Positions 1 to 64,000 of a stretch of DNA of 64,000 nt are shown here, in pieces (within the stretch, counting starts at the first letter, position 1; each line of letters begins with the position of its first letter). This DNA is from Nostoc sp. 'Peltigera membranacea cyanobiont' 210A (GTDB lineage Bacteria > Cyanobacteriota > Cyanobacteriia > Cyanobacteriales > Nostocaceae), in the NCBI RefSeq assembly GCF_002246015.1, contig NZ_NOLJ01000009.1, positions 1-64,000 of the forward strand. The letters run 5' to 3'. Both the position numbers and the translations under genes were made by a program. The notes beneath the pieces are model-generated. The model had not been told where the DNA came from. It did no database searches and worked only from the letters and a program-made list of their open reading frames with translations.

Positions 1-51
1 TTAATAACAAGATCAAGTTGATTAAACGTTCCGGTTATGGATTTAGAAACT

Positions 52-80
52 TTGACAATTTCCGAGTTAGATGCTTATTG
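52..80 (+). promoter_or_regulatory. possible promoter of the parM-like gene
   Basis: TTGACA at 52-57 is followed after 17 bp by TTATTG at 75-80. The -35 match is exact and the -10 is weak. It lies just before the 91-105 palindrome and the parM-like gene, so an operator just downstream of the promoter is plausible. No other support. Confidence 0.3.
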
Positions 81-90
81 AATTGGCATT

Positions 91-105
91 TTAACTATTA
101 GTTAA
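91..105. promoter_or_regulatory. 15-bp perfect palindrome upstream of the parM-like gene
   Basis: TTAACTA-T-TAGTTAA is a perfect 7-bp inverted repeat around one central base, directly before the segregation gene. It is a candidate operator for the small RHH-like protein encoded downstream. A single copy is seen here, whereas ParR centromeres usually have several, so its role is inferred from position only. Confidence 0.35.
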
Positions 106-112
106 GCATACT

Positions 113-1043
113 ATGTACTGAAGAACCAAAAATTTTTCCTGCTGGCTTTGATAACGGTTATGGAAGCCTAAAACTTTTAGTCGATGGTTTTGAAGTAGTT
201 CGTGTACCAAGCTATATTTCCACAGCCGACATGGAAGATGTACCCGGACGAGTAGTTTTTAACGGTACTGCTTACACTGTCGGGGAATCAGCTTTCCGTA
301 CAGGAAATTATTTTGACCGGAACACGGATAACAATGAAAACAAAGTCAATAATGCATTGCTGACATTATTCGGTGCATTGGCACATCTGCCACACCGTAA
401 GGCTTGGCACTTAAAATTAGTCGTCAGCTTACATGATGTTGGTCTGGCTGACGAATTGCAAAAAGTACTCAGTGGAGAATATCAGCCAATACTTGCTGGT
501 AAACAATCAGAGGTGAAAGTAGAAGTGCTGAAAATAGTACTAGAGGGGATGGGTGCATTGTTTGGGCATCAACTACCCAAAAAATTAACCATTTTAGATT
601 TTGGCAATGGCACGACTCTGTATTCTCGTTACAACCAGGGAAAACGAGAAGTTCACACCGCCTACCCCATTGGTGTAGAAGTTCTCATTGATGATATTTC
701 CCAAAAAATGAAACATCTAAATGGGGGAAAAATCGGGGATGCATCCAAGATTCGATTTTGTCTGGAAATGGGACATACCAAGTACAGCCGTGACATCGAT
801 ATCAAAGATATATACAGCACTTGTTTGAAAGATTGGTATGAAAAATACTTAAAAAAAGTGGTGAATCTAACACTTGATGCCAAGCACCAAGGGGATGAAA
901 TCTGGGCGATAGGTGGAGGCTGCCTCTTACCTGGATTCAAGAAACTATTAGAGAAAAACGGGTTCAAAATACTGGACAACCCGGTAGAAGCTAACGTCTT
1001 TGGGCTTCTAGAAATGGCAAAAACCATTACGAGCAAGAATTAA
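113..1043 (+). CDS. ParM/StbA-like actin-family plasmid segregation protein, start frameshifted
   Basis: Actin-like ATPase that would polymerise to push plasmid copies apart. The frame encodes a phosphate-binding motif (GFDNGYGSLK) at about 147-176, then LTILDFGNGTTLYSRYN (second phosphate loop) and AIGGGCLLPGF near the C terminus, all typical of ParM/StbA. The coding frame is open from 102, but no ATG, GTG or TTG precedes the DNGYG motif. The ATG at 113 is out of frame by one base (ATG TAC TGA, where removing one base gives M-S-E-E-P-K-I-F-P-A-G-F). Starting at the first in-frame ATG (231) would lose the phosphate-1 loop. So the gene is either broken by a one-base insertion or contains a sequencing error. 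A small RHH-like gene follows 36 bp downstream, as expected for a ParM/ParR pair. Confidence 0.75.
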
Positions 1044-1078
1044 CCAAACACATCTGGAAAGTGAAGTTATAACAAACA

Positions 1079-1369
1079 ATGACAAATAAACAAGACTTAG
1101 CTCCGGTAAAAATTCGGCTCAAAGAAAACTACCGAGAACGCATATTTGCAGAATCCCAACAACTAGGTAAAAGTTATCTGGAGACGCTTTATTTTATTAT
1201 TGATTGCTATTTTGTTTTCATAAAGGCTGGATTAGCCACACAACAAGTAGCTTTCACGCCGCTTACTACTAACGAAAACAGACTCCAGCAGCCAATTCCC
1301 CAGCCATCTACAGACCAAAAACTAGAAGAGCCTGATGGCGAAACATTCATTCTCGATTTTGAATTATAA
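1079..1369 (+). CDS. small RHH-like protein, candidate ParR-type adaptor
   Basis: A 96-residue protein, 36 bp after the parM-like gene. The N-terminal half (KIRLKENYRERIFAESQQLG followed by a second helix SYLETLYFIIDCY) looks like a ribbon-helix-helix fold: a short basic strand followed by two helices. The C-terminal half is polar and proline/glutamine rich, ending in FILDFEL. A DNA-binding adaptor that couples a centromere to ParM filaments is the expected partner gene, so ParR function is inferred from position and fold pattern. No recognisable sequence family beyond this. Confidence 0.45.
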   Translation: MTNKQDLAPVKIRLKENYRERIFAESQQLGKSYLETLYFIIDCYFVFIKAGLATQQVAFTPLTTNENRLQQPIPQPSTDQKLEEPDGETFILDFEL

Positions 1370-1533
1370 CCGTCAGATGAAGTTGGCAACGGTAATTCCC
1401 AACTCGTGGGGTAATTATGTTAAAAAAGCTTTAAATTTAGCTCTTGTGTAAGTATTTCAGTATTTATGTACTATATAAGATGAGTTGATGTCAGCGATTT
1501 TACCAAACAGTAGATTTTTATTCTGGATTTCTA

Positions 1534-1585
1534 TAAAAAAATAATGCCAGTACTAACAAGTAACCCTGTATGTACTAGCATTATT
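1534..1585 (-). terminator. rho-independent terminator downstream of the SSB-like gene
   Basis: Stem AATAATGC (1540-1547) pairs with GCATTATT (1578-1585), extended by GTAC/GTAC. Read on the minus strand it is followed by a run of T, so it ends transcription of the gene at 1599-2018. Confidence 0.7.
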
Positions 1586-1598
1586 TAGTTAATTGGGT

Positions 1599-2018
1599 CT
1601 AGAACGGAGGTTCTTGATCTAGGTCTTCATCTGTCGAAGTAACGTTATCTTCGAGTAGTTCTTTGGCAAAATCGGGAGTTTCAGGCGAGTGAGGGGTTTT
1701 ACTAACCTGGGTGAGTTCGTTGATGGGTTGTGCTGACATAAAGTTTCTGATTACGAATGTGGCAATCTTTTCTTTGTAATCACCCCTGTTATCAACTAGC
1801 AAATCGAGATATCCTTCTGCTGTGCCGTGTACGCCTTCCCCTTGTTCGTTAATAACGACGGCGGGTGCGCCCTTGGAACGGAATGGCATCTCGTCAGCAA
1901 CTACTCCCTCCTTGGAACGGTAGTAGAATTCGGCGATCCCAAAGGCAATCAAGGAACCTTCTTTGTCGTGGGTAGTGTTCACTGACTTAAGATTGATAGT
2001 TGCAGTATTATGAATCAT
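1599..2018 (-). CDS. SSB-like accessory protein with SSB-type acidic C-terminal tip
   Basis: A 139-residue protein with a beta-rich N-terminal region (about 1-105) consistent with an OB fold, a flexible proline/acidic linker, and a C terminus DLDQEPPF that resembles the acidic tip (DDDIPF) by which SSB recruits partner proteins. It lies 73 bp downstream of the true SSB gene on the same strand. The neighbouring SSB lacks such a tip, so the two may divide labour, one binding ssDNA and the other recruiting partners. The OB-fold assignment is inferred from length, composition and the tail, not from a clear motif. Confidence 0.5.
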   Translation of the reverse strand: MIHNTATINLKSVNTTHDKEGSLIAFGIAEFYYRSKEGVVADEMPFRSKGAPAVVINEQGEGVHGTAEGYLDLLVDNRGDYKEKIATFVIRNFMSAQPINELTQVSKTPHSPETPDFAKELLEDNVTSTDEDLDQEPPF

Positions 2019-2091
2019 GTTCGTTTTATTTGTAGATTGATTAGATGGTTTATCGCCTACGATTTATAGTGCATAGGCGATTTGTAATTTC

Positions 2092-2475
2092 CTAGAAATT
2101 TGCGTTAGCTACAGTCTGTGTTTCATTTGGTGCAGAAGTGGATGTAGATTCTTCCTTACGGGGTGAACCTAACAATTCAATAGCGTTGATTGTAATTACG
2201 GGTTTTTGCCGCATAGTGCCAGAATTTTTATCTGCCCAACGATCAAATCCAAACTCGCCAGTAATTGCAATTTGGGTTCCTTTACGAACGTAATTTCCAA
2301 TCACTTCTGCTTGATTTCCCCAGGCGACTAAATCAAACCAAAGGGCTTGTTCACTTCTGTAGGGTGGTCTGACTGCAATAGAGATTGAAGCCTTAACTGC
2401 GCCAGACTCGAAATATTTGAGTTCTGGTTCTTGTCCGCATCTGCCAACCAGCATGACTTTGTTGATATAGTTCAT
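2092..2475 (-). CDS. ssb: single-stranded DNA-binding protein
   Basis: A 127-residue SSB of the bacterial OB-fold family. MNYINKVMLVGRCGQEPELKY is the standard N terminus, followed by the strand ALWFDLVAWGNQAEVIGNYVRKGTQ-type core and a DRWADKNSG...QKPVITINAIELL end of the OB fold (about residue 105). The C-terminal tail is short, threonine/serine/alanine rich and ends ANANF, without the acidic DDIPF-type tip that normally binds partner proteins. It coats ssDNA during replication or conjugation of the element. Confidence 0.93.
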   Translation of the reverse strand: MNYINKVMLVGRCGQEPELKYFESGAVKASISIAVRPPYRSEQALWFDLVAWGNQAEVIGNYVRKGTQIAITGEFGFDRWADKNSGTMRQKPVITINAIELLGSPRKEESTSTSAPNETQTVANANF

Positions 2476-2712
2476 AACGCGAGGATTTATATATTTCTCT
2501 TATTGCTGCGTCAGCATTAGTTCTTTCAGGATTTATTATTTTGACGAGTTTTTTTATTTAAACCACATTCTTTTTTATTCATACTCATGAGTTATTTTTT
2601 GTCCTTGTTTCTCGTAAAGTTGTGGTTTTTACTAGGGAACGACAAGTTACTCTGTGCTATGGTGGTATCGCAATTAGCGTGGTATGCATCTAAAAATTAT
2701 AAATAATGACTT

Positions 2713-3891
2713 ATGCTTGAATATCTTCTCCTGAAGCGAGTAAGTATTTGTAAGCTGATGCTTTTGGCTTTGATGTGGATACAGTCGGATGAGGATAGCC
2801 AAAACCAGCTGACTTCTGACTACTCATCTTCTTTGTGGGTAGAAAATCTTACCTGGTTAGGAGAAACATCTGTTGGAGAAGATGTAGAGCATTTTTGTGA
2901 TGTTTCCAATACAACTAGGATAGGCATTTGGGGAGAAATCCTAGAACTAAAGTTAGTAGATTTAATTGCTGATTTACCGACTTGTTTGCACGATGCGTCA
3001 TGGTTTGCTCTACTGGCAATTACCATGATGCTAGTAGATAAGGAACTAGACCGAGTATGCGTGCATCCACAAGATGAGTATTTTGCCCGGACTATCGCGC
3101 TTGAAAGTTTAGCATATTTAGGTGATTCTTACTTAGCCAAAGGTCATCCTTATTTAGATTTTCCTCTATCGTTAGAAGATGCTAAGTCGTTACTACCAGC
3201 TAATAGAAAGCAAGAGCTAGAAATCGAGCTAGAGAAATTTATTGTTGATACTTATGAAGACGATTTTGATGATCAATCTCCAGAGATTAGTGAGTTTTCA
3301 CCCATCTATTTACAAGAGATTTTAAAAGAGTTTTTTACTGAATCTGATTGGCAGGGTGATATCAATCAAGAGGCTGTTGCCCAACTGCAACAGAAGTATG
3401 GTTCGCAGTATTCAGAAGGTGCGTTTTCTGCTGAAACTGAGGGACACGAACGTTGGGGGAAAACGCTTGTTTTTCTCAAACAGTTTATAGGTCTGGATTC
3501 CAGTTTTATCGAAAGCCAGAGCGATTTATTCCTTGATAATAAATCTCAGGTGGCTGATTTACCTGATTACTTCTGTATCGAGTCTCATTTAGAACGTTGG
3601 CAAGACCGAACAGTTGTTTTATCACGGTTGGTTCATACTTTGGTTTATTTTTTGCTAGTAGGGCAAAATTATCATCCCAGTCATTTGGAAGATTTGATGG
3701 CTATTCCCGCTTCTTCGCGGTCAATATTTAGTCTGCAAGCTTGTTTGGGTGTAGCTACTTACAGAAGTGGTTATTATATGGCTGCTTCAAATATTCCTGA
3801 ATCAGAAGTTGGGCGGAACTGGCTTTTAGAAAAAGCTTTCCCTAGCCTGTGTGATTTTTATCAAACAGGTCGGTTGAGTGGGAAGCAATAA
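2713..3891 (+). CDS. unrecognised 392-residue protein
   Basis: Unrecognised. It is largely helical and acidic with several tryptophans; the C-terminal third (from about 290) has hydrophobic helices around VLSRLVHTLVYFLLVGQ and SIFSLQACLGVATYRSGYY. No signal peptide or catalytic motif was found. Met17 (2761) is an alternative start because the first 16 residues look out of character. It runs divergently from ssb across a 237-bp gap and is followed after about 40 bp by a lipoprotein gene, possibly in the same transcript. Confidence 0.6.
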   Translation: MLEYLLLKRVSICKLMLLALMWIQSDEDSQNQLTSDYSSSLWVENLTWLGETSVGEDVEHFCDVSNTTRIGIWGEILELKLVDLIADLPTCLHDASWFALLAITMMLVDKELDRVCVHPQDEYFARTIALESLAYLGDSYLAKGHPYLDFPLSLEDAKSLLPANRKQELEIELEKFIVDTYEDDFDDQSPEISEFSPIYLQEILKEFFTESDWQGDINQEAVAQLQQKYGSQYSEGAFSAETEGHERWGKTLVFLKQFIGLDSSFIESQSDLFLDNKSQVADLPDYFCIESHLERWQDRTVVLSRLVHTLVYFLLVGQNYHPSHLEDLMAIPASSRSIFSLQACLGVATYRSGYYMAASNIPESEVGRNWLLEKAFPSLCDFYQTGRLSGKQ

Positions 3892-3932
3892 TTAATATTT
3901 TATTGTTAGTTTACAAATACAAATTTATATTT

Positions 3933-4631
3933 ATGAAAAAATACTTATTTATAGGATTGTTACTCTTACTCGTTGGATGTTCATCTCCAGAAAAAGAAGA
4001 TAAAGTCTCGGCTGTCGAATCAAATTCTTCACCTACGCCATCATTCTCCTCAGCTAATGTTAATAATGCTACGCCGTCGCTAAATCCAGAAGCGTTGCCT
4101 GATTTATCAAATAAAGAGAAGCTTGGAGAAGTTAGTGCAGAAAACGATTTAATTGACTCGTTCTATTTTGATGGTAATGGTGTGAAAGTGAGTTTGACTG
4201 TAGCGGCTGATAAAGCTTGTTTTGTCTACGTGCGGCGCAGTACTCCAGACCGAGTTGGTGAGGTTGAAATTGAGTCACTACGACGCGAGAAGTTGGGTCT
4301 GTGGCGTTCGTATAACACTCAGCGACTTCTAACTCAACCTGCTGGAAATAAACTAAAGGTTTATTCATCAAGTGACGAACTTTCTTCTACTTATGAAAAT
4401 CCTGCCATATCGCAAGAAATGCTTGTGGCAGTAAAGGAATTGAAAGAGCGTGAAAAATCGTTTAAATTACTTTTACGTCAGGACTTGAGGGCGAGTGATT
4501 CAGCCAGACGAATTTATGTCAATCAGTGTCAGAAATTAGGTAATTTTTACTATAAAGAAGAACTACCTCCTCTCACAGAAAAGGAGAGGAAGGACTTTGA
4601 AAAGAGTGTTGAAAAAAATACTGAAAATTAG
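3933..4631 (+). CDS. predicted lipoprotein of unknown function
   Basis: A 232-residue protein starting MKKYLFIGLLLLLVGC: a short basic start, a leucine core and a lipobox with the lipidated Cys at residue 16. A serine/proline/asparagine-rich linker follows to about residue 55, then a globular domain with strands such as GVKVSLTVAADKACFVYVRR and a long acidic/basic C-terminal helix. A longer frame begins with TTG at 3903, but the Met at 3933 gives the correct signal peptide. Function unknown; it would be anchored in a membrane facing the periplasm. Confidence 0.65.
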   Translation: MKKYLFIGLLLLLVGCSSPEKEDKVSAVESNSSPTPSFSSANVNNATPSLNPEALPDLSNKEKLGEVSAENDLIDSFYFDGNGVKVSLTVAADKACFVYVRRSTPDRVGEVEIESLRREKLGLWRSYNTQRLLTQPAGNKLKVYSSSDELSSTYENPAISQEMLVAVKELKEREKSFKLLLRQDLRASDSARRIYVNQCQKLGNFYYKEELPPLTEKERKDFEKSVEKNTEN

Positions 4632-5177
4632 TTATGAGAACAGTGATAATTGCTCCATCTGAATATTATTTTCAGTTGTAGTTGCTTTAACAGGGTGTTT
4701 GTTCTTATTTGACGACCTGTTACCCCACCCTTCTTTCGCCGCGTGTTTGACTACACGAGAGCGGATATCAGCAGCTAGGGTTTCATAATCAGAGCGGATT
4801 TTTTCATACTGAACTGGGGTTGTACCAATCTTCTCCCACAGTTTATCGTATTTGAAATTCTCAAAAGGTCTGTGCCTGATGAGGGCATCATAACTTGCCC
4901 AGAGGTAAACATCTGTCCATTCAGATGAAAGCGGCACTTCAAAAGCAATTGGCATCATAAGTGCAACAACTTCGCTGCTAGAGGCGAGTTTACCTACTTC
5001 TCCCTTGTCTATCTCTTCTAGCGCTGCATCTAATCTATCGACTGCGATCGCTTTTCCTACCCAGGATGGAATTGACTGTTGCCAGCCGTTTTGCTGAGTT
5101 ACAATTGGCCCGAATGGCACTAAGAAAAGCCGAAACACTTGCGGGTTAAGCACTTTGCAATTGTTTTCGTAATTCAT
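4632..5177 (-). CDS. unknown protein ending in clamp-binding motif QLSLF
   Basis: A 181-residue protein of unknown family. The last six residues are QLSLFS, which contains the consensus pentapeptide (QL[S/D]LF) by which proteins bind the bacterial beta sliding clamp. The clamp gene of this element is at 14487-15863. Its start codon lies beside the C-terminal end of the IS4-type transposase gene (overlap 5146-5177), so the residues before VLNPQVFRLF may come from the insertion element and the original start may have been lost. A basic, lysine/asparagine-rich linker precedes the QLSLF tail. Confidence 0.55.
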   Translation of the reverse strand: MNYENNCKVLNPQVFRLFLVPFGPIVTQQNGWQQSIPSWVGKAIAVDRLDAALEEIDKGEVGKLASSSEVVALMMPIAFEVPLSSEWTDVYLWASYDALIRHRPFENFKYDKLWEKIGTTPVQYEKIRSDYETLAADIRSRVVKHAAKEGWGNRSSNKNKHPVKATTTENNIQMEQLSLFS

Positions 5178-6514
5178 GCCGGGGTTTCGTCATCAAGGGG
5201 TAAGCTTTTGGGCGACGTTTACGGACTCGTGGTTCACTACGACCTGGGCGTTCTGGAACAGCCTTCTGAGCAATAATTTTAAGTAAAGTGCGATAAATTT
5301 GGAGACGTTTTGTTGAAGTTGCGTCTAATAATTTGGGAATAAAGTTAATTAAATGGTGGCGAGTACCTTGGAGTGATAGGCGATTTGGAGGAGTACTACA
5401 AGTAGTTCCAGCCGACCACATTAAACTACGAAGTAAATTATAAGCTACCAAAAAAACATGAATTTCTTTGCGTATCATTGGGGGCGTTTTACATCGGAGA
5501 ACATCCATACCCAAGGTAGTTTTTATATGTCTTAAATCTAGCTCAACATCCCAACGTTTACCGTAAAGCCCAACAATTTCAAGAGTAGAATAAGAAGATT
5601 TATCTAAAAGAGTAGTAATTAAGCTGACTTGTTGAGTGCGAAAACCAGGAATAACAATGTAATAGTAAACTTCCCGTACAGTTATGGAAGGAGGTAGAGC
5701 ATCAAATTCATCTTTATTCAATCCTTTTGGACAACTTTTAGGCTTAGACCAAGTAACTGATTTGTCGCAATTTCCAACAATTTTGCCTTTTCGCATGGTT
5801 GTTGTGCGAGATTGATGCTTCCGAAATATAACATCACAACCGAGTTTAGTAATCGTAACCATATCGGCATAAGCGCAAAAAGCTCTATCCCCTAAAAGTA
5901 CATCATTGGGTTTGAGAAAACCATAGAGCCTCCTTGCTAATTTAATATCATGAGTGTTCAATACATCGATGCACAAAGCAACAGCAGCCCCCGTAACTAA
6001 ACTGAATATCACACCAATTTTGGCTATTGGAAAGCCACATCCATCTTTTTGAGTGCACGGTTAGCGGGTATTCTTTTTGGTTTTCTACAGTGTCTGGCAT
6101 AGATACCGTCGAGCCGTCTATCACTAAAATATTTCGACCACACCATAAATGCTCTTGGGTTACTTTTTCTTCCAGTTTTTGTGCTGAATAATTGAAAAGC
6201 TTCTCTAATAATTTTTCTGGCAATCTTGCCCTAGCTTGACAGTAAGCACTCGTATCAGATGAAGGGATTTCTACATCTGAACCTGCTAAATGAGCAATTA
6301 TTTTACTCACAGCATTATGACAAGTCTTATCACTATCCAAAACTTGCGACAAAAATGCCCACAAAGTAATAAATGGGTCAAATAATCGCTTTTTATATTT
6401 AATTTTCACTTCAGAGAGTGCAAGTTTTATTGCAGATTCCGGCAATAGTTCTTTAAAAGGTAAACCTAAACTTTGATTAAATTTATCCTTGAGGATTTGT
6501 ACTCGTAGTGTCAC
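5146..6514 (-). mobile_element. IS4-type insertion sequence with frameshifted transposase
   Basis: The transposase is read in two frames. The N-terminal part (5948-6514, 188 residues) includes LVIDGSTVSMPD with the first catalytic Asp. The C-terminal part (5146-6012 plus upstream codons) has LLGDRAFC with the second Asp and YGKRWDVELDLRHIK, which fits the IS4-family Y-x2-R-x3-E-x6-K signature exactly. The break is near 6060: a stretch encoding EYP is followed by CTAACCG where CAACCG would keep the frame, so a one-base insertion is likely. Terminal inverted repeats and target duplications were not identified, so the outer limits are approximate. Confidence 0.75.
5146..6514 (-). pseudogene. IS4-family transposase, split by a frameshift near 6060
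   Basis: All three DDE acidic residues are present, but they are divided between two reading frames. After the frame change, the N-terminal product ends with an unrelated tail (CCCFVHRCIEHS). IS4 elements do not normally use programmed frameshifting, and no slippery run such as A6 is at the junction, so this is a decayed copy, unless it is a sequencing error. Confidence 0.7.
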
Positions 6515-6700
6515 AGTAGTAATTATCGTATTCGCTTGCTCGTCTCAAAAAAAGTATTTCACAGACGAGTAAGCTTTTTCTACCTTCAAAAACTTTTTGG
6601 GCAACCCTCCACCGTTATCGCTTCCATTCCACAGTCTCTACAAAAAATAGCGATCGCAGCCAAGCGCCCACTGCTATTAACGCATTAATATTTGTAATGC

Positions 6701-6943
6701 TTATGCAGCAAGGTTTATAGCTTTTCTTAGTGCCATTCCAATTGGCCCGACGATGTATTGAACAATTTCATGACTTGCTCCTGCTAGATCGAGTAGACTG
6801 GCTGTTACAACTTTGTTAATTCCTTGGCTGGTTAGTAACTGAAGTATCTTTCTAGTGCTAGGAGTAAGAATTTCGCTAGCTTTTTGGCTTTTGCTGTTAC
6901 GGATGGTTTCTTCGACATCGAATAAGCTTTGCTGCTGGTTCAT
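6701..6943 (-). CDS. small unknown protein with N-terminal QQSLF clamp-like motif
   Basis: An 80-residue protein, last in the minus-strand run after holA and holB. Residues 4-8 are QQSLF, close to the beta-clamp-binding consensus, followed by acidic residues. The rest (TPSTRKILQLLTSQGINKVV, LLDLAGASHEIVQYIVGPIG) looks helical with no known family. A hairpin at 6965-6996 separates it from holB. A clamp- or loader-associated role is only inferred from motif and location. Confidence 0.5.
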   Translation of the reverse strand: MNQQQSLFDVEETIRNSKSQKASEILTPSTRKILQLLTSQGINKVVTASLLDLAGASHEIVQYIVGPIGMALRKAINLAA

Positions 6944-6964
6944 ATTCCTTATGTGTAAATAAAT

Positions 6965-6996
6965 ACTGCCAGCTAGAAATGCTTCTAACTGGCAGT
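6965..6996 (-). other. hairpin between holB-like gene and the 80-residue gene
   Basis: ACTGCCAG (6965-6972) pairs perfectly with CTGGCAGT (6989-6996). On the minus strand it follows the holB stop and is followed by ATTTATTTAC, a weak U-rich tract, so it may be a leaky terminator that lowers expression of the small gene downstream. Confidence 0.5.
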
Positions 6997-7021
6997 GCTT
7001 TTTGATAATGGATGGGTTTTG

Positions 7022-7897
7022 CTATGGCAGAAGTAGGTTATCCCAAACGCTTCTAGGAGTAACGTGATGCAGCAATTGCTTCCTTGCTTGAGTGAATTTA
7101 GCTAGCAATTGAGTGCTTTTTAATTTCTGCCACCAGTTGTGTTGCAGGTAGGTAAGCAGCCATAATTGTGTCTCGTGATTCCAGCTTGAGATGGAGTTAC
7201 TCAAACTGAGTGCGTTGAGAATATCGTCAGGAGGCACTTCCAGTTGACTTGTGATTTCTTTTGAGATGGAAGCTAACATTGTGATGTTGGCGATCGCTTG
7301 ACCAGGACTGCCTGAACTGATAGCTAGTATTTTTTCTGTTACCTCGATTTGTTGGTCTTTGAGGACAGAGATAACCTCCTCATCAGTTAACCTTTGGAAA
7401 GGTATGATTTGACACCTACTCTTGATAGTGGGTAATAGCTTTTGAGGATAGGACGAGATCAGGATAAATGTTCCAGTTTTCGGTTCTTCCAGCGTCTTGA
7501 GAAGTTTGTTGGCGGCGGTAGGGTTGAGCATATCTGCTTCGTGGATAATCACCACCTTTTGCTTGGCCTTGACTGCACTAGTTGAAAGAAATTCGATTAC
7601 CTCGCGCACCTGTTCTACTCGAATAGCAGGTATACCTTTCTGCTGGGGGGTGTTTTCGGAATGGGTTGGTTTGATTTGTAAGATGTCTAGATAGTTATTT
7701 TCTCCTGCGATCGCGGAGCGACCCCCTCTTGCGAGTATCGCATTTGCGATCGCCAGAGCAGTTTTTCCTTTACCTACTCCCTCAACTTGACTGCTAAATA
7801 GGTATGCAGGAGCAATTTTATTCTGTTCGATTGCTTCAGTCAGCAGAAGTTTGGCGGTATGCTGTCCGGTGATTTCTGTAAATGGGTTGTTTTTCAT
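7022..7897 (-). CDS. holB: DNA polymerase III delta' subunit (clamp loader)
   Basis: A 291-residue AAA+ clamp-loader subunit. It starts PFTEITGQHTAKLLLTEAI, has a P-loop variant VEGVGKGKTALA, a sensor/Walker B region KVVIIHEADMLNPTAANKLLKTLEEP, and the SRC arginine-finger motif (KSRCQIIPF) common to delta' and gamma/tau. Its start overlaps the stop of the holA-like gene by 4 bp (ATGA), so the two are translationally coupled. An in-frame insertion (ARGGRSAIAG, from 7707-7745) after the P-loop helix comes from a small palindromic repeat that also occurs in dnaX. Confidence 0.88.
   Translation of the reverse strand: MKNNPFTEITGQHTAKLLLTEAIEQNKIAPAYLFSSQVEGVGKGKTALAIANAILARGGRSAIAGENNYLDILQIKPTHSENTPQQKGIPAIRVEQVREVIEFLSTSAVKAKQKVVIIHEADMLNPTAANKLLKTLEEPKTGTFILISSYPQKLLPTIKSRCQIIPFQRLTDEEVISVLKDQQIEVTEKILAISSGSPGQAIANITMLASISKEITSQLEVPPDDILNALSLSNSISSWNHETQLWLLTYLQHNWWQKLKSTQLLAKFTQARKQLLHHVTPRSVWDNLLLP
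7707..7745. repeat. HIP1-containing small repeat inside holB
   Basis: The stretch beginning GCGATCGCGGAG and ending GAGTATCGCATTTG matches 14299-14337 inside dnaX with only a few differences. It encodes an extra loop in the AAA+ domain, read in frame. Confidence 0.6.
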
Positions 7898-8853
7898 ATC
7901 GTAGAAATTTCAGCAATTCGACTGGTTAGGTTGTCAACTCCGCTTTTGAGTTCGGCTTCGAGTTGTACAAGTAAAATAAGGCTGTGTTTAAGCTTTTGAA
8001 CGCCTACAAACTTGACTTCCTCTTTGAGGTAATACAATCTTTTGGGGTTTTTCAGTTCGGCTATTTCTGCAATCTTAGTATCAGATAAATTAGTTTCTAT
8101 CCCAGCTTTGGTTATTAACCAAGTGCGGAAAATAGAGGTAAGTGTTGCTACTATTTTGAGCGGGTGTTCATTATTATCTAGTAGTTTAGATACCTGCACT
8201 ATTGCTAAAATTGAATGGTTTCTTAGCATAGCAATAGTAAGCTTTAGGTAGTCAGTATTCTGATTGCCAACGAGATATTTTACTTCCTCAATAGAGATTA
8301 TTTTTCCAATTGCATAAACAGCAAGTTTAGCGAATTCGCTATCGGCTCGCGCAGTGTTATTGCCAATTGCTTCAGCTAGGTAATCTGTAACATCTGGCGT
8401 GAGTTTAACTTGATGGATGGCTGCATATTTTCCTATCAAGTTAACTATCCCTTTTTTATCCCAACTAGGGACGAGGGGAAACTCTTCTTGTTGGGCATAT
8501 TTTAGGATAGTTTTTACTACTGTTCTGCGCGAATCTGGCTTTTTGTTACCAGTAATTAGTAGAATGTTGCTTGAAGGTATTCGGGAAAGGTGATTTTCAA
8601 GTTCTTGGTTATTATCTTCATTTGATAAACTTCCAATTAGAGAGTCGCTGTCTGTATGAATAATTTTGTTACCTTCTCCAAAGGGCAAAGTCATAACCTC
8701 GGTAAAGACCTTGGCAGCAATATTTCTCTCATTTCCAGATAGCTTGACGTAATTGAAAGCTTTCCATTCCGCATGAACATTTTGATTCACTAAATAATCA
8801 ATTTTTTGATTGAGTGAGTAGCTATCTTCGCCGTAGTATAGATATACAGTCAT
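7894..8853 (-). CDS. holA: DNA polymerase III delta subunit (clamp loader)
   Basis: A 319-residue delta subunit. The N terminus MTVYLYYGEDSYSLNQKIDYL matches the family start (fyGeD...l...i). An AAA+-like region without a P-loop follows (ILLITGNKKPDSRRTVVKTI), and then the helical clamp-loader collar (IVATLTSIFRTWLITKAG...LYYLKEEVKFVGVQKL). Delta opens the sliding clamp ring. It overlaps holB by 4 bp. Upstream at 8881-8906 there is a motif shared with two other operons of this element. Confidence 0.85.
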   Translation of the reverse strand: MTVYLYYGEDSYSLNQKIDYLVNQNVHAEWKAFNYVKLSGNERNIAAKVFTEVMTLPFGEGNKIIHTDSDSLIGSLSNEDNNQELENHLSRIPSSNILLITGNKKPDSRRTVVKTILKYAQQEEFPLVPSWDKKGIVNLIGKYAAIHQVKLTPDVTDYLAEAIGNNTARADSEFAKLAVYAIGKIISIEEVKYLVGNQNTDYLKLTIAMLRNHSILAIVQVSKLLDNNEHPLKIVATLTSIFRTWLITKAGIETNLSDTKIAEIAELKNPKRLYYLKEEVKFVGVQKLKHSLILLVQLEAELKSGVDNLTSRIAEISTI

Positions 8854-8880
8854 GATAGATTAGATAAACATTTATTTATC

Positions 8881-8906
8881 AGGCGTTAGTCGTAAGCGGT
8901 GGTTTA
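8881..8906 (-). promoter_or_regulatory. shared upstream motif (copy 1), before holA
   Basis: AGGCGTTAGTC followed after a few bases by GTGGTTT on the + strand, i.e. AAACCAC...GACTAACGCCT on the coding strand, just upstream of holA. Nearly the same arrangement occurs at 37867-37893 and 33104-33128. A small stem (GATAAA/TTTATC) lies between it and the start codon. Confidence 0.4.
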
Positions 8907-8913
8907 AAAAAAT

Positions 8914-8933
8914 AAGAGTTAGTATTAACTCTT
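8914..8933 (-). terminator. terminator of the 8992-9774 gene
   Basis: AAGAGTTA (8914-8921) pairs with TAACTCTT (8926-8933); on the minus strand it is followed by ATTTTTTT. Confidence 0.75.
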
Positions 8934-8991
8934 TCCATATCCTTAGTATTTGTTATATAGTCGCTAGCAAAATATAGCACTCAGTAAATAC

Positions 8992-9774
8992 TTAATTTTG
9001 TGCTGACTGTACTGACTTATGATTTGAGACTTTCTCAGCAGTGTTTTCTACTGGTTGAGTACCCAAATATTTACGCCAAGAATCCAATTGTTGGAGATAC
9101 TCTATTACTCCACTAGAACCAGTTACCTCATATAGCGCAATAGCTGTTTCCCACTCTTTTAAGCTAGCTTTTTTCTTGGAAAGAATTTTGACTATAGCTC
9201 CTGGAAGTTTATTCTCTTTACCAGTATCTAGATTTAGGTGCGATACGCTTTCTAGTAATAGTTCTTGTTCTGATAAAGGAACACCACCATCTTCGATATT
9301 CATAGTATGAAGCTGGGCACTAATTCCTGATAGAGGAAGAGTATGCTGAATAAATTTTTTAACTTTCTTGGTTTTAGTATTCCTCCTTTTTGGTTTAATG
9401 ATAACTGGGTTGTTTGGTTCTGCAACTTCGTAACACTGGGGAAGTTCTAGAGAGAGTTGACCTGTTAAGTGCCATGATGCACTTCGTTTTTCTGGCGGGG
9501 TGATTCGGTACGAGAACTCGGCTGTTTTTCTCGTATCGCCAAATTTCCTTAGTTTTACCCGCATTTTGTAGCTGATAATTCCTTGAATGTAGGTTTTTGG
9601 GTCTAATATTATTCGGTTTGTATTTTCCCACCACTCAATTTCAACAACGCGATCGCCATCTAATTCGTAGATAGTTCTAACTCTGGCATTAGGATGAGAT
9701 AAAAGGAATGAGTTCACCCAAGCCCTTTGCTTTTTATTAAGCCTGGGCTTACGATATGAGGATTTACTTTTCAT
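8992..9774 (-). CDS. unknown basic protein in the replication block
   Basis: A 260-residue protein, unrecognised. The N terminus is very basic (SSYRKPRLNKKQRAWVNSFL), suggesting nucleic-acid contact. A strand-rich middle (VRTIYELDGDRVVEIEWWE) is followed by GQLSLEL, which partly resembles a clamp-binding motif, then a lysine-rich linker (KPKRRNTKTKKVKKF) and a helical C terminus. It has its own terminator (8914-8933) and an AT-rich leader with 8-bp tandem repeats (9808-9831). A role in replication is inferred from location only. Confidence 0.5.
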   Translation of the reverse strand: MKSKSSYRKPRLNKKQRAWVNSFLLSHPNARVRTIYELDGDRVVEIEWWENTNRIILDPKTYIQGIISYKMRVKLRKFGDTRKTAEFSYRITPPEKRSASWHLTGQLSLELPQCYEVAEPNNPVIIKPKRRNTKTKKVKKFIQHTLPLSGISAQLHTMNIEDGGVPLSEQELLLESVSHLNLDTGKENKLPGAIVKILSKKKASLKEWETAIALYEVTGSSGVIEYLQQLDSWRKYLGTQPVENTAEKVSNHKSVQSAQN

Positions 9775-9807
9775 TTAGTTCCCTTTATAATTGAAGAATG
9801 ATATCTC

Positions 9808-9831
9808 CATCAATCCATCAATCCATCAATT
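9808..9831. repeat. three tandem copies of CATCAATC
   Basis: CATCAATC, CATCAATC and CATCAATT in direct succession, 34 bp upstream of the start of the gene at 8992-9774. Short tandem repeat in a leader region; an iteron-like role is possible but three 8-mers are few. Confidence 0.45.
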
Positions 9832-10010
9832 AAATTAAATAATCAGTTTATCAATGAATTTAGGACTGATATTCGGTTTGCTAATCTGAATTTTTACGGC
9901 ATCTTTTTGGTTTATGTGAGCGCATCAAAATCACTTTCTATAAAGCCTGATTTATTTGTAAATACTTTTCATAATTTACAAGCAATTGAGAATTCATGAA
10001 TTGAAAAAGG

Positions 10011-10053
10011 ACTTGATATTTATTATTTTCAGTGCTTAGGTTAAATATCAAGT
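10011..10053 (-). terminator. terminator of the family B polymerase operon
   Basis: ACTTGATATTT (10011-10021) pairs perfectly with AAATATCAAGT (10043-10053). On the minus strand the hairpin lies just after the polymerase stop and is followed by CCTTTTTC. Confidence 0.65.
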
Positions 10054-10061
10054 TTATTCAT

Positions 10062-11888
10062 CTAGAAAAGAGATAACTGACGTTTATTACCTTCTAGTAT
10101 TTCAGGAGCGGCTATTTTGAGGATTTCTTCTCGTCTTTTTTCTATAATGTCAAGATAGTATTGACGTGAATAGCTCTCATTTGTGCTGGTATTAGTAATA
10201 CCTCTGATTCCGTAATAGTAAATTACTACATCACCAGGCTTTCCTAATTTAAGAAGTTCTTTTTCCCCAACACGAATTTTGCGAGTAATACAGAGTTTTT
10301 CTATCGGGTATTTTCCTGATAAAATCTGCGATTTTACTTCTCTGAAATATTCCTCTGCCGTAGATTGGTTTTGGATTAAGTAGGTTAGATATTCAACAGG
10401 GAATTCTTTCTCTAGCCTTGAGCGAGAACGGTTTCTCCAACTACCTTTGCGGATAATCCAGTTATCTTTCAGCCATAACAAATAGTTCTTAGTTCCCCTT
10501 TGCGGAATAAACATTGCATTGGCAATAAACTCTAATTTGACGGTTATTCCTTTGGGTAATTCAGACTGAAGTGTGGCATACACTTTTTCTGGGTTGGGGT
10601 GAGTAAAGAACACACCGTCAGTATCAACTTCTACAGGGGTTGCGCCAGCATGATTGATTATCTCAATCATGAATTGTAGGATGCGCCGACCGTAAGCTGT
10701 TACCAAGGCGGCTGCTTCCATATCGTTGAAGGCGAGTTCCGATGTTCCGAAGAACCCAAACTGAGAATTAGCTAAAACTTTGGTGGATTCTCTTTTTTCC
10801 TTGGCAACAATGTCTCCGGTGCTGGCAACTTGTTCCAACCTTGATTTCTCATTTACCAAATATTGCAAGATGCTCAAGCCGATTCGCTTTGTATCTTTAC
10901 GAGAGACAATCCCTTTCGACAATATGGTTTTGGGGTACATGGAACTGATATCGATGTATCCAACCTTTTTATATAGTCCTGGAATAGAGTAGGCTATCCC
11001 CCCTTGAAATTTATACTTACGGTCGGGTTTGGGTTTGTATCCTGGGTAGTGATGCGAGAATATTTGCTTCCACTTGGTGCCGTTACCAGCGAGGGCTAAT
11101 TGCTGGAGGTTCATTCCCGGTACAACCAGTGCTTCATAGTGGTATGAGGGTACAAGTCTGTTAGCTATGAGTTGCGTATCTTCCAAGTCGTAAATAAGGT
11201 AATCCTTGATTTTCTGCCATCCCCTACTACCAGAACCGGCTTTCCAGCAGGCGAGAATTTCTTCATAGGGGAGAACCAGTCGCGCTTGCTTACGCAATCC
11301 CATTTCTAGTACCACCTGTTTAAGCGATCGCCCGTTAGTAAGTTCCTTGGCGACAAAATCCCACCTGAGAACGCAGATAAAGATATCTACGTGCAGGCAG
11401 TTGCGGATGAATACCTCTCGAATTTCCAGTGGTTCGCCGCGTACTTGGGCAGTTCGGATAGTGCGCTTCTTAGATGCAATTCCAAATGGATGAGAAATGC
11501 CATGTAACTCGCAGCGGGTGATGAGAAACGGTAGGTCAAATTCTGTTCCATTGTAGGTGTAAATTACTTCTGGTTTGCTTGCTTCTAGGTGTTTGAAAAA
11601 CTCCAGGAGGATTTTGCTTTCGGCTTGATCCATAAAGATGGCAATCTCTCCTATCTCCCTCATACAGCCAATTGCATAGATACGATTTTCTCTTGGGTTT
11701 ATCCCTGCCGTCTCAATATCGACTACCAGAGTTTTGAGCGTTCTGTAGGTCGGAATACTTACTGTGGGATGCCACTCAGGTATTGGGGTAGTATCTGACC
11801 AGAATATGTTGAGTCTTTCCTCATCAACGATAATTTTATTACCAGATTTGGTAATAAAATCTCGGTGGTTATAATTCATAATATCCAA
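10062..11888 (-). CDS. family B DNA polymerase with C-terminal clamp motif
   Basis: A 608-residue family B polymerase with both activities apparently intact. Exonuclease motifs: VVDIETAGINP (ExoI), YNGTEFDLPFL (ExoII), YDLEDTQL (ExoIII). Polymerase motifs: IDISSMYPKTIL (A), KVLANSQFGFFG (B), VDTDGVFF (C), plus a KN[YF]-type palm segment (TKNYLLWLKDN). It is shorter than E. coli Pol II (about 780). The last five residues are QLSLF, the clamp-binding consensus; Pol II ends in a similar QLGLF, so processivity from a sliding clamp is likely. It follows the CoiA-like gene with almost no gap. Met4 (11879) is an alternative start. Confidence 0.93.
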   Translation of the reverse strand: MDIMNYNHRDFITKSGNKIIVDEERLNIFWSDTTPIPEWHPTVSIPTYRTLKTLVVDIETAGINPRENRIYAIGCMREIGEIAIFMDQAESKILLEFFKHLEASKPEVIYTYNGTEFDLPFLITRCELHGISHPFGIASKKRTIRTAQVRGEPLEIREVFIRNCLHVDIFICVLRWDFVAKELTNGRSLKQVVLEMGLRKQARLVLPYEEILACWKAGSGSRGWQKIKDYLIYDLEDTQLIANRLVPSYHYEALVVPGMNLQQLALAGNGTKWKQIFSHHYPGYKPKPDRKYKFQGGIAYSIPGLYKKVGYIDISSMYPKTILSKGIVSRKDTKRIGLSILQYLVNEKSRLEQVASTGDIVAKEKRESTKVLANSQFGFFGTSELAFNDMEAAALVTAYGRRILQFMIEIINHAGATPVEVDTDGVFFTHPNPEKVYATLQSELPKGITVKLEFIANAMFIPQRGTKNYLLWLKDNWIIRKGSWRNRSRSRLEKEFPVEYLTYLIQNQSTAEEYFREVKSQILSGKYPIEKLCITRKIRVGEKELLKLGKPGDVVIYYYGIRGITNTSTNESYSRQYYLDIIEKRREEILKIAAPEILEGNKRQLSLF

Positions 11889-11890
11889 AA

Positions 11891-12811
11891 TTAATTACTC
11901 TTTTTTGGCATGAATCCTTGTGGTTTAGTTGGTGGTTTTTTGGGCGATAAAAATACCTCCAAAATTATGTCTAGATTATTAGGAAGTGCGAATATTGAAA
12001 GCGGCTGCGTATGTGGTTCTTTTTCTTCTAATAGTGCGGTCATAATTCTGTACCAGGGTACTGCTGCTAATATTGATGTTGTTGCTGTAAGCAGCCATAC
12101 TGGAAATTCGCGTACTTTTAATTGGTTGTAAGTGTTTTTAAGCTTTGAATTGTATTCCAGCCATGCAAATGCTACTAATTCTTTGAGAAGGTCTTGCCTA
12201 CCATTGCTGTATATATATTTGCACGCTTCATCTACACATCGCTCATGAGTTTGTTTGTAAGCAATTGTTATTTCTAGCATTTGGATTTTTTCTGCTTCTG
12301 GTACTTTCCATTCGTTAATTGAGTCATTGCTGTATAAATTTTTGGCACAGCTAGAGGCAACCGCTAAAATACAGTCAAGGTTTTTTCTAAGTCTGTCAAT
12401 CTCTAGCAGGCAGTCGTTAAAATGCGCTATTCCATTACTGCATTGAACTGAACTTCCCTTGATCTGTTCTGATAGCTGTCTGGTGGCGAATAGTCCATCG
12501 ATAGTAAGTGTGCCATTAATGGCTATATCTAAAATTTCGAGAAAACGTTTTTTAAATAGTGCAAGGGTTTGTTTCCGATCTAAGGTTTTAGGATGGGAAT
12601 ATATAACTCCGCTAATTTCTGATTTATCGGGACATTCATTTCCTACGCCTGGAAAATGCCTCCAGTAAGGTGGCATTTTTTCACCTTTGGCAAGGCATAA
12701 TTCGCCAAAACATTTGGAGCATCGCGGTAATTCGTCAATATACGTATCAAAATCTGCGATCGCTGCTGGTAATTCAAGTCCTGTACGAAGGCTAATTGCT
12801 GCAACTGGCAT
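11891..12811 (-). CDS. CoiA-like zinc-binding protein, unknown function
   Basis: A 306-residue protein whose N terminus has C31-x2-C34, GELCLAKGEKMPPYWRHF with H52 and C60, a pattern seen at the start of CoiA-like competence/nuclease proteins (Cys-x2-Cys...HF). The downstream CoiA nuclease domain is not evident; the rest is helical, with a hydrophobic segment (PVWLLTATTSILAAVPWYRIM, about 235-255). It lies 2 bp upstream of the family B polymerase and is probably co-transcribed. Likely a DNA-processing partner, by inference. Confidence 0.45.
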   Translation of the reverse strand: MPVAAISLRTGLELPAAIADFDTYIDELPRCSKCFGELCLAKGEKMPPYWRHFPGVGNECPDKSEISGVIYSHPKTLDRKQTLALFKKRFLEILDIAINGTLTIDGLFATRQLSEQIKGSSVQCSNGIAHFNDCLLEIDRLRKNLDCILAVASSCAKNLYSNDSINEWKVPEAEKIQMLEITIAYKQTHERCVDEACKYIYSNGRQDLLKELVAFAWLEYNSKLKNTYNQLKVREFPVWLLTATTSILAAVPWYRIMTALLEEKEPHTQPLSIFALPNNLDIILEVFLSPKKPPTKPQGFMPKKSN

Positions 12812-12998
12812 AATTTGAATCAGATACTTCCAGAATGCCAGTTGTTAAATTTTGTTGTGGTATTACTTGATATCTTAATTTTTTGCTTCCCAGTCAGGGC
12901 AGTCTTTATTAATATTAAGGGTTACTGCACAAGGTAGATATTGCTGTAGATGCAAGTGTATTATATTTAATGTAATTTTTGAATAAGCCTGAAAAAAT

Positions 12999-13026
12999 CT
13001 TTCCCCAAAGTTTTTATTGGGGAAAG
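12999..13026 (-). terminator. terminator of dnaX
   Basis: CTTTCCCCAA (12999-13008) pairs perfectly with TTGGGGAAAG (13017-13026), followed on the minus strand by ATTTTTTC. A clear rho-independent terminator 33 bp after dnaX. Confidence 0.85.
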
Positions 13027-13058
13027 TAAGTGTTTTTACAAAGTGACGAACATCTGAA

Positions 13059-14420
13059 TTAGGCAGTTTGTAATTGAGACTTCATCTGAAGCTCTTGTAC
13101 CAGTTGTACCCATGCAGGTGCTTTTTTACCTTTAATGGGAGTAAGATTGTTCCAATGCCTTTCGAGTTCAGATTGAGATAAATGTGGGAGTTGTTCCTTA
13201 CCCCAATTGATAGCATCTTGGATTGTTTTCCAATTAGTCCAAGGTTGTTTTTCTTCTTTGATATTGGTTAACTCAATGAGTGTCGCTTCCAACCAAAGTT
13301 TAGCTGCCTCCGAGTCACGCATTAACTGTTGTCTTGACATTAAGAGGGCAATACTTGCCTGAATCTGGGTTAGTTCCCACATCTGAGAAATAGTAACGAG
13401 TTCCTGCCAAGTTTCTTCCTCCAGTTGAGTAATTTGTCTATTATCAGGAGCAGTTTTAGCCACTAGTAGGTCTTTGATAAAGCCAGTTAAACTTGAGTAT
13501 ATGACGAATGGGTTTTTGCCATACTCGATTAAGTCTTGGAGGATTTGTAAGTTAGCTGTTACGTCTCCTTTAGCAAGGTTTTCGGTTAGGGTAAGTAGGT
13601 CGTGTTCGGGAACGACACCTGATAATTCCCAAACCCAGTTTGGTGTGATTTCATCTACTCCCAGATTGCTCAATTGATCAAGCAATACAAGACAGTTGCG
13701 AATAAAACCTCCACAAGACTTGACGATCGCCCAAATACCAGGTGCGTTAATGTTGATGTTTTCATTCTGGGCAACTTTTGATAAATACTGAACAAGTGTT
13801 TCTAGCCCTACTCTTCTAAAATCAAACTTTTGACAGCGCGAGATGATAGTTTCAGGAACCTTGTGTATTTCAGTTGTGCAGAAGATGAAAACTACATGAC
13901 GGGGTGGATTTTCAATTGTCTTGAGAAGCGCCTGCCACGATTGACTGGTCAGGGCATGACATTCATCAATAATGAAAATTTTGTACCTTCCCTCAACTGG
14001 TGCAAACTGGGTAGTGGAAATTAACTCGCGGATTGTTTCTACCCCGCTATTGCTGGCAGCATCTAACTCAGTTACATCCAGGGAAGAAGAGGCTGTAATT
14101 CCCTTACATGAATTGCATTCTCCGCAGGGCTTGGTTGTCGGCTCTTGGGTTGACTGACAGTTGAGGGATTTGGCGATGATGCGGGCGGTACTGGTTTTGC
14201 CCGTGCCTTTGGGGCCGTTGAATAGATAGGCGGGTGCAATCTTCTGGAGTGCGATCGCCGTCCCTTGCGCGTCTCCTTTAGGAGAAGGCGGGCGTTGCGC
14301 GATCGCGGAGTGACTCCCCCCTGGGAGTATCGCATTTATGAGAGTACGGACGATATGTTCCTGCCCGATTACTTCATTAAGGGTCTGGGGACGGTATTTG
14401 AGATGTAGTGGTTGGTACAT
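13059..14420 (-). CDS. dnaX: DNA polymerase III gamma/tau subunit (clamp loader ATPase)
   Basis: A 453-residue clamp-loader motor. MYQPLHLKYRPQTLNEVIGQ is the family start; P-loop GPKGTGKTSTAR (about 69-80); a zinc module with Cys in LNCQSTQEPTTKPCGECNSC; Walker B IFIIDECHALT; SRC motif (ISRCQKFDF); then the collar domain. It is gamma-length, without the long tau tail that binds alpha and DnaB. An insertion of about 26 residues (PGGSHSAIAQRPPSPKGDAQ and following) sits between NAIL and KIAPAYLF, just before the P-loop, and comes from a palindromic repeat at 14255-14337. It lies downstream of dnaN. Confidence 0.92.
   Translation of the reverse strand: MYQPLHLKYRPQTLNEVIGQEHIVRTLINAILPGGSHSAIAQRPPSPKGDAQGTAIALQKIAPAYLFNGPKGTGKTSTARIIAKSLNCQSTQEPTTKPCGECNSCKGITASSSLDVTELDAASNSGVETIRELISTTQFAPVEGRYKIFIIDECHALTSQSWQALLKTIENPPRHVVFIFCTTEIHKVPETIISRCQKFDFRRVGLETLVQYLSKVAQNENININAPGIWAIVKSCGGFIRNCLVLLDQLSNLGVDEITPNWVWELSGVVPEHDLLTLTENLAKGDVTANLQILQDLIEYGKNPFVIYSSLTGFIKDLLVAKTAPDNRQITQLEEETWQELVTISQMWELTQIQASIALLMSRQQLMRDSEAAKLWLEATLIELTNIKEEKQPWTNWKTIQDAINWGKEQLPHLSQSELERHWNNLTPIKGKKAPAWVQLVQELQMKSQLQTA
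14255..14337. repeat. palindromic HIP1-rich repeat inserted in dnaX
   Basis: Contains TCTCCTTTAGGAGA, GCGATCGC and GAGTATCGCAT. The 14299-14337 part matches 7707-7745 in holB. It adds about 26 in-frame residues to DnaX. Confidence 0.6.
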
Positions 14421-14453
14421 AATTTTGATGATAAACGGGTGTTTTATTTACTC

Positions 14454-14474
14454 CCTACCAGTGTGGTTGGTAGG
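14454..14474 (-). other. hairpin between dnaN and dnaX
   Basis: CCTACCA (14454-14460) pairs with TGGTAGG (14468-14474) in the 66-bp gap. On the minus strand no T run follows directly, so it may be an attenuator or RNA-stability element rather than a full terminator. Confidence 0.4.
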
Positions 14475-14486
14475 AAGTTTGATTTT

Positions 14487-15863
14487 TTAGGCAGTCGCCG
14501 CTTCTTTTTTCGTTCGTGGCGATCGTGAGGTTAACTTACCTTTGGTAGTATCTTTCGCTACCACGGATGGCGTTTCTATTTGAGGAGTTTCACTATCGTC
14601 TGTTGCCTGTGCCACATTTGCTACTTCTTCAGTACTACACTCAGTTTGAGTGCTAACTTCTGTTACTTCTTGAGTACTAGGCTCACTTTGAGTGCTGACT
14701 TTTGCCTTTGTACTTTGGCTATTTACCTTTCCAAACCCCTGCTTGATTTCTACAGGCATTACCAGATACAACTGATTGAGCAGCCCTCCCATCGGGCAGA
14801 CAATGACTGGTTGCGTGGGTTTGTTGCACCGCACCACGATTTCATCGGTACTGATATGCTTTAATCCTTCGATAAGGTAGTCGATGTTTAATCCAATACT
14901 GATGTTTTCTGAATTACTAGTTACTGATTTCATCAGTACCGAGTCAACTGCATCCCCAATATCAGTAGCTTCAGTGTATAGTGTTGCCTGTGTAGCTTCC
15001 AATTCCCAGAGGATTTTGACAACCTTTTGCTTGCGTTCGGCTAGATAACTTACCCGCTTGAGTGCGCTCTCAAATCCCTTGCGCTCTAATGTAAATTCAT
15101 ACTCAAACGACCGGGGAATCAAGCTATTGATTTTGGGATATTCTCCCTCCAGAAGCCGGGAAATGAGCTTTGTATTGGGAAGGCTAAACTCGATAGTTCT
15201 ATCTGATAGAAGAATATTGCACACGCTCGTATCGGCGCTTTGAGAGAGAATTTTGTTTAACTCGCCAAGTGACTTACCTGGAACAGTGAAGTTGATTGGG
15301 TCAGAATATTCGCTATCGAGTGTTCCTGTTACTAGCGCTAATTTGTGACTATTTGTACTAGCAGCTTGCCACTTGTTGGTATCAATTTTGAAGTTGACAC
15401 CAGTTAAAACCAACTTTGTCTCGTCGCTGCTGGCGCAATAGAGTGTCCCTTCAAGTGCGGCTTGGAGTTTCTTGGCACTTAAATTTATCTCTGTCGGATT
15501 TTCCCCCTTGGGAAGTGTTGGGAACTCGTCAGATTTTCCGCCAATTAGTCGGCACTTACCGCTATTGTGAGTAATTATGCAGGCTTGGTTTTCTACTTCT
15601 AGAGTAATTTCGCCTTTAACATTACTAACAGTATCGGTTAGTAGTTTGGCAGGAAGTGCTACCTGACCTGAAGTTTCGACGTTAGCGGTGGTTGTAGTAT
15701 GAATTGTGAGGTTAAGGTTTGTGCCTGTTGCTGATACTATCCCGTCTTCATCTGCAATCAGTAAGATATTTCCTAAAATTGGGTCAGTGGGTTTAGGACT
15801 GATTGCGAGGTAAGCAGTTTCTAGAATTTCTGCGAGTTTAGATTGTTCAATGGTTAGTTTCAT
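14487..15863 (-). CDS. dnaN: DNA polymerase III beta sliding clamp with long C-terminal tail
   Basis: A 458-residue clamp. The three-domain beta fold is recognisable: MKLTIEQSKLAEILETAYLA, ...SGKCRLIGGKSDEFPTLP, LTGVNFKIDT...ASTNSHKLAL, ...ISRLLEGEYPKI, and the normal C-terminal end QLYLVMPVEI at about residue 370. Beyond it are about 85 extra residues, rich in Ser/Thr/Glu with imperfect repeats (VSTQSEP, VSTQTEC, STEEVANV) and a basic end (SRSPRTKKEAATA). Ordinary clamps stop at MPMRL/MPVR, so the tail is unusual and could bind partners. Clamp-binding peptides occur in several proteins of this element. Confidence 0.9.
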   Translation of the reverse strand: MKLTIEQSKLAEILETAYLAISPKPTDPILGNILLIADEDGIVSATGTNLNLTIHTTTTANVETSGQVALPAKLLTDTVSNVKGEITLEVENQACIITHNSGKCRLIGGKSDEFPTLPKGENPTEINLSAKKLQAALEGTLYCASSDETKLVLTGVNFKIDTNKWQAASTNSHKLALVTGTLDSEYSDPINFTVPGKSLGELNKILSQSADTSVCNILLSDRTIEFSLPNTKLISRLLEGEYPKINSLIPRSFEYEFTLERKGFESALKRVSYLAERKQKVVKILWELEATQATLYTEATDIGDAVDSVLMKSVTSNSENISIGLNIDYLIEGLKHISTDEIVVRCNKPTQPVIVCPMGGLLNQLYLVMPVEIKQGFGKVNSQSTKAKVSTQSEPSTQEVTEVSTQTECSTEEVANVAQATDDSETPQIETPSVVAKDTTKGKLTSRSPRTKKEAATA

Positions 15864-15897
15864 TTGTTACTTGGTTTTTAGTGGATAATTTCTTAAC

Positions 15898-15917
15898 GGG
15901 CGCTATTTCTAGCACCC
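15898..15917 (-). other. hairpin between the 15944-16927 gene and dnaN
   Basis: GGGCGCTA (15898-15905) pairs with TAGCACCC (15910-15917) with one mismatch, in the gap before dnaN. On the minus strand it is followed by GTTAAGAAATT, so it is a weak terminator at best. Confidence 0.35.
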
Positions 15918-15943
15918 TTTTCGCTTAGATGAGGTAGTTTGTT

Positions 15944-16927
15944 TTAGTAAGGCAGTTTTTCCATCTCAGTACTGTATGCTGTATAGTCATGACCTGCTGT
16001 ACTAGGAGGAAGTGCTGCTATTGGCATATCGCCTGCACCTATCAAGCGGTTATGTTCTGCTACAACGGTTGATGTTTTACCGATGCGGTGAGAGAATTCG
16101 GGATTTGCCTGCATCGTTGTTTGGATATCGATTTCTTTGCCCTCTGAGAAGAATTCGAGAAAATCGCTGCCATCGGGGTTTGGTGATTTGTAGGAAGTGA
16201 CAACTGCTACCCAGGATTTATCTCTTTGGTTAACTGCTTCTTTCGGTTCAAGGGATGGTGTGAAGGTGGGTTGAAATGCAGCAAGGCGATGAAACTCTGC
16301 ACGTTTTTCAGCGACAGTTGTATCAGTAAATCGGGCAAATGCAACCTCTAGTTCGCGTTGGAATTGCTTGTAAGCCTCGCCAAATTTTGATGATGCAACG
16401 CCTTTGATTGACAAGACAATTGGTACTGAGTGCAGGTTGTTATTATTTTCATCAACAAGTTGCAACAAGTAGAATCGTCTCAATACTGCGGCATCTTTGC
16501 CGAGTGCTTGGTACATTTCGTACCCATCAGGTGATTCGTACACCCCGACAATTTTGCCGTCATCGCGCTGTTCAATATATCTGGGAGAAACATCAAGAAT
16601 GTGCATTCTGGGCGATTGCAACAACACTCCCATTTCTGGCGTGCCACTGGAGAAGGTGTGCTTGTGTGTTGGTTCTTGTCCTTGCCAGTTAATTGCTGCT
16701 AAATACTTATCTTTTATAAACAACCCAACTTTTTCTGCTTCCATGTGGTTGATGACTTGGCAGATGCAGATATTGCTAATCGGCGCATTGTACTCAGGAT
16801 TGGCAAATTTAGAAATAGCTGATTTACGCTTTTGTATGTTTGCCCCATTCTGAACGTTTTGTTGAGGGATTTCAGGCTCTGAGACTGTGCTTTCTTCAGT
16901 AGTAGGCTTTGTTTGATTTCTTGCCAT
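15944..16927 (-). CDS. cyanobacterial plasmid-type protein, possibly DUF5895
   Basis: A 327-residue protein directly upstream of dnaN on the same strand. The first 45 residues are a polar Pro/Gln/Thr-rich tail, then a compact domain (CQVINHMEAEKVGLFIKDKY, PRMHILDVSPRYIEQRDDGK, GYEMYQALGKDAAVLRRFYL) and a C-terminal linker ending YSTEMEKLPY. I associate it with a domain of unknown function found in cyanobacterial plasmids (DUF5895), from memory only. Its place beside dnaN suggests a DNA-replication or ssDNA-related role; this is not shown by any motif. Confidence 0.5.
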   Translation of the reverse strand: MARNQTKPTTEESTVSEPEIPQQNVQNGANIQKRKSAISKFANPEYNAPISNICICQVINHMEAEKVGLFIKDKYLAAINWQGQEPTHKHTFSSGTPEMGVLLQSPRMHILDVSPRYIEQRDDGKIVGVYESPDGYEMYQALGKDAAVLRRFYLLQLVDENNNNLHSVPIVLSIKGVASSKFGEAYKQFQRELEVAFARFTDTTVAEKRAEFHRLAAFQPTFTPSLEPKEAVNQRDKSWVAVVTSYKSPNPDGSDFLEFFSEGKEIDIQTTMQANPEFSHRIGKTSTVVAEHNRLIGAGDMPIAALPPSTAGHDYTAYSTEMEKLPY

Positions 16928-17267
16928 AATTTTAATTAATTGAAATCAATCTTTAATGCGTCAAGCAAAAAGCCGTTGTAAAAAATAAAAGTCGTCTGTT
17001 ATAAAGACGACTTGAAAGATTGTTTGATGTTTTTTATTTAGACAAGTTTTTCATCATTTAAACTTTGTTTCTTCCAAATCATAAACTTGACACAGTAATA
17101 CTTTCACGGCATCAATCTTCAGACTTAAAAACATCTCCGGTTTTTTTACTCTTAACATTTGTAGATATTTATTATCTTCAACCGAAGTGAATATACTTCT
17201 AGTATCGGCAAATATATTCACTTAAATAACTTAAAAATCAGAAAGTTGTAAATTCTTAATCATTTAT
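16928..17267. other. 340-bp gap with a terminator and no gene
   Basis: The part near 16930-16985 should hold the promoter of the dnaN operon. A strong hairpin is at 16989-17013. From 17020 to 17267 the DNA is AT-rich with no supported gene; this is the junction between the replication block and the stress cassette. Confidence 0.6.
16989..17013 (-). terminator. terminator downstream of the PepSY-like gene
   Basis: AAGTCGTCT (16989-16997) pairs perfectly with AGACGACTT (17005-17013); on the minus strand TTATTTTTT follows. It shields the dnaN operon from transcripts arriving from 17268-17861. Confidence 0.75.
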
Positions 17268-17861
17268 TTATTCACTTTCTGGAACTGGAGAACGACGCTT
17301 GCGAAAAATTCCTGTCATACTGATGCCTGTAAATAGCATAGCAATCAGTCCTAAACCAACAAGAAAAACATAAATAGGTTTGCCAAAACTCCCGAAATAG
17401 CTACCTTGATGAATTGTCATTAATAATTCAATTTGTTCTTCTGGTAATCCCAGCCAGCTTTCGCCCACTCGGTAAGCAATACCCGTAATAGCACTAGCTA
17501 ACAAGGGGAGAAAAATAATAGGTGCAACAATACTGTGAATGGTTCGGACAGTCAGTTTAGATTGTGCTTTATTTGAGCGAGATTGCTGGGATTTACGAAT
17601 CATACCAAATCCGGTAATCACCAATCCCACTAGTCCCAGCCCTACCAAGGATACATAAACTGGTTCTAGTGGTTTACCCAAAAAAGTACCCTGGTGAATT
17701 GCAAGGAAAATCTCGCCAATGTCTTTAGGCATCCCAAACCAACTTCTTCCCAGACGATAAGCAATACCAGTTAAGGCACTCAGCAGTAGAGGAATGAATA
17801 AAATTGGTGCAATGTTACGATGGAGCTTACGAAATTCACGAGACTGATTGATCTTAACCAT
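17268..17861 (-). CDS. PepSY-type membrane protein made of two tandem repeats
   Basis: A 197-residue integral membrane protein with four predicted TM helices. Residues 12-95 and 102-185 are clear duplicates: each has a His near the start (LHR, IHS), then API[LI]F[IL]PLL, TGIAYR, a tryptophan, IHQG and VGLGL. Such units resemble the TM segments of PepSY-associated membrane proteins; the conserved histidines could bind haem or metal. It is divergent from the two-component system (254-bp gap) and so may be controlled by it, but no operator is proven. Confidence 0.65.
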   Translation of the reverse strand: MVKINQSREFRKLHRNIAPILFIPLLLSALTGIAYRLGRSWFGMPKDIGEIFLAIHQGTFLGKPLEPVYVSLVGLGLVGLVITGFGMIRKSQQSRSNKAQSKLTVRTIHSIVAPIIFLPLLASAITGIAYRVGESWLGLPEEQIELLMTIHQGSYFGSFGKPIYVFLVGLGLIAMLFTGISMTGIFRKRRSPVPESE

Positions 17862-18064
17862 TAGAACCTCTTGAATGAATACAACGTTGCTGAGGTTAGA
17901 GGTTTAACAATACTTATCCGATCTATTATAAATGTGTTACTTAACCTCAAACTAACTTTGAGCATAAGACAGCAAAAGTAAAGAACTTGGAAAGATGTAC
18001 CACCAAGGTGAAAATCCTCATATACTTCATTCATGTCTGATTTTAGGTTTGACTTGATTACCTG

Positions 18065-18070
18065 TATAAT
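18065..18070 (+). promoter_or_regulatory. possible -10 box of the two-component operon
   Basis: TATAAT preceded by TG, 45 bp before the response-regulator start. The nearest TTGACT is only 10 bp upstream, too close for a normal -35, so activation by a regulator is possible. Confidence 0.35.
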
Positions 18071-18114
18071 GTTTAGAAACAATTAATAAGAAATACTATA
18101 ATAGTGATTATGCA

Positions 18115-18792
18115 ATGAAGTTTTTATTAGTTGAAGATGACGAACGGATTGCTGCATCTCTTACAGAAGCCTTAACTGACAATAATTACGCGATTGATGT
18201 AGCTGGTGACGGCGAGGAAGGATGGGACTTCATAACGGCATTCACTTATGATTTAATCCTTCTGGATGTGATGCTACCGAAATTGAATGGTATAGAATTG
18301 TGTCAAAGATTACGTCAGCGTGGTTATGGGCTGCCAGTGCTGATGTTGACTGCGAGAGATAGCAGTACTGATAAAGTATTAGGTTTGGATGCAGGTGCAG
18401 ATGATTACGTCATCAAACCTTTTGATTTAAAAGAATTACTAGCGCGGATTCGGGCTTTGCTGCGACGTGGAAATACGACATTATCCACTTTTTTGGAGTG
18501 GGGTGGACTGCTGCTTGACCCAGCTAATTGTACTGTTACTTACAAAGATCAATTATTGTCGATGACACCTAAAGAATACCAATTACTAGAACTATTTCTC
18601 CGTAATAATGGACACGTTCTTAGTCGTCATCAAATTCTTGATCACCTATGGTCATCTATTGACCAACCTGGACAAGATACAGTCAAGGTACATATTCGAG
18701 GAATACGTCAAAAACTCAAAGCCGCAGGAGCCAAAAATGATTTTATCGAAACTGTTTACGGGCTTGGGTATCGGCTTAAACAAAACTTATAG
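18115..18792 (+). CDS. OmpR-family response regulator
   Basis: A 225-residue regulator. The receiver domain has the acidic pair (EDD at 7-9), phospho-acceptor D51 in LILLDVMLP, conserved Thr (MLTARD) and Lys in YVIKPFD. The C-terminal winged helix starts at about 130 (LLSMTPKEYQLLELFLRNNG) and ends with VYGLGYRL. The pattern is that of cyanobacterial RppA/NrsR-like regulators. It overlaps the histidine kinase gene and probably controls the adjacent redox and membrane genes. Confidence 0.9.
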   Translation: MKFLLVEDDERIAASLTEALTDNNYAIDVAGDGEEGWDFITAFTYDLILLDVMLPKLNGIELCQRLRQRGYGLPVLMLTARDSSTDKVLGLDAGADDYVIKPFDLKELLARIRALLRRGNTTLSTFLEWGGLLLDPANCTVTYKDQLLSMTPKEYQLLELFLRNNGHVLSRHQILDHLWSSIDQPGQDTVKVHIRGIRQKLKAAGAKNDFIETVYGLGYRLKQNL

Positions 18793-20140
18793 TAACAAAA
18801 GTAGGTTTGCAGATAGAAAATTTATCGTACCCTGGCGGCGGGTAGATATCTTAACTAACCCCCAGTTTCGTGCTACCGGTTGGCGACTACTCTTATCTTA
18901 TTTAATGGCAATGATGGTAGTTATGGGACTGTCATCGGTGGTAGTGTATCACTTTTTTGCTTATAGTCTCAGTCAGCAATTAGATAGGCAGTTGTTGACG
19001 TTGGCAGATGCAGCCGCTCATAATTTATCGGCTATTCATGTGGATAAAACAGCTGTAAATCGCAAGATGCCGCGAATTTTAGATAATGATGGAGATTTAG
19101 ATATTCCTTGGCAAGATTTACGTTTATATCGTCAGAGTGTGGAATGGTTTGATGCGGGGAAGCAATTATTAGGAAAAGCAGGAAAACAATTTCCCGAAAT
19201 ACCATTTCTTACTAATTTTCAGTCGTGGCAGCAAAATGGCATCAGGACATTAACTATTCCGGTTTATTCTTCGGGAAAAAATCAACAACTTTTAGGTTAT
19301 GTGCGTGTAAGTGCATCAACAGTGGAAGTACAAAAAGAACTGGAAAGACTGTTGATGGGTTTAGGTATTGGTGGTGTTTTGGGGATGGTTTTAATTAGTG
19401 GTACAGGTTGGTGGTTAACGAGTAAAGCCTTGCAACCGATTGAGCAGAGTTTCCAGCAATTACAACAGTTTACGGCGGATGCATCTCATGAATTACGCAG
19501 TCCTTTAACAGCGATTAAAACAACTGTAGATGTGCTGCAAAGTCATCCAGAACGTATCCATCCCAGTGATGTCAAAAAAATCACGATAATAGAGGGAGCA
19601 ACACAGCAGATGACTCACTTGGTGGAGGATTTACTGTTGTTAGCCAGAAGCGATTCTACGCCTGTAAGTTTGCCTACAACTGCGATTCTCATACCTGTAG
19701 ATGAAATTTTATTTGATTTAATTGATACTTTACAGTCGGAGGCAGAATCTAAAGAAGTTACTTTAGAGGCTGATTTGATTGATGCAATATGGGTAAAGGG
19801 GGATGCACATCAATTACAACGACTCTTTGGGAATTTGCTAGAAAATGCCCTGCAATATACGTCTAATGGCGGTTTAATTAGGGTAAAAATCGTTAAAAGG
19901 GATGATTTTGTAGTGATTGAAGTAACGGATACTGGTATTGGGATTGCACCTGAACATTTATCCTTAGTTTTTAATCGCTTTTGGCGAGCCGAAAAAGCCC
20001 GTTCTCGTCGTCAAGGTGGTTCGGGTTTAGGTTTAGCTATTGTCCAAGCTATTACTCATAGTCATGGTGGTGAGATTTCTGTGACGAGTAAAGTCGGTGT
20101 GGGTAGCTGTTTTCGGGTGAATTTACCGATAGTTGAGTAA
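18737..20140 (+). CDS. membrane sensor histidine kinase
   Basis: A 467-residue kinase when started at the ATG at 18737, which overlaps the regulator by 56 bp; the frame is open further upstream (to 18608), but those residues are read from the regulator gene. It has TM1 (LLLSYLMAMMVVMGLSSVVV), a periplasmic region of about 150 residues, TM2 (GIGGVLGMVLISGTGWWL), H box DASHELRSPLTAIKTT, N box NLLENALQYTSNGG, G boxes DTGIGI and GGSGLGLAIV. It forms a pair with the response regulator; the stimulus is unknown. Confidence 0.9.
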   Translation: MILSKLFTGLGIGLNKTYSNKSRFADRKFIVPWRRVDILTNPQFRATGWRLLLSYLMAMMVVMGLSSVVVYHFFAYSLSQQLDRQLLTLADAAAHNLSAIHVDKTAVNRKMPRILDNDGDLDIPWQDLRLYRQSVEWFDAGKQLLGKAGKQFPEIPFLTNFQSWQQNGIRTLTIPVYSSGKNQQLLGYVRVSASTVEVQKELERLLMGLGIGGVLGMVLISGTGWWLTSKALQPIEQSFQQLQQFTADASHELRSPLTAIKTTVDVLQSHPERIHPSDVKKITIIEGATQQMTHLVEDLLLLARSDSTPVSLPTTAILIPVDEILFDLIDTLQSEAESKEVTLEADLIDAIWVKGDAHQLQRLFGNLLENALQYTSNGGLIRVKIVKRDDFVVIEVTDTGIGIAPEHLSLVFNRFWRAEKARSRRQGGSGLGLAIVQAITHSHGGEISVTSKVGVGSCFRVNLPIVE

Positions 20141-20331
20141 TAACCGTAATTTCTTTACTAGTTCCTTACTTTCTTTGTTTTACTCTGTGAGTTGTGGAGA
20201 GGTAAATCGATTTTCCCTAATAACTCAGTATATCTAACTCTGTTGTTAGTTATGGCGATCGCAAGCATCGCCTAAATAAATACCTCTACACACCTAATTT
20301 TACTTTTGCATATATTTAGGAGAGTTATATT

Positions 20332-21018
20332 ATGGATTTTACCAAGAAAGTACCATTTTTTAATCTCAAAACTGTTGCTGTATTTGGAGCAACGTCCCTC
20401 ACTATTCTAGGTTTAAATGGTTGCATTCCACAAACTCCAGTTGCGATCGTTGAACCATCTGTGCCTACGGTGGCTACCCAAGTTAATACTAAGCCGGAGT
20501 CTACCACAGTCAAAAATCTCATCTCTGCTTACAATGGCGAATCTAACGCCAATATAATGTATTTGGCTTTTGCACAAAAAGCTGATGGGGAAGGTTACAA
20601 GGAAGTTGGTAGTCTCTTCCGCGCCGCCGCACGAGCAGAAGCGATTCACCGCGATAATCATGCTAAGGTGATTCAGGCAATGGGCGGCACACCTAAAAAT
20701 AATATTGCTACACCTATAGTCAACTCTACTGCTGAAAATTTGACACAGGCTATTAAAGGTGAGTCCTACGAACGCGATACTATGTATCCCGACTTTATTA
20801 AAGAGGCGAAACAGTCTGGTAATCAAGCTGCTGTACAAACTTTTAACTACGCTTTAGAAGCAGAAACGGGACACGCCAAACTCTACACCACAGCTAAGAA
20901 TAATCTCGCTTCTTGGAAACAGGCTAATCGTCCTTTATATGTCTGCCCTGTCTCTGGTTATACAACACTTGAGGCAAATAGCAAAAATTGCTCCCAGCCT
21001 TTTGAGAAATCAATTTAA
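20332..21018 (+). CDS. rubrerythrin-like lipoprotein with degenerate rubredoxin domain
   Basis: A 228-residue protein. A hydrophobic leader ends in a lipobox (LGLNGC, Cys31), so it should be membrane-anchored outside the cytoplasm. The ferritin-like four-helix domain (about 58-200) has the diiron-type ligands: Glu in YNGESNANIMY, E-x2-H in ARAEAIHRDN, Glu in GESYERDTMY, and E-x2-H in LEAETGHAKLY. The C-terminal rubredoxin-like segment keeps only one Cys of each pair (YVCPVSGYTT and NCSQPF instead of CPVC and CP.C), so it probably cannot hold the usual iron. Expected role: peroxide or oxygen detoxification. Confidence 0.75.
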   Translation: MDFTKKVPFFNLKTVAVFGATSLTILGLNGCIPQTPVAIVEPSVPTVATQVNTKPESTTVKNLISAYNGESNANIMYLAFAQKADGEGYKEVGSLFRAAARAEAIHRDNHAKVIQAMGGTPKNNIATPIVNSTAENLTQAIKGESYERDTMYPDFIKEAKQSGNQAAVQTFNYALEAETGHAKLYTTAKNNLASWKQANRPLYVCPVSGYTTLEANSKNCSQPFEKSI

Positions 21019-21146
21019 TTAGGTTTTAGATGTTTGATTTTTCAAGATATTGAGTTAATGCAGGTATAATTTTTACTAAATTTACGAAAATTAAATCTGT
21101 TTATTTACTTAGTTGAAATTGGCGATTTGGTAGCAGATATATAGAT

Positions 21147-21578
21147 ATGAATCGACGTGAATTTTTCGGATGGGTGGGTTTGGGCGCGATCGCAACTTCC
21201 TTACCTGTGGCCATGGCCGCCTGTTCTTCTCAATCTACACCTTCTAAGTTAACTAATGCTCCATCACGTCCTGATGGTTTTAAAGCTATAGGGACTGTAG
21301 CAGAGTTAGAGCAAAAAGGTCATATTCTCAATCAGAATGTAATTATCATACGTAATCCCACAGACAAAAATAGTCTGATAGCTGTCAATCCTAACTGTAC
21401 CCATGCAGGTTGTACCGTGAATTGGGAACAAGACCAGAAATCTTTTGTTTGTCCTTGTCACGACTCGAAATTTGCACCAGACGGTAAGGTACTAGGAGGC
21501 CCCGCAACGGAAGCATTACAAACTTACACAGCTAAGTTGGAAGGTGGGAATGTGTTGGTAAAAACAAAAGTTGTGTAA
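21147..21578 (+). CDS. Rieske [2Fe-2S] lipoprotein with Tat-like signal
   Basis: A 143-residue protein. MNRREFFGWVGLG is a Tat-type twin-arginine signal, followed by a lipobox (AMAAC). The Rieske motifs are CTHAGC (84-89) and CPCH (102-105), which together ligate a [2Fe-2S] cluster by two Cys and two His. It is shorter than the cytochrome b6f Rieske protein and lacks a separate TM anchor, so it is probably an accessory electron carrier. It follows the rubrerythrin-like lipoprotein, which could be its partner outside the cytoplasm (inference). Confidence 0.8.
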   Translation: MNRREFFGWVGLGAIATSLPVAMAACSSQSTPSKLTNAPSRPDGFKAIGTVAELEQKGHILNQNVIIIRNPTDKNSLIAVNPNCTHAGCTVNWEQDQKSFVCPCHDSKFAPDGKVLGGPATEALQTYTAKLEGGNVLVKTKVV

Positions 21579-21647
21579 TTCGTAATTCAAAAAAACAGCG
21601 TTGCTGATTGACAGCATGAAAAATTTACGCAGAGTCGCAGAGGAAAA

Positions 21648-24257
21648 ATGGCTCATAAAATTGAACTCGAATCTATCACGGGATTATCTGCATCAGCCGT
21701 AGGCGATCGCCTGAAACAAGAAGGATACAATGAGCTACCATCTACCCAACATCGCAACATCTGGGGAATTGCTCTGGAAATCTTCAAAGAGCCTATTTTC
21801 CTACTTTTGTTAGGTTGTGGTGTCATTTACTTGTTTCTGGGTGATGTTCAGGAAGCGTTAATCCTATTAGGGTTTATTTTCTTTATTGTTGCCATTAATT
21901 TATACCAAGAACAGAAGACTGAAAAATCACTGGAAGCACTACGTGACCTCTCCAGTCCTCGTGCATTAGTTATCCGTAATGGAGAACGCCAAAGGATTGC
22001 GGGACGGGAGGTGGTGCGTGAAGATGTGATTGTTTTGTCAGAGGGTGATAGAGTTCCTGCGGATGCTGTGGTGGTGTGGTCTACTAATTTGAGTGTTGAT
22101 GAATCTCTGTTAACTGGTGAATCTTTGCCTGTACGCAAGCAATCAGTCAAGGACAGTAGAGATTTAGAAAACACCATAAGAACTGCAACCCAGCACCGTC
22201 CTGGTGGTGACGATTTCCCCTTTGTCTATTCGGGAACGCTGATAGTCCAAGGTCAGGGTATTGCTCAAGTGTATGCCACTGGTATGCAGACAGAAATGGG
22301 CAAGATTGGTAAAGCCTTGCAGACTGTGGAACCGGAAGAGACGGTTCTGGAAAGGGAAACTCGGCGGATTGTGAGTAAGTTGACCTTTGTGGCGATCGCT
22401 ATCTGCGTTGCTGTGGTCGTGATTTACGGTGCATCTACTGGCAATTGGCTACAAGGAGTTCTCGCAGGGTTGGCGCTGGCGATGGCAATTTTGCCTAATG
22501 AAATTCCTGTGGTATTGGCGATTTTCTTGGCGTTGGGTGCTTGGAGATTTTCTCTCGCTAGGGTGTTGACTCGTCGTGTCCCTGTGGTGGAAACACTGGG
22601 TTCTACTACCGTTCTTTGTGTCGATAAAACTGGGACACTGACTTTTAACCGGATGTCAGTTCAGCAATTATTCGTATCTCCCAATTTTTATGATGTTGCT
22701 CTGCACGAACGAGAAGCACTCCCAGAAACTTACCATGAGTTAATCGAATTTGGGATTTTAGCCAGTCGCAAAGACCCCTTCGATCCGATGGAAAAAGCCC
22801 TCCAACAAGTGGGTGATGACTATTTAGCCAGAACTGAACATTTACATCAAGATTGGGAGATATTGCGTGAATATCCCCTGTCTGGTGAATTGTTGGCGAT
22901 GTCTTGTGTTTGGAAATCGCCAGAAAATAGACTGGTAATTGCTACTAAAGGTGCGCCAGAAGCGATCGCTGATTTGTGTCACTTTAATGCCCAACAAATG
23001 CGAGACTTAGAGCAGCAGATCAATACAATGGCTGCTGATGGTTTGCGGGTTTTGGGTATAGCAAAAGCGATCGGGCGACATCAAACGGAGAATAAACCAA
23101 ACACTCTTCCTGAAAAACAACATGACTTTGTATTTGCATTTTTGGGACTAGTAGGTATGGCTGACCCAGTGCGCCCGACTGTAGCGCCAGCTATTACTGA
23201 GTGTTATTCTGCCGGGATTCGGGTTGTGATGATTACAGGTGATTATCCAGCAACAGCCCAAAATATTGCCCGTCAAATCGGACTCATACCCGCTACAGAA
23301 GTGATCACAGGAACAGAATTAGAAAAGATGCCAGAAGGCGAGTTGCTTTCTCGGATTCAAACTGTGAATATCTTTGCGCGGGTTGTCCCGGAGCAAAAAT
23401 TATTGATTGTTAATGCCCTGAAACGGTCAGGCGAAATTGTTGCGATGACTGGAGATGGGGTAAACGATGCCCCAGCCTTAAAAGCGGCGCATATTGGCAT
23501 TGCGATGGGCGAACGGGGTACAGATGTGGCGCGGGAATCTGCGGACTTGGTATTGCTAGATGATGATTTTTCTTCCATTGTCCAGTCCGTCAGGCTGGGG
23601 CGACGAGTATTTGACAACCTGAAAAAAGGTATGGCTTATACCTTAGCGGTTCATATCCCCATTGCTGGGATGTCGTTGATTCCTGTAATCTTTCACTGGC
23701 CTTTAGTGTTATTACCTATCCACATTGCCTTCCTACACCTAATTATTGACCCAGCTTGTACGGTGGTGTTTGAGGCAGAGCCAGAAGAAAGTAATGTGAT
23801 GAAGCGTCCACCCCGCAACCCAAAGGAGCCATTATTTAGCCGTCGCACTTTGAAATTAGCATTGCTGCAAGGATTGAGTGTATTAGTAGTGTTAGTGGCT
23901 GTATTTGCTGTGTCTTATTATTCTGGACATGGAGAATTTGATGCCCGCGCTCTTGCTTTTACCACCCTAATTGTATCGAATTTGAGTATGATTCTGAGCA
24001 ATCGTTCTTGGTCGCGTACCATTCCAGAGATGTTACGCACTCCGAATAAAGCACTGTGGTGGGTGCTGGGTGGTGCAGTAGTTTTTATGGGACTCGTGCT
24101 TTATGTTCCTGTATTGCGGCATTTATTCCGTTTTTCTTTTCTGCATTTTGATGATTTAGTAGTTAGTCTCACCTCTGGGATTTTCAGTATTTTGTGGTTT
24201 GAAGGACTGAAAATTTGGCGGCGAAAAAAAGGTAATATAGGACGGGCATTTGACTAA
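21648..24257 (+). CDS. P-type cation-transporting ATPase
   Basis: An 869-residue P2-like ATPase. N-terminal cation-ATPase domain (GLSASAVGDRLKQEGYNELP), actuator motif LTGESLPVRK, M4 motif ILPNEIPVVLAIFLALGAWR, phosphorylation site CVDKTGTLTFN with Asp326, nucleotide-binding KGAPEA, hinge MTGDGVNDAPALKAAHIGIA, and a C-terminal helix bundle. The PNEIP core differs from PEGLP of classical Ca2+ pumps and is closer to a less-studied PEEFP-type group; the transported ion cannot be decided from sequence. It probably belongs to the response of the neighbouring two-component system. Confidence 0.85.
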   Translation: MAHKIELESITGLSASAVGDRLKQEGYNELPSTQHRNIWGIALEIFKEPIFLLLLGCGVIYLFLGDVQEALILLGFIFFIVAINLYQEQKTEKSLEALRDLSSPRALVIRNGERQRIAGREVVREDVIVLSEGDRVPADAVVVWSTNLSVDESLLTGESLPVRKQSVKDSRDLENTIRTATQHRPGGDDFPFVYSGTLIVQGQGIAQVYATGMQTEMGKIGKALQTVEPEETVLERETRRIVSKLTFVAIAICVAVVVIYGASTGNWLQGVLAGLALAMAILPNEIPVVLAIFLALGAWRFSLARVLTRRVPVVETLGSTTVLCVDKTGTLTFNRMSVQQLFVSPNFYDVALHEREALPETYHELIEFGILASRKDPFDPMEKALQQVGDDYLARTEHLHQDWEILREYPLSGELLAMSCVWKSPENRLVIATKGAPEAIADLCHFNAQQMRDLEQQINTMAADGLRVLGIAKAIGRHQTENKPNTLPEKQHDFVFAFLGLVGMADPVRPTVAPAITECYSAGIRVVMITGDYPATAQNIARQIGLIPATEVITGTELEKMPEGELLSRIQTVNIFARVVPEQKLLIVNALKRSGEIVAMTGDGVNDAPALKAAHIGIAMGERGTDVARESADLVLLDDDFSSIVQSVRLGRRVFDNLKKGMAYTLAVHIPIAGMSLIPVIFHWPLVLLPIHIAFLHLIIDPACTVVFEAEPEESNVMKRPPRNPKEPLFSRRTLKLALLQGLSVLVVLVAVFAVSYYSGHGEFDARALAFTTLIVSNLSMILSNRSWSRTIPEMLRTPNKALWWVLGGAVVFMGLVLYVPVLRHLFRFSFLHFDDLVVSLTSGIFSILWFEGLKIWRRKKGNIGRAFD

Positions 24258-24348
24258 TTTGTGATGTACGAGAAAACAATTTTAGACGTTGCTTCCTTTG
24301 AGGGATGAATTGGTAGCTGTAACTATCTAAACTGCAATCTATATTGGA

Positions 24349-24369
24349 CTAAATCATCCCATGATTTAG
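24349..24369 (+). other. hairpin after the P-type ATPase gene
   Basis: CTAAATCAT (24349-24357), three-base loop, ATGATTTAG (24361-24369), a perfect 9-bp stem. It is not followed by a T run, so it may be an RNA-stabilising element or a protein site. Confidence 0.4.
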
Positions 24370-24519
24370 GAACGTCCAATTTTCATAAACACTAGGTAAA
24401 AATAATAATTTTTACGACAGATTCTTATAAAACGGTTATTTGGCAAGTATCACCACACCAAGGAGTCCATTTGACCGTCAATGTCTGATTTCTAACACAA
24501 GAGTTTGAAGGTAAACTAT

Positions 24520-24936
24520 ATGTTTTCCCGTCACAAAGCTGCGAGCGATCGCAAAAAATATAAAAGAGACCATATATTGAGTTATCATCCCATCCAAAAG
24601 CTCAAGATTGTTCTGGCAGGTCTTTATGTCGCCGTGATCTCTGACTTTAGCGTTGCTTACAAAGTTGTTTTATCAGTTCCAGTTCTCGCCTTCTCATTTA
24701 TCTTTCGGCAATGGGTCGATGTCACTCTGATTTTACTGGCAACGGGGATGATGCTGGTTGCCGAATTATTTAACAGTGCGATCGAAATCTTATGTGATTT
24801 TGTGGAGGAACGAGAGGATAACCGAATTGGCGTGATTAAGGATATTGCAGCGGCGGCGGCTGGCATCAGTATCTTTGTATGGGCTGTCACACTCATCCTT
24901 GAAGGAAGTCACCTCTGGCAATTGCTAAAAATTTGA
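24520..24936 (+). CDS. dgkA: diacylglycerol kinase (prokaryotic DgkA family)
   Basis: A 138-residue membrane enzyme, started at the ATG at 24520. Helical segments hold the family motifs VAELFNSAIEILCDF (E-x2-N-[TS]-AIE), EREDN and KDIAAAAAGI (K-D-x-A/G-A-A). It phosphorylates diacylglycerol or undecaprenol at the inner membrane. Cyanobacterial versions with an N-terminal basic tail like this one (about 30 residues) are usual. It lies in the same + strand cassette as the P-type ATPase, after a 262-bp gap. Confidence 0.85.
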   Translation: MFSRHKAASDRKKYKRDHILSYHPIQKLKIVLAGLYVAVISDFSVAYKVVLSVPVLAFSFIFRQWVDVTLILLATGMMLVAELFNSAIEILCDFVEEREDNRIGVIKDIAAAAAGISIFVWAVTLILEGSHLWQLLKI

Positions 24937-25056
24937 CTATCAATTTTGAAGCTTTAGATTTACAGGAGTTTTCCAGTGTTGTGCTGTTTTTAGAGTGTTC
25001 CAAAAAATGAATTATCCAAAACCTTAAGTTGGAAAGCCACATCAGAGAAGATTAGA

Positions 25057-25521
25057 ATGCGTAAGTATAGGTTGAGGTGGTTTAAGCGCACTCGTATTGT
25101 TCACAATCTCGTTTTTTTTCAAGACTTGATTGTTCTATCTTTGTGCGTTGCCCTTTTTGGTGCAATGGTAGTTCAGTTGGGAGATATGTTTCTTGCCTTG
25201 ATACGCGCTCACAATCCCCAACAGGTTACATCTGACACTTTAGTTTTATTGATTTTGGTGGAATTATTCCGGCTTTTAGTAATTTATTTTCAAGAGCATC
25301 AGATTTCTGTTGGAGTGGCAGTAGAGGTAGCAATTGTTTCGATCTTACGAGAAGTTATTGTTCGAGGTTTGGTCGAATTTACCACGGGTAAAATCATTGC
25401 GTTCGGTATCTTCTTACTAGCTTTAGGGATACTGCTGCTCGTCCTTGCCTGGTCTTCCCGCACTTCAGATGAAATTCGTAGTCATAAAAGTGTTGAGACA
25501 GACGAAGAAAATTTAGATTAG
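25057..25521 (+). CDS. PsiE-like membrane protein
   Basis: A 154-residue protein with four hydrophobic helices: LVFFQDLIVLSLCVALFGAM, LVLLILVELFRLLVIYF, ...AIVSILREVIVRGL, and FGIFLLALGILLLVLAW. This pattern and ILREVIVRGLVEF match PsiE/phosphate-starvation-inducible E family proteins of unknown biochemical function. It is the last gene of the + strand cassette; the MITE follows 41 bp after its stop. Confidence 0.65.
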   Translation: MRKYRLRWFKRTRIVHNLVFFQDLIVLSLCVALFGAMVVQLGDMFLALIRAHNPQQVTSDTLVLLILVELFRLLVIYFQEHQISVGVAVEVAIVSILREVIVRGLVEFTTGKIIAFGIFLLALGILLLVLAWSSRTSDEIRSHKSVETDEENLD

Positions 25522-26115
25522 TGTGACTTGTACTAAAAAATTAAATTTTAGTTCATGATATGGGTTCTTGGCAACTTTTGGTGATCTTGGTTGGGGGAAG
25601 GCAGAAGGCAGACGGCAGACGGCAGAAGGAAGAGGAAGGAAAAATTCCCACAATTGAAGCATAGCAAGGATTATAGAACATCTGCATCACTTGAAAGCCG
25701 TAAGCGATCGCAAGAGTGAAGTCACAAATCCCACGCCTGGATAAGAAAACGTTTTAAACCCTTCTGCCCTCTGCCTCCTGCCTTCTGCCTTAAAGCGCGT
25801 AACCTTTCATCATCACCAAAATCTGACAAGAACCATGATATGCTTCAAAACATAGTATTTACCTTGAGCTTAAATCTGCACGAAAATTTTGATCACCTAC
25901 TAGGGTCAGTAAATCAAAAATTTTCCCCAAAAGGTGATCGCGAATAATTAGTTATGTGAATTTAAGTGTTATGGCGTTTTCTAGTCTACTGAGGTACACC
26001 CAAATCTTGTTTACCAAGGTTAGTAGCTTTGAAAACGTATCTCACTAGGTTGGGAACCGCGATATATGCTACATTGCTTCATCAATTTGGCAGTACGCCA
26101 TGCGCTTGTAGTACA
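25522..26115. other. 594-bp gap holding a MITE and a strong palindrome
   Basis: The gap contains the MITE at 25563-25834 and, at 25882-25925, a long hairpin (GAAAATTTTGAT pairing with ATCAAAAATTTTC). A further GATCACCT/AGGTGATC pair is at 25891-25939. No gene is supported. The gap separates the stress cassette from the convergently oriented methyltransferase gene. Confidence 0.6.
25563..25834. mobile_element. 272-bp MITE with 8-bp target site duplication
   Basis: The ends are imperfect 23-bp inverted repeats, starting GGTTCTTG and ending TTTTGGTGAT inward, at 25563-25585 and 25812-25834 (18 of 23 positions identical). ATGATATG flanks it directly on both sides (25555-25562 and 25835-25842), an exact 8-bp target duplication. 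Inside are purine-rich GGCAGAAGG/GGCAGACGG tandem repeats and, near the right end, their complement (CTGCCTTCTGCC), so the whole transcript could fold on itself. No coding capacity. Confidence 0.85.
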
Positions 26116-27168
26116 CTATGGTTTAATTATTTTGACGATTCTAGTAGCTACATTTGTAGGGTTGTTTGAACTCAAAAAGGCATCTTTATCTACCAACTCG
26201 ACATAGCTCTTATTGCTCTGTAGCCACTCTTTTAAACTTTGATACTTCCGGTTGAAGAAAACCGACTCAGGTACGACTGAAACTAATACACCACCTGATC
26301 TAATTAACTTCCAAGCTTGATAGATATGCTCGACAAGTTCGCAAAATGGAGGATTCATGATACAGGCATTGTATAAATGACTGGGGTTAAACTCCAGAAA
26401 GTTTTTCCCTACGAGATTAAATCTTTTGAGTTCTAGAATTTGTCTTAGATTGTAATTCACTTCAACTACCTCTAATTGAACATTTGGGTAAGTTTGAGTG
26501 ATATACTCAGCAATATTTCCGCTACCAGCGCTAGGCTCTAAAATTCGCCAATTTGGTTCAATATCTGCCAGTTGAACAAGTCGTTGACAGACTGGTTTGG
26601 GAGTAGGAAAGAAATCTCCAGATTTCATGCCAATGATTTCTAACTCAAGCTTATTAAGTTGTTGCTTGGTAGTATCAATTGCTTCAGGTTTTACTACCTG
26701 TTGAATTTCTGTTATTGCTGATATGATTTCGCCTGATGTATTTAACCCCGCGCGACTGAGAGATTTTACCCAGTCTTGGTAATATTCGCCTTCTAGTATT
26801 TCTTGGACTTTCTGGCTAATTTCTCCACTTTGAGAAATCCTAAATAGCACTTCCACCTGTGATTTACGAGATATACCGCGTAGTATTGGTGGGATATTTC
26901 CTACTTCCCACATTTGTGCGATCGCAAATAGCCAAGACTGAATAATCTCAAGCTCAATTCCTTCTTGGATTATCCCTTGAGCTATGGTTTTACGGCGCTT
27001 TGTTGCCCTTTGACTCCCAATAGCAGGATTTTTCTTTTGGTCAATAGTTGGCTGCATGGAAGCGGCTAGATTGCGGAGAGCTTCTGCTTTGTCTAAGTTA
27101 GGAATATTGAAAATATCTAGTGATGAGTTATCCTCATTGCAGGACAGATTCAGTAGAGATAGTTGCAT
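26116..27168 (-). CDS. N6-adenine DNA methyltransferase-like protein, N-terminal QLSLL
   Basis: A 350-residue protein. The catalytic domain is in the C-terminal half: FFPTPKPVCQRLV (target of the PTP motif), LEPSAGSGNIAEYI (SAM-binding motif I), VVEVNYNLR (motif II), CIMNPPFCELVEH (catalytic NPPF motif IV). This is the layout of class I N6-adenine methyltransferases. The first 180 residues are helical and may give DNA specificity. Residues 2-6 (QLSLL) resemble the beta-clamp-binding motif. It overlaps the next gene by 35 bp and is the last in a three-gene set. Confidence 0.75.
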   Translation of the reverse strand: MQLSLLNLSCNEDNSSLDIFNIPNLDKAEALRNLAASMQPTIDQKKNPAIGSQRATKRRKTIAQGIIQEGIELEIIQSWLFAIAQMWEVGNIPPILRGISRKSQVEVLFRISQSGEISQKVQEILEGEYYQDWVKSLSRAGLNTSGEIISAITEIQQVVKPEAIDTTKQQLNKLELEIIGMKSGDFFPTPKPVCQRLVQLADIEPNWRILEPSAGSGNIAEYITQTYPNVQLEVVEVNYNLRQILELKRFNLVGKNFLEFNPSHLYNACIMNPPFCELVEHIYQAWKLIRSGGVLVSVVPESVFFNRKYQSLKEWLQSNKSYVELVDKDAFLSSNNPTNVATRIVKIIKP

Positions 27169-27478
27169 TGCTAGATTCCTTTAAATCTTTAACGGCGCAT
27201 TTAAGAATTAGGGAGGTTGGCACATTCCAAGTTTTTACCTCCCATTCAGTAGCTAATCTTTCTGAGTGACGGATCACTGCACTACTACATTTGTTTTTTC
27301 TTACAAGCCAATCTCTAAACTTTTCGGCTTGTTCTTTGGTATCGAACCCGAAATAGCTGGTTTTTCGGTTTCCCAAGGGATCAGTAATAGTTGCTACCCG
27401 ACGTGAGAGAATATTGAGCGTCCAACCACCGTTAGAAGTGAGTTCGATTTTAGTGATATTTAATTCTGTTGGATTCAT
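27134..27478 (-). CDS. small unknown protein between methyltransferase and nuclease-like genes
   Basis: A 114-residue protein. It has a strand-rich N terminus (NGGWTLNILSRRVATITDPL), an alpha segment (KEQAEKFRDWLVRKNKC) and a polar end. It resembles small single-domain nucleic-acid-associated proteins, but no family was recognised. Its start overlaps the nuclease-like gene by 4 bp (ATGA) and its end overlaps the methyltransferase gene, so the three are translationally coupled. Confidence 0.55.
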   Translation of the reverse strand: MNPTELNITKIELTSNGGWTLNILSRRVATITDPLGNRKTSYFGFDTKEQAEKFRDWLVRKNKCSSAVIRHSERLATEWEVKTWNVPTSLILKCAVKDLKESSNATISTESVLQ

Positions 27479-28158
27479 AATTCCACTTCAGGAATTGCTG
27501 CTAAATATTCCGTAGTTGATATTTCTCTTGCCAGCCATTTATCATGTGCTTCTTGAGGAGTTATTTTATCGGCTAAATGTTTCTTTTCATTGTTGTCTCC
27601 TATAAAAGGAGCGATTGTTTCTTCTAGCCGTTCTTTGAAAGCAAAATGTTTATTTTCAGAGTAAGTAAACTGGTAGATACTATCAGTATTTATGAACAAG
27701 TAAACTAGGCTAATTTGTTCTAATGGCATTCCAGTCCTTTCGTGAAGGAGAAATAATCTCAATTGGGTTTGCCACTTGCTCTCAAGAATTTCAAATTTAG
27801 GAGGTTTTTGAATTGTCCAGTCAAACCCAACTACTTGATTTTCACCATAGATAATAAGGTCGCACTCGCTATAGAGAAGGATATCGTGATATAAATATTG
27901 AATTTGGGCGCTCCATTGTTTGTTTCCAGGGATGTTTAGAAAAGGTTTTACCTTATCGACCCAGTTATTAATTTGGGGGTATTCCTTTAAGAAAGGTTCG
28001 ACTGGTAGCCCTAACCCAATTTGTTGCATGACGAGATGAAACTGACCTCCAGCAACTTCGGATTCACTTTTTAGAGTGAGATTAGAATAATTTTTTGTCG
28101 ATAAACACTCTGGATGATGTTCGGCTAACTCAAGTGTTTTGTGATTGAATCGATTCAT
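27475..28158 (-). CDS. PD-(D/E)XK nuclease-like protein
   Basis: A 227-residue protein similar in layout to cyanobacterial PD-(D/E)XK-family proteins: GGQFHLVMQQIGLGLPVEPF (helical start), a segment ILLYSECDLIIYGENQVVGFDWTIQKP (D-x(n)-D-x-[K] core) and then a helix QTQLRLFLLHERTGMP with a conserved Gln. In the core the usual E/D-x-K reads D-W-T, so the catalytic Lys is missing or supplied from the later QKPPK. It may be a non-catalytic or altered nuclease. It is the first gene of a three-gene set, just after the PRTRC terminator. Confidence 0.55.
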   Translation of the reverse strand: MNRFNHKTLELAEHHPECLSTKNYSNLTLKSESEVAGGQFHLVMQQIGLGLPVEPFLKEYPQINNWVDKVKPFLNIPGNKQWSAQIQYLYHDILLYSECDLIIYGENQVVGFDWTIQKPPKFEILESKWQTQLRLFLLHERTGMPLEQISLVYLFINTDSIYQFTYSENKHFAFKERLEETIAPFIGDNNEKKHLADKITPQEAHDKWLAREISTTEYLAAIPEVEL

Positions 28159-28165
28159 AAAAATC

Positions 28166-28190
28166 TATCCCAAATTGGTTTTTTGGGATA
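28166..28190 (-). terminator. terminator of the PRTRC operon
   Basis: TATCCCAAA (28166-28174) pairs with TTTGGGATA (28182-28190); on the minus strand GATTTTTATG follows. It sits between the ThiF-like stop (28221) and the next gene's start (28158), marking the end of the ubiquitin-like cassette. Confidence 0.65.
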
Positions 28191-28220
28191 AATATGCGTG
28201 AGCTATTTGTGGTGATTTTT

Positions 28221-29060
28221 CTACGGTATATAGTATTTTTTCAGATTGTCGATACTTGCGTATAAACTTCGAGTTGACATTGCTTTGAGGTCAAAATAAC
28301 TGGCGAACTTTTTCAACCCCCCCGTAAGGGTTAATTCTAGTAAGTACTGGGCTGCGATCGCACTCGTCATTTTATTGACAAATAGCGACTGATAATTTCG
28401 TGCTTGAATTTCCGCACATGAGAGGTTATTGTCGGTGAGTTCTTCCAGTTGAGGAACTAACAATTCCGGGTGAACTAGCGCCGGGGAGGGAAGATGCAAC
28501 CAGAATTTAGGTTTGTCTGGGTTATTGGCAGCTTGAACTATATCAAAATTAGAGTGCGTTCCAACTACTACTTGGCCAGAGTGGTCGCTGTTTCCACAAT
28601 CCAGCCAAAATAGCGATGCTGGCTCATTTGCACTGTTCAGTTCGAGAACTGAGTGAACTTTGCTCCTGGCGGCGCTGTTATCCACACAACCAATAATTAC
28701 TGTTAGGGTGTTCCATGAATTGGTGGTGCGAATCATATCTTCTTCAAACCAGTCGCAAATGGCTGTAATCTCAATTCCATACTTGGCGCTGCATCTTGCA
28801 GCCAGTGTTTGTACCTTTGGTAGTCCAATTTCAGCTTGTTGATAATTTTGGCGGCTGATATTCTTAAGTTCGACAGTATCGCCATCAATGATCGTAAAAT
28901 TAATTTCTTTCCTCGTGCGCTGGAGTTGCAGAATAATTCGACATAAATCTTCTGCAAGAAACCCGCCTGTTCCTCCTACTCCTACTAAGACGAAGTTAAT
29001 ACGGGTATGATTGCGAGGTAAGACGGGTAAAGCTTGTTGGTAAGTAGTTAATTCGAGCAT
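28221..29060 (-). CDS. PRTRC system ThiF-family (E1-like) protein
   Basis: A 279-residue E1-like adenylating enzyme. FVLVGVGGTGGFLAEDL holds the G-x-G-x2-G nucleotide loop; IIDGDTVELKNISRQNY is the E1 D-x-D...N-x2-R-Q motif; IIGCVDNSAARSKV and FWLDCGNSDHSGQVVVG follow. It would adenylate the C terminus of a ubiquitin-like protein. It overlaps the JAMM gene by 13 bp. In PRTRC cassettes this is the ThiF component; here it is the last gene before the terminator. Confidence 0.85.
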   Translation of the reverse strand: MLELTTYQQALPVLPRNHTRINFVLVGVGGTGGFLAEDLCRIILQLQRTRKEINFTIIDGDTVELKNISRQNYQQAEIGLPKVQTLAARCSAKYGIEITAICDWFEEDMIRTTNSWNTLTVIIGCVDNSAARSKVHSVLELNSANEPASLFWLDCGNSDHSGQVVVGTHSNFDIVQAANNPDKPKFWLHLPSPALVHPELLVPQLEELTDNNLSCAEIQARNYQSLFVNKMTSAIAAQYLLELTLTGGLKKFASYFDLKAMSTRSLYASIDNLKKYYIP

Positions 29061-29644
29061 TTTACCTGTGGCGGAAGTTCAAATATGTGATTGGGGTTGA
29101 TGTCGAAAAAGTGATTGTATATCCCGATGCGGGTGTATATTGTGGGAATGGTATTCAGTGTGCCGATGATCGCGAACACTCGAAATTTACCTTTTTCTTC
29201 TAGATTGTCCGCACTTGAAGGGTAAGCAGCTAGAGTTCCATGACTGTGTATTTCCAATAGCCCATCTGTATAGCTTTTATGGAGTGCGCTTTCTAAAGAT
29301 AGGACGTGAGTAGAGGACGCAGTTTGCAGTGGCGTGTGACACCACCATTGGTAGTTTGTCACTCCCAAGTAGAATAGGATTTCCTGTTGGGGGTTGATAC
29401 TGGCAGTATTGATAATATCGGTGATTACAAGGCTTGGGACTTTTGGGACTTTCAGACGAAAGTAGGGTTCAAGGGGTTGGAGTCCAGCAACTTGAGTTTG
29501 AGTCACTTGCAAGCAAACCTCTAACTCACGGCGGTGCGATCGCAAGAAAAGCCCATTTGCTGCCAGCCAGTATTCCTGAAGTTTTTGGCTGTAGGGAGGA
29601 AAATTATTACTTGTAGCGAAGTGGTAACTGATAAAGGCATTCAT
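29048..29644 (-). CDS. PRTRC system protein A, JAMM/MPN metalloprotease
   Basis: A 198-residue protein with a complete JAMM metal site: H133-S-H135, then seven residues, S143, two residues, D146 (LLEIHSHGTLAAYPSSAD). The first about 110 residues are strand-rich. JAMM proteins in ubiquitin-like systems cut after the C-terminal glycine of ubiquitin-like proteins or remove them from targets. It lies between protein B and ThiF; 2 bp separate it from protein B. Confidence 0.8.
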   Translation of the reverse strand: MNAFISYHFATSNNFPPYSQKLQEYWLAANGLFLRSHRRELEVCLQVTQTQVAGLQPLEPYFRLKVPKVPSLVITDIINTASINPQQEILFYLGVTNYQWWCHTPLQTASSTHVLSLESALHKSYTDGLLEIHSHGTLAAYPSSADNLEEKGKFRVFAIIGTLNTIPTIYTRIGIYNHFFDINPNHIFELPPQVKCSN

Positions 29645-29646
29645 GG

Positions 29647-30369
29647 CTAATTGAACAAATGATTGATAATGTCTTCTGGGGTTGTGACTTTCCAGCTATG
29701 AACGGAAACAAGGTCACTTGAAGGGTAGGATTTGGGTTTAGACTCGTGCAATTTGATTAGCTGGTTGCAGATATTGTCGGGATGAGTTTTTGACTTGCCT
29801 TGGGACAAGTCTTTGTTAAAGGGTGATTTCCAGAATAGATCCCAAGTTTGGCTTATAGTTGCAGCACTGCACATACCGGGAGAATTTCCCCCAAAGCAAA
29901 TACCAGAGTCGTCCCAAACGTTAGGTAGAGGTGGCTTGTACAGTTGCGCGTCTGGTTTAAATACCCTCCCTTTAACTGCCCAGAGGTAATATTTACTACT
30001 GCATCCAGCAAAGAGGAATGCAGGCATGGGGACAGTAATTACTTTTGTTTCCTGTCCCATAATTTGAATTTGATATTTTTGGGGAGAGTAAAACTGAATA
30101 ATTGCCTCTCCCTCTGGATTTTTACCCCACCAAATCGTGTTGCTAGAAAGCCATCCAGATGTAGCAGTTTTACTTGTGAAGGCTTTCTCTACTGCTTCAG
30201 GGGAAAGAAATTTGTACTTAGATTTTTTGCCTTCGTGTTCGACTAAAATAAACTGTCCTTTGAGGATAACTAACTGCGCTAGTAAATCATCTTGGGGAAT
30301 ATTTCCAAGCAAAATTTGCGATATACTTTCTAAGTTAATTATTGGTAATATATTTGTATCTACATTCAT
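29647..30369 (-). CDS. PRTRC system protein B, E2-like fold
   Basis: A 240-residue protein when started at the ATG at 30369, which overlaps the preceding stop by 4 bp (ATGA); an upstream ATG in the same frame gives 7 more residues. LPNVWDDSGICFG (about 149-160) closely resembles the E2 active-site segment HPN...G-x-I-C-L, with Cys158 as the candidate thioester cysteine. TWDLFWKSPFNKDL follows. PRTRC B has been grouped with prokaryotic E2-like proteins, so it would receive the ubiquitin-like protein from the E1. Confidence 0.75.
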   Translation of the reverse strand: MNVDTNILPIINLESISQILLGNIPQDDLLAQLVILKGQFILVEHEGKKSKYKFLSPEAVEKAFTSKTATSGWLSSNTIWWGKNPEGEAIIQFYSPQKYQIQIMGQETKVITVPMPAFLFAGCSSKYYLWAVKGRVFKPDAQLYKPPLPNVWDDSGICFGGNSPGMCSAATISQTWDLFWKSPFNKDLSQGKSKTHPDNICNQLIKLHESKPKSYPSSDLVSVHSWKVTTPEDIINHLFN

Positions 30370-31094
30370 GCTTTTGATGCTTGATTCCAAATTTTGACTG
30401 CTGCTTTCCGAGCAGCGAGAGATGTTTCTAGCAAGTGAGTAAGCTTATTTGATTTTTCCATCATCGAGACGGCTTCTTTCCACTTTTGACTGAGAAACAT
30501 GATATTTTTATAAGTCCATTCCAGCCAATCGCTTGTTTCACACGTAACATCTAGCCAGATATTTTCAGTCGAGTAATCTATAATTCGTATGGCTATATCT
30601 AAATATTGAAGATGACTTTTGTAACGACGGCATAAATTGACAAGTTTATTGAAGTAAATTTCTTCTGCTAGAGCAATGTAATCAGGAGTAAAACCAAAAT
30701 TTAGTTCCCATTGGCTTATATTGTACCCTTGCCCCATCAACGACAGTAGGAACTTTTCTGAGTATTCTAGTTCCTCGAAATCTTCATGCCACCATTCAAC
30801 TTTTTGTGGTGATACAGGAATACTATTATGTTCAGGACTAAACTCAATCTCATCGATATATTCTATCGGGAAGAGATGATCATTCACCAGTTGAATAAAT
30901 TCAATTTCTCTATCCATATAGGCGCTTGCTGGATGTGATTGTTTATCAATATGAATGGTTGATTCTAGCCATTGTTCTGGGAATATTTTTTGATACAGGC
31001 TTAAGAGATTTACTCGTTCGGAGAGATTTTCTAGATAGATAATTGCTGTTAAACAAGTAATGGGTATTTTGAATGATTGTATGTTTGCAAGCAT
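30366..31094 (-). CDS. PRTRC system protein F-like
   Basis: A 242-residue protein whose place between protein C and protein B matches component F of PRTRC cassettes. It is largely helical and acidic in the middle (EYIDEIEFSPEHNSIP). The C-terminal half (YSTENIWLDVTCETSDWLEW and the basic helical end) has no catalytic motif I can see. The assignment rests on gene order and length rather than on strong sequence similarity. Confidence 0.55.
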   Translation of the reverse strand: MLANIQSFKIPITCLTAIIYLENLSERVNLLSLYQKIFPEQWLESTIHIDKQSHPASAYMDREIEFIQLVNDHLFPIEYIDEIEFSPEHNSIPVSPQKVEWWHEDFEELEYSEKFLLSLMGQGYNISQWELNFGFTPDYIALAEEIYFNKLVNLCRRYKSHLQYLDIAIRIIDYSTENIWLDVTCETSDWLEWTYKNIMFLSQKWKEAVSMMEKSNKLTHLLETSLAARKAAVKIWNQASKA

Positions 31095-31103
31095 AATTAA
31101 TCA

Positions 31104-31124
31104 GCCGCCATAACTCATAGCGGC
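31104..31124 (-). other. hairpin between protein C and F genes
   Basis: AGCCGC and GCGGCT form a 6-bp GC-rich stem in the 43-bp gap. Without a T run it is unlikely to end transcription; it may tune expression within the operon. Confidence 0.3.
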
Positions 31125-31137
31125 TATAAATTTGTTA

Positions 31138-31560
31138 TTACAGTACGGGATATTTACTCGTGGCAGCAGGTTGATGCTTAAGGCTTAGAGTTACTTTTTC
31201 GATGTAGGTTTCCCAATTTTGACCGAGCTTGATAGCTTTTTCTATCTCAGGTTGTAGGGTAATTAAATTTTCGAGACTAATTTGATTTTTTATCTCCAGA
31301 AGCTTTATCTGCCACCCTAACTTTAGTGCAGGATTTATTTCTTCAGAACTATTTTTAAATTCTCTGAATTGACTCCCCTTAGTACCTGCTTTTTTTACTA
31401 AACGAATTGAAACCGTATCATCAGTTGTTTGTCGTTCAATTTCGGCATTAGCATATTCTGGAAAGTAGACGCTAATGGCTGTTTTGAGGGTATTGTCATC
31501 TTGGGCGATCGCCTCATCAAGAGAAATTTCTTGTCCTTCGATAATCGCAATGTACTTCAT
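31138..31560 (-). CDS. PRTRC system protein C, ubiquitin-like (beta-grasp) with C-terminal extension
   Basis: A 140-residue protein. Residues 1-62 follow the PRTRC C pattern: MKYIAIIEGQEISLDEAIA, then a helix (NTLKTAISVYFPEYANAEIE), strands (DTVSIRLVKKAG) and a terminal AGTKG (Gly59, Gly62) where the family normally ends. Here 78 more residues follow (SQFREF... to SKYPVL), mostly helical. As the cassette includes a JAMM protease, cleavage after the GTKG segment to expose a glycine is a reasonable hypothesis, not shown. Confidence 0.75.
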   Translation of the reverse strand: MKYIAIIEGQEISLDEAIAQDDNTLKTAISVYFPEYANAEIERQTTDDTVSIRLVKKAGTKGSQFREFKNSSEEINPALKLGWQIKLLEIKNQISLENLITLQPEIEKAIKLGQNWETYIEKVTLSLKHQPAATSKYPVL

Positions 31561-31565
31561 GGTAA

Positions 31566-32060
31566 TTAAAATAGTGACAGTTGGTTGTTAGGCGTAGGTG
31601 TTTTCTCTTTATCTTCAGACAGTTTACGCTTTTGTACTTGTCTTGATTGTTCCTGTCTATTCTGATGTATAGTCTGCTTTTCCATCCTTTGCTTGCAGAT
31701 ATCTAACATCTCTGGGAGAGATTTTTCTAAATCCTGTAGCAGGTTATTGATGACAGGATGAGATGTTATCTCAGCAAGGTTCATTATCTTGATAATTGGA
31801 GGTGCGCCTTTGATTCCAATTGAGACAATTACTGTTTCAGAATTTGGTATTATTTGAATAGTTATTAGGGTGGTTTTTGTGTCAGAATTGCCTAAATCTA
31901 TCTCGGTAGATGAATCTTGGTTTATAACTTCAGTGTTTACTAATTCATCTAATGTTTCTTCTAAATCGCTATTCTCCTGAATATCAGGATTAAAATCTCT
32001 ACTGCTATAACTGTCTTCAAGGTTAGTTACATTCTCGTCAGGTGATATTTGACTGCTCAT
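31566..32060 (-). CDS. PRTRC system protein E-like, C-terminal clamp motif QLSLF
   Basis: A 164-residue protein directly upstream of protein C, in the position of PRTRC protein E. An acidic disordered N terminus (1-65), a small strand-rich domain (TTLITIQIIPNSETVIVSIG ... NLLQDLEKSLPEMLDICKQRM) and a basic tail that ends NNQLSLF. QLSLF is the beta-clamp-binding consensus at the very C terminus, where it is free to bind. A stop codon follows directly (31566-31568). This links the ubiquitin-like cassette to the sliding clamp. Confidence 0.6.
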   Translation of the reverse strand: MSSQISPDENVTNLEDSYSSRDFNPDIQENSDLEETLDELVNTEVINQDSSTEIDLGNSDTKTTLITIQIIPNSETVIVSIGIKGAPPIIKIMNLAEITSHPVINNLLQDLEKSLPEMLDICKQRMEKQTIHQNRQEQSRQVQKRKLSEDKEKTPTPNNQLSLF

Positions 32061-32062
32061 GA

Positions 32063-33097
32063 TTAAGAGAGATTGGCTAATCTAAATAAGGTGCGGATAG
32101 TAATACCTGTCTTGTTAAAAGACTGCCATTTGTAGGCGCATTCGCCTGATTTGTACTTAGGAGAAAGTTGGCTCCAGATGTCCCATACTTTAAATAAAAT
32201 GGGACTAACACTATGAAGTGCCATCCCAACTTGAATCCACGAGTGGTAATCATCTGCAAATCGAGGGTGGATAACTTCGAGTAGTACAAGTGCAGTCTGG
32301 ATATTTGTCTCGATTGAGGGAATTAAATGAGCGTATCTGTCTACCCCATATCTGCGGTTATATTTTTCTTGGGGTAGGTTAAACTTCCTTGTTTTTTCCT
32401 GTTTGGCAAGCATCTGAGCAATTACCCAGTCGGGGGCTATTTCTATTTGGCGCTCAGATGGACTACAGCCAGGAAGCCATCTGTAATTTCTGCCCTCTGG
32501 GTGAAAGGAGGGGGGAAGGATTGAGGCTAGATTTTTGCCTCGAAACTCCAAGTGTTCATCCTTCCCAGTTTTGATTTTGCGAGATTTTACTTCCCAAGCT
32601 TTTGAATTTGGGATGAGGTATAAGCGCTGGCTCCGATATTTCCTTCCAGAAGTAAATGCAATTGTGGGAGGAAGGTATTTTTGAGCGCGATCGTGTAACG
32701 ACTCCATAGGAACATCGGTTGCTTCGGCGGGTATTATCTGGTTGAGTTCTTCTGGTTCTGTATGTTCGTTAATTTGGATAATTTGTCGCCAAGAGGTTTC
32801 CCCGTCGCAGTCAATAGCTACTAAGTACCCTTGAGGATGATTGGAACCGCATACCAAAGCTACGCCAGTGGGGGTGATAAATCTGTTATTTGTCCAAACT
32901 TTTAGGCGGCGGCGGACGAGTTCGGCTTGTAGTTCTCTGGGAGAGTAAGTATTTTTTTCCCATTCTTTCCCTAGAGGACGTTTACCAAAGGTAGGGACGA
33001 TTCGCCACTCTTCGGGTAAGTTGTCAAGCGAAGATACCAAATGACGGATTTGGGCGTGCATGAGTTCATAAAGCTTTTTATTAAATGACTCCTGCAT
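32063..33097 (-). CDS. archaeo-eukaryotic primase-polymerase (PrimPol-like)
   Basis: A 344-residue AEP-superfamily protein. The N-terminal bifunctional primase/polymerase domain (about 15-235) has YLVAIDCDGE (metal-binding D-x-D), SGRKYRSQRLYLIP, and LEFRGKNLASILPPSFHPEG with RWLPG. The C-terminal segment from about 265 (FADDYHSWIQVGMALHSVSP, VWDIWSQLSPKYKSGECAYK, ITIRTLFRLA) is a PriCT-2-type domain. It makes primers or copies DNA on the element. It lies 16 bp after the NADAR gene and 2 bp before the PRTRC E-like gene. No helicase is fused to it. Confidence 0.85.
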   Translation of the reverse strand: MQESFNKKLYELMHAQIRHLVSSLDNLPEEWRIVPTFGKRPLGKEWEKNTYSPRELQAELVRRRLKVWTNNRFITPTGVALVCGSNHPQGYLVAIDCDGETSWRQIIQINEHTEPEELNQIIPAEATDVPMESLHDRAQKYLPPTIAFTSGRKYRSQRLYLIPNSKAWEVKSRKIKTGKDEHLEFRGKNLASILPPSFHPEGRNYRWLPGCSPSERQIEIAPDWVIAQMLAKQEKTRKFNLPQEKYNRRYGVDRYAHLIPSIETNIQTALVLLEVIHPRFADDYHSWIQVGMALHSVSPILFKVWDIWSQLSPKYKSGECAYKWQSFNKTGITIRTLFRLANLS

Positions 33098-33103
33098 CCT
33101 TAT

Positions 33104-33128
33104 TGCGTTAGTTTATGTAGTGGTTTTC
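33104..33128 (-). promoter_or_regulatory. shared upstream motif (copy 2), before the primase-polymerase
   Basis: GCGTTAGTTTATGTAGTGGTTTTC on the + strand repeats the core of the motif at 8881 and 37867. Here it overlaps the end of the NADAR gene (C-terminal codons MKTTT), so coding constraint is also present. Confidence 0.35.
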
Positions 33129-34132
33129 ATTTCTGTTGGCTCTGGTTCTACTTGAATGATGCGAACTCTACCCATCATTTGTTTTATATTTCTCTTGACG
33201 TAGAAATTACCCCCAATTGCCAGTCCGTAATGGCACATATCGCAAAGTTCTTTATCCATGTCAATGTAAGAGCCTTTAAACGATTTGGTTCTAAACCCCA
33301 AATTATTCTGAATTTTTGCCGTGTTTATGTGCCAAACTGTTACGCGCTCATAGCACTGTTGTTTGAGATATTCTTGCACTAATCTGTCTATACCTCTGGC
33401 ATCGCTGATGTGGATTTCTGCCCCCAGATTAATAATAGTGTTAAGGCGTGCGATCGCATCTGTTGGAAGTTTAGTAATGGATGTATCTCTGTCACCGAAT
33501 ATATAAATTTGGATACGTTGTGACGGAAGAGTTTGGTTATTGATAACTCGGTTTTTGTATTTCTCCAGGTAAGTTTTTGCTTTATAGTTAGCAGGAAAGT
33601 GATGGGATGATAGCAGCCACTTCTGAAGATTAGCAAGGAATTCTGGGCTGACTAGCTCGTTGATTGGTGAGACTAATGTTTCAGCCATTTTGTAGTAGTT
33701 GCGAACGAACATTAACAGCCTGCCTAAATAGTTTTCTCCAGTGTCTCCTGTGGGAATAGCTTTACCATCTTTGGTAACGACAGCCGGAGCACCCCAGAAT
33801 AAATCTCCCCAGGAATTCCACTCAACAAGTGATTCACCGTATGTTAGCATTAGTTCCTTATACCATGTGCCAGAAGGATGAAATTTTATGACTAGTCCTT
33901 TGAGCATGACGGCAATTTTGATATGTTCCCAGCCGCAACGCAGAGATATCTTTTTGCCAGCAAGTTTTGCTTGAGCTGGATTAAGGGATGCAATATATTT
34001 TTGTTCTTCTGGGTTGGTTGTCTTTTGGGCTTGGAAAAAATTTTCAACTGACCAGTATTTGATACCATCGGCTGTGATAGGTTCTGCTAGCAACTCAAAA
34101 TTTGAAAACCAGTTTTTAATTTTTGCTTGCAT
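33113..34132 (-). CDS. NADAR domain fused to a SLOG-like domain
   Basis: A 339-residue protein. The N-terminal NADAR (DUF1768) domain, about 1-155, has SVENFFQAQKT, then WNSWGDLFWGAPAVV, and ENYLGRLLMFVRNYY, all family hallmarks. NADAR enzymes remove ADP-ribose from guanosine bases in nucleic acids or act on ADP-ribose-like metabolites. The C-terminal part (about 190-330) has IYIFGDRDT and ISDARGIDRLVQEYL, like the SLOG superfamily (YspA/LOG-like nucleotide binding). A NADAR-SLOG fusion suggests sensing or reversal of ADP-ribosylation on the element. Confidence 0.75.
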   Translation of the reverse strand: MQAKIKNWFSNFELLAEPITADGIKYWSVENFFQAQKTTNPEEQKYIASLNPAQAKLAGKKISLRCGWEHIKIAVMLKGLVIKFHPSGTWYKELMLTYGESLVEWNSWGDLFWGAPAVVTKDGKAIPTGDTGENYLGRLLMFVRNYYKMAETLVSPINELVSPEFLANLQKWLLSSHHFPANYKAKTYLEKYKNRVINNQTLPSQRIQIYIFGDRDTSITKLPTDAIARLNTIINLGAEIHISDARGIDRLVQEYLKQQCYERVTVWHINTAKIQNNLGFRTKSFKGSYIDMDKELCDMCHYGLAIGGNFYVKRNIKQMMGRVRIIQVEPEPTEMKTTT

Positions 34133-34196
34133 TGACTTTAATTGTTAAATATGATTAAAGGGATATGCGTAGCATTAGTATATAAATTGCTTTTTT

Positions 34197-34225
34197 ATTA
34201 CTACCAGTAACTTACTGGTAGTAAT
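34197..34225. other. 14-bp perfect palindrome downstream of 34267-35013
   Basis: ATTACTACCAGTAA (34197-34210) pairs perfectly with TTACTGGTAGTAAT (34212-34225). On + it is followed by TGATTTTTT, and on - by AATAAAAAAG, so it is not a clean terminator for the minus-strand gene but is a very stable hairpin or a dimer-binding site. Confidence 0.5.
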
Positions 34226-34266
34226 TGATTTTTTATGAGATTAATATTTCAGATGGTGATTATGTT

Positions 34267-35013
34267 TTAAGCCAACCTTTGGTTAAGTGCATTTTCGACT
34301 TGATAAGTCCCAAGAGTACAGTTTATATTGAAGGGAAACGTAGGAAATTCAAGATAATTATTCATAGTTTTTGTTACTTTGCATAGTACCATTATCCCTT
34401 CCCTACCCTTCTTTTCTTGATTGTGGTAGTAGCTGATAACCTCAAACTCATTATTACCAGCTTCAAATCTGCTTCCTGTATATTGGGAGATAGCTTTTTT
34501 CCAGTCTGGCTGCCAGAGCATGAGTGTATCTATTGCCATTGCTCTAACAACCGGGTTATCTAATTTCATCAGGATATCTGGTAAGTAATGGCATTGTTTG
34601 GCAATTACCTCTCGTGCGTAATTTATTAGCCAATACTCTGCTTCTTTTAAGAGAGCTTTTGATTCTAGATTTTGGCATACTTCATCGTAAACTTTAGACA
34701 TTAAATATGCCCTTTGTTCAAAAACCATCCCATTAGTTCGTAATTTTAAGTCTGATGGATAATTAATCATCAAATCAGCAAGCTCTTCACTGATTTTGGG
34801 AAGAGGATATTTATCATTTTCTTGCTCTTTGGGATGGGAGATTTTTACTTCATATCCTAGATTGACAGCATGATTGATAATAAAATCGATGCTATTAGAC
34901 TCAACAAAATCTCCTAACTTAAAATCTGTTTCTAGGAGGAGATATGTTGGTGCATGGAGAATTTTAAACCGTTTAGGATTTTGACTAGAATCCGCTAATA
35001 GTTCGATGTACAT
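34267..35013 (-). CDS. unknown protein between NADAR and helicase genes
   Basis: A 248-residue protein of unknown family. A strand-rich start (MYIELLADSSQNPKRFKILH) is followed by helices (AYLMSKVYDEVCQNLESKALL, YWLINYAREVIAKQC) and a strand-rich end with paired basic and acidic residues. No motif seen. A motif of the AAACCAC type occurs upstream at 35044-35068. Confidence 0.55.
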   Translation of the reverse strand: MYIELLADSSQNPKRFKILHAPTYLLLETDFKLGDFVESNSIDFIINHAVNLGYEVKISHPKEQENDKYPLPKISEELADLMINYPSDLKLRTNGMVFEQRAYLMSKVYDEVCQNLESKALLKEAEYWLINYAREVIAKQCHYLPDILMKLDNPVVRAMAIDTLMLWQPDWKKAISQYTGSRFEAGNNEFEVISYYHNQEKKGREGIMVLCKVTKTMNNYLEFPTFPFNINCTLGTYQVENALNQRLA

Positions 35014-35043
35014 TGCTTATTCTGACAAACTTTCATAAATCTT

Positions 35044-35068
35044 GTGCGTAAGCGATGTATGTGGTTTA
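35044..35068 (-). promoter_or_regulatory. weak copy of the shared upstream motif
   Basis: GTGCGTAAGCGATGTATGTGGTTTA is a divergent form of the motif at 8881, in the gap before the gene at 34267-35013. Confidence 0.25.
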
Positions 35069-35084
35069 ATTACTGAAAAAATAA

Positions 35085-35105
35085 TCCTACCCATCTTGGG
35101 TAGGA
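35085..35105 (-). terminator. terminator of the helicase gene
   Basis: TCCTACCC (35085-35092) pairs with GGGTAGGA (35098-35105) with a 5-base loop; on the minus strand TTATTTTTTC follows. It is 9 bp after the helicase stop. Confidence 0.75.
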
Positions 35106-35114
35106 CTATCTTAA

Positions 35115-37835
35115 TTATTGATTAATGGTTCTTGTTTGTGTCGGATTGATTATTTCCTCCAGTAGAGATAGCCCAACTGATTTAAACAGTGCTTTGTTAT
35201 CATCAGGGCAGCGTTGAATTGTTGTACAAGATGAGCAGCCGTATTTGCAAGGGCAATTATCTCCTAGAAACTTTGCCTTAAGAAAAGCGGTTTCTAAATA
35301 CTTGATGAGAGTATCGCACATACCTGTACCGTGTTCGCATGTATCGAAGAAATAGCCTACTATGTTATGATTTGATGGTACTTCGATTAACATGAAATCG
35401 ATATCTCGACTGTTTGCCCCATGTTCGACAAGTGGTAAACTGAGCATGAGTTGGTGTGCGAGAGTATGAACGCAAATCTGAGTTTCATTGCTTTCAAATA
35501 GTTGTTTCTCTTCATTGGAAATATATTTCTGTTTGTTGAGTATCTCTTTTCGGAGATTTTTGACGATGGCTGAAAAATATTTTCTTGCATTAGCATTAAT
35601 TTCAACCCTAACGCAGAATGTATTGTAGTTAAGAGCAAATGCTTCCTTGTATTTATTTTCCTCCAATAGTTCGACAAATTCTCGTTCAATAAGTTGGGTA
35701 TTGCAAGCAGGACAAGTTTGTATGTGTCCGGGTAAATTTAAATTGAAGTTGCGACATCTGTTATTAGTGCAAGTCCATTTTTGTTCCAGGCTGTACAAGT
35801 TGTACCCGTAAATTTCTTCTTTGATTTTGGCTGAAACAGGTGTAAATCTAGCTGCCCCTTGGGAAAGATTGATAATTTTGGCTTCCCCTGCAATTTTGAT
35901 TTCCTCGAAATTTAGGTTTCCTTCGGGACGACTAAATAGGTTGGTTGCCTCAATTGGCTTGAGAATTGCTTTCCCTTCGGTTAAATTTAGCTCTTGTGAT
36001 TTATACTGTACGGGGTTGCCGTCAAAGTCTTGAGCAAGATATATGGCACCAGGGTAAACTTCTCGTAGTGCAGATGATGCCGAACTTTCCTCAAACTCTT
36101 CTGCACTATCTTGATTGATATAACTGATGTTTTGGTCAGTGTTGCCTCTGAATTTAATTTTTGAGTGGACATAACCAAGGTTTCGATTAGTTGTCAGTCT
36201 TTGGTTATAACTGAAAATCAGTTGATTATTACCGATTAGCTGTCGTGCGATCGTATCGCCAGAACTACCAAAATGCCGCGCAATTTGAGCTTGTGTCGGT
36301 TTACTTTCTTTGCAACAGGCGAGAATGTGCTGCTCCAAAGTTATTTCATAATTGTGGTTAAAGTTGATAATTTCTGGAGGGTCAGATAAGAGGCGTTCCG
36401 GGTGATTGGCGTAGTAAGAGTCCATAATCGACCTTTTCGACGGGATAAATACCAATAGCCCTGCTTCCTGTCTGCCTGCACGCCCCGCCCTTTGGCGAAA
36501 GGCAAGAATTGAGCCTGGGTAACTATGTACGATAGTTGCATCAATAGACCCGATATCCAGACCCGCTTCTAAAGCACTCGTGGATATAATGAACTTGACC
36601 TTCCCGCCCTGTATATCTGCAATAATTTTGTTACGCTGATTTGCCTTCATGCTGCCATAAAATGCTGAGATGCTTTCTCCCAAGTGAGGCAGTTGCATCC
36701 CCACTAAAGCTTTACGAATGGCATTAGTTAAAACCTTTACCAGTTCTCTACTATCGCAGAAACAAATCCCGACTATTCCTTTACTTACGAGCATCGCTGC
36801 AACTTGGGCAGTTTGGTAAAGAGTATTGTTTCGTGCTTTGAGGCTAAGGAAAGTAATCTCTGAGCGTTTTGCCCCACTTTGGTCGATAATAGCAAGGTTG
36901 CTTTGTTCTACTCGATTGGATATCTTCTGGGCAATTTCACTGCTGTTACTAATTGTTGCAGAAGCGAATATGTACTGTAATTTAGAACTATTATTGCCAG
37001 CAGATTCTATCATTAATTGAGTTCGTCGATTAAGTAGGGCAAAGTGTGAACCGAATATGCCTTGATAGAAATGTGCTTCATCACAGACTATGATTGAAAT
37101 TTTTCTGATTGTTTCTTTAAATCCCCAGTTTGAGTCAAACTGATAGTTGTTTAGTTCGTGGTTCCATACATCAGGTGTAACGCATAAAATTGAGGGTTGA
37201 TGGCTGTAAAGTTGTTTGCGCTCCTGGGGAGGAATATCACCATTTATATTGAGAATTTTAGGGCGAATTTCTTCATCTAGGTGACTAACAAACGAGCGGA
37301 TTTTCTCTACCTGGTCAAATGCAAGTGCTTTTAAGTTAAAGAATACTAAAGCTGATTTACCTTTTAGGCACTCGTGAACGATTGGAATTAAAAAGGAGAT
37401 ACTTTTACCACTACTGGTAGGAGTTTGGAGAATGATATCTTCCCCTTTTTTGTAAGCCTCCCATGCTTCGACTTGATGAGAATATAGTTGTGTAATTCCT
37501 GACTTATTTAAGGCAAGTTTAACTAGAGGGTGAATATCATCTGGTATGGGACAAAGTTTAGCTTCTTGAGCAGGAATTACATCACAATTTTGTAGTTTTC
37601 CTGACCCATCAAGGATAGCTGCTATCTCTTGGTAGAGAATACTTTTACCTGTTGGTGCTTGGTTAAGAGGTAATAAATTACCGCAATTTACCTCATGCTC
37701 CCAGTCAAAAATAATTTGATTTACACTTCCCTTTTTGAAGTAAAGATTTTTCTCGATGATAGCAGCGATATGGATAACACCATGTTCTTTAGAATAAACC
37801 TGTTTATTTGCTTGTAACCATTCAAGCTGGGTCAT
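35115..37835 (-). CDS. DEAD/DEAH helicase with C-terminal zinc domain (MrfA/YprA-like)
   Basis: A 906-residue superfamily 2 helicase. Walker A is TPTSSGKSISFLIP; Walker B/DEAH is VCDEAHFYQG; motif III/IV segments include IFASATIS and FIISTSALEAGLDIGSID; motif VI is RQRAGRAGRQEAGLL. A C-terminal DUF1998/MZB domain has the Cys cluster CPCKYGCSSCTTIQRCP. This is the layout of MrfA/YprA-type helicases (DNA repair) and of the DISARM helicase DrmA. No DISARM methyltransferase or DrmB is beside it, so a repair/processing role is more likely. Confidence 0.85.
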   Translation of the reverse strand: MTQLEWLQANKQVYSKEHGVIHIAAIIEKNLYFKKGSVNQIIFDWEHEVNCGNLLPLNQAPTGKSILYQEIAAILDGSGKLQNCDVIPAQEAKLCPIPDDIHPLVKLALNKSGITQLYSHQVEAWEAYKKGEDIILQTPTSSGKSISFLIPIVHECLKGKSALVFFNLKALAFDQVEKIRSFVSHLDEEIRPKILNINGDIPPQERKQLYSHQPSILCVTPDVWNHELNNYQFDSNWGFKETIRKISIIVCDEAHFYQGIFGSHFALLNRRTQLMIESAGNNSSKLQYIFASATISNSSEIAQKISNRVEQSNLAIIDQSGAKRSEITFLSLKARNNTLYQTAQVAAMLVSKGIVGICFCDSRELVKVLTNAIRKALVGMQLPHLGESISAFYGSMKANQRNKIIADIQGGKVKFIISTSALEAGLDIGSIDATIVHSYPGSILAFRQRAGRAGRQEAGLLVFIPSKRSIMDSYYANHPERLLSDPPEIINFNHNYEITLEQHILACCKESKPTQAQIARHFGSSGDTIARQLIGNNQLIFSYNQRLTTNRNLGYVHSKIKFRGNTDQNISYINQDSAEEFEESSASSALREVYPGAIYLAQDFDGNPVQYKSQELNLTEGKAILKPIEATNLFSRPEGNLNFEEIKIAGEAKIINLSQGAARFTPVSAKIKEEIYGYNLYSLEQKWTCTNNRCRNFNLNLPGHIQTCPACNTQLIEREFVELLEENKYKEAFALNYNTFCVRVEINANARKYFSAIVKNLRKEILNKQKYISNEEKQLFESNETQICVHTLAHQLMLSLPLVEHGANSRDIDFMLIEVPSNHNIVGYFFDTCEHGTGMCDTLIKYLETAFLKAKFLGDNCPCKYGCSSCTTIQRCPDDNKALFKSVGLSLLEEIINPTQTRTINQ

Positions 37836-37866
37836 AAAAAGTTACCTACTTGCTGTTTTAGCAAGT

Positions 37867-37893
37867 AGGCGTTAGTCAAAAGTAGTGGTTTTT
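37867..37893 (-). promoter_or_regulatory. shared upstream motif (copy 3), before the helicase
   Basis: AGGCGTTAGTCAAAAGTAGT followed by GGTTTTT on the + strand: same as the holA copy in its first 11 bases and in GTGGTTT. A strong hairpin (CCTACTTGCT/AGCAAGTAGG) lies between it and the start codon. Confidence 0.45.
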
Positions 37894-37914
37894 GTTATTG
37901 CCATAACTGACTAA

Positions 37915-38799
37915 TTAACCACAGATACTTCTGACAATTTGTAGAAACTCCCGTAAAACAGGTGTCATATCCTCTTGTCGCCACACTACAGCCGTTTCTA
38001 CTAATGGTGTTTTTTCTTCTAAAGTGCGATAAACTACACCAGCCCTTTGAAGATTTTGCAAAGAAGACGGTACGATCGCAATCCCCATTCCTGCTGACAC
38101 TAGCCCAATAATTGTTTGCATTTGGATTGCTTCTTGAGTCACTTTTGGGCTAAAATTTCCTTGCTGGCAAAGACTCAGGATTTGATCGTAAAGTCCGGGG
38201 CCGAAATGGCGGGGGAACATAATAAAATTTTCGTCTTTTAGCTCGCGCACTGAAATATTTTCTTGTCTAGCTAAGAAATGAGTTTCTAGCAAAGCTACAA
38301 TTAGTCCTTCTTGCTGAATGCATTCTTGATTGAGAGTGTTGTCTTCTAAAGGTGGATGGGCAAAACCTACATGGATGCGGCGATTGAATAGCGCTTGTTC
38401 TTGCTGAGTTGTCGTTAATTCCTGCAATACTAACTCCACCTCTAGAAACTGTTCTCGAAACCGCCGCAAAATTACAGGCAGCAAATCGTAAGTTACCAAG
38501 GTGGTGAAACCTATTCGTAGTTGTCCTTTCTCACCCCTACCTGTCCGTTGAGTCAGATCAATTGCCTTGGACAGTTGAGCGAACAATTGATAAGCTTCTT
38601 GCAAAAATACTTGTCCAGCTTCCGTTAGCTGCACCTGTCGTTTAGTTTTGCGTTGAAAAAGTTCTACCCCTAATTCTGCTTCTAGCTGCTGAATTTGCTG
38701 GCTTAAGGGCGGTTGAGCGATGTGAAGTCGCTCTGCGGCTTTACTAAAGTGCAGTTCTTCAGCTACAGCAATGAAGTAGCGCAGGTGTCGCAGTTCCAT
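37915..38799 (-). CDS. LysR-family transcriptional regulator
   Basis: A 294-residue LysR regulator. The N-terminal winged helix is MELRHLRYFIAVAEELHFSK...HIAQPPLSQQIQQLEAELGV; the substrate-binding domain runs from about 90 (RIGFTTLVTYDLLPVILRRF) to the end. It is divergent from ilvD, 105 bp apart, and the gap holds two nested palindromes, so it probably regulates ilvD. The effector is not evident; branched-chain pathway intermediates are the usual candidates. Confidence 0.9.
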   Translation of the reverse strand: MELRHLRYFIAVAEELHFSKAAERLHIAQPPLSQQIQQLEAELGVELFQRKTKRQVQLTEAGQVFLQEAYQLFAQLSKAIDLTQRTGRGEKGQLRIGFTTLVTYDLLPVILRRFREQFLEVELVLQELTTTQQEQALFNRRIHVGFAHPPLEDNTLNQECIQQEGLIVALLETHFLARQENISVRELKDENFIMFPRHFGPGLYDQILSLCQQGNFSPKVTQEAIQMQTIIGLVSAGMGIAIVPSSLQNLQRAGVVYRTLEEKTPLVETAVVWRQEDMTPVLREFLQIVRSICG

Positions 38800-38801
38800 A
38801 G

Positions 38802-38856
38802 TTTTGATATTTTATAAGTCTCAAATACTTATAAATATATATTGGACATATCAAAA
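38802..38856. promoter_or_regulatory. nested palindromes between lysR and ilvD (probable operator)
   Basis: Outer pair: TTTTGATAT (38802-38810) and ATATCAAAA (38848-38856), perfect 9-bp arms. Inner pair: TTATAAGT (38812-38819) and ACTTATAA (38827-38834), perfect 8-bp arms with a 7-base spacer, matching the T-N11-A form of LysR sites. Confidence 0.7.
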
Positions 38857-38904
38857 ATTGCTATCTATGATACTCATACATGGAAGTCAGAGGATGATGT
38901 AACT

Positions 38905-40596
38905 ATGTCGGAGAACTTAAGAAGCCAAGTTGTAACGCAAGGGGTACAGCGATCGCCAAATCGAGCTATGCTGCGGGCAGTTGGTTTTAAAGATGAAGAT
39001 TTTAATAAAGCCATTGTCGGTATAGCCAACGGTTACAGCACGATCACTCCCTGTAATATGGGGATAAATCAACTAGCACTCATAGCAGAGGCTGGGATTA
39101 AAACCGCCGGGGCGATGCCGCAAATGTTCGGCACAATTACCATCAGCGATGGGATTTCGATGGGAACCGAAGGGATGAAATATTCCCTAGTGTCGCGCGA
39201 AGTCATTGCCGATTCCATTGAAACCGCCTGTACTGGACAAAGTATGGATGGTGTGCTAGCCATTGGCGGTTGTGATAAAAATATGCCAGGGGCAATGTTA
39301 GCGATCGCCCGGATCAATATCCCGGCTATCTTTGTTTATGGCGGTACAATTAAACCTGGTCACTACAACGGACGCGATTTAACTGTTGTCAGTTCTTTTG
39401 AAGCTGTTGGTCAATACAGCGCTGGAAAAATTGACGAAAAAGAATTATTAGAAGTTGAAGGTCGGGCTTGTCCTGGTGCTGGTTCCTGTGGGGGAATGTT
39501 TACGGCTAACACCATGTCTTCAGCATTTGAAGCGATGGGGATGAGTTTACCCTATTCTTCCACAATGGCAGCCGAAGATGCCGAAAAAGCAGATAGTGCG
39601 GAAAAATCGGCTTATGTGTTAGTCGAAGCCATTCGTAAACAAATCTTGCCTCGTCAAATTATCACCCGCAAATCTATAGAGAATGCCATATCTGTGATTA
39701 TGGCAGTCGGTGGTTCGACCAATGCAGTACTGCACTTTTTAGCGATCGCCCGCGCTGCTGATGTAGAGTTAACGCTGGATGACTTTGAAACTATCCGCGC
39801 CCGTGTTCCCGTTTTGTGTGATTTAAAACCAAGTGGTAAATATGTTGCTACAGATTTGCACAAAGCTGGTGGCATTCCGCAAGTAATGAAGATGCTACTT
39901 GTGCATAATTTATTACACGCCGATAGCCTCACCATCAGCGGCCAAACAATTGCAGAGATATTAGCAGACATACCAGAAGAACCATCCACGAATCAAGATG
40001 TGATTCGGACTTGGAATAACCCGATGTATCCCCAAGGACATTTAGCCATCCTCAGAGGTAATCTGGCAACAGAAGGATCTGTCGCCAAAATTACCGGCGT
40101 GAAAAAACCAGTAATTACCGGACCAGCACGGGTATTTGAATCAGAAGAAGCCTCTTTAGATGCAATTTTGGCGGGGAAGATTCAAGCTGGTGATATTCTA
40201 GTCATCCGCTACGAAGGGCCTAAGGGCGGTCCTGGGATGCGCGAAATGTTGGCTCCCACCTCAGCAATTATCGGTGCTGGTTTGGGTGATGCTGTGGGAT
40301 TAATTACCGACGGACGCTTTTCTGGCGGTACTTACGGCATGGTAGTTGGTCATGTGGCACCAGAAGCAGCCGTTGGTGGGGCGATCGCGCTTGTAGAAGA
40401 AGGCGATAGTATTACTATTGATGCACCTGCACGACTCTTGCAGTTGAATATATCTGAAGAAGAATTAGCTCATCGTCGTGCTAATTGGCAACCTCCTGCA
40501 CCACGTTACACTAAAGGCGTGTTGGCGAAATATGCCAAATTGGTATCTTCTAGCAGTGTTGGTGCTGTGACAGATTTGGATTTGTTCAATAACTAG
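38905..40596 (+). CDS. ilvD: dihydroxy-acid dehydratase
   Basis: A 563-residue enzyme when started at the ATG at 38905 ([10 protein letters not shown]). It removes water from 2,3-dihydroxy acids in valine, isoleucine and leucine synthesis and carries a [2Fe-2S] cluster. Cys50 (STITPCNMG), GGCDKNMPG and [12 protein letters not shown] give the three cluster ligands; [10 protein letters not shown]-type core is [10 protein letters not shown], and [13 protein letters not shown] is also conserved. Full length for the family. A core metabolic gene with its own regulator on an otherwise accessory element. Confidence 0.95.
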
Positions 40597-40640
40597 TTAT
40601 TAAGCCAATAGCCATTTAAGTTTCACTTTTAAAGTTTTGA

Positions 40641-40675
40641 GGAGTCAGAAGCCAGAATAAAGATGCCTCCTGACT
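40641..40675. repeat. imperfect inverted repeat downstream of ilvD
   Basis: AGGAGTCAG (40641-40649) and CTGACTCTC nearby form an inverted repeat of the GAGTCAGAAG type common in Nostoc intergenic DNA. It could end ilvD transcription, but no T run is present. Confidence 0.35.
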
Positions 40676-40721
40676 CTCTACTTCAGGCTAGATTCAGCGC
40701 TGTTGACAAGCTTCTTTAGAT

Positions 40722-41558
40722 TTAAAGAAGGGCAAAAGCTTTTGGCATTAATGAGATTTTTCCTTTAGTAATATAAGTGTTTACAAGCTGCTCTAAGGGT
40801 TCAACAGCATTGTCCTGAAGGATGAAATAGTTTGCTTGGTTACTGACAATCAGCGATAGCTCAGTTGCCCATTGCTCATAGTTGGAACTACCAATAATAC
40901 CAATAGAAGACTGAATATAGTTAACAAGAATGCTGTTATTGAGACCAAAGCCACCTTCACCCCAGATGCAAGCACATTGCAGCAAATACTCATAGTCTGC
41001 GAATACTTTAAACTGGGGGTTCCATCTAGGAGCATTGCTTCGGTAGTGGACGAAACCATTGCTGTCGAATATCTCTTGTTGCCATAGAAGCTGCTGTAAG
41101 GAGCAGCAATTGCTAGGCGAAACAAACGGTTTTCCTTGGCGAATAACACTACCATTGCGGATGACATCGCGGCGGCGCTGCTGTCTTGCCATGCTGTATC
41201 GGACATTGGGATGTTGTTCAAAGTACTGCCGCATTGAGGCAACAAATTCAGGAGCTATGCTGTTGTCATCGTCCAGGTATGAAACAATGTCACCACCAGC
41301 TGCATCTAGTCCCAGGTTTCGAGCGTAGCACAAGCCAAAGCCACTGCTCGGTTCAGGGTGTTCCATTTCAATGTAACTGATGGGAAAATCAGCTCTTGCC
41401 TTAATGCTAGAGATGATATCTTTGGTATCAGGATTAGCGCCATCATTGATGACGATCCACTCGAAATTGCGGTTAGTTTGACTTTGAATGCTTGGCAGTG
41501 CAGTAGATGCAAGCTGCATAGGTCTATTGTAGGTTGCAGTGATGATTGATAGTTTCAA
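40722..41558 (-). CDS. family 2 glycosyltransferase
   Basis: A 278-residue GT-A-fold glycosyltransferase. MKLSIITATYNRPMQLASTA is the typical start; IVINDGANPDTKDI and IVSYLDDDNSIAPEFVASMR (DXD region) are the nucleotide-sugar and metal sites. No TM helix. Its start overlaps the FolD-like stop by 4 bp (ATGA), an unexpected coupling, since no shared pathway is obvious. Confidence 0.8.
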   Translation of the reverse strand: MKLSIITATYNRPMQLASTALPSIQSQTNRNFEWIVINDGANPDTKDIISSIKARADFPISYIEMEHPEPSSGFGLCYARNLGLDAAGGDIVSYLDDDNSIAPEFVASMRQYFEQHPNVRYSMARQQRRRDVIRNGSVIRQGKPFVSPSNCCSLQQLLWQQEIFDSNGFVHYRSNAPRWNPQFKVFADYEYLLQCACIWGEGGFGLNNSILVNYIQSSIGIIGSSNYEQWATELSLIVSNQANYFILQDNAVEPLEQLVNTYITKGKISLMPKAFALL

Positions 41559-42745
41559 AACTCTATACCTCTATCAGTTGATTGCGTTATTGTTGAATCG
41601 ATCGCAGTTTGAATTTGCTGCCATCTTGCTACGTCCTCGTTTGTTATACCCCTGGCGGTTTCAATTTGATTACTTGCAAGAGTTAGCCGAATCAGCGTTA
41701 GCTTTTCATTGGTTCTGGCAACAGTTAAACTTTGCGTGGTGCTATTGAAGCTGATCTGGTAGTTACTGCCTTCCAAGACAAATAGGTTTTCTTTTTCTGT
41801 GCGAATGGATTGAGGATAGGCAGTTGCTTGCTGTGCGAAGAACACTCTAGCTATGGGGGCAATTATAGTAGCGCGTTGCATCTGTTCTTGCTGTAATTGC
41901 TGATAGTCCCATTTCCCAAGTTCTATGCCCAAATCCATTTTTACCAAACGTTCTGCTAAAATTGCCATTTCTATTGGGCCAATACCTCCAGGGACGGGCG
42001 TAATGTTCTGGGGGATGCTGTAAGCACTGCGGTCTACATCGCCAGCAGCACCAGAAGCAGTAGGTGTAAAGCCACCATCGACAACCAAGCGATGAGAGGG
42101 GAGTACATAGTCCGTGAAAATTCCTCGTCTTCCGGTGACTGATACTACAATGTCAGCTTCTTGAGTTCTAGTCAGGTCATCGCCGTCTTCCAAACAGAAA
42201 CAGCTGATTCTACTTGCTTCTAAATATTTGATGACACCATTGCCCACAAAGCCACCTCCGCCGACAACTGCAACATTGGAATCTCTTTGTGCGTAGGATT
42301 CAACAATTCTGGCGATTCCTTCAGCAGTAGCACAACTTTCAAAGAAATTGTTGCTTTGTCTGCGGACGATATCTATATCTTTTTGTGGCTCTAATAGCCC
42401 AATTGAGCTTGTAAACTTAGCTGGAATTGGATATTGAACAATAGCAGCAGTGACTTGGGTGTTTTCGTTAATGGATTGAACAATGCCGTCAAATTGCTCT
42501 ACTGCGATATTAGGTGATAGCACAATATAATTGGGAGTAATGCCAATAGCGTTGAAAATAGCTACTTTTTGTTCTGCTGAGATTCTGGCTGCTTCATATC
42601 TAGCTCTTAATTCATTGCTGGCATTTTCTGAAGACTCAAATCTGATGATTGCTACTTCTTTTTGAGATGCTTGAAATATGGATTTGTATTTTTGACATTC
42701 TTGCTTTACGTGTTCTCGTATTAACTGTCCGTCTATGAGCGTCAT
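41555..42745 (-). CDS. divergent FolD-like protein with C-terminal extension
   Basis: A 396-residue protein whose first about 290 residues match methylenetetrahydrofolate dehydrogenase/cyclohydrolase: AAIVQYPIPAKF (VQ-x-P-x-P), KDIDIVRRQ, VAVVGGGGFVGNGVIKYL (NADP site), ITPVPGGIGPIEMAILAERL. The catalytic Lys of the Y-x3-K motif is replaced: Y50-E-A-A-R54. About 100 extra C-terminal residues have no known match. It may have lost the standard reaction and act on another substrate. It is translationally coupled to the glycosyltransferase. Confidence 0.7.
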   Translation of the reverse strand: MTLIDGQLIREHVKQECQKYKSIFQASQKEVAIIRFESSENASNELRARYEAARISAEQKVAIFNAIGITPNYIVLSPNIAVEQFDGIVQSINENTQVTAAIVQYPIPAKFTSSIGLLEPQKDIDIVRRQSNNFFESCATAEGIARIVESYAQRDSNVAVVGGGGFVGNGVIKYLEASRISCFCLEDGDDLTRTQEADIVVSVTGRRGIFTDYVLPSHRLVVDGGFTPTASGAAGDVDRSAYSIPQNITPVPGGIGPIEMAILAERLVKMDLGIELGKWDYQQLQQEQMQRATIIAPIARVFFAQQATAYPQSIRTEKENLFVLEGSNYQISFNSTTQSLTVARTNEKLTLIRLTLASNQIETARGITNEDVARWQQIQTAIDSTITQSTDRGIEF

Positions 42746-42823
42746 TTAATATGGCGTTAAATTTGATGAAGAAAATTGTCTGGTACAAACAATTTTCTGA
42801 ATTTCTAATAGGATTTGTTGGAA

Positions 42824-43054
42824 TTAGGTAGGGCGTTTGGTGATTTCACCAACTTCTTGACCGTTGCAGGAAACCCAGTTAGTGACATAGCGTTCAGTGT
42901 CATGGAAGCCACTAAATTCAATACTGTTATCAGAACACTTCTCTTGGAACCATTGTTGTGCTTCTTGTTCTGTATTGAATGTTCTAGCGGCGACTTCTTC
43001 TACTGGAATCTTCCAGTTTGTATTGCCATACAAATCGCAAACATAATGTGTCAT
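42824..43054 (-). CDS. small unknown protein
   Basis: A 76-residue protein: MTHYVCDLYGNTNWKIPVEE..., a strand-rich protein with two cysteines near its middle and end. No recognised family. The start is 35 bp from the + strand gene at 43090, so the two are divergent. Confidence 0.5.
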   Translation of the reverse strand: MTHYVCDLYGNTNWKIPVEEVAARTFNTEQEAQQWFQEKCSDNSIEFSGFHDTERYVTNWVSCNGQEVGEITKRPT

Positions 43055-43089
43055 ATCTGTTACTCCTTTAACAATATTTAAAAACCACT

Positions 43090-43503
43090 ATGACAATTTT
43101 AAATCAACAACAGCAGGCTGAATTAATTATCCAACAAGCTTGCAAGGAAAATTTTACTGATAGCGAGAAAGCTATTTACGATGACTTTATTCTGGAAGCG
43201 GGGGTAAAAAACCCATCCAAGATGACTGAGGCTACTGCTGATGCTTTGATTAAATACCTTGATGGCTGCGACGCATCTAACGAGTTTGTTGCTAATGTAG
43301 TAAATCGCCTCGCGCAAGTTGCCCCGGCTCATATCATGACTAAGATTCTCAAGAGTGATAATGACGGCGATGGTGTGCCTTTATACGAGGAATTAAAACT
43401 TGGAACAAAGGCTACCGAATTTGATACCTCTTTTGAAATAGCGGCTGCAAGACAAAAACAATATCAATTTTCTCCAACTCGGAATTGCGATATGGAGTTG
43501 TAA
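43090..43503 (+). CDS. small protein with an EF-hand-like loop
   Basis: A 137-residue mostly helical protein. Residues about 90-101 (SDNDGDGVPLYEEL) form a canonical-looking calcium-binding loop (D-x-D-G-D-G-x5-E). The N-terminal helix is glutamine-rich (QQQQAELIIQQ). No known family. Followed by a terminator (43601-43632). Confidence 0.6.
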   Translation: MTILNQQQQAELIIQQACKENFTDSEKAIYDDFILEAGVKNPSKMTEATADALIKYLDGCDASNEFVANVVNRLAQVAPAHIMTKILKSDNDGDGVPLYEELKLGTKATEFDTSFEIAAARQKQYQFSPTRNCDMEL

Positions 43504-43600
43504 GTATAACCCACTACTAAATAATAATCTGTAGTGGATATGAGATCGTTATTTTCTAAAACGACTGAAAATAGAGATTAACCAGTTGCTACACAGGGTT

Positions 43601-43632
43601 AGACACTTACTCTTAGCTCGAAGTAAGTGTCT
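43601..43632 (+). terminator. terminator of the EF-hand-like gene
   Basis: AGACACTTAC (43601-43610) pairs perfectly with GTAAGTGTCT (43623-43632), then TAGAGGCTTTTC. Confidence 0.55.
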
Positions 43633-43702
43633 TAGAGGCTTTTCTCAAATATCGCCATCTTTCCCATACTCAAAATTAACCTTCGATATACTGGGTGTAA
43701 AA

Positions 43703-43731
43703 AATGCGCTTACGATTAACAGTAGCGCATT
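43703..43731 (-). terminator. terminator of the 43795 gene
   Basis: AATGCGCT (43703-43710) pairs with AGCGCATT (43724-43731); on the minus strand TTTTTTAC follows, about 60 bp after the stop. Confidence 0.7.
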
Positions 43732-43794
43732 CCCGATCTTGTACAGCGATCGCAATACTCCCAGCCCAAATAATCAGGCGATTCCCCTGTAAGT

Positions 43795-44625
43795 TTAACT
43801 TTGGAAAATTACCCCAGTGTCCTGATTTTCATCCCAAAACCACCAACCTTGGGATAGTTCAGAAAGAACGCGCATTAGTGCTAACTGTTGCTGTGTGATT
43901 TCCCCACCGCCGTAGCTGACGTTGCTAGTGCCATCCCATGATTTAAGAATTGATTCTAAATTGTATCCATTGCCCATAATCCAACTGGCATAGAAGCAGT
44001 CTTTGGATATTTCTTCCATGATGGCTAGCAGTTCGAGTGCGGCATCAGGATTGGGTGATTTTAGGGCTTCGAGTGCAAGGCGGAGGTTTTCTTCCCTGTC
44101 TGCAAGAAACTCCGAAAAAGCTGCTCTATTTGATGGTAAATTCTCCTTTTCAAGTGTAATTAATTTGCCATTTACAATCTTGACTGGAGTTATATTTGAG
44201 TAATCAGTTCGGTCATCTTCACTTGCCTTTGCTTTTATAGCTAAAGGATGCCAATGGATGCGTTCAATTTTATTGGTCTGAGGATTTGTCCATGTCCAGA
44301 ATAGTTTGTGAGATGCAGCACCCTTAACTGTCAGATAAGTTCTTTTATGTCGAATGGGATAGTCTACACCTTCTTCTTTTTTGGCTTGCAAAAAGGCTTC
44401 TATTGATAGATATTCTTCATTGAGGTATGCCATTTTACGTGGTGCCGTCGCATATGTATAACCCGATATGCTGCTGCTATCACCATCTTTCAAGACTACC
44501 AAATTCCATTTGTCGTTTATTGGATTCTGTATCCAAAACTCAACTGATATTGTTTGTACAAATCGATCTAAAATTTGAACTACACAAGGATAGTAAAGTG
44601 TGAGTTGTTGATTGCTATTAGTCAT
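43795..44625 (-). CDS. unknown protein
   Basis: A 276-residue protein started at the ATG at 44625, 2 bp after the upstream stop; an ATG at 44640 would overlap that gene. The N-terminal part has many strands (TLYYPCVVQILDRFVQTISV), the middle has basic/aromatic residues (RTYLTVKGAASHKLFWTWTN), and the C terminus is helical with a tryptophan-rich end. No catalytic motif was recognised. Coupled to the 44628-45089 gene. Confidence 0.55.
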   Translation of the reverse strand: MTNSNQQLTLYYPCVVQILDRFVQTISVEFWIQNPINDKWNLVVLKDGDSSSISGYTYATAPRKMAYLNEEYLSIEAFLQAKKEEGVDYPIRHKRTYLTVKGAASHKLFWTWTNPQTNKIERIHWHPLAIKAKASEDDRTDYSNITPVKIVNGKLITLEKENLPSNRAAFSEFLADREENLRLALEALKSPNPDAALELLAIMEEISKDCFYASWIMGNGYNLESILKSWDGTSNVSYGGGEITQQQLALMRVLSELSQGWWFWDENQDTGVIFQS

Positions 44626-44627
44626 TA

Positions 44628-45089
44628 CTATTCCATCCATTCGATTGGGGATATGGTTTCCTTTTTGGCGGGAAGTATTTTGACTTCGTAGCCATAAAGA
44701 ATTAATTCATACAGAGTTTCTAATAGTTGCTTGGGTGATATACTGTCCCATTGCTTGCACTCTAAGATATGTTTCAATACTTGCTCTGGAGCATTAACTA
44801 CCCAAAGACTGTGAACTTTTCTGTTTCTAAATCCCGCACATAATTGAACAATTGGTTGTAGCTCAACTGTTGTTTTTGGTATGTGAATAATTGCTGAACT
44901 TATAGGGATTGTTGGTTTTACTTCTAGATTTTTGGGTGGTAAAAAATCGGGGTCACTGTACCACTGTCCGTCGATTTGGTATGCAATCATTAGGTATGGC
45001 AATGCTTTAATCGCATTTATAGTTCCCCATCTTGCAGTTTGTCCTGCGTGAAACCAGATGTAAGAGCCGTTGTGTATTATCATGTACAA
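44628..45089 (-). CDS. unknown protein, first gene of a pair
   Basis: A 153-residue protein: MYMIIHNGSYIWFHAGQTAR..., strand-rich with several tryptophans, and a C-terminal helix (ILECKQWDSISPKQLLETLY). No known family. It is transcribed from the 45090-45440 gap, which holds two copies of a 21-bp direct repeat. Confidence 0.5.
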   Translation of the reverse strand: MYMIIHNGSYIWFHAGQTARWGTINAIKALPYLMIAYQIDGQWYSDPDFLPPKNLEVKPTIPISSAIIHIPKTTVELQPIVQLCAGFRNRKVHSLWVVNAPEQVLKHILECKQWDSISPKQLLETLYELILYGYEVKILPAKKETISPIEWME

Positions 45090-45121
45090 TTTTTATGATT
45101 TTGACTTGAGGTTTTGCTTGC

Positions 45122-45190
45122 CTAGCTAGTTGATAATTTCGTCTATGGGAGAAAATCTAGCTAATTTTTCTAGCTAGAGAATAATTTCGT
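45122..45190. repeat. two direct repeats of CTAGCTAG-N3-ATAATTTCGT form
   Basis: At 45122-45142 and 45170-45190, 48 bp apart, differing only at three bases in the middle. They flank a CTAGCTAA/TTTCTAGC partial palindrome. Candidate operator of the 44628-45089 gene. Confidence 0.5.
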
Positions 45191-45388
45191 ATTTGTATGA
45201 ACACTTAGTTAAAACTCGCCATTATTAGCCATGTGCAGTCAACTTCATGCTCAGGTAAAATATTTTGGATTTTATTGATTGCTGAATTACTCCTAATAAC
45301 TACCTTTACAAGGTGTGTAATAACTGTGGTGATTAATCTATGAACAGATTAATTTTTATTTAAAATATTAAATAAATTATTGAAAATA

Positions 45389-45423
45389 AAAAGTGCGCTA
45401 TTATAATCAGATGACGCACTTTT
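45389..45423 (-). terminator. terminator of the HNH-like gene
   Basis: AAAAGTGCG (45389-45397) pairs with CGCACTTTT (45415-45423); on the minus strand it is followed by TTATTTTC. Confidence 0.7.
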
Positions 45424-45440
45424 ATTAAAAAAAATTATGA

Positions 45441-46283
45441 TTAAGCGTGGTGAAGGATAATATTTATTGCGTCTTGAGTGCTAATTTGATATTGTGTAGC
45501 AAGTTTATTCATATTGGCTTCACCATTTGCATGAGCTTTGACAATTGCGCGAATAATATTTGGTGAAACATTAATCTCACAATTTGTAACAACTGGTTTG
45601 GGTAAAGTTTGAGAAATGAAGAATTCTTTTCTTTTTAAGAAATGTATTTGACAGTAATGCTCTTTTCTGGGTATCCATTGACAATTTCCGGGAGCAAAGT
45701 CACTCTCTAGATCAATACGTGCTATGACTGTTCCTTCGGGTGCTACTCCCATATCTTTTAAGAACTGGGTAAAGTTATCGCGCCAGGATGCATCAACTTC
45801 AATTCCGCACCCGCCATGATACTTGTACTGATGGTGGTTCTTGTTATAGCAGATGCGCTTGATGTGTAACCAGGAGTTATACTCGTGGCTTTTACAGTGG
45901 CCGTGGACAGTTTTATCGCTCTTGAGGGTTTCGCGCTGCAAGCACCCGCAACTTTGTGTAAGCCCTCTTTTTAAGCTATTTTTACTGACATACTTTTGGG
46001 TTCCGCAGCTGCATAAAGTAAGGAGTAGTAATTCACCCCTTTTCCCCTTAACTTCTACATCGGATATAACTTTTAGTCTCCCAAAGTTTGCCCCAACTGG
46101 GATGGATTCTTTTCTTTTTTTACAACCACAATTAGTTGATCGACCATTGGTGAGGGTGTGACTGTAGACAAGTTTTTGGGTTCCACAATCACACTGGCAT
46201 AATACTTGCTTTCCTTGTTTATTTAGTACAATCCAGCTACCGAATTTTTCACTTATATTAATTACTCGTTTTGTAGTCTCCAT
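45441..46283 (-). CDS. zinc-ribbon repeat protein with HNH-like domain
   Basis: A 280-residue protein. Two or three short ribbons of C-x-C-G...CGC form (QCDCGTQKLVYSHTLTNG, LCSCGTQKYVSKN, SQSCGCL-type) occupy about 25-115. The rest has a pattern common in phage and intein-associated HNH/AP2-type proteins: LHIKRICYNKNHHQYKYHGG, then W...F...L.DMGVAPEG, a conserved R-x-D (ARIDLESDFAPGNCQW). It is probably a homing-endonuclease-like or DNA-binding protein. The C-terminal helix-turn-helix (NKLATQYQISTQDAINIIL) supports DNA binding. Confidence 0.6.
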   Translation of the reverse strand: METTKRVINISEKFGSWIVLNKQGKQVLCQCDCGTQKLVYSHTLTNGRSTNCGCKKRKESIPVGANFGRLKVISDVEVKGKRGELLLLTLCSCGTQKYVSKNSLKRGLTQSCGCLQRETLKSDKTVHGHCKSHEYNSWLHIKRICYNKNHHQYKYHGGCGIEVDASWRDNFTQFLKDMGVAPEGTVIARIDLESDFAPGNCQWIPRKEHYCQIHFLKRKEFFISQTLPKPVVTNCEINVSPNIIRAIVKAHANGEANMNKLATQYQISTQDAINIILHHA

Positions 46284-46311
46284 AAATCATTTGGGTGCTA
46301 TTACTGCTGGG

Positions 46312-47730
46312 TTATATATCTAAAACAAGCTGTTTTTCTTGCTCCAGTTCCTTCTTTATCCAGGCAAGTTGCTGTCCAATGGCTAGGTGCTGCATTGGTA
46401 CTTTTGTCGCGTATCCGTTTGCTTGTAAAATGGATGTTACCTCCTGTCTGTAAAGCTTGCCCGTCAAGAATACAAACTCTATTTCCGGGGACGCAACTTG
46501 TATGAGGCTTTCTGCTACTTGTTGCGCCCATAGTATGCGTTCCTGATGAGATAAGGAATAGGGGGATTTGTCGTAGGGTTTGATGATTGCTTCTGGGTTA
46601 ATAACTTGATGTAAAGGTGAGAGGATATACCATCTTGACTCTTGCTCTTCTACGTAGCGACGGCACGCTTGAAAGTGCTGCGAATAATATAAGTCTTTGG
46701 CGGCAGCAGGGTAGGTAAGCTGCTTGCCACATCCTGCAACCAGGTAGATTTTTTCCTTGGGAGTGAACTTTCTGTAGGTGCTGATCACCAGATTGAGGTT
46801 GTGGGCGATTCTTCCCATAGTATGCGTCCGTCCTTTGTTTGTCAGCCGAGGGTCAATCCTATGTCGGTTGAGAACCCTGCAAACATGACAGTTGCATTTT
46901 GGCGCACAGTAGGTTGGCATCCGAATTAATTTTTCCTCGTGGCTGACGAACATCCCACCCCCTAGTCCTTCCCGGATAAAAGTTGAACCATCAAAGGATA
47001 GTCCCATCTGAATAAAAGCTTTGGCATACTGGGGCGAGCATAATCCAAAAACGTGCAGGTGAGCATTTGGCTCGTGCAATGGTGCGATGGCTGCGGCGGG
47101 CGTAGCCATCGCATCCGCTTTCGGCAATACTCGTTCCGAGTCAATTAGCGATGGCGAAACGCCCGCCTTCGGCGATCGCACAACGTCAGTGATTGTTTTG
47201 ATAATGTGTAAGTTAGTTGAATGCTCTCTCGCCTGGGAAACAAGCCCACCGATGCCGAGATGGTGGTATCCCAGTCCCAAAAGATATTTTGCTACTTCGA
47301 GGCGTTCACTGAGAGACTGCCCGTGGATGACTGCTAGGGGTATTCTGTTGGGAAGATAACTTTTAGCAAGCTGGATAAATGTTTCTGCTTGTTTAAGGTT
47401 GTATTCTTGCCGTTCCCTGATATTTTCTCCAACAAGTAAATGGTCGGGACAAACAATAATATCGCCGACCTTTGAGCGTTCTCTATATCTATGAATAGAC
47501 CAGTAAGCATCAACATATTTACCGTTTAGAGTGGGGATATCTTGGTCACGGTAGTTAAATGATCCACAGTCATGAACAATGGGACTATCTGGAACAATTT
47601 CTGCTTTGATCGCGAGTGAGTATAGCCAGCCTACCGGCTGATACTCAAGCAACTGCCAGATTGGGATTTTTTTACCCTTGCTTCTAACAAAATCGCTCTT
47701 ACCCAATACTGGATAGAAACCTAATTTCAT
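46312..47730 (-). CDS. tRNA-guanine transglycosylase-like (DpdA-like) protein fused to DUF6884
   Basis: A 472-residue fusion. The TGT domain (1-about 320) has HDCGSFNYRD (candidate first catalytic Asp), VIHGQSLSERLEVAKYLLGLGYHHLGIGGL, GLSFDGSTF (second catalytic Asp region) and the zinc site CNCHVC with a following His. The C-terminal part (IYLVAGCGKQLTYPAAAKDL, RWYILSPLHQVINPEAII) is DUF6884. DpdA enzymes insert 7-deazaguanine bases into DNA, and DUF6884 co-occurs with such systems, so DNA modification is the likely role, but canonical tRNA TGT cannot be fully excluded. A repeat-derived insertion of about 35 residues is at 47085-47185. Confidence 0.75.
   Translation of the reverse strand: MKLGFYPVLGKSDFVRSKGKKIPIWQLLEYQPVGWLYSLAIKAEIVPDSPIVHDCGSFNYRDQDIPTLNGKYVDAYWSIHRYRERSKVGDIIVCPDHLLVGENIRERQEYNLKQAETFIQLAKSYLPNRIPLAVIHGQSLSERLEVAKYLLGLGYHHLGIGGLVSQAREHSTNLHIIKTITDVVRSPKAGVSPSLIDSERVLPKADAMATPAAAIAPLHEPNAHLHVFGLCSPQYAKAFIQMGLSFDGSTFIREGLGGGMFVSHEEKLIRMPTYCAPKCNCHVCRVLNRHRIDPRLTNKGRTHTMGRIAHNLNLVISTYRKFTPKEKIYLVAGCGKQLTYPAAAKDLYYSQHFQACRRYVEEQESRWYILSPLHQVINPEAIIKPYDKSPYSLSHQERILWAQQVAESLIQVASPEIEFVFLTGKLYRQEVTSILQANGYATKVPMQHLAIGQQLAWIKKELEQEKQLVLDI
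47085..47185. repeat. palindromic HIP1-type repeat inserted in the TGT-like gene
   Basis: GCGATGGCTGCGGCGGGCGT...GCCATCGC forms a large inverted repeat, followed by further GCGATGGCG and GCGATCGC sites. It encodes the in-frame insert SPKAGVSPSLIDSERVLPK and following, before PNAHLHVFGLCSP. Confidence 0.6.
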
Positions 47731-47803
47731 AGTATTTAAACGAGCAAAAGTTGATTTACATTCGTTAAGTTAACCCTCTGCTTGGAAAGGGCTAACTAGT
47801 AGA

Positions 47804-48004
47804 TTACTGTCTGTATTTATTTGCAATATTTAGAAGATACTGCCGCCAACGGTTAGATACTTTTGTAGCAAGAGTGCTAATAGCACTTGCTGCAATTTCT
47901 TCTGCTTCAGTTTCAAAAGCATCATCAAAGTGAATCTTGGCGTGATACTTCATACCATCGAAGTGGATATTGAAGCTAGGATTGAGTTGAAAGTCTTGAA
48001 TCAT
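47804..48004 (-). CDS. small unknown protein
   Basis: A 66-residue protein: strand-rich start (NIHFDGMKYHAKIHFDDAFE) and an amphipathic basic helix (ISTLATKVSNRWRQYLLN). It lies 10 bp after the next gene on the strand. No known family. Confidence 0.4.
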   Translation of the reverse strand: MIQDFQLNPSFNIHFDGMKYHAKIHFDDAFETEAEEIAASAISTLATKVSNRWRQYLLNIANKYRQ

Positions 48005-48014
48005 ATTTTTATCC

Positions 48015-48899
48015 TTACTGGGGAAGATATAAACACTTGTTTTGTTCTGCTAGCCTATTTGTGTGATAGTTATCAAGAATCATTTTCTTAAATTCTTCTC
48101 TTGTTGCTTGCAAGTCGCGGAATATTTTGTCAGTGGGATAGAAGAATACCGACTGTTGGCGGCTGTAAAACCAGACCAGTTGATTGATACTATAGGTATC
48201 ATTGCTATCAAGCAGGACGTAACTAATTTGTTGGTAAAAGTTTTCTAGAGAGAAGGGACGCTTTTTGGCAGTTGTTCGTACATCGATGAGAGTATTTCCA
48301 GCAATTATCTGGCAATCAGCACCTCCAAGATATTCACTTAAAGGGTATGAAGCATTGCAGGTAATATTCCCACTTACTTGATTAGCTACTGTTTGCCAGG
48401 TACGGGGTACAATACCGATGATTTGAGATGTATCTTGGATACTAGGAAGCCATTTTTTGAAGTATTCTGCTTCAAGCTGAAGAGATTTTTCTCCTTGTAG
48501 AAAAGGTTGAATAATCTCATGAATATTACGGCTACGAGCATAATTTTCTAATGCACCCAAGAGCATACACTTTAGAGCTTCTTCTTCAAGTGAATTTGAA
48601 TTTGTAATGGAATAATCGAAGGCATATTCTATTTTGAGGGCTTTTGCTCCAACCTGAGCAAGACAATTGGTAAACCATGTTTGGTCTTCATAGATGCTTC
48701 CTAAATACTTGGCAAGTGCTTTGGCGATCGCACTTCCTACTAAGGGAAAATCTACCCCATCAATCGGTCTGATAATTTCTTGATTTTCTAATAGCTGGTT
48801 ATGGTTAGTAATCATCTTGATGACTGTCTTGTTGAGTCTAGAGTCAAACCATCTCCTGATAGGTGAGTTTCTATTTTTTAATTCGGATGTTAAGCTCAC
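48015..48899 (-). CDS. PD-(D/E)XK-like putative nuclease
   Basis: A 294-residue protein. The middle contains a segment like that of many phage/plasmid nuclease-fold proteins: YLGGADCQIIAGNTLIDVRTTAKKRPFSLENFYQQISYVLL, where D...D-[VI]-[KR]-T forms the metal site and a conserved Gln/Asp follows. The usual Lys is Arg (IDVRTT), so activity may be altered. The N terminus is basic and helical. Not linked to another restriction or defence gene here. Confidence 0.55.
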   Translation of the reverse strand: MSLTSELKNRNSPIRRWFDSRLNKTVIKMITNHNQLLENQEIIRPIDGVDFPLVGSAIAKALAKYLGSIYEDQTWFTNCLAQVGAKALKIEYAFDYSITNSNSLEEEALKCMLLGALENYARSRNIHEIIQPFLQGEKSLQLEAEYFKKWLPSIQDTSQIIGIVPRTWQTVANQVSGNITCNASYPLSEYLGGADCQIIAGNTLIDVRTTAKKRPFSLENFYQQISYVLLDSNDTYSINQLVWFYSRQQSVFFYPTDKIFRDLQATREEFKKMILDNYHTNRLAEQNKCLYLPQ

Positions 48900-49143
48900 T
48901 TTTTAGTTTTTTGTTTGAGATACTACATTGAGTATCTGCGTGAGCTTTACGTAGTAATTTTTGTTTTAATCGCGTTACTGATTTAAGTAAAGAGACTAAT
49001 CATTCAAAATCAGTGAAAAGTTTATGAAGTAAGCTTTTTAAATTTCATAACTCGTACAAATTTGGATAAATTCTCAATTCAAGTTTTTATATTTTCAATG
49101 CGACTTTGCAAACTTTGTATTAGACAACTTGGTAATACCTAGT

Positions 49144-51405
49144 TTACAACTCAACTTCTCCCGACTTGGTTTTAGATGCAGCCGCAACAGTTTGCCGTTG
49201 AGGGGAGGGTATGTGTTCAGTTGGGGTATATTTCTGCCGAATTTCTTCCCCTCGCCATTGTTGTAAGTCGCTCATAATGTCTTTGAGGGGAACAAAATCG
49301 ACGACTGTTTCTCCTTTCTTTTCAGCTTCATTTGTCTTATGGTTTAAAATCTTGAAGTACATCTCCCTCTGGTCGGCAATTGGTAACTTGCCGTCATTCT
49401 CATTTATCCGTTGAAGAATCTCTTCATTACCCTGGTTCATTGCCTTTCCCCAGTCAGGGCTACCATGCTTGACCATGTTCGCCCATTCCTCAGCGATATA
49501 GGGGTGAACTTTGACAGGCAGATCGCCAGCTGCTTGTATGACTCGTTCTTTGTGTGCGCCTGCGGTTGCGGGGGTAGATTGTTCGTTACCAAAGATTTGT
49601 TCCAAGTTGAGTTTGCTGGCGTTCTGGGCAATAAACTTGACTTGGTTGATGTCGTAGTCAGAGATATTCATCTTACTAACTTCTTTAGTAATCCCAGCTT
49701 CGATTTTAGTTAGGTCAAACCGGACAAGTTCCTGAGTACCTTTCTCTTCAGTAGTTTTAAATAATTGCAGGCTGGCTCGATTATTTTCGGGGTCGCGCGA
49801 TCGCTTGATGGTAAATTCACCTACCGTAAGTTCTTCCTTATCAGCCTGGATGAGGACATTATTAAGGGTGTGCAATATCTCGTTTTGTTTAAATACTTCC
49901 AAGGTTTTAATCGTGCCAGCGGGTGCAAGACTTCCCAAGCTATTTGCTACATCACGGATATCGGCATTGTTGAGGTCAGGGAGCTTGCCATTGTCGCCTA
50001 AGTATTCTGCCACAATGAGAAACTCCTGACGTTCAATAGGTAACATCTCTGTAGGTTTTTTCGTTATTTTGGGTTCCTCTTTTTTGTTGAGTTTAAAATC
50101 CATCAAAGAGTTTTCCCACCCAAATAGTTCATCACTGCGGCGGTGAATGCTAACAGTGTCTCCCTCTTGGCGAATCACAAATGTATCGCTACGGTAAATA
50201 CGTGACCCATCTTGTTCAAGAGTGCCGTATTTTTTTAACATTGCGATCGCGGTTTCAGCAATGTCTTTATTTTCCCCGTTGTAGCGTTCCTCCCGCGCTT
50301 GTTTATTATTAATTTGATAGATAGGTACTTCAACTTGACGCGCCCACTGCTGCGCTGCTGACTCTACACCTTGGGAGTTAGCTACTTCTTGATAGCTAAA
50401 TTCAGGTGCATATTTGTTTCGATTATTAGTTTCTAGCTCCTCTGGCTCTTGTCCAAAAAACTGATTGCGAGTTGCATTTTCGTTTACCTCTCCTTCAGTT
50501 TTATCTTGAGATTGGTAGTTACTAACAACTATCTCTCTGATTTTAAGAGTTTCTTTGGACTGTGCGATTTCTTCTTGAAGATTATTTACCACATCATCTT
50601 CAAAACTCTCATCTGCTTCTATTTCAACAGATGAGTTTATTTCTTGAGTTATGGGCGAACTGTTTTCGCTGTTTTCATCTTGTAGTAACTTATTTATAGT
50701 CAGCTGACTCTCATCTAACAGTGGACTTACTTCTATAGCAGTGAAATTTTCATTATCAGATAATAACTCTTTTGTATTTTCAGAATTTTCAATAATTTCA
50801 GCAGATGGAGGTAGTAGCTTAATCAGTGGTTCACTTGCTACATCTATTATTTCATCTGGGGTAAGTATTTCAGTGACGAGATTAGTTGTACATTTACCTT
50901 CGCTATCTTGTTCATAGATAACGATTTGTTTTTCTGAACCCTCTGACTCCAGATAAGCTGTAATTTTCAGAGCGATCTCACTTGTTTGCTGATAATCACT
51001 ATTTAAATTGGGTACATCTTCTACTAATCTGGCAGCAATTCTTTGTGCTTGATAGTCTGTAAAAGGTTCAGTTTCTATTGTGTATTGACCTTCTATTAAT
51101 ACATCTGGCATGAACACAATATTAGTTTCTTGATTGCTTTTTATACTTTGGCTGGTTAAATCTACCTTTTCCCATTTATATGCACCAGGGGTAGATTCAT
51201 CAGATACAAGATTGTAAATGTCTTTGCCAACTTCAACTGCAATTTTACTTGCTTCTTGAGCTTCTTTGAGTTTTTCGAGAATTACTTTAGTTATCTTAGT
51301 CAGTGCATTGATGAGGGTTTTACTTAATTCCCGACTTGTTTTAATTGCAGTATCAGATGTATTTAAATATGATTCATTAATTTGAGTTTGTCTGGGGTCA
51401 AACAT
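49144..51405 (-). CDS. large unknown protein of the conjugation region
   Basis: A 753-residue protein with an N-terminal coiled-coil-like region (about 15-60), an acidic low-complexity middle (Glu/Asn/Ser-rich, 200-330), and a globular C-terminal half with basic strands (SRIYRSDTFVIRQEGDTVSI, TVGEFTIKRSRDPENNRASL). The two segments about 390-440 and 530-580 look like weak repeats of the same fold. No signal peptide, helicase or relaxase motif. It lies last in the conjugation operon, so a DNA-processing or accessory transfer role is possible but unproven. Confidence 0.5.
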   Translation of the reverse strand: MFDPRQTQINESYLNTSDTAIKTSRELSKTLINALTKITKVILEKLKEAQEASKIAVEVGKDIYNLVSDESTPGAYKWEKVDLTSQSIKSNQETNIVFMPDVLIEGQYTIETEPFTDYQAQRIAARLVEDVPNLNSDYQQTSEIALKITAYLESEGSEKQIVIYEQDSEGKCTTNLVTEILTPDEIIDVASEPLIKLLPPSAEIIENSENTKELLSDNENFTAIEVSPLLDESQLTINKLLQDENSENSSPITQEINSSVEIEADESFEDDVVNNLQEEIAQSKETLKIREIVVSNYQSQDKTEGEVNENATRNQFFGQEPEELETNNRNKYAPEFSYQEVANSQGVESAAQQWARQVEVPIYQINNKQAREERYNGENKDIAETAIAMLKKYGTLEQDGSRIYRSDTFVIRQEGDTVSIHRRSDELFGWENSLMDFKLNKKEEPKITKKPTEMLPIERQEFLIVAEYLGDNGKLPDLNNADIRDVANSLGSLAPAGTIKTLEVFKQNEILHTLNNVLIQADKEELTVGEFTIKRSRDPENNRASLQLFKTTEEKGTQELVRFDLTKIEAGITKEVSKMNISDYDINQVKFIAQNASKLNLEQIFGNEQSTPATAGAHKERVIQAAGDLPVKVHPYIAEEWANMVKHGSPDWGKAMNQGNEEILQRINENDGKLPIADQREMYFKILNHKTNEAEKKGETVVDFVPLKDIMSDLQQWRGEEIRQKYTPTEHIPSPQRQTVAAASKTKSGEVEL

Positions 51406-51463
51406 ATCTTACTTTGAAATGGGTAATTTTTTATGGAATCTGACTGAATGTGAGGTAGTTTTA

Positions 51464-51889
51464 TTAAATAAAATTTTTAAACTCTTCAAGTGATAGAGAG
51501 GTTGAATTTCCATTTTGATGTTTGTTTTGACTTAGTTCTATTTGGCTATTTTTGAAATTTTGATTTATTTCGCTTAGTTGTTCGCTTTGGTTAGCAATAA
51601 TTTTTAACATTGCTTCTAGCTTGTCATCTAGTCTGGATATTTTAACTTCCATTGATGTTAGTTTTTCTTTTGCTATAAATATTTCTTGATTGATTTGTTG
51701 GTGCTGTACATTAATATCCTCACAAGTTTTATGCCATTTTTCTAAGAATTTGGTTAATTCTATTAATAGCGTTGTCGAGTTGTATGTCGTAGTTTGTGAC
51801 TTTTTCAGAATATTCAATAAGTCGTCTAACTTTCCGTTCAATATCTCTTCTATACTCAAGTTGTTGTTTTTCTGCTCTGTAATATTCAT
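51464..51889 (-). CDS. coiled-coil protein overlapping the relaxase-like gene
   Basis: A 141-residue protein, started at the ATG at 51889; it overlaps the preceding gene by 161 bp. Most of it is heptad-like helix (IFIAKEKLTSMEVKISRLDD, KLEAMLKIIANQSEQLSEIN). No enzyme motif. It may organise a multi-protein transfer complex. Confidence 0.45.
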   Translation of the reverse strand: MNITEQKNNNLSIEEILNGKLDDLLNILKKSQTTTYNSTTLLIELTKFLEKWHKTCEDINVQHQQINQEIFIAKEKLTSMEVKISRLDDKLEAMLKIIANQSEQLSEINQNFKNSQIELSQNKHQNGNSTSLSLEEFKNFI

Positions 51890-52337
51890 TGATAATTGCC
51901 TCGTAAGAGAGTTTAACTTTATATTCTGAATTCCACATACTATATTGAGGGAAACTAATGTCAATTAAGTTTCCTTGGCTTCCTGTGGCACGGTTGAAAA
52001 TAATATGTATGTTTACTCTTTGATAAGGAAGTAGATATGCAACATATTGTTGTTGTTCAAAACCAATTAAATTTACATGATGTTTGATTAATTCACCATA
52101 GTTGTTAGCATTTATTTCTATCTCAATTTTATCGATGACAATCTGTCTATGTAGCCCATGAATTTTCACTCTTGGTCGGAGGATAAACTGTTCCTCAAAA
52201 GAGCTAATAATTGAATGTGCATTCTTGCTATTTACTTGATGTGAACTAATTAATTGACCTTGTTGGTGATAATTATTTATTAGCTTAATTATTTTTGTCT
52301 GAGTGATATTTTCGTCTTTGACGCTACATTGTATCAT
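51729..52337 (-). CDS. unknown protein with degenerate relaxase-like motif
   Basis: A 202-residue protein immediately downstream of the coupling protein gene. The segment QRVNIHIIFNRATGSQG resembles the H-x-H-x3-N motif region of MOB relaxases (HIHIIVNR), but the first metal-binding His is Asn and the upstream H-x-D pair is absent. The C terminus is a basic coiled coil. It may be a degenerate relaxase descendant, or the similarity may be chance. Confidence 0.35.
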   Translation of the reverse strand: MIQCSVKDENITQTKIIKLINNYHQQGQLISSHQVNSKNAHSIISSFEEQFILRPRVKIHGLHRQIVIDKIEIEINANNYGELIKHHVNLIGFEQQQYVAYLLPYQRVNIHIIFNRATGSQGNLIDISFPQYSMWNSEYKVKLSYEAIINEYYRAEKQQLEYRRDIERKVRRLIEYSEKVTNYDIQLDNAINRINQILRKMA

Positions 52338-52339
52338 TT

Positions 52340-54178
52340 TTAGAAAAAGCTCTTGTACGCATCAACAGGTAACGGTGCATTGCCTGCTTGTACGGGTGCT
52401 TGTGGGATAGGAAACTTCCGATCTACTTCCTTGACTCGCAAATCTAAATCTTCTTGTGTGGGTTTTTTCTGGGTACTTTTCCTAGCAAGCTCCTTAATGA
52501 CTTTATCCCAGTTAGTATCGTTTTCTTGTTCGAGTCCGATAATATATTTCGGGATTTTGATATTTTTTAATATTGGTACTGAACCCTCATTTTTATTACT
52601 ATAAGCAGGGTTAATAAGTAGACATTTACCAGGTGGTAATTTGAGGAATTGGGCAGGCTCGAATAGCTTCCGAGTCCGTTCTTGTTCGCTGATAGATGTG
52701 CTAGCCCTACCCCCTCCAGTTGAGCGAGATTTTTGTTTATATTTAATTTCCTCTTCACCTAAATATGCAGAAAATAATCTGGCAGATTCTTCTTCACCAG
52801 GATTAAAAACAAATTTTGTGCCGCACGCACCGAGGATGGCTTTAGAGATTTCCCTACCATAAATCTTTTCAAGCTGACCCATATTTTGCCAACCCAGGAT
52901 ACCGCAGAATCCTTCGGAACGAGATTCGTTAAGCCATTTAAATAAATCTGGAAGGAAGATACTTGGCAACTCGTCAAGACATACTATTAATGGGCCATCT
53001 TCCTTGCGTTTTTTGGCGATGCTGCGGGAAACTACCATGTGGAGAATGCTGGTCATCAGGGGGCTGACAGCATCGCGGCGTTCGCGGTCTAACCCGAAGA
53101 TAATCATCTGTTTGCGTTTTACCTCCAGGGGGAGGGTTGTTTTACCGACAAAGCATCCCAATGTACCCCTTGCCATGAACCGGGTGAACATCAATGAAGC
53201 GCTACCAGCGATACCCGCCACGGTTTTTTCAGAGCCAGCCGAACTAAATAATTGACCAAAAGCTATCTTAATCCAGGGGTTTAGTGCTGCTGCCATCAAG
53301 CGTTCGACCATCTTCTCGCTGGAAAGTATTGCCGCAGCCGTCATAATATCAGCGCGATCGCCAAACTCTTTAGTTAGCATTAAAATAGCCTGCGTCAACT
53401 GGTCGCCCGCAGGGCCAAAGAATGCATCCTCAGACGCATTACCCAACAGGCGGAAGTTCTTGTTAATAACCGTAGCTAACTGCCGTGCAGTCTCAGCATC
53501 GCTACTGTCGCGTAAAAAATCGATTGGGTTACATACCTCCGATTCGGGGAATCCCGGTGCAAATACGTGTACGTCATACCCTTTTGATTTGGCATAACTG
53601 GCGATTTTGGCTTGACTGGCATACTTAAAATCGTATAGTACTATACCAAAGCCTTGGTCAATTGCTGAGTAAATCATCGGGTTGATAGCCGAGAATGATT
53701 TACCGCTACCAGGTGCGCCAATTACAGCAGTTCCGCGTTGGACATCGGGTACATAAACTGGTACTCCCCCGCTCCCCTTGGGTGATTTTTGACCCTTATA
53801 TCTATGTACTCCGATATACAGACTTGCACTATCACACTTAGGAGCTAAGATTTGCTTCAAGGCTTTTTTCTTAGCTTGGGCAGTTTCCTTTGCTCCACCC
53901 CAATAGCTAGTAGCAAGCTTGCCTTTTTTGCCATTACTAAAAAGCTGTAAAAGCAACAATAAGCCAATTCCCCCTGCAAGTAGTAAACCTTGAGGTGACA
54001 TGAGCTTATCTGTATATTTACTAAAGTCAGTATTGCTATTTTTATGAGCAGCTTTTACTTCTCTAACAGTTTTAGTTTTAGCAGTTGCAAACAGATAATT
54101 ATTCATATTAATCTGTGTTAATTTGGCATGAGGAAATCGAAGAAATATGCGATGAAGTGAAGTTGCATATTTCTCCAT
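52340..54178 (-). CDS. virD4: VirD4/TraG-family coupling protein (T4CP)
   Basis: About 612 residues if started at the ATG at 54178; other in-frame starts are TTG at 54208 and ATG at 54106. A TM helix is LLLAGGIGLLLLLQLF. Walker A is GAPGSGKS; Walker B is LIVCLDELP. ATP-driven pump linking the relaxosome to the secretion channel. QNMGQLEKIYG and similar family segments support the assignment. It heads the minus-strand group that ends with the relaxase-like and unknown genes. Confidence 0.88.
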   Translation of the reverse strand: MEKYATSLHRIFLRFPHAKLTQINMNNYLFATAKTKTVREVKAAHKNSNTDFSKYTDKLMSPQGLLLAGGIGLLLLLQLFSNGKKGKLATSYWGGAKETAQAKKKALKQILAPKCDSASLYIGVHRYKGQKSPKGSGGVPVYVPDVQRGTAVIGAPGSGKSFSAINPMIYSAIDQGFGIVLYDFKYASQAKIASYAKSKGYDVHVFAPGFPESEVCNPIDFLRDSSDAETARQLATVINKNFRLLGNASEDAFFGPAGDQLTQAILMLTKEFGDRADIMTAAAILSSEKMVERLMAAALNPWIKIAFGQLFSSAGSEKTVAGIAGSASLMFTRFMARGTLGCFVGKTTLPLEVKRKQMIIFGLDRERRDAVSPLMTSILHMVVSRSIAKKRKEDGPLIVCLDELPSIFLPDLFKWLNESRSEGFCGILGWQNMGQLEKIYGREISKAILGACGTKFVFNPGEEESARLFSAYLGEEEIKYKQKSRSTGGGRASTSISEQERTRKLFEPAQFLKLPPGKCLLINPAYSNKNEGSVPILKNIKIPKYIIGLEQENDTNWDKVIKELARKSTQKKPTQEDLDLRVKEVDRKFPIPQAPVQAGNAPLPVDAYKSFF

Positions 54179-54249
54179 TAGTTGTGTGGGGTGTATTTTC
54201 CAAGTCAAAAGTTAAAAGCAAGGGGATAAATTCTTCTATGATTGCCTTT

Positions 54250-55662
54250 TTACTTCTTCGGTACAGTGAGAGGTGTACCAAGAATAATTGGGTCTATTTC
54301 GCGGTAGGTGAAGAAGGGAACAGGGCCAATGAAGTAGGGCGAGCAGCCCAAATCAACCCAACCCCGCTTGCAGATACGGAAGAACATCGCGGTGGTGATA
54401 CTGCCGTCGGCTTCGTTAATGTCCCAGATGACTTGTTTAAATGATTTCCCAAAGGGATGACGACCTGTGGGTTCTTTCCCACCGTTGAGGCTGCCCAAGA
54501 TGCCGAATCCGCCTTTAACGTTTTGGTCTTTGCCGGACATCCATTGTGCGCCAACGATAGTCTCACTGCCTGAAACTTCGATATGACCACACTTTTTCTC
54601 GCACGGGACATTAAACCCAGCTTGATAGCTACCGCTTATTGACTTCCAGCGTCCGCTTTCAAGCGAACCGAGGGGTAAGTCTACTTTGCCGATAAAGCTA
54701 ACATCGGGGATGGGAACACTGGGGAACTGATCAAACGGTACATCTGCTAATCCCGGAACCTTACTAATTGTTGTGTTTTGCCAGTTAGTAAAGTCCTTTA
54801 GCTCTGCATCCTGAATACCGGGGATGCTGGTTAGTTTATACTTATCGAGTTTGACATACTCACCAAGTTCCACTTCTCCCAGTTTGGGATAATTGTCCAG
54901 CACCTCACCAACAGTTTGGTAGCTTGCGGTGCTGCCTGTAACTTTGGTCACTAGTTCTTGAATTGGTGGGATGGCTCCGACTTCTGAATCTTCTAAATTA
55001 GGAATTGCTTCGGCGAGGTCTTCAAGTGTTTGCCAATCGAGTGTTTCAAAATCTGACAGTTTGAGATTTTTGAGGTTAATTCCCGTGATGTTGGCGATAT
55101 CTTCAAGCGTAAAATCTTCAATATTGAACTCAGTTGCTTCAAAATCACCTAATTCCATGACTTCAGCAAGGCTTTGTCCGGTACTCCAGGTGCGTGTCTC
55201 CTTCATACCAGGGTTTTTGATATTAGGAAATTCGACGCTGCCAGCACCACCAAATTTCATATTTTTGAACGTGATACTACTCCAGTCAGGAGTAGGTGCG
55301 CCGTTGACGTATTTAGTTGCGACGGGTTGTGGCTGTTTGGTTTGTTTTGTTTTATCTATCGAAGTGTTCAAATTTGAATACTTCGATGGAACTGTTTGAG
55401 CTACTGCTTTCTCACCGAATAGGAGACTGCCGATATTGTAGCTACCTCCAAACCGGATTAACCCGTGTAGGGCAAGTCCTGCAATAAGTCCTGCTACCAT
55501 CAGGTAGCGTAAATTATTAAATTTTTCCATCCGATACTCAAGCGCTCGGTTGGTTTTGTTGTGAGTAGTTTCCTGACTTGCAGCTCTCACTGGTACGATC
55601 GCAGTTACCTCGGTTGTGATATCTAAAATTTGGTTGTTGGAGGTCAAATTTTCGTTATACAT
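54250..55662 (-). CDS. unknown membrane-anchored protein of the conjugation cluster
   Basis: A 470-residue protein. A short cytoplasmic tail, one TM helix (YLMVAGLIAGLALHGLI, about 53-70), then a large part outside. Residues 160-240 are made of short repeated L-x-[DN]-[FL] units (LGDFEATEFNIEDFTLEDIA, LSDFETLDWQTLEDLAEAIP). The C-terminal domain has four conserved-looking Cys (NVPCEKKCGHI and ICKRGWVDLGC). It lies between VirB9-like and VirD4 genes, so a pilus or channel component is likely; no known family. Confidence 0.55.
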   Translation of the reverse strand: MYNENLTSNNQILDITTEVTAIVPVRAASQETTHNKTNRALEYRMEKFNNLRYLMVAGLIAGLALHGLIRFGGSYNIGSLLFGEKAVAQTVPSKYSNLNTSIDKTKQTKQPQPVATKYVNGAPTPDWSSITFKNMKFGGAGSVEFPNIKNPGMKETRTWSTGQSLAEVMELGDFEATEFNIEDFTLEDIANITGINLKNLKLSDFETLDWQTLEDLAEAIPNLEDSEVGAIPPIQELVTKVTGSTASYQTVGEVLDNYPKLGEVELGEYVKLDKYKLTSIPGIQDAELKDFTNWQNTTISKVPGLADVPFDQFPSVPIPDVSFIGKVDLPLGSLESGRWKSISGSYQAGFNVPCEKKCGHIEVSGSETIVGAQWMSGKDQNVKGGFGILGSLNGGKEPTGRHPFGKSFKQVIWDINEADGSITTAMFFRICKRGWVDLGCSPYFIGPVPFFTYREIDPIILGTPLTVPKK

Positions 55663-55679
55663 CAGTGGTTATTTAAAAA

Positions 55680-56513
55680 TTATTGATTCAAGAGAAAGTT
55701 TGTTTTACCTGTATTTGGTGTTATTAGAGGGTTATTGCGCTGTGGCGGTATTTCTAAGAAGCGCTTTCCACCTAGCAGCATGAGTTTTTCAACCAACTGC
55801 ATTGATACTCCGGTGGTGCTGGCGGCGACAACAAGTTCCTCTCCTTGCGATCGCAACTCCACAAGTTGGTTCAGACGCTTCCAAAGCTTGCTATCTGTAG
55901 TAACCCACTGGTTTTTTAAGGCAACTTGCATTCCTTTAGCGATATGTCTGCTATCAGATAATGCCGTGTAACTGACCTTTGGTTTTACTTCTTCAGGTTT
56001 GCTGGGAGTATCGCCAATAATTTCAATTTGGCTGTACTCTGGTGTGCCACTGCCCGCTACAATCCGAAAATGATAGCTTTTCCTTGTTGACCCAGATTCA
56101 GTAATCACCGTCATGTGCGCCCCGTAAGAAGCTTGTGGTAAACCGGGGATTTTGACTGTCTCGATGCGGCGAATATGAATTAGTCCAGCACCCGTACTAT
56201 TACTAGAACACTTACCCAAGCCTTCAAGACATCCGTCTACATCAAAAACAAACCTAGATGGGTCATCCAGCCAGATTTTCTTGATGACTTCTCTGGTGTT
56301 GTAGAACGATATTGATACCCCATGTCCAGGCCAGACCTTAACTGTCTGCAATTGGGCATTTTCCCCTGACACCTGGGACGCTGCAACTTGACGGATAGTA
56401 TTTGCTAGTACAAGTTGGTTTGGTGCAAACACGGAGGTGATGGTGAAGCACCCGCTAAAGGCGATCGCGCAGGGGATAATTAAACTAAAGTCGGCTATAT
56501 ATCTGAGTTTCAC
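55680..56513 (-). CDS. TraK/VirB9-like secretion channel protein
   Basis: A 277-residue exported protein with a signal peptide (FSLIIPCAIAFSGCF). The strand-rich pattern TVKVWPGHGVSISFYNTREV, LIHIRRIETVKIPGLPQASY and YHFRIVAG is that of TraK/VirB9 N-terminal domains, which form the outer ring of the type IV secretion core complex with VirB10. It overlaps the VirB10-like gene by 4 bp, as expected for partners. Confidence 0.6.
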   Translation of the reverse strand: MKLRYIADFSLIIPCAIAFSGCFTITSVFAPNQLVLANTIRQVAASQVSGENAQLQTVKVWPGHGVSISFYNTREVIKKIWLDDPSRFVFDVDGCLEGLGKCSSNSTGAGLIHIRRIETVKIPGLPQASYGAHMTVITESGSTRKSYHFRIVAGSGTPEYSQIEIIGDTPSKPEEVKPKVSYTALSDSRHIAKGMQVALKNQWVTTDSKLWKRLNQLVELRSQGEELVVAASTTGVSMQLVEKLMLLGGKRFLEIPPQRNNPLITPNTGKTNFLLNQ

Positions 56514-58354
56514 AGCTTGATTGACCTATCGACTTTGATTGTGATTTTGGTGTCTTTAGGCACATACCAGACATTGGGACGGCGGTTGATTTCGTCGGTG
56601 GCACGTTCTGTCCGCTTGCTGACTGTTTCGCCAAGTTTGCCAAAGGCACCTTCAAGGAAGGCAGCTCCCAAGTTGCGGTTGTTATTGCGGCTGCGGGTTC
56701 TTGTCCCACCTAAAGGCAAATCTTCTGTGACTTCTTCATCCGCCTGGTTGATAATTTCCCCTACCTTGGCAATACCAGCTATTGTCCCCAAAGTGGCATC
56801 ATACTTGGCAATTTCAGATCCCTTGTCGTCGTAGGGCCTGGCGGCTAGGGGGGAACCTGCCTTTCCCAGGACTGATATCGTTCCGGGTGATATGGGGTAT
56901 TCAGTTCCATCTTTGAGAATAGCCGTGACTTCGGCACGCACGCCTGATGTGCTATCAACCGAAATCATAGCGATAGTTACCTGTGTTCCTGCTGGAATGG
57001 CTATTTCGCCAGTATTGCTGTAAAGCGGCTCGTTCAACTGGGCGACAAACCGTAATGTATTTGTCTGCTCTTGGGAACGACCGTTATTGTTGATTTGGGG
57101 CATAACGAGCGGAGTTACGAGGGTTGCACTTGCAAACGAACCGACAACTAGATACTGTGGTTGTGTTTCTTGAAGTATCTGTGCTTCTTCTGGCAGGTAG
57201 TTATTTGCAACTCGTTCGACTTGCTGAGGGAGATTGTTTTCTTTATTACCAGCAAAACTGGATTCTACGGTTTTTTCTTTGCCAAGTTCTGAGCTAGTTT
57301 GTGGTTTTTCTACTGAGAAGCTATAAATAACTGGTACGGCTTGATTGTTTTCTTCGTCACCAGTATTGCTATACTCTGGAGTACTGTCGTTTGTGTTTAC
57401 AGGTTCCCAACGCGGCCGTAGTTCTTCAATTTGACTGGGAGTGTTGGTAACTGTTTCGGTATTCTCGCTGCGGCGGTTACGGCGACGACGGGAGCGACTG
57501 GTATTTTGTTCTGCTGAGCGTAATGTTTCTTCAGTTTTAGCTGTAACTTCTTGTACTGTTGTGCTTGTAGGTTCACTTACAGTGGTACTGGCTAACATAT
57601 AATCAACCCGACCAACCGAACCCAGGCTACGCAGGCGTTCGAGTTCGGCTATTGGGTCTTTGGCGACACTCTGGTTGCTGGCAACTATTTGTTTGGCAAA
57701 TTTTGGCAGAGGAGCGCTAGGACGCAGGGGTGGTATTGGCTGTGAAGCGACTTCTCTACGTCTTGGTCTAACAGTTTCGGGTGCTTCTTCTCGGTATACA
57801 CGTCTTCTGGAAGTAGGGGGAGTTTCTTGAGCGACTACCCTTCGTTGTCGAATAGAACGTGTTTTCTCTTTATTTTTAGATTGTTCTTCTTCAGTACCTT
57901 CCTTTTTCTCTTCTTTGTCTTCCGTTTTGCCTTTACCATTTAGTGCATCAAGTTCTTCCTGTTGCTTGGCAAGGGCAAGCTTGGCATAAACATCCCCATC
58001 TTTTTTCTCAGATGCGGCAACCGTGGGAGTGGGGGTAGGGGTTACTTCTGGTTTTTTGGCATTTTTACCACCCCCATTCATCATGCCGTTGAGGACAACA
58101 AATATAACTAGGAACCCAGCACCGAATGCACCACCAATAATTCCTAATCTTGACCAGGGGGATGTGACAAAATCGTGTTTAGTTTGTATTAATGCGGGGT
58201 CTTCTACTTCCAGATCGTCTTCTTCAGCTACCTCATATTGTGAACCCTCCAGTTCATCTTCTACAGGTTTTATATCTTTACTCTCAATTGGTAAAAGACT
58301 ATCTACGGAAGATAATTCATGCTTATTTGAAGCCTCATCTTGTAGTTGCAACAT
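56510..58354 (-). CDS. VirB10/TraB-like type IV secretion protein
   Basis: A 614-residue protein. A short cytoplasmic part, one TM (LGIIGGAFGAGFLVIFVVLN, about 70-90), a long proline/charged linker (EEAPETVRPRRREVA, RSRRRRNRR), and a C-terminal beta-barrel domain: IPAGTQVTIAMISVDSTSG, LAARPYDDKGSEI, LGAAFLEGAFGKLGE, RPNVWYVPKDTKITIKVDRS. VirB10 spans from inner to outer membrane and forms the channel. Confidence 0.8.
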   Translation of the reverse strand: MLQLQDEASNKHELSSVDSLLPIESKDIKPVEDELEGSQYEVAEEDDLEVEDPALIQTKHDFVTSPWSRLGIIGGAFGAGFLVIFVVLNGMMNGGGKNAKKPEVTPTPTPTVAASEKKDGDVYAKLALAKQQEELDALNGKGKTEDKEEKKEGTEEEQSKNKEKTRSIRQRRVVAQETPPTSRRRVYREEAPETVRPRRREVASQPIPPLRPSAPLPKFAKQIVASNQSVAKDPIAELERLRSLGSVGRVDYMLASTTVSEPTSTTVQEVTAKTEETLRSAEQNTSRSRRRRNRRSENTETVTNTPSQIEELRPRWEPVNTNDSTPEYSNTGDEENNQAVPVIYSFSVEKPQTSSELGKEKTVESSFAGNKENNLPQQVERVANNYLPEEAQILQETQPQYLVVGSFASATLVTPLVMPQINNNGRSQEQTNTLRFVAQLNEPLYSNTGEIAIPAGTQVTIAMISVDSTSGVRAEVTAILKDGTEYPISPGTISVLGKAGSPLAARPYDDKGSEIAKYDATLGTIAGIAKVGEIINQADEEVTEDLPLGGTRTRSRNNNRNLGAAFLEGAFGKLGETVSKRTERATDEINRRPNVWYVPKDTKITIKVDRSIKL

Positions 58355-58371
58355 ATTTTTGTATCTAATTA

Positions 58372-59157
58372 CTAATTATTTTCTTTTTTGCCGAGATTAT
58401 AATCAACAATTTGAGTAATTTCTAAACCTGGCTCTCGTACTAAATAAATTTTTTTATCAAGTTCGTTTGGCTTGGCTGGTAACTTGGGAGTATCGATAGC
58501 TTCGACAGTGATTGTTTTGTTAAAGGCGATTCCTTTACCTTGATTTTCATTTCTATCAAAGCTTACAAGCGTGCCGATATAATCAACCTCCCACTTTCCA
58601 TCCTTGATTTTTCTGGGTTCAGAGATATGGCGGGTGACGAGTGAGACTTGAACTTCACCGTTAAATACACCATTTGGGACAATTTCTGCTAACTTTTTGA
58701 GGAAGTTTGCCCGAAAATCTTGATTTTCAGATAGTGCAAATGCAGCTTCCCAAGCTCTAGTCGGAATTCTTTTTCTACTATTTTTTGTTGTTTGAACATC
58801 TATTCCTTTATCAGGTTTGGTAACGTTTTCGCCATTCTCTGTTGCTTCGATTATTCCGTTCCAACCAAACATTTTAATCATGCTATCTGAGATAAAGCGT
58901 TTGATAGTTTCATCTTCGCGTTCGTTGGGAGCAGCAAATTTACCAGGTGAAATGGAGCCATCTTGGAGTTGAACAACCGTCATGCCTTTGACATGATGAT
59001 TTGTGCTAGAACTCATGCCAATATTTATTATTTGCAATAGGATAGATAGAATAGTTCCTCCTGCTGTTATGGTGATTGCCATTGCAATAGGTGTAGAGGT
59101 AGATTGACCATAACTGAGAAGGCGAGCTGGTTGAGATTTAGACTTAGGTTTAAGCAT
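58372..59157 (-). CDS. VirB8/TraE-like inner-membrane protein
   Basis: A 261-residue protein with an N-terminal TM (AMAITITAGGTILSILLQII, about 25-44) and a periplasmic domain of the TraE/VirB8 type (WEAAFALSENQDFRANFLKK; KWEVDYIGTLVSFDRNENQG). Family-level fit by position and layout. It precedes VirB10, normal for type IV secretion operons. Confidence 0.55.
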   Translation of the reverse strand: MLKPKSKSQPARLLSYGQSTSTPIAMAITITAGGTILSILLQIINIGMSSSTNHHVKGMTVVQLQDGSISPGKFAAPNEREDETIKRFISDSMIKMFGWNGIIEATENGENVTKPDKGIDVQTTKNSRKRIPTRAWEAAFALSENQDFRANFLKKLAEIVPNGVFNGEVQVSLVTRHISEPRKIKDGKWEVDYIGTLVSFDRNENQGKGIAFNKTITVEAIDTPKLPAKPNELDKKIYLVREPGLEITQIVDYNLGKKENN

Positions 59158-59254
59158 ATATTTCCGATTTAGGGAACTTACTGGTAAATTGATATACTAA
59201 TAAAACAAACTGAGGTGCTTTTTGCCAAACTATCAAATATTGAAATGTCTTAGC

Positions 59255-59296
59255 TGACTCCTGAATTCTGACTTCTGAATTCTGAATTCTGACTAA
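59255..59296. repeat. heptamer tandem repeat (TGAATTC/TGACTTC)
   Basis: Six successive 7-mers: TGACTCC, TGAATTC, TGACTTC, TGAATTC, TGAATTC, TGACTAA. A short tandemly repeated repetitive sequence (STRR) of the type common in Nostoc genomes, ending at the stop codon of the VirB6-like gene. Confidence 0.75.
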
Positions 59297-60448
59297 TTAC
59301 TTTTTAACTTTAATTTTGGAACTAACAAATTTGGTGGCATTGACAGCAACCGTTGCAGTTGTACTTGCTCCACCAGTAGCGATTCCTGCTGCAATTTCAG
59401 AGCCAAATGCTACTGTTTTACCTAATCCTGTCCAAACGGCTATTCCACCACCTGCGGCTAATGCAGATGAAAGGATAGGAGAAACCAATCCGACAAAAAG
59501 GAGAAATATCATCGGTTGGTTTTGTTCGGAATTAGCAATAAGTTGTCCGCACAAACCAATAATCATGTTGAAGCAAAGTTTTGCCATTCCAACGGTGAAA
59601 TAACCAGTTAGCCAAGCGAAAATAGGTTTTGCGCCAAAGGGGAGTAGTGAACCGCCTATTGCCAACGGGCCAAGTAGGGCAGTTAAAAGCATCGTGAATT
59701 CGATACCCCACTGGTAGGCGTTATTGAGAGCGAGGAGGATGACTGCAACAAATCCGGTGATCATTGAGCCGATTGTACTGGTGATAGAATTACCAATCTT
59801 TTCGGCAATTTGACCGGGGGAGAGGTCGTCGAGCGCATCTTTGGCATCAGATAAAGCCTGAAGTGGGTTAAACTCCCAACTACCGCTATCGGGGGCTTCT
59901 CCTTTGAATAGATCGGGCGCAGAGGTTTTGAGTTCTGCTTCTGCTTGTTGCAAGCAGGTGATTGAATCTTGCGTGTTACCAGGGATTGAGCGGCATCTTT
60001 CCATTGCTGCCCCTACTTGCTGCTGGAGGGCAATATTGCCAACTGCGCGATTGAATGCTACTTCTAGGTTGGCTCCGGCAGCAGTAAACTCAAGAATGTC
60101 ACTATTGACAGTATTAATGTATCCTCGTATGGCGAGTGTTCCACTTCTGAGTAAAGTGCCATTGTTAGCTAGTAGCCCGATAACCAGGATGGGCCATATC
60201 CAACTGGAGAGAGCTTTCATATCCTCTTGATTTATCCAGTTTTTGCCTAACTCAACCATAAAAAGGGTGAGAGTTGCGATCGCAAAAAACTGACCAACTT
60301 TGCACATCGAGCCATACAAGCTACCGTTGAGGGTTTCTTGCCAAAGTTCATTGAAACCTTCAGCTACTAATTGCGCTCCAGCGGCGGCATTTTCTAAGAT
60401 GTCTTGTCCAAAAAATGGGTCGGTTGCAATTATGAGGTGTTCTAACAT
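59297..60448 (-). CDS. VirB6/TrbL-like polytopic membrane protein
   Basis: A 383-residue membrane protein with about six hydrophobic helices, among them FFAIATLTLFMVELG, ILVIGLLANNG, SMITGFVAVILLALN, FTMLLTALLGPLAIGGSLLP, and LCFNMIIGLCGQL. The GP-rich LLGPLAIGGSLLPFGAKPIF resembles VirB6/TrbL segments. It would form the inner-membrane platform of the secretion system. It sits directly downstream of the VirB5-like gene. Confidence 0.65.
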   Translation of the reverse strand: MLEHLIIATDPFFGQDILENAAAGAQLVAEGFNELWQETLNGSLYGSMCKVGQFFAIATLTLFMVELGKNWINQEDMKALSSWIWPILVIGLLANNGTLLRSGTLAIRGYINTVNSDILEFTAAGANLEVAFNRAVGNIALQQQVGAAMERCRSIPGNTQDSITCLQQAEAELKTSAPDLFKGEAPDSGSWEFNPLQALSDAKDALDDLSPGQIAEKIGNSITSTIGSMITGFVAVILLALNNAYQWGIEFTMLLTALLGPLAIGGSLLPFGAKPIFAWLTGYFTVGMAKLCFNMIIGLCGQLIANSEQNQPMIFLLFVGLVSPILSSALAAGGGIAVWTGLGKTVAFGSEIAAGIATGGASTTATVAVNATKFVSSKIKVKK

Positions 60449-60517
60449 AGCACTTGGTTAACAGGCGTGAAGGTTTGGTCATCTCAATTGCAGAGATGAC
60501 CAACTAATTAGGGTGAA

Positions 60518-61249
60518 TTATTGCCCAGCAGTAGTTTTGAGACTACTAAACCCGCTGATTTCGATGTACTGGGCGCTGATACCGTCCATCATCAGGTTTT
60601 GACGACGGCGATCGCTTGCCCCCTGTTCGGCAAGTTGAGATAGCATCAGGTTAGTTTGCTGGACATCGTGCCGTGCTTGCAGTCCGTCGGTGCGGGATTG
60701 CCCCAACATTGAGACAATTTGCGAGTTTTGGGCAGCAATTACCTTGAGAATGTTTTGTGAAGCATCCATTGATTGTGCAGATTCCGCAAGTTCTTTGGCC
60801 TCAGCTACAGTTTGTTCAGTTGCTTCTATTTCATTTTTGGTACGTTCCTGACCGATTTCCCCTAAGACGCTGGCGATTGTGGCGCGGGTGGTTTCTCTCT
60901 CCAGTTCGTTAGCTGCACCTACAGCACCTTCAACTGTGTTACTTTCATTCCAGTTACCCTTTTCCTTGAGTTGCTCTTTGAGCTTTTCGGCTGAATTTAC
61001 TGGGTCTGGCATATCCATACTGCCAGTCTGAATAGCAGTTTTAGCTTCGCCTTTCATCCCACCCCATTCATTAGCTGCTGCGGTGAGTTCGTTTTTGGTT
61101 TCTTCAAAATAGTTATTGAATTTGCCTAAAACCTTGAAAAAATCGTCAATTGAAAAGGCATAACTGGGTGCTGTACCGAGTAAAGTAACCAGACCAATGA
61201 TTGACCCGATTATTACTCCTTTCTTAGTAAACTTGAACTTTGGTTTCAT
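60518..61249 (-). CDS. VirB5/TrbJ-like exported protein
   Basis: A 243-residue protein started at the ATG at 61249 (a TTG or ATG further upstream adds 8 residues). Signal peptide (GVIIGSIIGLVTLLGTAPSYAF), then helical, glutamate-rich segments (TKNEIEATEQTVAEAKELAE, QSRTDGLQARHDVQQTNLML) like TrbJ/VirB5 pilus-tip proteins. Assigned by signal, helical composition and position between VirB4 and VirB6. Confidence 0.5.
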   Translation of the reverse strand: MKPKFKFTKKGVIIGSIIGLVTLLGTAPSYAFSIDDFFKVLGKFNNYFEETKNELTAAANEWGGMKGEAKTAIQTGSMDMPDPVNSAEKLKEQLKEKGNWNESNTVEGAVGAANELERETTRATIASVLGEIGQERTKNEIEATEQTVAEAKELAESAQSMDASQNILKVIAAQNSQIVSMLGQSRTDGLQARHDVQQTNLMLSQLAEQGASDRRRQNLMMDGISAQYIEISGFSSLKTTAGQ

Positions 61250-61362
61250 ACTTTCGGTGGATAAAATAACCAATGTGGCAATTAAATTTAAGCCACTTTT
61301 CTATGATTTATTGATTCTTGTTTTTCCCAGTCCAGATTATTTGTTAGTTTGTCTTATATAAT

Positions 61363-64000
61363 TTATGCTGGCTTTAATTGCCTATTGTTATTGTTATCCA
61401 GTAATTGTTGTGCTTCTTGGCTTAACTCATCTCCCCGAAGTGTCTGTATGTATGCCTCAGAAAATCTCACCATACCCAGCATTGGGTTATCAGCATATTT
61501 ATTGAGGAAGAGAGTGCGTAATTCTTGCTCATTCGGGTTATTTGCTACTGCTGCAAGTAAACAATAAGCAGGGTAATATCTACAGAAAGTAAGTTTGCCA
61601 TTATCGTCAAGTAACCACTGTGAGTAGATACTTTCGCGTTTTGGAAAGAATGCTTCGGTACTATTGCGTGAGATAATTTCATAAGGGTATTTAAACCTGT
61701 TAACAAATGGGTCAACAGCTGATGTTTGAATCCGACCGATAAGGCGGGTCGTGATGTTAGCAAATATTTTGGAGGCAGACTTACTTTGGAAAATACTTTC
61801 TGGTTCTTGGGCAGATAAAATTACTCGTATACCTGCTTTTGCACCGTTGGCGCAGAGTCTACCAATTAGCTCGGCTATGCTGTCAAAACTGAACAAAATC
61901 GGCGCTTCGTCTAAGAAAAATATTGATACTTTGGATGATAAAGCTCTACGTAATGCTGCGGAATAAGCGCTAAGGGCAAGGACTGCGGCATCAGCTTCAC
62001 TCCCAAGCGATCGCAATGCAAATACCAGTAGTCGGGCATCAGTTTTAAAGCTAGATGGATTGGCGATTGATTGTCCAACTCGTGAGTTTAACCAGAACTT
62101 TAATCGCAATCTGATTTGGTCAAGGGCATCAAGAATTTCTTTACTATTATTGGTGATTGAATCGAGTTTGATAAACCCAGGCGAACAATAATTATAGAAA
62201 TCTTTAAGTGTGGGAATATCTGCCCATTCACTTGTTCCTACTCCATTTTCTAGTGCAAGTTTATATCGAAGTTTTATATCCTCATCGTTGTAGAAAGTTT
62301 CAATTGTGATTGTAATGATACTCTCGATATTTGATATCATTGTGGCACTTACCCCTACAGGGTTTGTCCCTAGTACCATTATCATTAATGTTGATTTCAG
62401 AAATTCCTTGAAATCGGTCATCCTTTCCTTAATAAGTTCAGGTTCATACCCCCTTAAATCTGGTAATTCAAATAGGTTGTTAGATTCTTTACTAATATCG
62501 AAATACGCCCCTTCTTCTCCCATGAATTTGGTGTAGTCAGTAAACGTGCTAGTACCATCGGGTTTGGGATAATCAAGTGCAATTACGGGAATGTCTTGAG
62601 CCAAGGCAGGTGTTAATAGACCTGCTACTAAGACAGATTTACCAGCACGGGTAGTACCGAAAATGGCGAGATTTTTGTGCTGCTTGTACAAGTCGAGATG
62701 TACTGGAGTTCCTCCCTCTTCAGCAATTAGCTCAAACCCGGATTTATCTCCCGTAGCCGTTCTAACTATCGGCATGAGTCCGGGAACTTCTGATGAGAAA
62801 TAGGGGAGGCGACGGTTAAAGGGTCTTGTAAGTAGGTTTTCCCAGACAATAGGTACACATTGTAACCATGTTTTCCAGGCATACTCGATTTCTCTATCAA
62901 CTACGGCAGGTCGTAAGAAACAGCTAGAAAGATATTGGCAAGCCTCATCGAGTTTTTGACGACTATGACGATGAACACAAAAAACAACAGCAGTATGGAT
63001 CGGGAGACTGCCTCTGAGGATAGTTTCTTGTGCCTTAACTGCCTCCTCGATGTTCATATTGGCTTTTACGTCAATTGATCCCTTCTCAGAAGACATCGCG
63101 CTAGAGGTAATTGACTGTTTGGTAATCCGTTGAAGGGCAGTTTTTGCTAACCCTTGGTTGGCTTTAGATAGCTGGCAGATAATCTCGGTGTCGGAGATTT
63201 TTTCTTTGGATATTACCTCCCAGAGGTATCGAAGCTGGGCGTATTCGTCTACCCACCCTTGGGGCTTTTCGCTAAATTGCAGGACACCGATATACTTGTC
63301 TTGTAGTCTTACCCAGCTGCGATCGAGAAACGGGACAGATTTTTCGTTCTCCAGCATCAGGTGGCGAATATGGAAATCGCTGGTTTGAACTTCTCGAAGC
63401 CCTTCTTCATCTAATATGAGGGGATTGGGAACTTTGGGTGCATCGCTACGGTTAAACTGACTCCAAAGAATTGACCATACTTCCTCACTTGTGACTGCTC
63501 GTACTGAAAGCCCCATTGAGTTAGTAAAAAGTTGTTCCCACCGTTGAAACCCAGAGGTAAAACTATCCCGTAAAATTGTTTCGATTCGTTCTTGCCGAAC
63601 ACCGTGAATTTGACCAGTAAATTTGAACCAGGCATTTTGCAATTGTTTGATAGTTTTTTCAATCGCATCATTTGAGCGACTGTCTTCAGAAGCCAAGACA
63701 CTATAGGTACACCAGAAACGTAAAAACTTATTTTTACGAGTTCCTGCTTCAGTGAGTTCTCTTGCTCGCAGACGTTCCGATCGCACTAATAAAGTTAATT
63801 GCTCTAGATCGCATTTATCCTCTATCTTTTTTAGTTCCTGCTGCCGGAGAAAGTCATCAGTGAACGAACCAAGATGAATTGTCAAGGTTTCTCGTTCGGG
63901 AAGTTCTTTGAGTCCGCCCTCAATATTTTCAAAAATGGGGAGAATCTGTTCTTCGGGCAAGGACGGGTGAATTCCCTGTACGTCAAAGCAGAACTTGATT
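61363..64000 (-). CDS. virB4: VirB4/TraC-type secretion ATPase, runs off window
   Basis: At least 878 residues; the frame continues past base 64000, so the N terminus is outside the window. Walker A is GTTRAGKSVLVAG; nearby IPVIALDYPKPDGTST; Walker B-type segment VSIFFLDEAPILFSF; RVILSAQEPE follows. It powers pilus assembly and substrate transfer. The C-terminal half holds the ATPase; the N-terminal half, with DLEQLTLLVR-type segments, is family-typical. Confidence 0.9.
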   Translation of the reverse strand, partial: IKFCFDVQGIHPSLPEEQILPIFENIEGGLKELPERETLTIHLGSFTDDFLRQQELKKIEDKCDLEQLTLLVRSERLRARELTEAGTRKNKFLRFWCTYSVLASEDSRSNDAIEKTIKQLQNAWFKFTGQIHGVRQERIETILRDSFTSGFQRWEQLFTNSMGLSVRAVTSEEVWSILWSQFNRSDAPKVPNPLILDEEGLREVQTSDFHIRHLMLENEKSVPFLDRSWVRLQDKYIGVLQFSEKPQGWVDEYAQLRYLWEVISKEKISDTEIICQLSKANQGLAKTALQRITKQSITSSAMSSEKGSIDVKANMNIEEAVKAQETILRGSLPIHTAVVFCVHRHSRQKLDEACQYLSSCFLRPAVVDREIEYAWKTWLQCVPIVWENLLTRPFNRRLPYFSSEVPGLMPIVRTATGDKSGFELIAEEGGTPVHLDLYKQHKNLAIFGTTRAGKSVLVAGLLTPALAQDIPVIALDYPKPDGTSTFTDYTKFMGEEGAYFDISKESNNLFELPDLRGYEPELIKERMTDFKEFLKSTLMIMVLGTNPVGVSATMISNIESIITITIETFYNDEDIKLRYKLALENGVGTSEWADIPTLKDFYNYCSPGFIKLDSITNNSKEILDALDQIRLRLKFWLNSRVGQSIANPSSFKTDARLLVFALRSLGSEADAAVLALSAYSAALRRALSSKVSIFFLDEAPILFSFDSIAELIGRLCANGAKAGIRVILSAQEPESIFQSKSASKIFANITTRLIGRIQTSAVDPFVNRFKYPYEIISRNSTEAFFPKRESIYSQWLLDDNGKLTFCRYYPAYCLLAAVANNPNEQELRTLFLNKYADNPMLGMVRFSEAYIQTLRGDELSQEAQQLLDNNNNRQLKPA

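Follow-up and report, generated by a model that had tools for sequence, protein, structure and literature searches.

The window analysed here is a stretch of 64,000 nucleotides from a 336-kb Nostoc contig. It carries replication genes, a cluster resembling a ubiquitin-like operon and a gene interrupted by an insertion, listed below.

2092..2475, minus strand: single-stranded DNA-binding protein (SSB; Pfam SSB, E 5.4e-23)
4632..5111, minus strand: orphan gene, 3' part (residues 66 to end; profile match), QLSLF at 4638-4652
5112..6738, minus strand: IS4-family insertion inside the orphan gene (inverted ends at 5112 and 6738; target duplication ~5102-5111 / 6739-6748)
6739..6943, minus strand: orphan gene, 5' part (residues 1-68; profile, homologues), N-terminal QQSLF at 6920-6934
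7022..7897, minus strand: clamp-loader delta' (HolB-like; Pfam DNA_pol3_delta2, E 8.9e-35)
7894..8853, minus strand: clamp-loader delta (HolA; Pfam DNA_pol3_delta, E 2.6e-28)
10062..11888, minus strand: family-B polymerase (PolB) with 3'-5' exonuclease (Pfam; DIET, DISS, NSQFG, DTDG), terminal QLSLF at 10065-10079
13059..14420, minus strand: clamp-loader DnaX (gamma/tau; Pfam)
14487..15863, minus strand: sliding clamp DnaN with an 86-aa C-terminal tail (TIGR00663, E 1.3e-79)
26116..27168, minus strand: methyltransferase starting MQLSLL (27151-27165), weak candidate clamp motif
28221..29060, minus strand: E1-like ThiF adenylyltransferase (TIGR03736, 136.1 bits, cut-off 144.75; conserved residues)
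29048..29644, minus strand: JAB/JAMM peptidase (PRTRC A-like; Pfam Prok-JAB)
29647..30390, minus strand: E2-like protein (PRTRC B, Prok-E2_D; Pfam, E 7.8e-45)
30366..31094, minus strand: conserved helper at the PRTRC F position (homologues in the equivalent location)
31138..31560, minus strand: ubiquitin-like (Ub-like) protein in the PRTRC C position (alignment; conserved stretch ending GTKG, C-terminal extension)
31566..32060, minus strand: E protein, terminal QLSLF at 31569-31583 (motif and homologue conservation)
32063..33097, minus strand: primase-polymerase (PrimPol with PriCT-2; Pfam)

It can be observed that in-frame QLSLF forms the last five residues of both the 608-aa PolB and the 164-aa E protein, and that in the orphan ORF 4632-5177 it is followed by Ser and the stop. 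The codons differ in each copy (CAG TTA TCT CTT TTC in PolB, CAA CTG TCA CTA TTT in E and CAA TTA TCA CTG TTC in the orphan); positions and codons are both as the first-pass annotation gave them. All three copies match the clamp-binding consensus Q-aliphatic-x-[L/M]-[F/L] given in passages of PMC11139829. Of 348 contig ORFs with a length of 60 aa or more and little mutual overlap, three ended in Q[LMIV]x[LM]F against 0.069 expected from the internal motif rate (Poisson P 5e-5), and 0 of 2000 composition draws contained three or more terminal motifs. Across the whole genome (8.3 Mb), the pattern of a Q[LF]x[LF]F end displayed no excess over the reversed control (54 matches vs 62); the signal lies in gene context. 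Of these 54 matches, 37 stand at a real stop, and the 17 ending at TGG were excluded from the count. PolB and E are the only frames above 100 aa that end in Q[LF]x[LF]F-stop; the other 35 stop-ended matches were all inspected, and none of their frames exceeds 100 aa.

ORF 4632-5177 had been described as a whole protein; it is instead the 3' portion of a gene whose 5' portion is ORF 6701-6943. In a profile built from intact homologues, residues 66-223 align to 4638-5111 and residues 1-68 to 6740-6943. The IS4-family element between them has inverted ends of 16-19 bp and a duplicated target of 10-12 bp, and it matches Pfam DDE_Tnp_1 above the cut-off and Nterm_IS4 slightly below it. Two further proteins with N-terminal motifs had been proposed; both motifs are present, but the QQSLF ORF is half of the orphan gene and is therefore no extra member. 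An intact homologue (L021:24957-25631, 224 aa) reads MNQQQSLFD...QLSLFS, and the intact orphan is, by sequence, a bivalent gene with putative motifs at both ends. Its N-terminal QQSLF fits the clamp-motif consensus only loosely. The strict motif is kept in 46 of 54 orphan loci, two of the 46 being partial frames; the other eight comprise six truncated or rearranged frames, one locus (L051) ending QLSPHILHQ and one (L063) with QGSLF. The predicted structure of an orphan homologue is all-helical with residues 198-224 disordered (pLDDT <50), which places the terminal motif on a flexible terminus. The orphan has no Pfam family above cut-off, no PHROG and no PDB sequence match, and its predicted fold no PDB or BFVD match at E 0.001. 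It was detected in 8 of 14 opened PolB plasmids and is missing from 6. In the T. variabilis plasmid it is PolB that is split by an IS; since insertions break the orphan here and PolB there, neither is indispensable everywhere.

PolB contains DIET, DISS, NSQFG and DTDG, which we take to be active-site motifs, and on sequence is a distant family-B member, its best score against the Pol II equivalog models (NF004420/NF004421/NF004422) being 53.6 bits against a cut-off of 570. Its C terminus displays QL[ST]LF in all 14 proteins aligned, at the end or, in one, two residues before it; this sample covers 14 of the 18 cyanobacterial records, all except CP047244, AP018234, CP063786 and CP097481. The terminal motif is also present in 17/17 PolB of genome contigs. 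Redundant rows enter these counts: L154 is L031's record, L167 and L208 are L032's, and L050 and L052 repeat those of L029 and L025. The earlier statement that the element encodes its own beta clamp was borne out by the window DnaN, which scores 267.8 bits against TIGR00663 (cut-off 137.65) with three Pfam DNA_pol3_beta domains, and a clamp loader is encoded too. A DnaN gene accompanies PolB in 18/18 cyanobacterial plasmid records, and loader genes are also found on all 14 opened. Clamps of PolB plasmids carry tails of 56-100 aa (15/15 compared). The tail was considered as a conjugation target of the ubiquitin-like operon and rejected, since it also occurs on a Gloeothece and two Calothrix plasmids without a PRTRC ThiF match.

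The E protein had been called PRTRC E-like, which is correct for gene position but not for sequence: it does not match the PRTRC_E model TIGR03741, and hhalign against three PRTRC E proteins gave a probability of 0.1 percent; assignment to PRTRC_E by sequence was accordingly dropped. Gln is missing from the tail of PRTRC E in all four examples compared from other phyla. Among 388 genomes, 20 contained 24 E matches, 21 of them with QL[STK]LF inside the last six residues, two with QISFF and one a copy with a frameshift, the final piece of which ends QLTLF; all 10 E proteins aligned have a QLSLF-type terminus. After removal of its last 12 columns, the E profile still detected E in all 23 non-window loci. 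In the 33-row alignment, the Q, L, L and F columns are conserved at 0.97, 0.91, 0.91 and 0.97 and the third position at 0.55, while the ten columns preceding the motif, a poorly conserved linker, reach 0.03-0.52. A low-confidence single-sequence model (pTM 0.32) assigns pLDDT <50 to residues 155-161. The Ub-like gene directly follows E, as part of an E1/E2/JAB operon, in 28/28 E loci, a count that includes the repeats L206, L207 and L209 (equal to L021, L022 and L211). In each of the four additional modules read, a clamp-type motif likewise closes the protein in the E position, and in three it fits strictly. E was found in 11 of 14 opened PolB plasmids and is missing from 3, and no relatives were found in viral contigs. 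The peptide is kept in homologues of all three proteins; motif-less homologues, which the first-pass annotation had named as evidence against its idea, proved rare among the cyanobacterial ones compared, and the terminal peptides look selected.

Downstream of E, the Ub-like, JAB, E2-like and E1-like genes lie in one cluster. The E2-like protein has an invariant C165 (11/11) and the JAB protein invariant E88, H133, H135, S143 and D146 (9/9), presumably the catalytic positions. The Ub-like assignment is by alignment and position, a homologue matching PRTRC_C only at E 0.12. Scores against the PRTRC A, B and ThiF models have significant E-values and all fall under the curated cut-offs (39.2, 60.2 and 136.1 bits vs 101.8, 131.45 and 144.75). 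PRTRC is the annotation of many of the 196 plasmid records on which relatives of the E1 occur; 60 of these were listed and six opened, with other cyanobacterial modules, such as that of Gloeocapsa PCC 7428, outside the sample. The methyltransferase start MQLSLL recurs at six plasmid loci besides the window, all more than 80 percent identical, and its QLSLL is a weak candidate for a clamp motif.

Related polymerases extend the comparison. In loci with an unrelated PolA instead of PolB, Q[LMI]SL[LF] lies inside PolA in 29/30, and no such motif occurs in the portion of the host's chromosomal PolA that was read (897 aa). Among Deinococcus plasmid PolBs, sampled in 5 of 9 records, 3/5 show QPGLF at a distance of 15-34 residues from the C terminus, on plasmids without a clamp gene. 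The viral PolB L144 ends QLSLFV, with a clamp not found on its contig, while the motif is absent from the other six viral ends (L143, and L145-L149 with one shared tail); L150 is too short to count. The rule "no clamp, no motif" for PolB does not hold cleanly, given L144 and the Deinococcus QPGLF.

The first-pass annotation proposed a private network centred on the clamp. The clamp motifs of that proposal stand, on sequence and conservation; its privacy is not established. The peptides may instead serve the host chromosomal clamp, or both clamps, with no private network, a reading to which we give real weight while thinking it somewhat improbable. The host clamp displays TDGHRL and MP, presumably the same main pocket segments when placed by E. 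coli numbering, and it is the window clamp that deviates, with TNSHKL vs TDGHRL. The N. carneum plasmid AP018183 carries an orphan gene with QISLF and seems to encode no clamp itself: N. carneum has just two clamp genes, on contigs C1 and C3, which judging by their coordinates would be the chromosome and a different plasmid. The set of motif-bearing proteins varies between plasmids. The clamp-less Deinococcus plasmids with QPGLF point the same way, whereas the constant company of clamp and loader genes with cyanobacterial PolB argues against this reading. A different role for the C-terminal peptide, for example as a tag for degradation or as the ligand of another hub, would suit its hydrophobic character and extreme position, but it is very improbable. 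The orphan has related N-terminal motifs, PolA carries its version internally, and several copies continue for one to four residues beyond the motif; since the element encodes a clamp and the peptide matches a known motif exactly, clamp binding is the simpler reading. Chance, or recombination of one DNA segment into three genes, has the shortness of the peptide in its favour and nothing further, and is next to negligible given the codon differences, the P value on the contig and the independent retention of the motif in each family, which already contradicts it.

The preferred explanation, put at a probability of about 0.78, is a plasmid replisome in which PolB, E and the orphan carry QLSLF clamp tails. 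From sequence, position, conservation and gene context, we infer that the tails bind a clamp, that they prefer the plasmid clamp to that of the host, and what E and the orphan do. The large plasmid itself encodes nearly all of a replisome (PolB, clamp, clamp loader, PrimPol and SSB), and the tails suggest that these unrelated proteins all meet on the sliding clamp. PolB would ride the clamp by its free C-terminal peptide, as E. coli Pol II does by QLGLF, the terminal clamp motif reported in passages of PMC3716654. E and the helical orphan would be dedicated clamp partners with the motif on a flexible tail. With its second, looser N-terminal motif, the intact orphan could bridge two pockets of the clamp dimer, or two clamps. 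E, located between PrimPol and the Ub-like/E1/E2/JAB operon, probably brings the operon activity or the primase to the clamp, which suggests a clamp-tethered ubiquitin-like system. That E docks a plasmid system of Ub-like conjugation and removal on the clamp, with the Ub-like protein then modifying either the clamp or the proteins that ride on it, is a speculative and rather unlikely extension.

Several known systems offer partial likenesses. The window PolB resembles E. coli Pol II, as described in passages of PMC3716654, in being a family-B polymerase with the clamp motif as its last five residues, and differs in its length of 608 aa and in being plasmid-borne with its own clamp, loader and PrimPol. 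The clustered genes for Ub-like, helical, E2-like, JAB and E1-like proteins resemble the PRTRC/type 6d operon of Iyer et al. 2006, for which the passages of PMC1779556 list A. variabilis among the hosts and mention neither an E protein nor a clamp link. Unlike PRTRC, the window operon scores below the PRTRC cut-offs, and its E ends in a clamp motif absent from the four PRTRC E of other phyla. Hda, with an N-terminal clamp motif according to passages of PMC11139829, is, like the orphan, a non-polymerase with the motif in a disordered terminus; in contrast, the orphan has no Pfam AAA+ match, its predicted all-helical fold has no PDB counterpart, and there is a motif at both of its ends. A DnaN relative at E 1e-10 occurs in 159 plasmid records, and unlike plasmid-borne dnaN in general, the gene here is accompanied by a polymerase, a loader and motif-bearing accessory proteins, and the clamps have tails of 56-100 aa.

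The analysis puts forward two orphan families as likely partners of the clamp. It also finds the same docking peptide, in related systems, on PolB and PolA, two polymerases that are unrelated to each other. No function is stated for the PRTRC system in the available literature passages or record listings. Because a conserved clamp motif lies on the gene adjoining the Ub-like protein, the question of PRTRC function becomes a simple test, namely whether the operon acts at the replication clamp. If it were true, the E-docked system would be a plasmid-borne bacterial parallel to PCNA ubiquitylation or SUMOylation.

The pentapeptide QLSLF, which the first-pass annotation had placed at three C termini with different codons in each copy, is in frame at all three sites and is indeed encoded differently each time. 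It forms the exact C terminus of the family-B DNA polymerase (PolB) and of E, the protein adjoining the primase (PrimPol) in the PRTRC E position; the third copy, in a protein of an orphan family (the orphan), is followed by one Ser. The 348 largely non-overlapping ORFs of the whole 336-kb contig contain six instances of the relaxed pattern Q[LMIV]x[LM]F. Three of these occurrences are C-terminal, against 0.069 expected (P = 5e-5), and all three fall within the replication block. The whole 8.3-Mb genome was scanned in six frames for Q[LF]x[LF]F with a stop or Trp immediately after it. This pattern misses motifs whose second residue is Ile, Met or Val and those that continue beyond the Phe. There were 54 matches, against 62 for a reversed control pattern. 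Thirty-seven of the 54 were stop-ended; 35 of these belong to frames no longer than 100 aa, and the other two close the longer frames of PolB (608 aa) and E (164 aa). Comparison with chromosomal proteins therefore favours the annotation for the strict pattern.

The block encodes a clamp (DnaN) of the element's own, as had been claimed, together with DnaX, HolA, HolB, PolB, PrimPol and SSB. PrimPol is adjoined by a PRTRC-like operon comprising E, ubiquitin-like (Ub-like), F-like, E2-like, JAB and E1-like genes. The replisome part was found again on large plasmids of cyanobacteria. Of 14 opened, 11 are typed as conjugative, and the accessory genes are variable among these 14 (orphan in eight, E in 11). 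Each of the 18 cyanobacterial plasmid records that contain PolB also has a DnaN. Block parts (orphan with PolB, E, or PolB) also lie on chromosome-sized contigs, e.g., loci L045, L058 and L155/L178, and the system can therefore exist integrated. Other protein ends in these systems were recorded. The window clamp (14487-15863, minus strand) and the plasmid clamps of L021-L034 have a low-complexity tail of 56-100 aa beyond the canonical C terminus, in 15/15 read, mostly with a basic end. A 139-aa protein (1599-2018, minus strand) ends EDLDQEPPF; its homologues have DIPF-, HIPF- or PPF-type tips, reminiscent of the SSB C-terminal tip. The window SSB (2092-2475) ends ANANF, and the DUF5895 protein (15944-16927) ends EKLPY, most of its homologues ending LPY or PPY.

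In PolB, QL[ST]LF stands at the C-terminal end of 14/14 aligned proteins, once with two residues after it, at identities down to 42 percent; the motif is also kept in 17/17 PolB of genome contigs, and four further full-length copies end QLSLF, QLSLF, QLSIF and QLTLF. On a T. variabilis plasmid, PolB is split by an IS5-type element, an independent insertion (L026:20025-22730). Short PolB fragments, often only the C-terminal part ending GKQLSLF, occur at several places in one genus of the same family (L183, L184, L186, L187, L189, L195), some on multi-megabase contigs, and a few other fragments end QLSLL, HLSLF, RLSLF or QLILF. On Deinococcus plasmids that lack a clamp gene (L035, L202-L205), distantly related PolBs carry [QG][PQ]GLFD 15-34 residues before the end in 5/5 read, three with the QPGLF form. 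A viral-contig relative (L144:9884-12112, 27 percent identity) ends EQLSLFV; a clamp gene was not found on its 65-kb record, which may be a fragment.

The E motif was kept in 10/10 aligned proteins. The E profile gave 24 matches, window included, in 20 of 388 genomes sampled from the order: 21 with QL[STK]LF in the last six residues, two with QISFF and one frameshifted copy whose last piece ends QLTLF. Because this profile included the motif, it was rebuilt without its last 12 columns, and on the same loci still recognised E in 23/23 non-window loci. At 28/28 E loci (24 of the genome sample and four of named plasmids, with some records represented more than once), a Ub-like relative lies directly 3' of E on the same strand, overlapping or within 140 bases. 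Across eleven plasmid records, E was detected by profile in 4/7 with a PRTRC-type ThiF (E1-like) match, all such matches being below the curated cut-off, and in 0/4 without; in Chroococcidiopsis the E/Ub-like pair is ~36 kb from ThiF. Four modules lie at or beyond the detection limit of the profile; in these, the gene immediately preceding Ub-like ends QLTLFGI (Oscillatoria), QISLF (Nostoc N6), QRSLFDLPS (Leptolyngbya) or QLSLF (Planktothrix). Three of these four ends fit the strict consensus, and even the loose pattern would arise by chance within the nine C-terminal residues at a rate of ~0.0045 per protein. The Gln is absent from the ends of four PRTRC E proteins from Proteobacteria and Deinococcus (ALDLASLL, GTDLSSLL, GADELF, MENLFS), so the clamp motif on E may be a cyanobacterial trait. 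To judge from its residues, the operon looks active, since a Cys is invariant in 11/11 E2-like proteins, JAMM-type residues in 9/9 JAB, and glycine-loop and Cys residues in 9/9 E1-like proteins, all of which we take to be catalytic. The window Ub-like stretch ends GTKG and continues for ~78 residues; the Planktothrix protein has this Gly as its last residue, which suggests that the longer form may have to be processed by the JAB peptidase.

ORF 4632-5177 had been taken for a separate protein, which is incorrect: together with ORF 6701-6943 it represents two parts of one gene.

5112-6738: insertion splitting the orphan gene, with 16-19 bp inverted ends and 10-12 bp of duplicated target

ORFs of this insertion match DDE_Tnp_1, with Nterm_IS4 just under the cut-off, and the insertion encodes the first 22 residues of ORF 4632-5177. 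An intact homologue on plasmid pC052_E (L021:24957-25631; 224 aa) starts MNQQQSLFD and ends QLSLFS. A profile search of the own genome located residues 66-223 and 1-68 in the two window pieces, and an intact relative ending QISLF on contig C13. At 46/54 orphan loci, Q[LIMV]x[LM]F is retained among the nine C-terminal residues; six of the eight others have truncated or rearranged frames. A less strict motif is present at the N terminus as well: in the PolB group it is usually QQ[QH]SLFD, with QEQSLFD, QQQTLSD and QQQIFD as variants, and in the other group it is EQ[LIM]N[LF]I, AQINLI, DQLSFI or TQLNLL. Structure prediction for the homologue gave an all-helical model (mean pLDDT 82.7) that ends in a disordered tail of 27 residues, and a fold search with it returned no match at E 0.001. 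In Aulosira, the gene is split by a different transposase, an independent insertion (L028:24724-26757). The own genome holds a second set on contigs C9 and C13, which may be one plasmid: PolA (QMSLL), the intact orphan relative and a long DnaN that is extended at its N terminus.

A family-A polymerase (PolA) takes the place of PolB at 30/54 orphan loci. Of these 30, 29 contain Q[LMI]SL[LF], located at residue 239-277 in the proteins of sufficient length, and the thirtieth is a fragment; the Oscillatoria plasmid PolA has QLSLF. No motif of this type is present in the host chromosomal PolA (897 aa read). Thus, as read from these motifs, the same docking peptide is common to two unrelated polymerases of related systems. 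Further carriers are HolB of three plasmids (QLDLL or QLELL at the N terminus), a 1.7-kaa helicase/methyltransferase of two Calothrix plasmids (ending QLSLFDL or QLSLFEL), an MmeI-like methyltransferase with a QLSLF end, and a protein starting MEQLSLF that weakly matches DnaX domain III. An IS200/IS605 transposase of Leptolyngbya plasmid pLBX (L093:10539-10997) has a clamp-motif-like end, DQLNFFNE; transposases are reported to bind the clamp (PMC4549789).

The clamp-centred network had been proposed to be private to the element. The window clamp has TNSHKL, compared with TDGHRL in the host clamp; several sister plasmid clamps also have TDGHRL, and so plasmid and host clamps are not separated by any general code. 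One plasmid with the orphan apparently lacks a clamp gene of its own. Within open-access literature searched by title and abstract, most subscription journals being outside this scope, the matches listed included none on clamp motifs in PRTRC operons and none on replisomes of cyanobacterial plasmids whose accessory proteins carry such motifs; "PRTRC" also occurs in promoter names (PMC5868059, available part). According to the available parts of PMC11139829 and PMC3716654, the pocket of the clamp takes peptides of the form Q-aliphatic-x-[L/M]-[F/L], to whose binding a free carboxylate at the C terminus can add. Beyond the assignment of these peptides as clamp motifs, we infer that PolB would gain processivity through its terminal peptide in the clamp pocket, that the orphan could link pockets through its two terminal motifs, and that E may recruit either the operon or the neighbouring PrimPol to the clamp.
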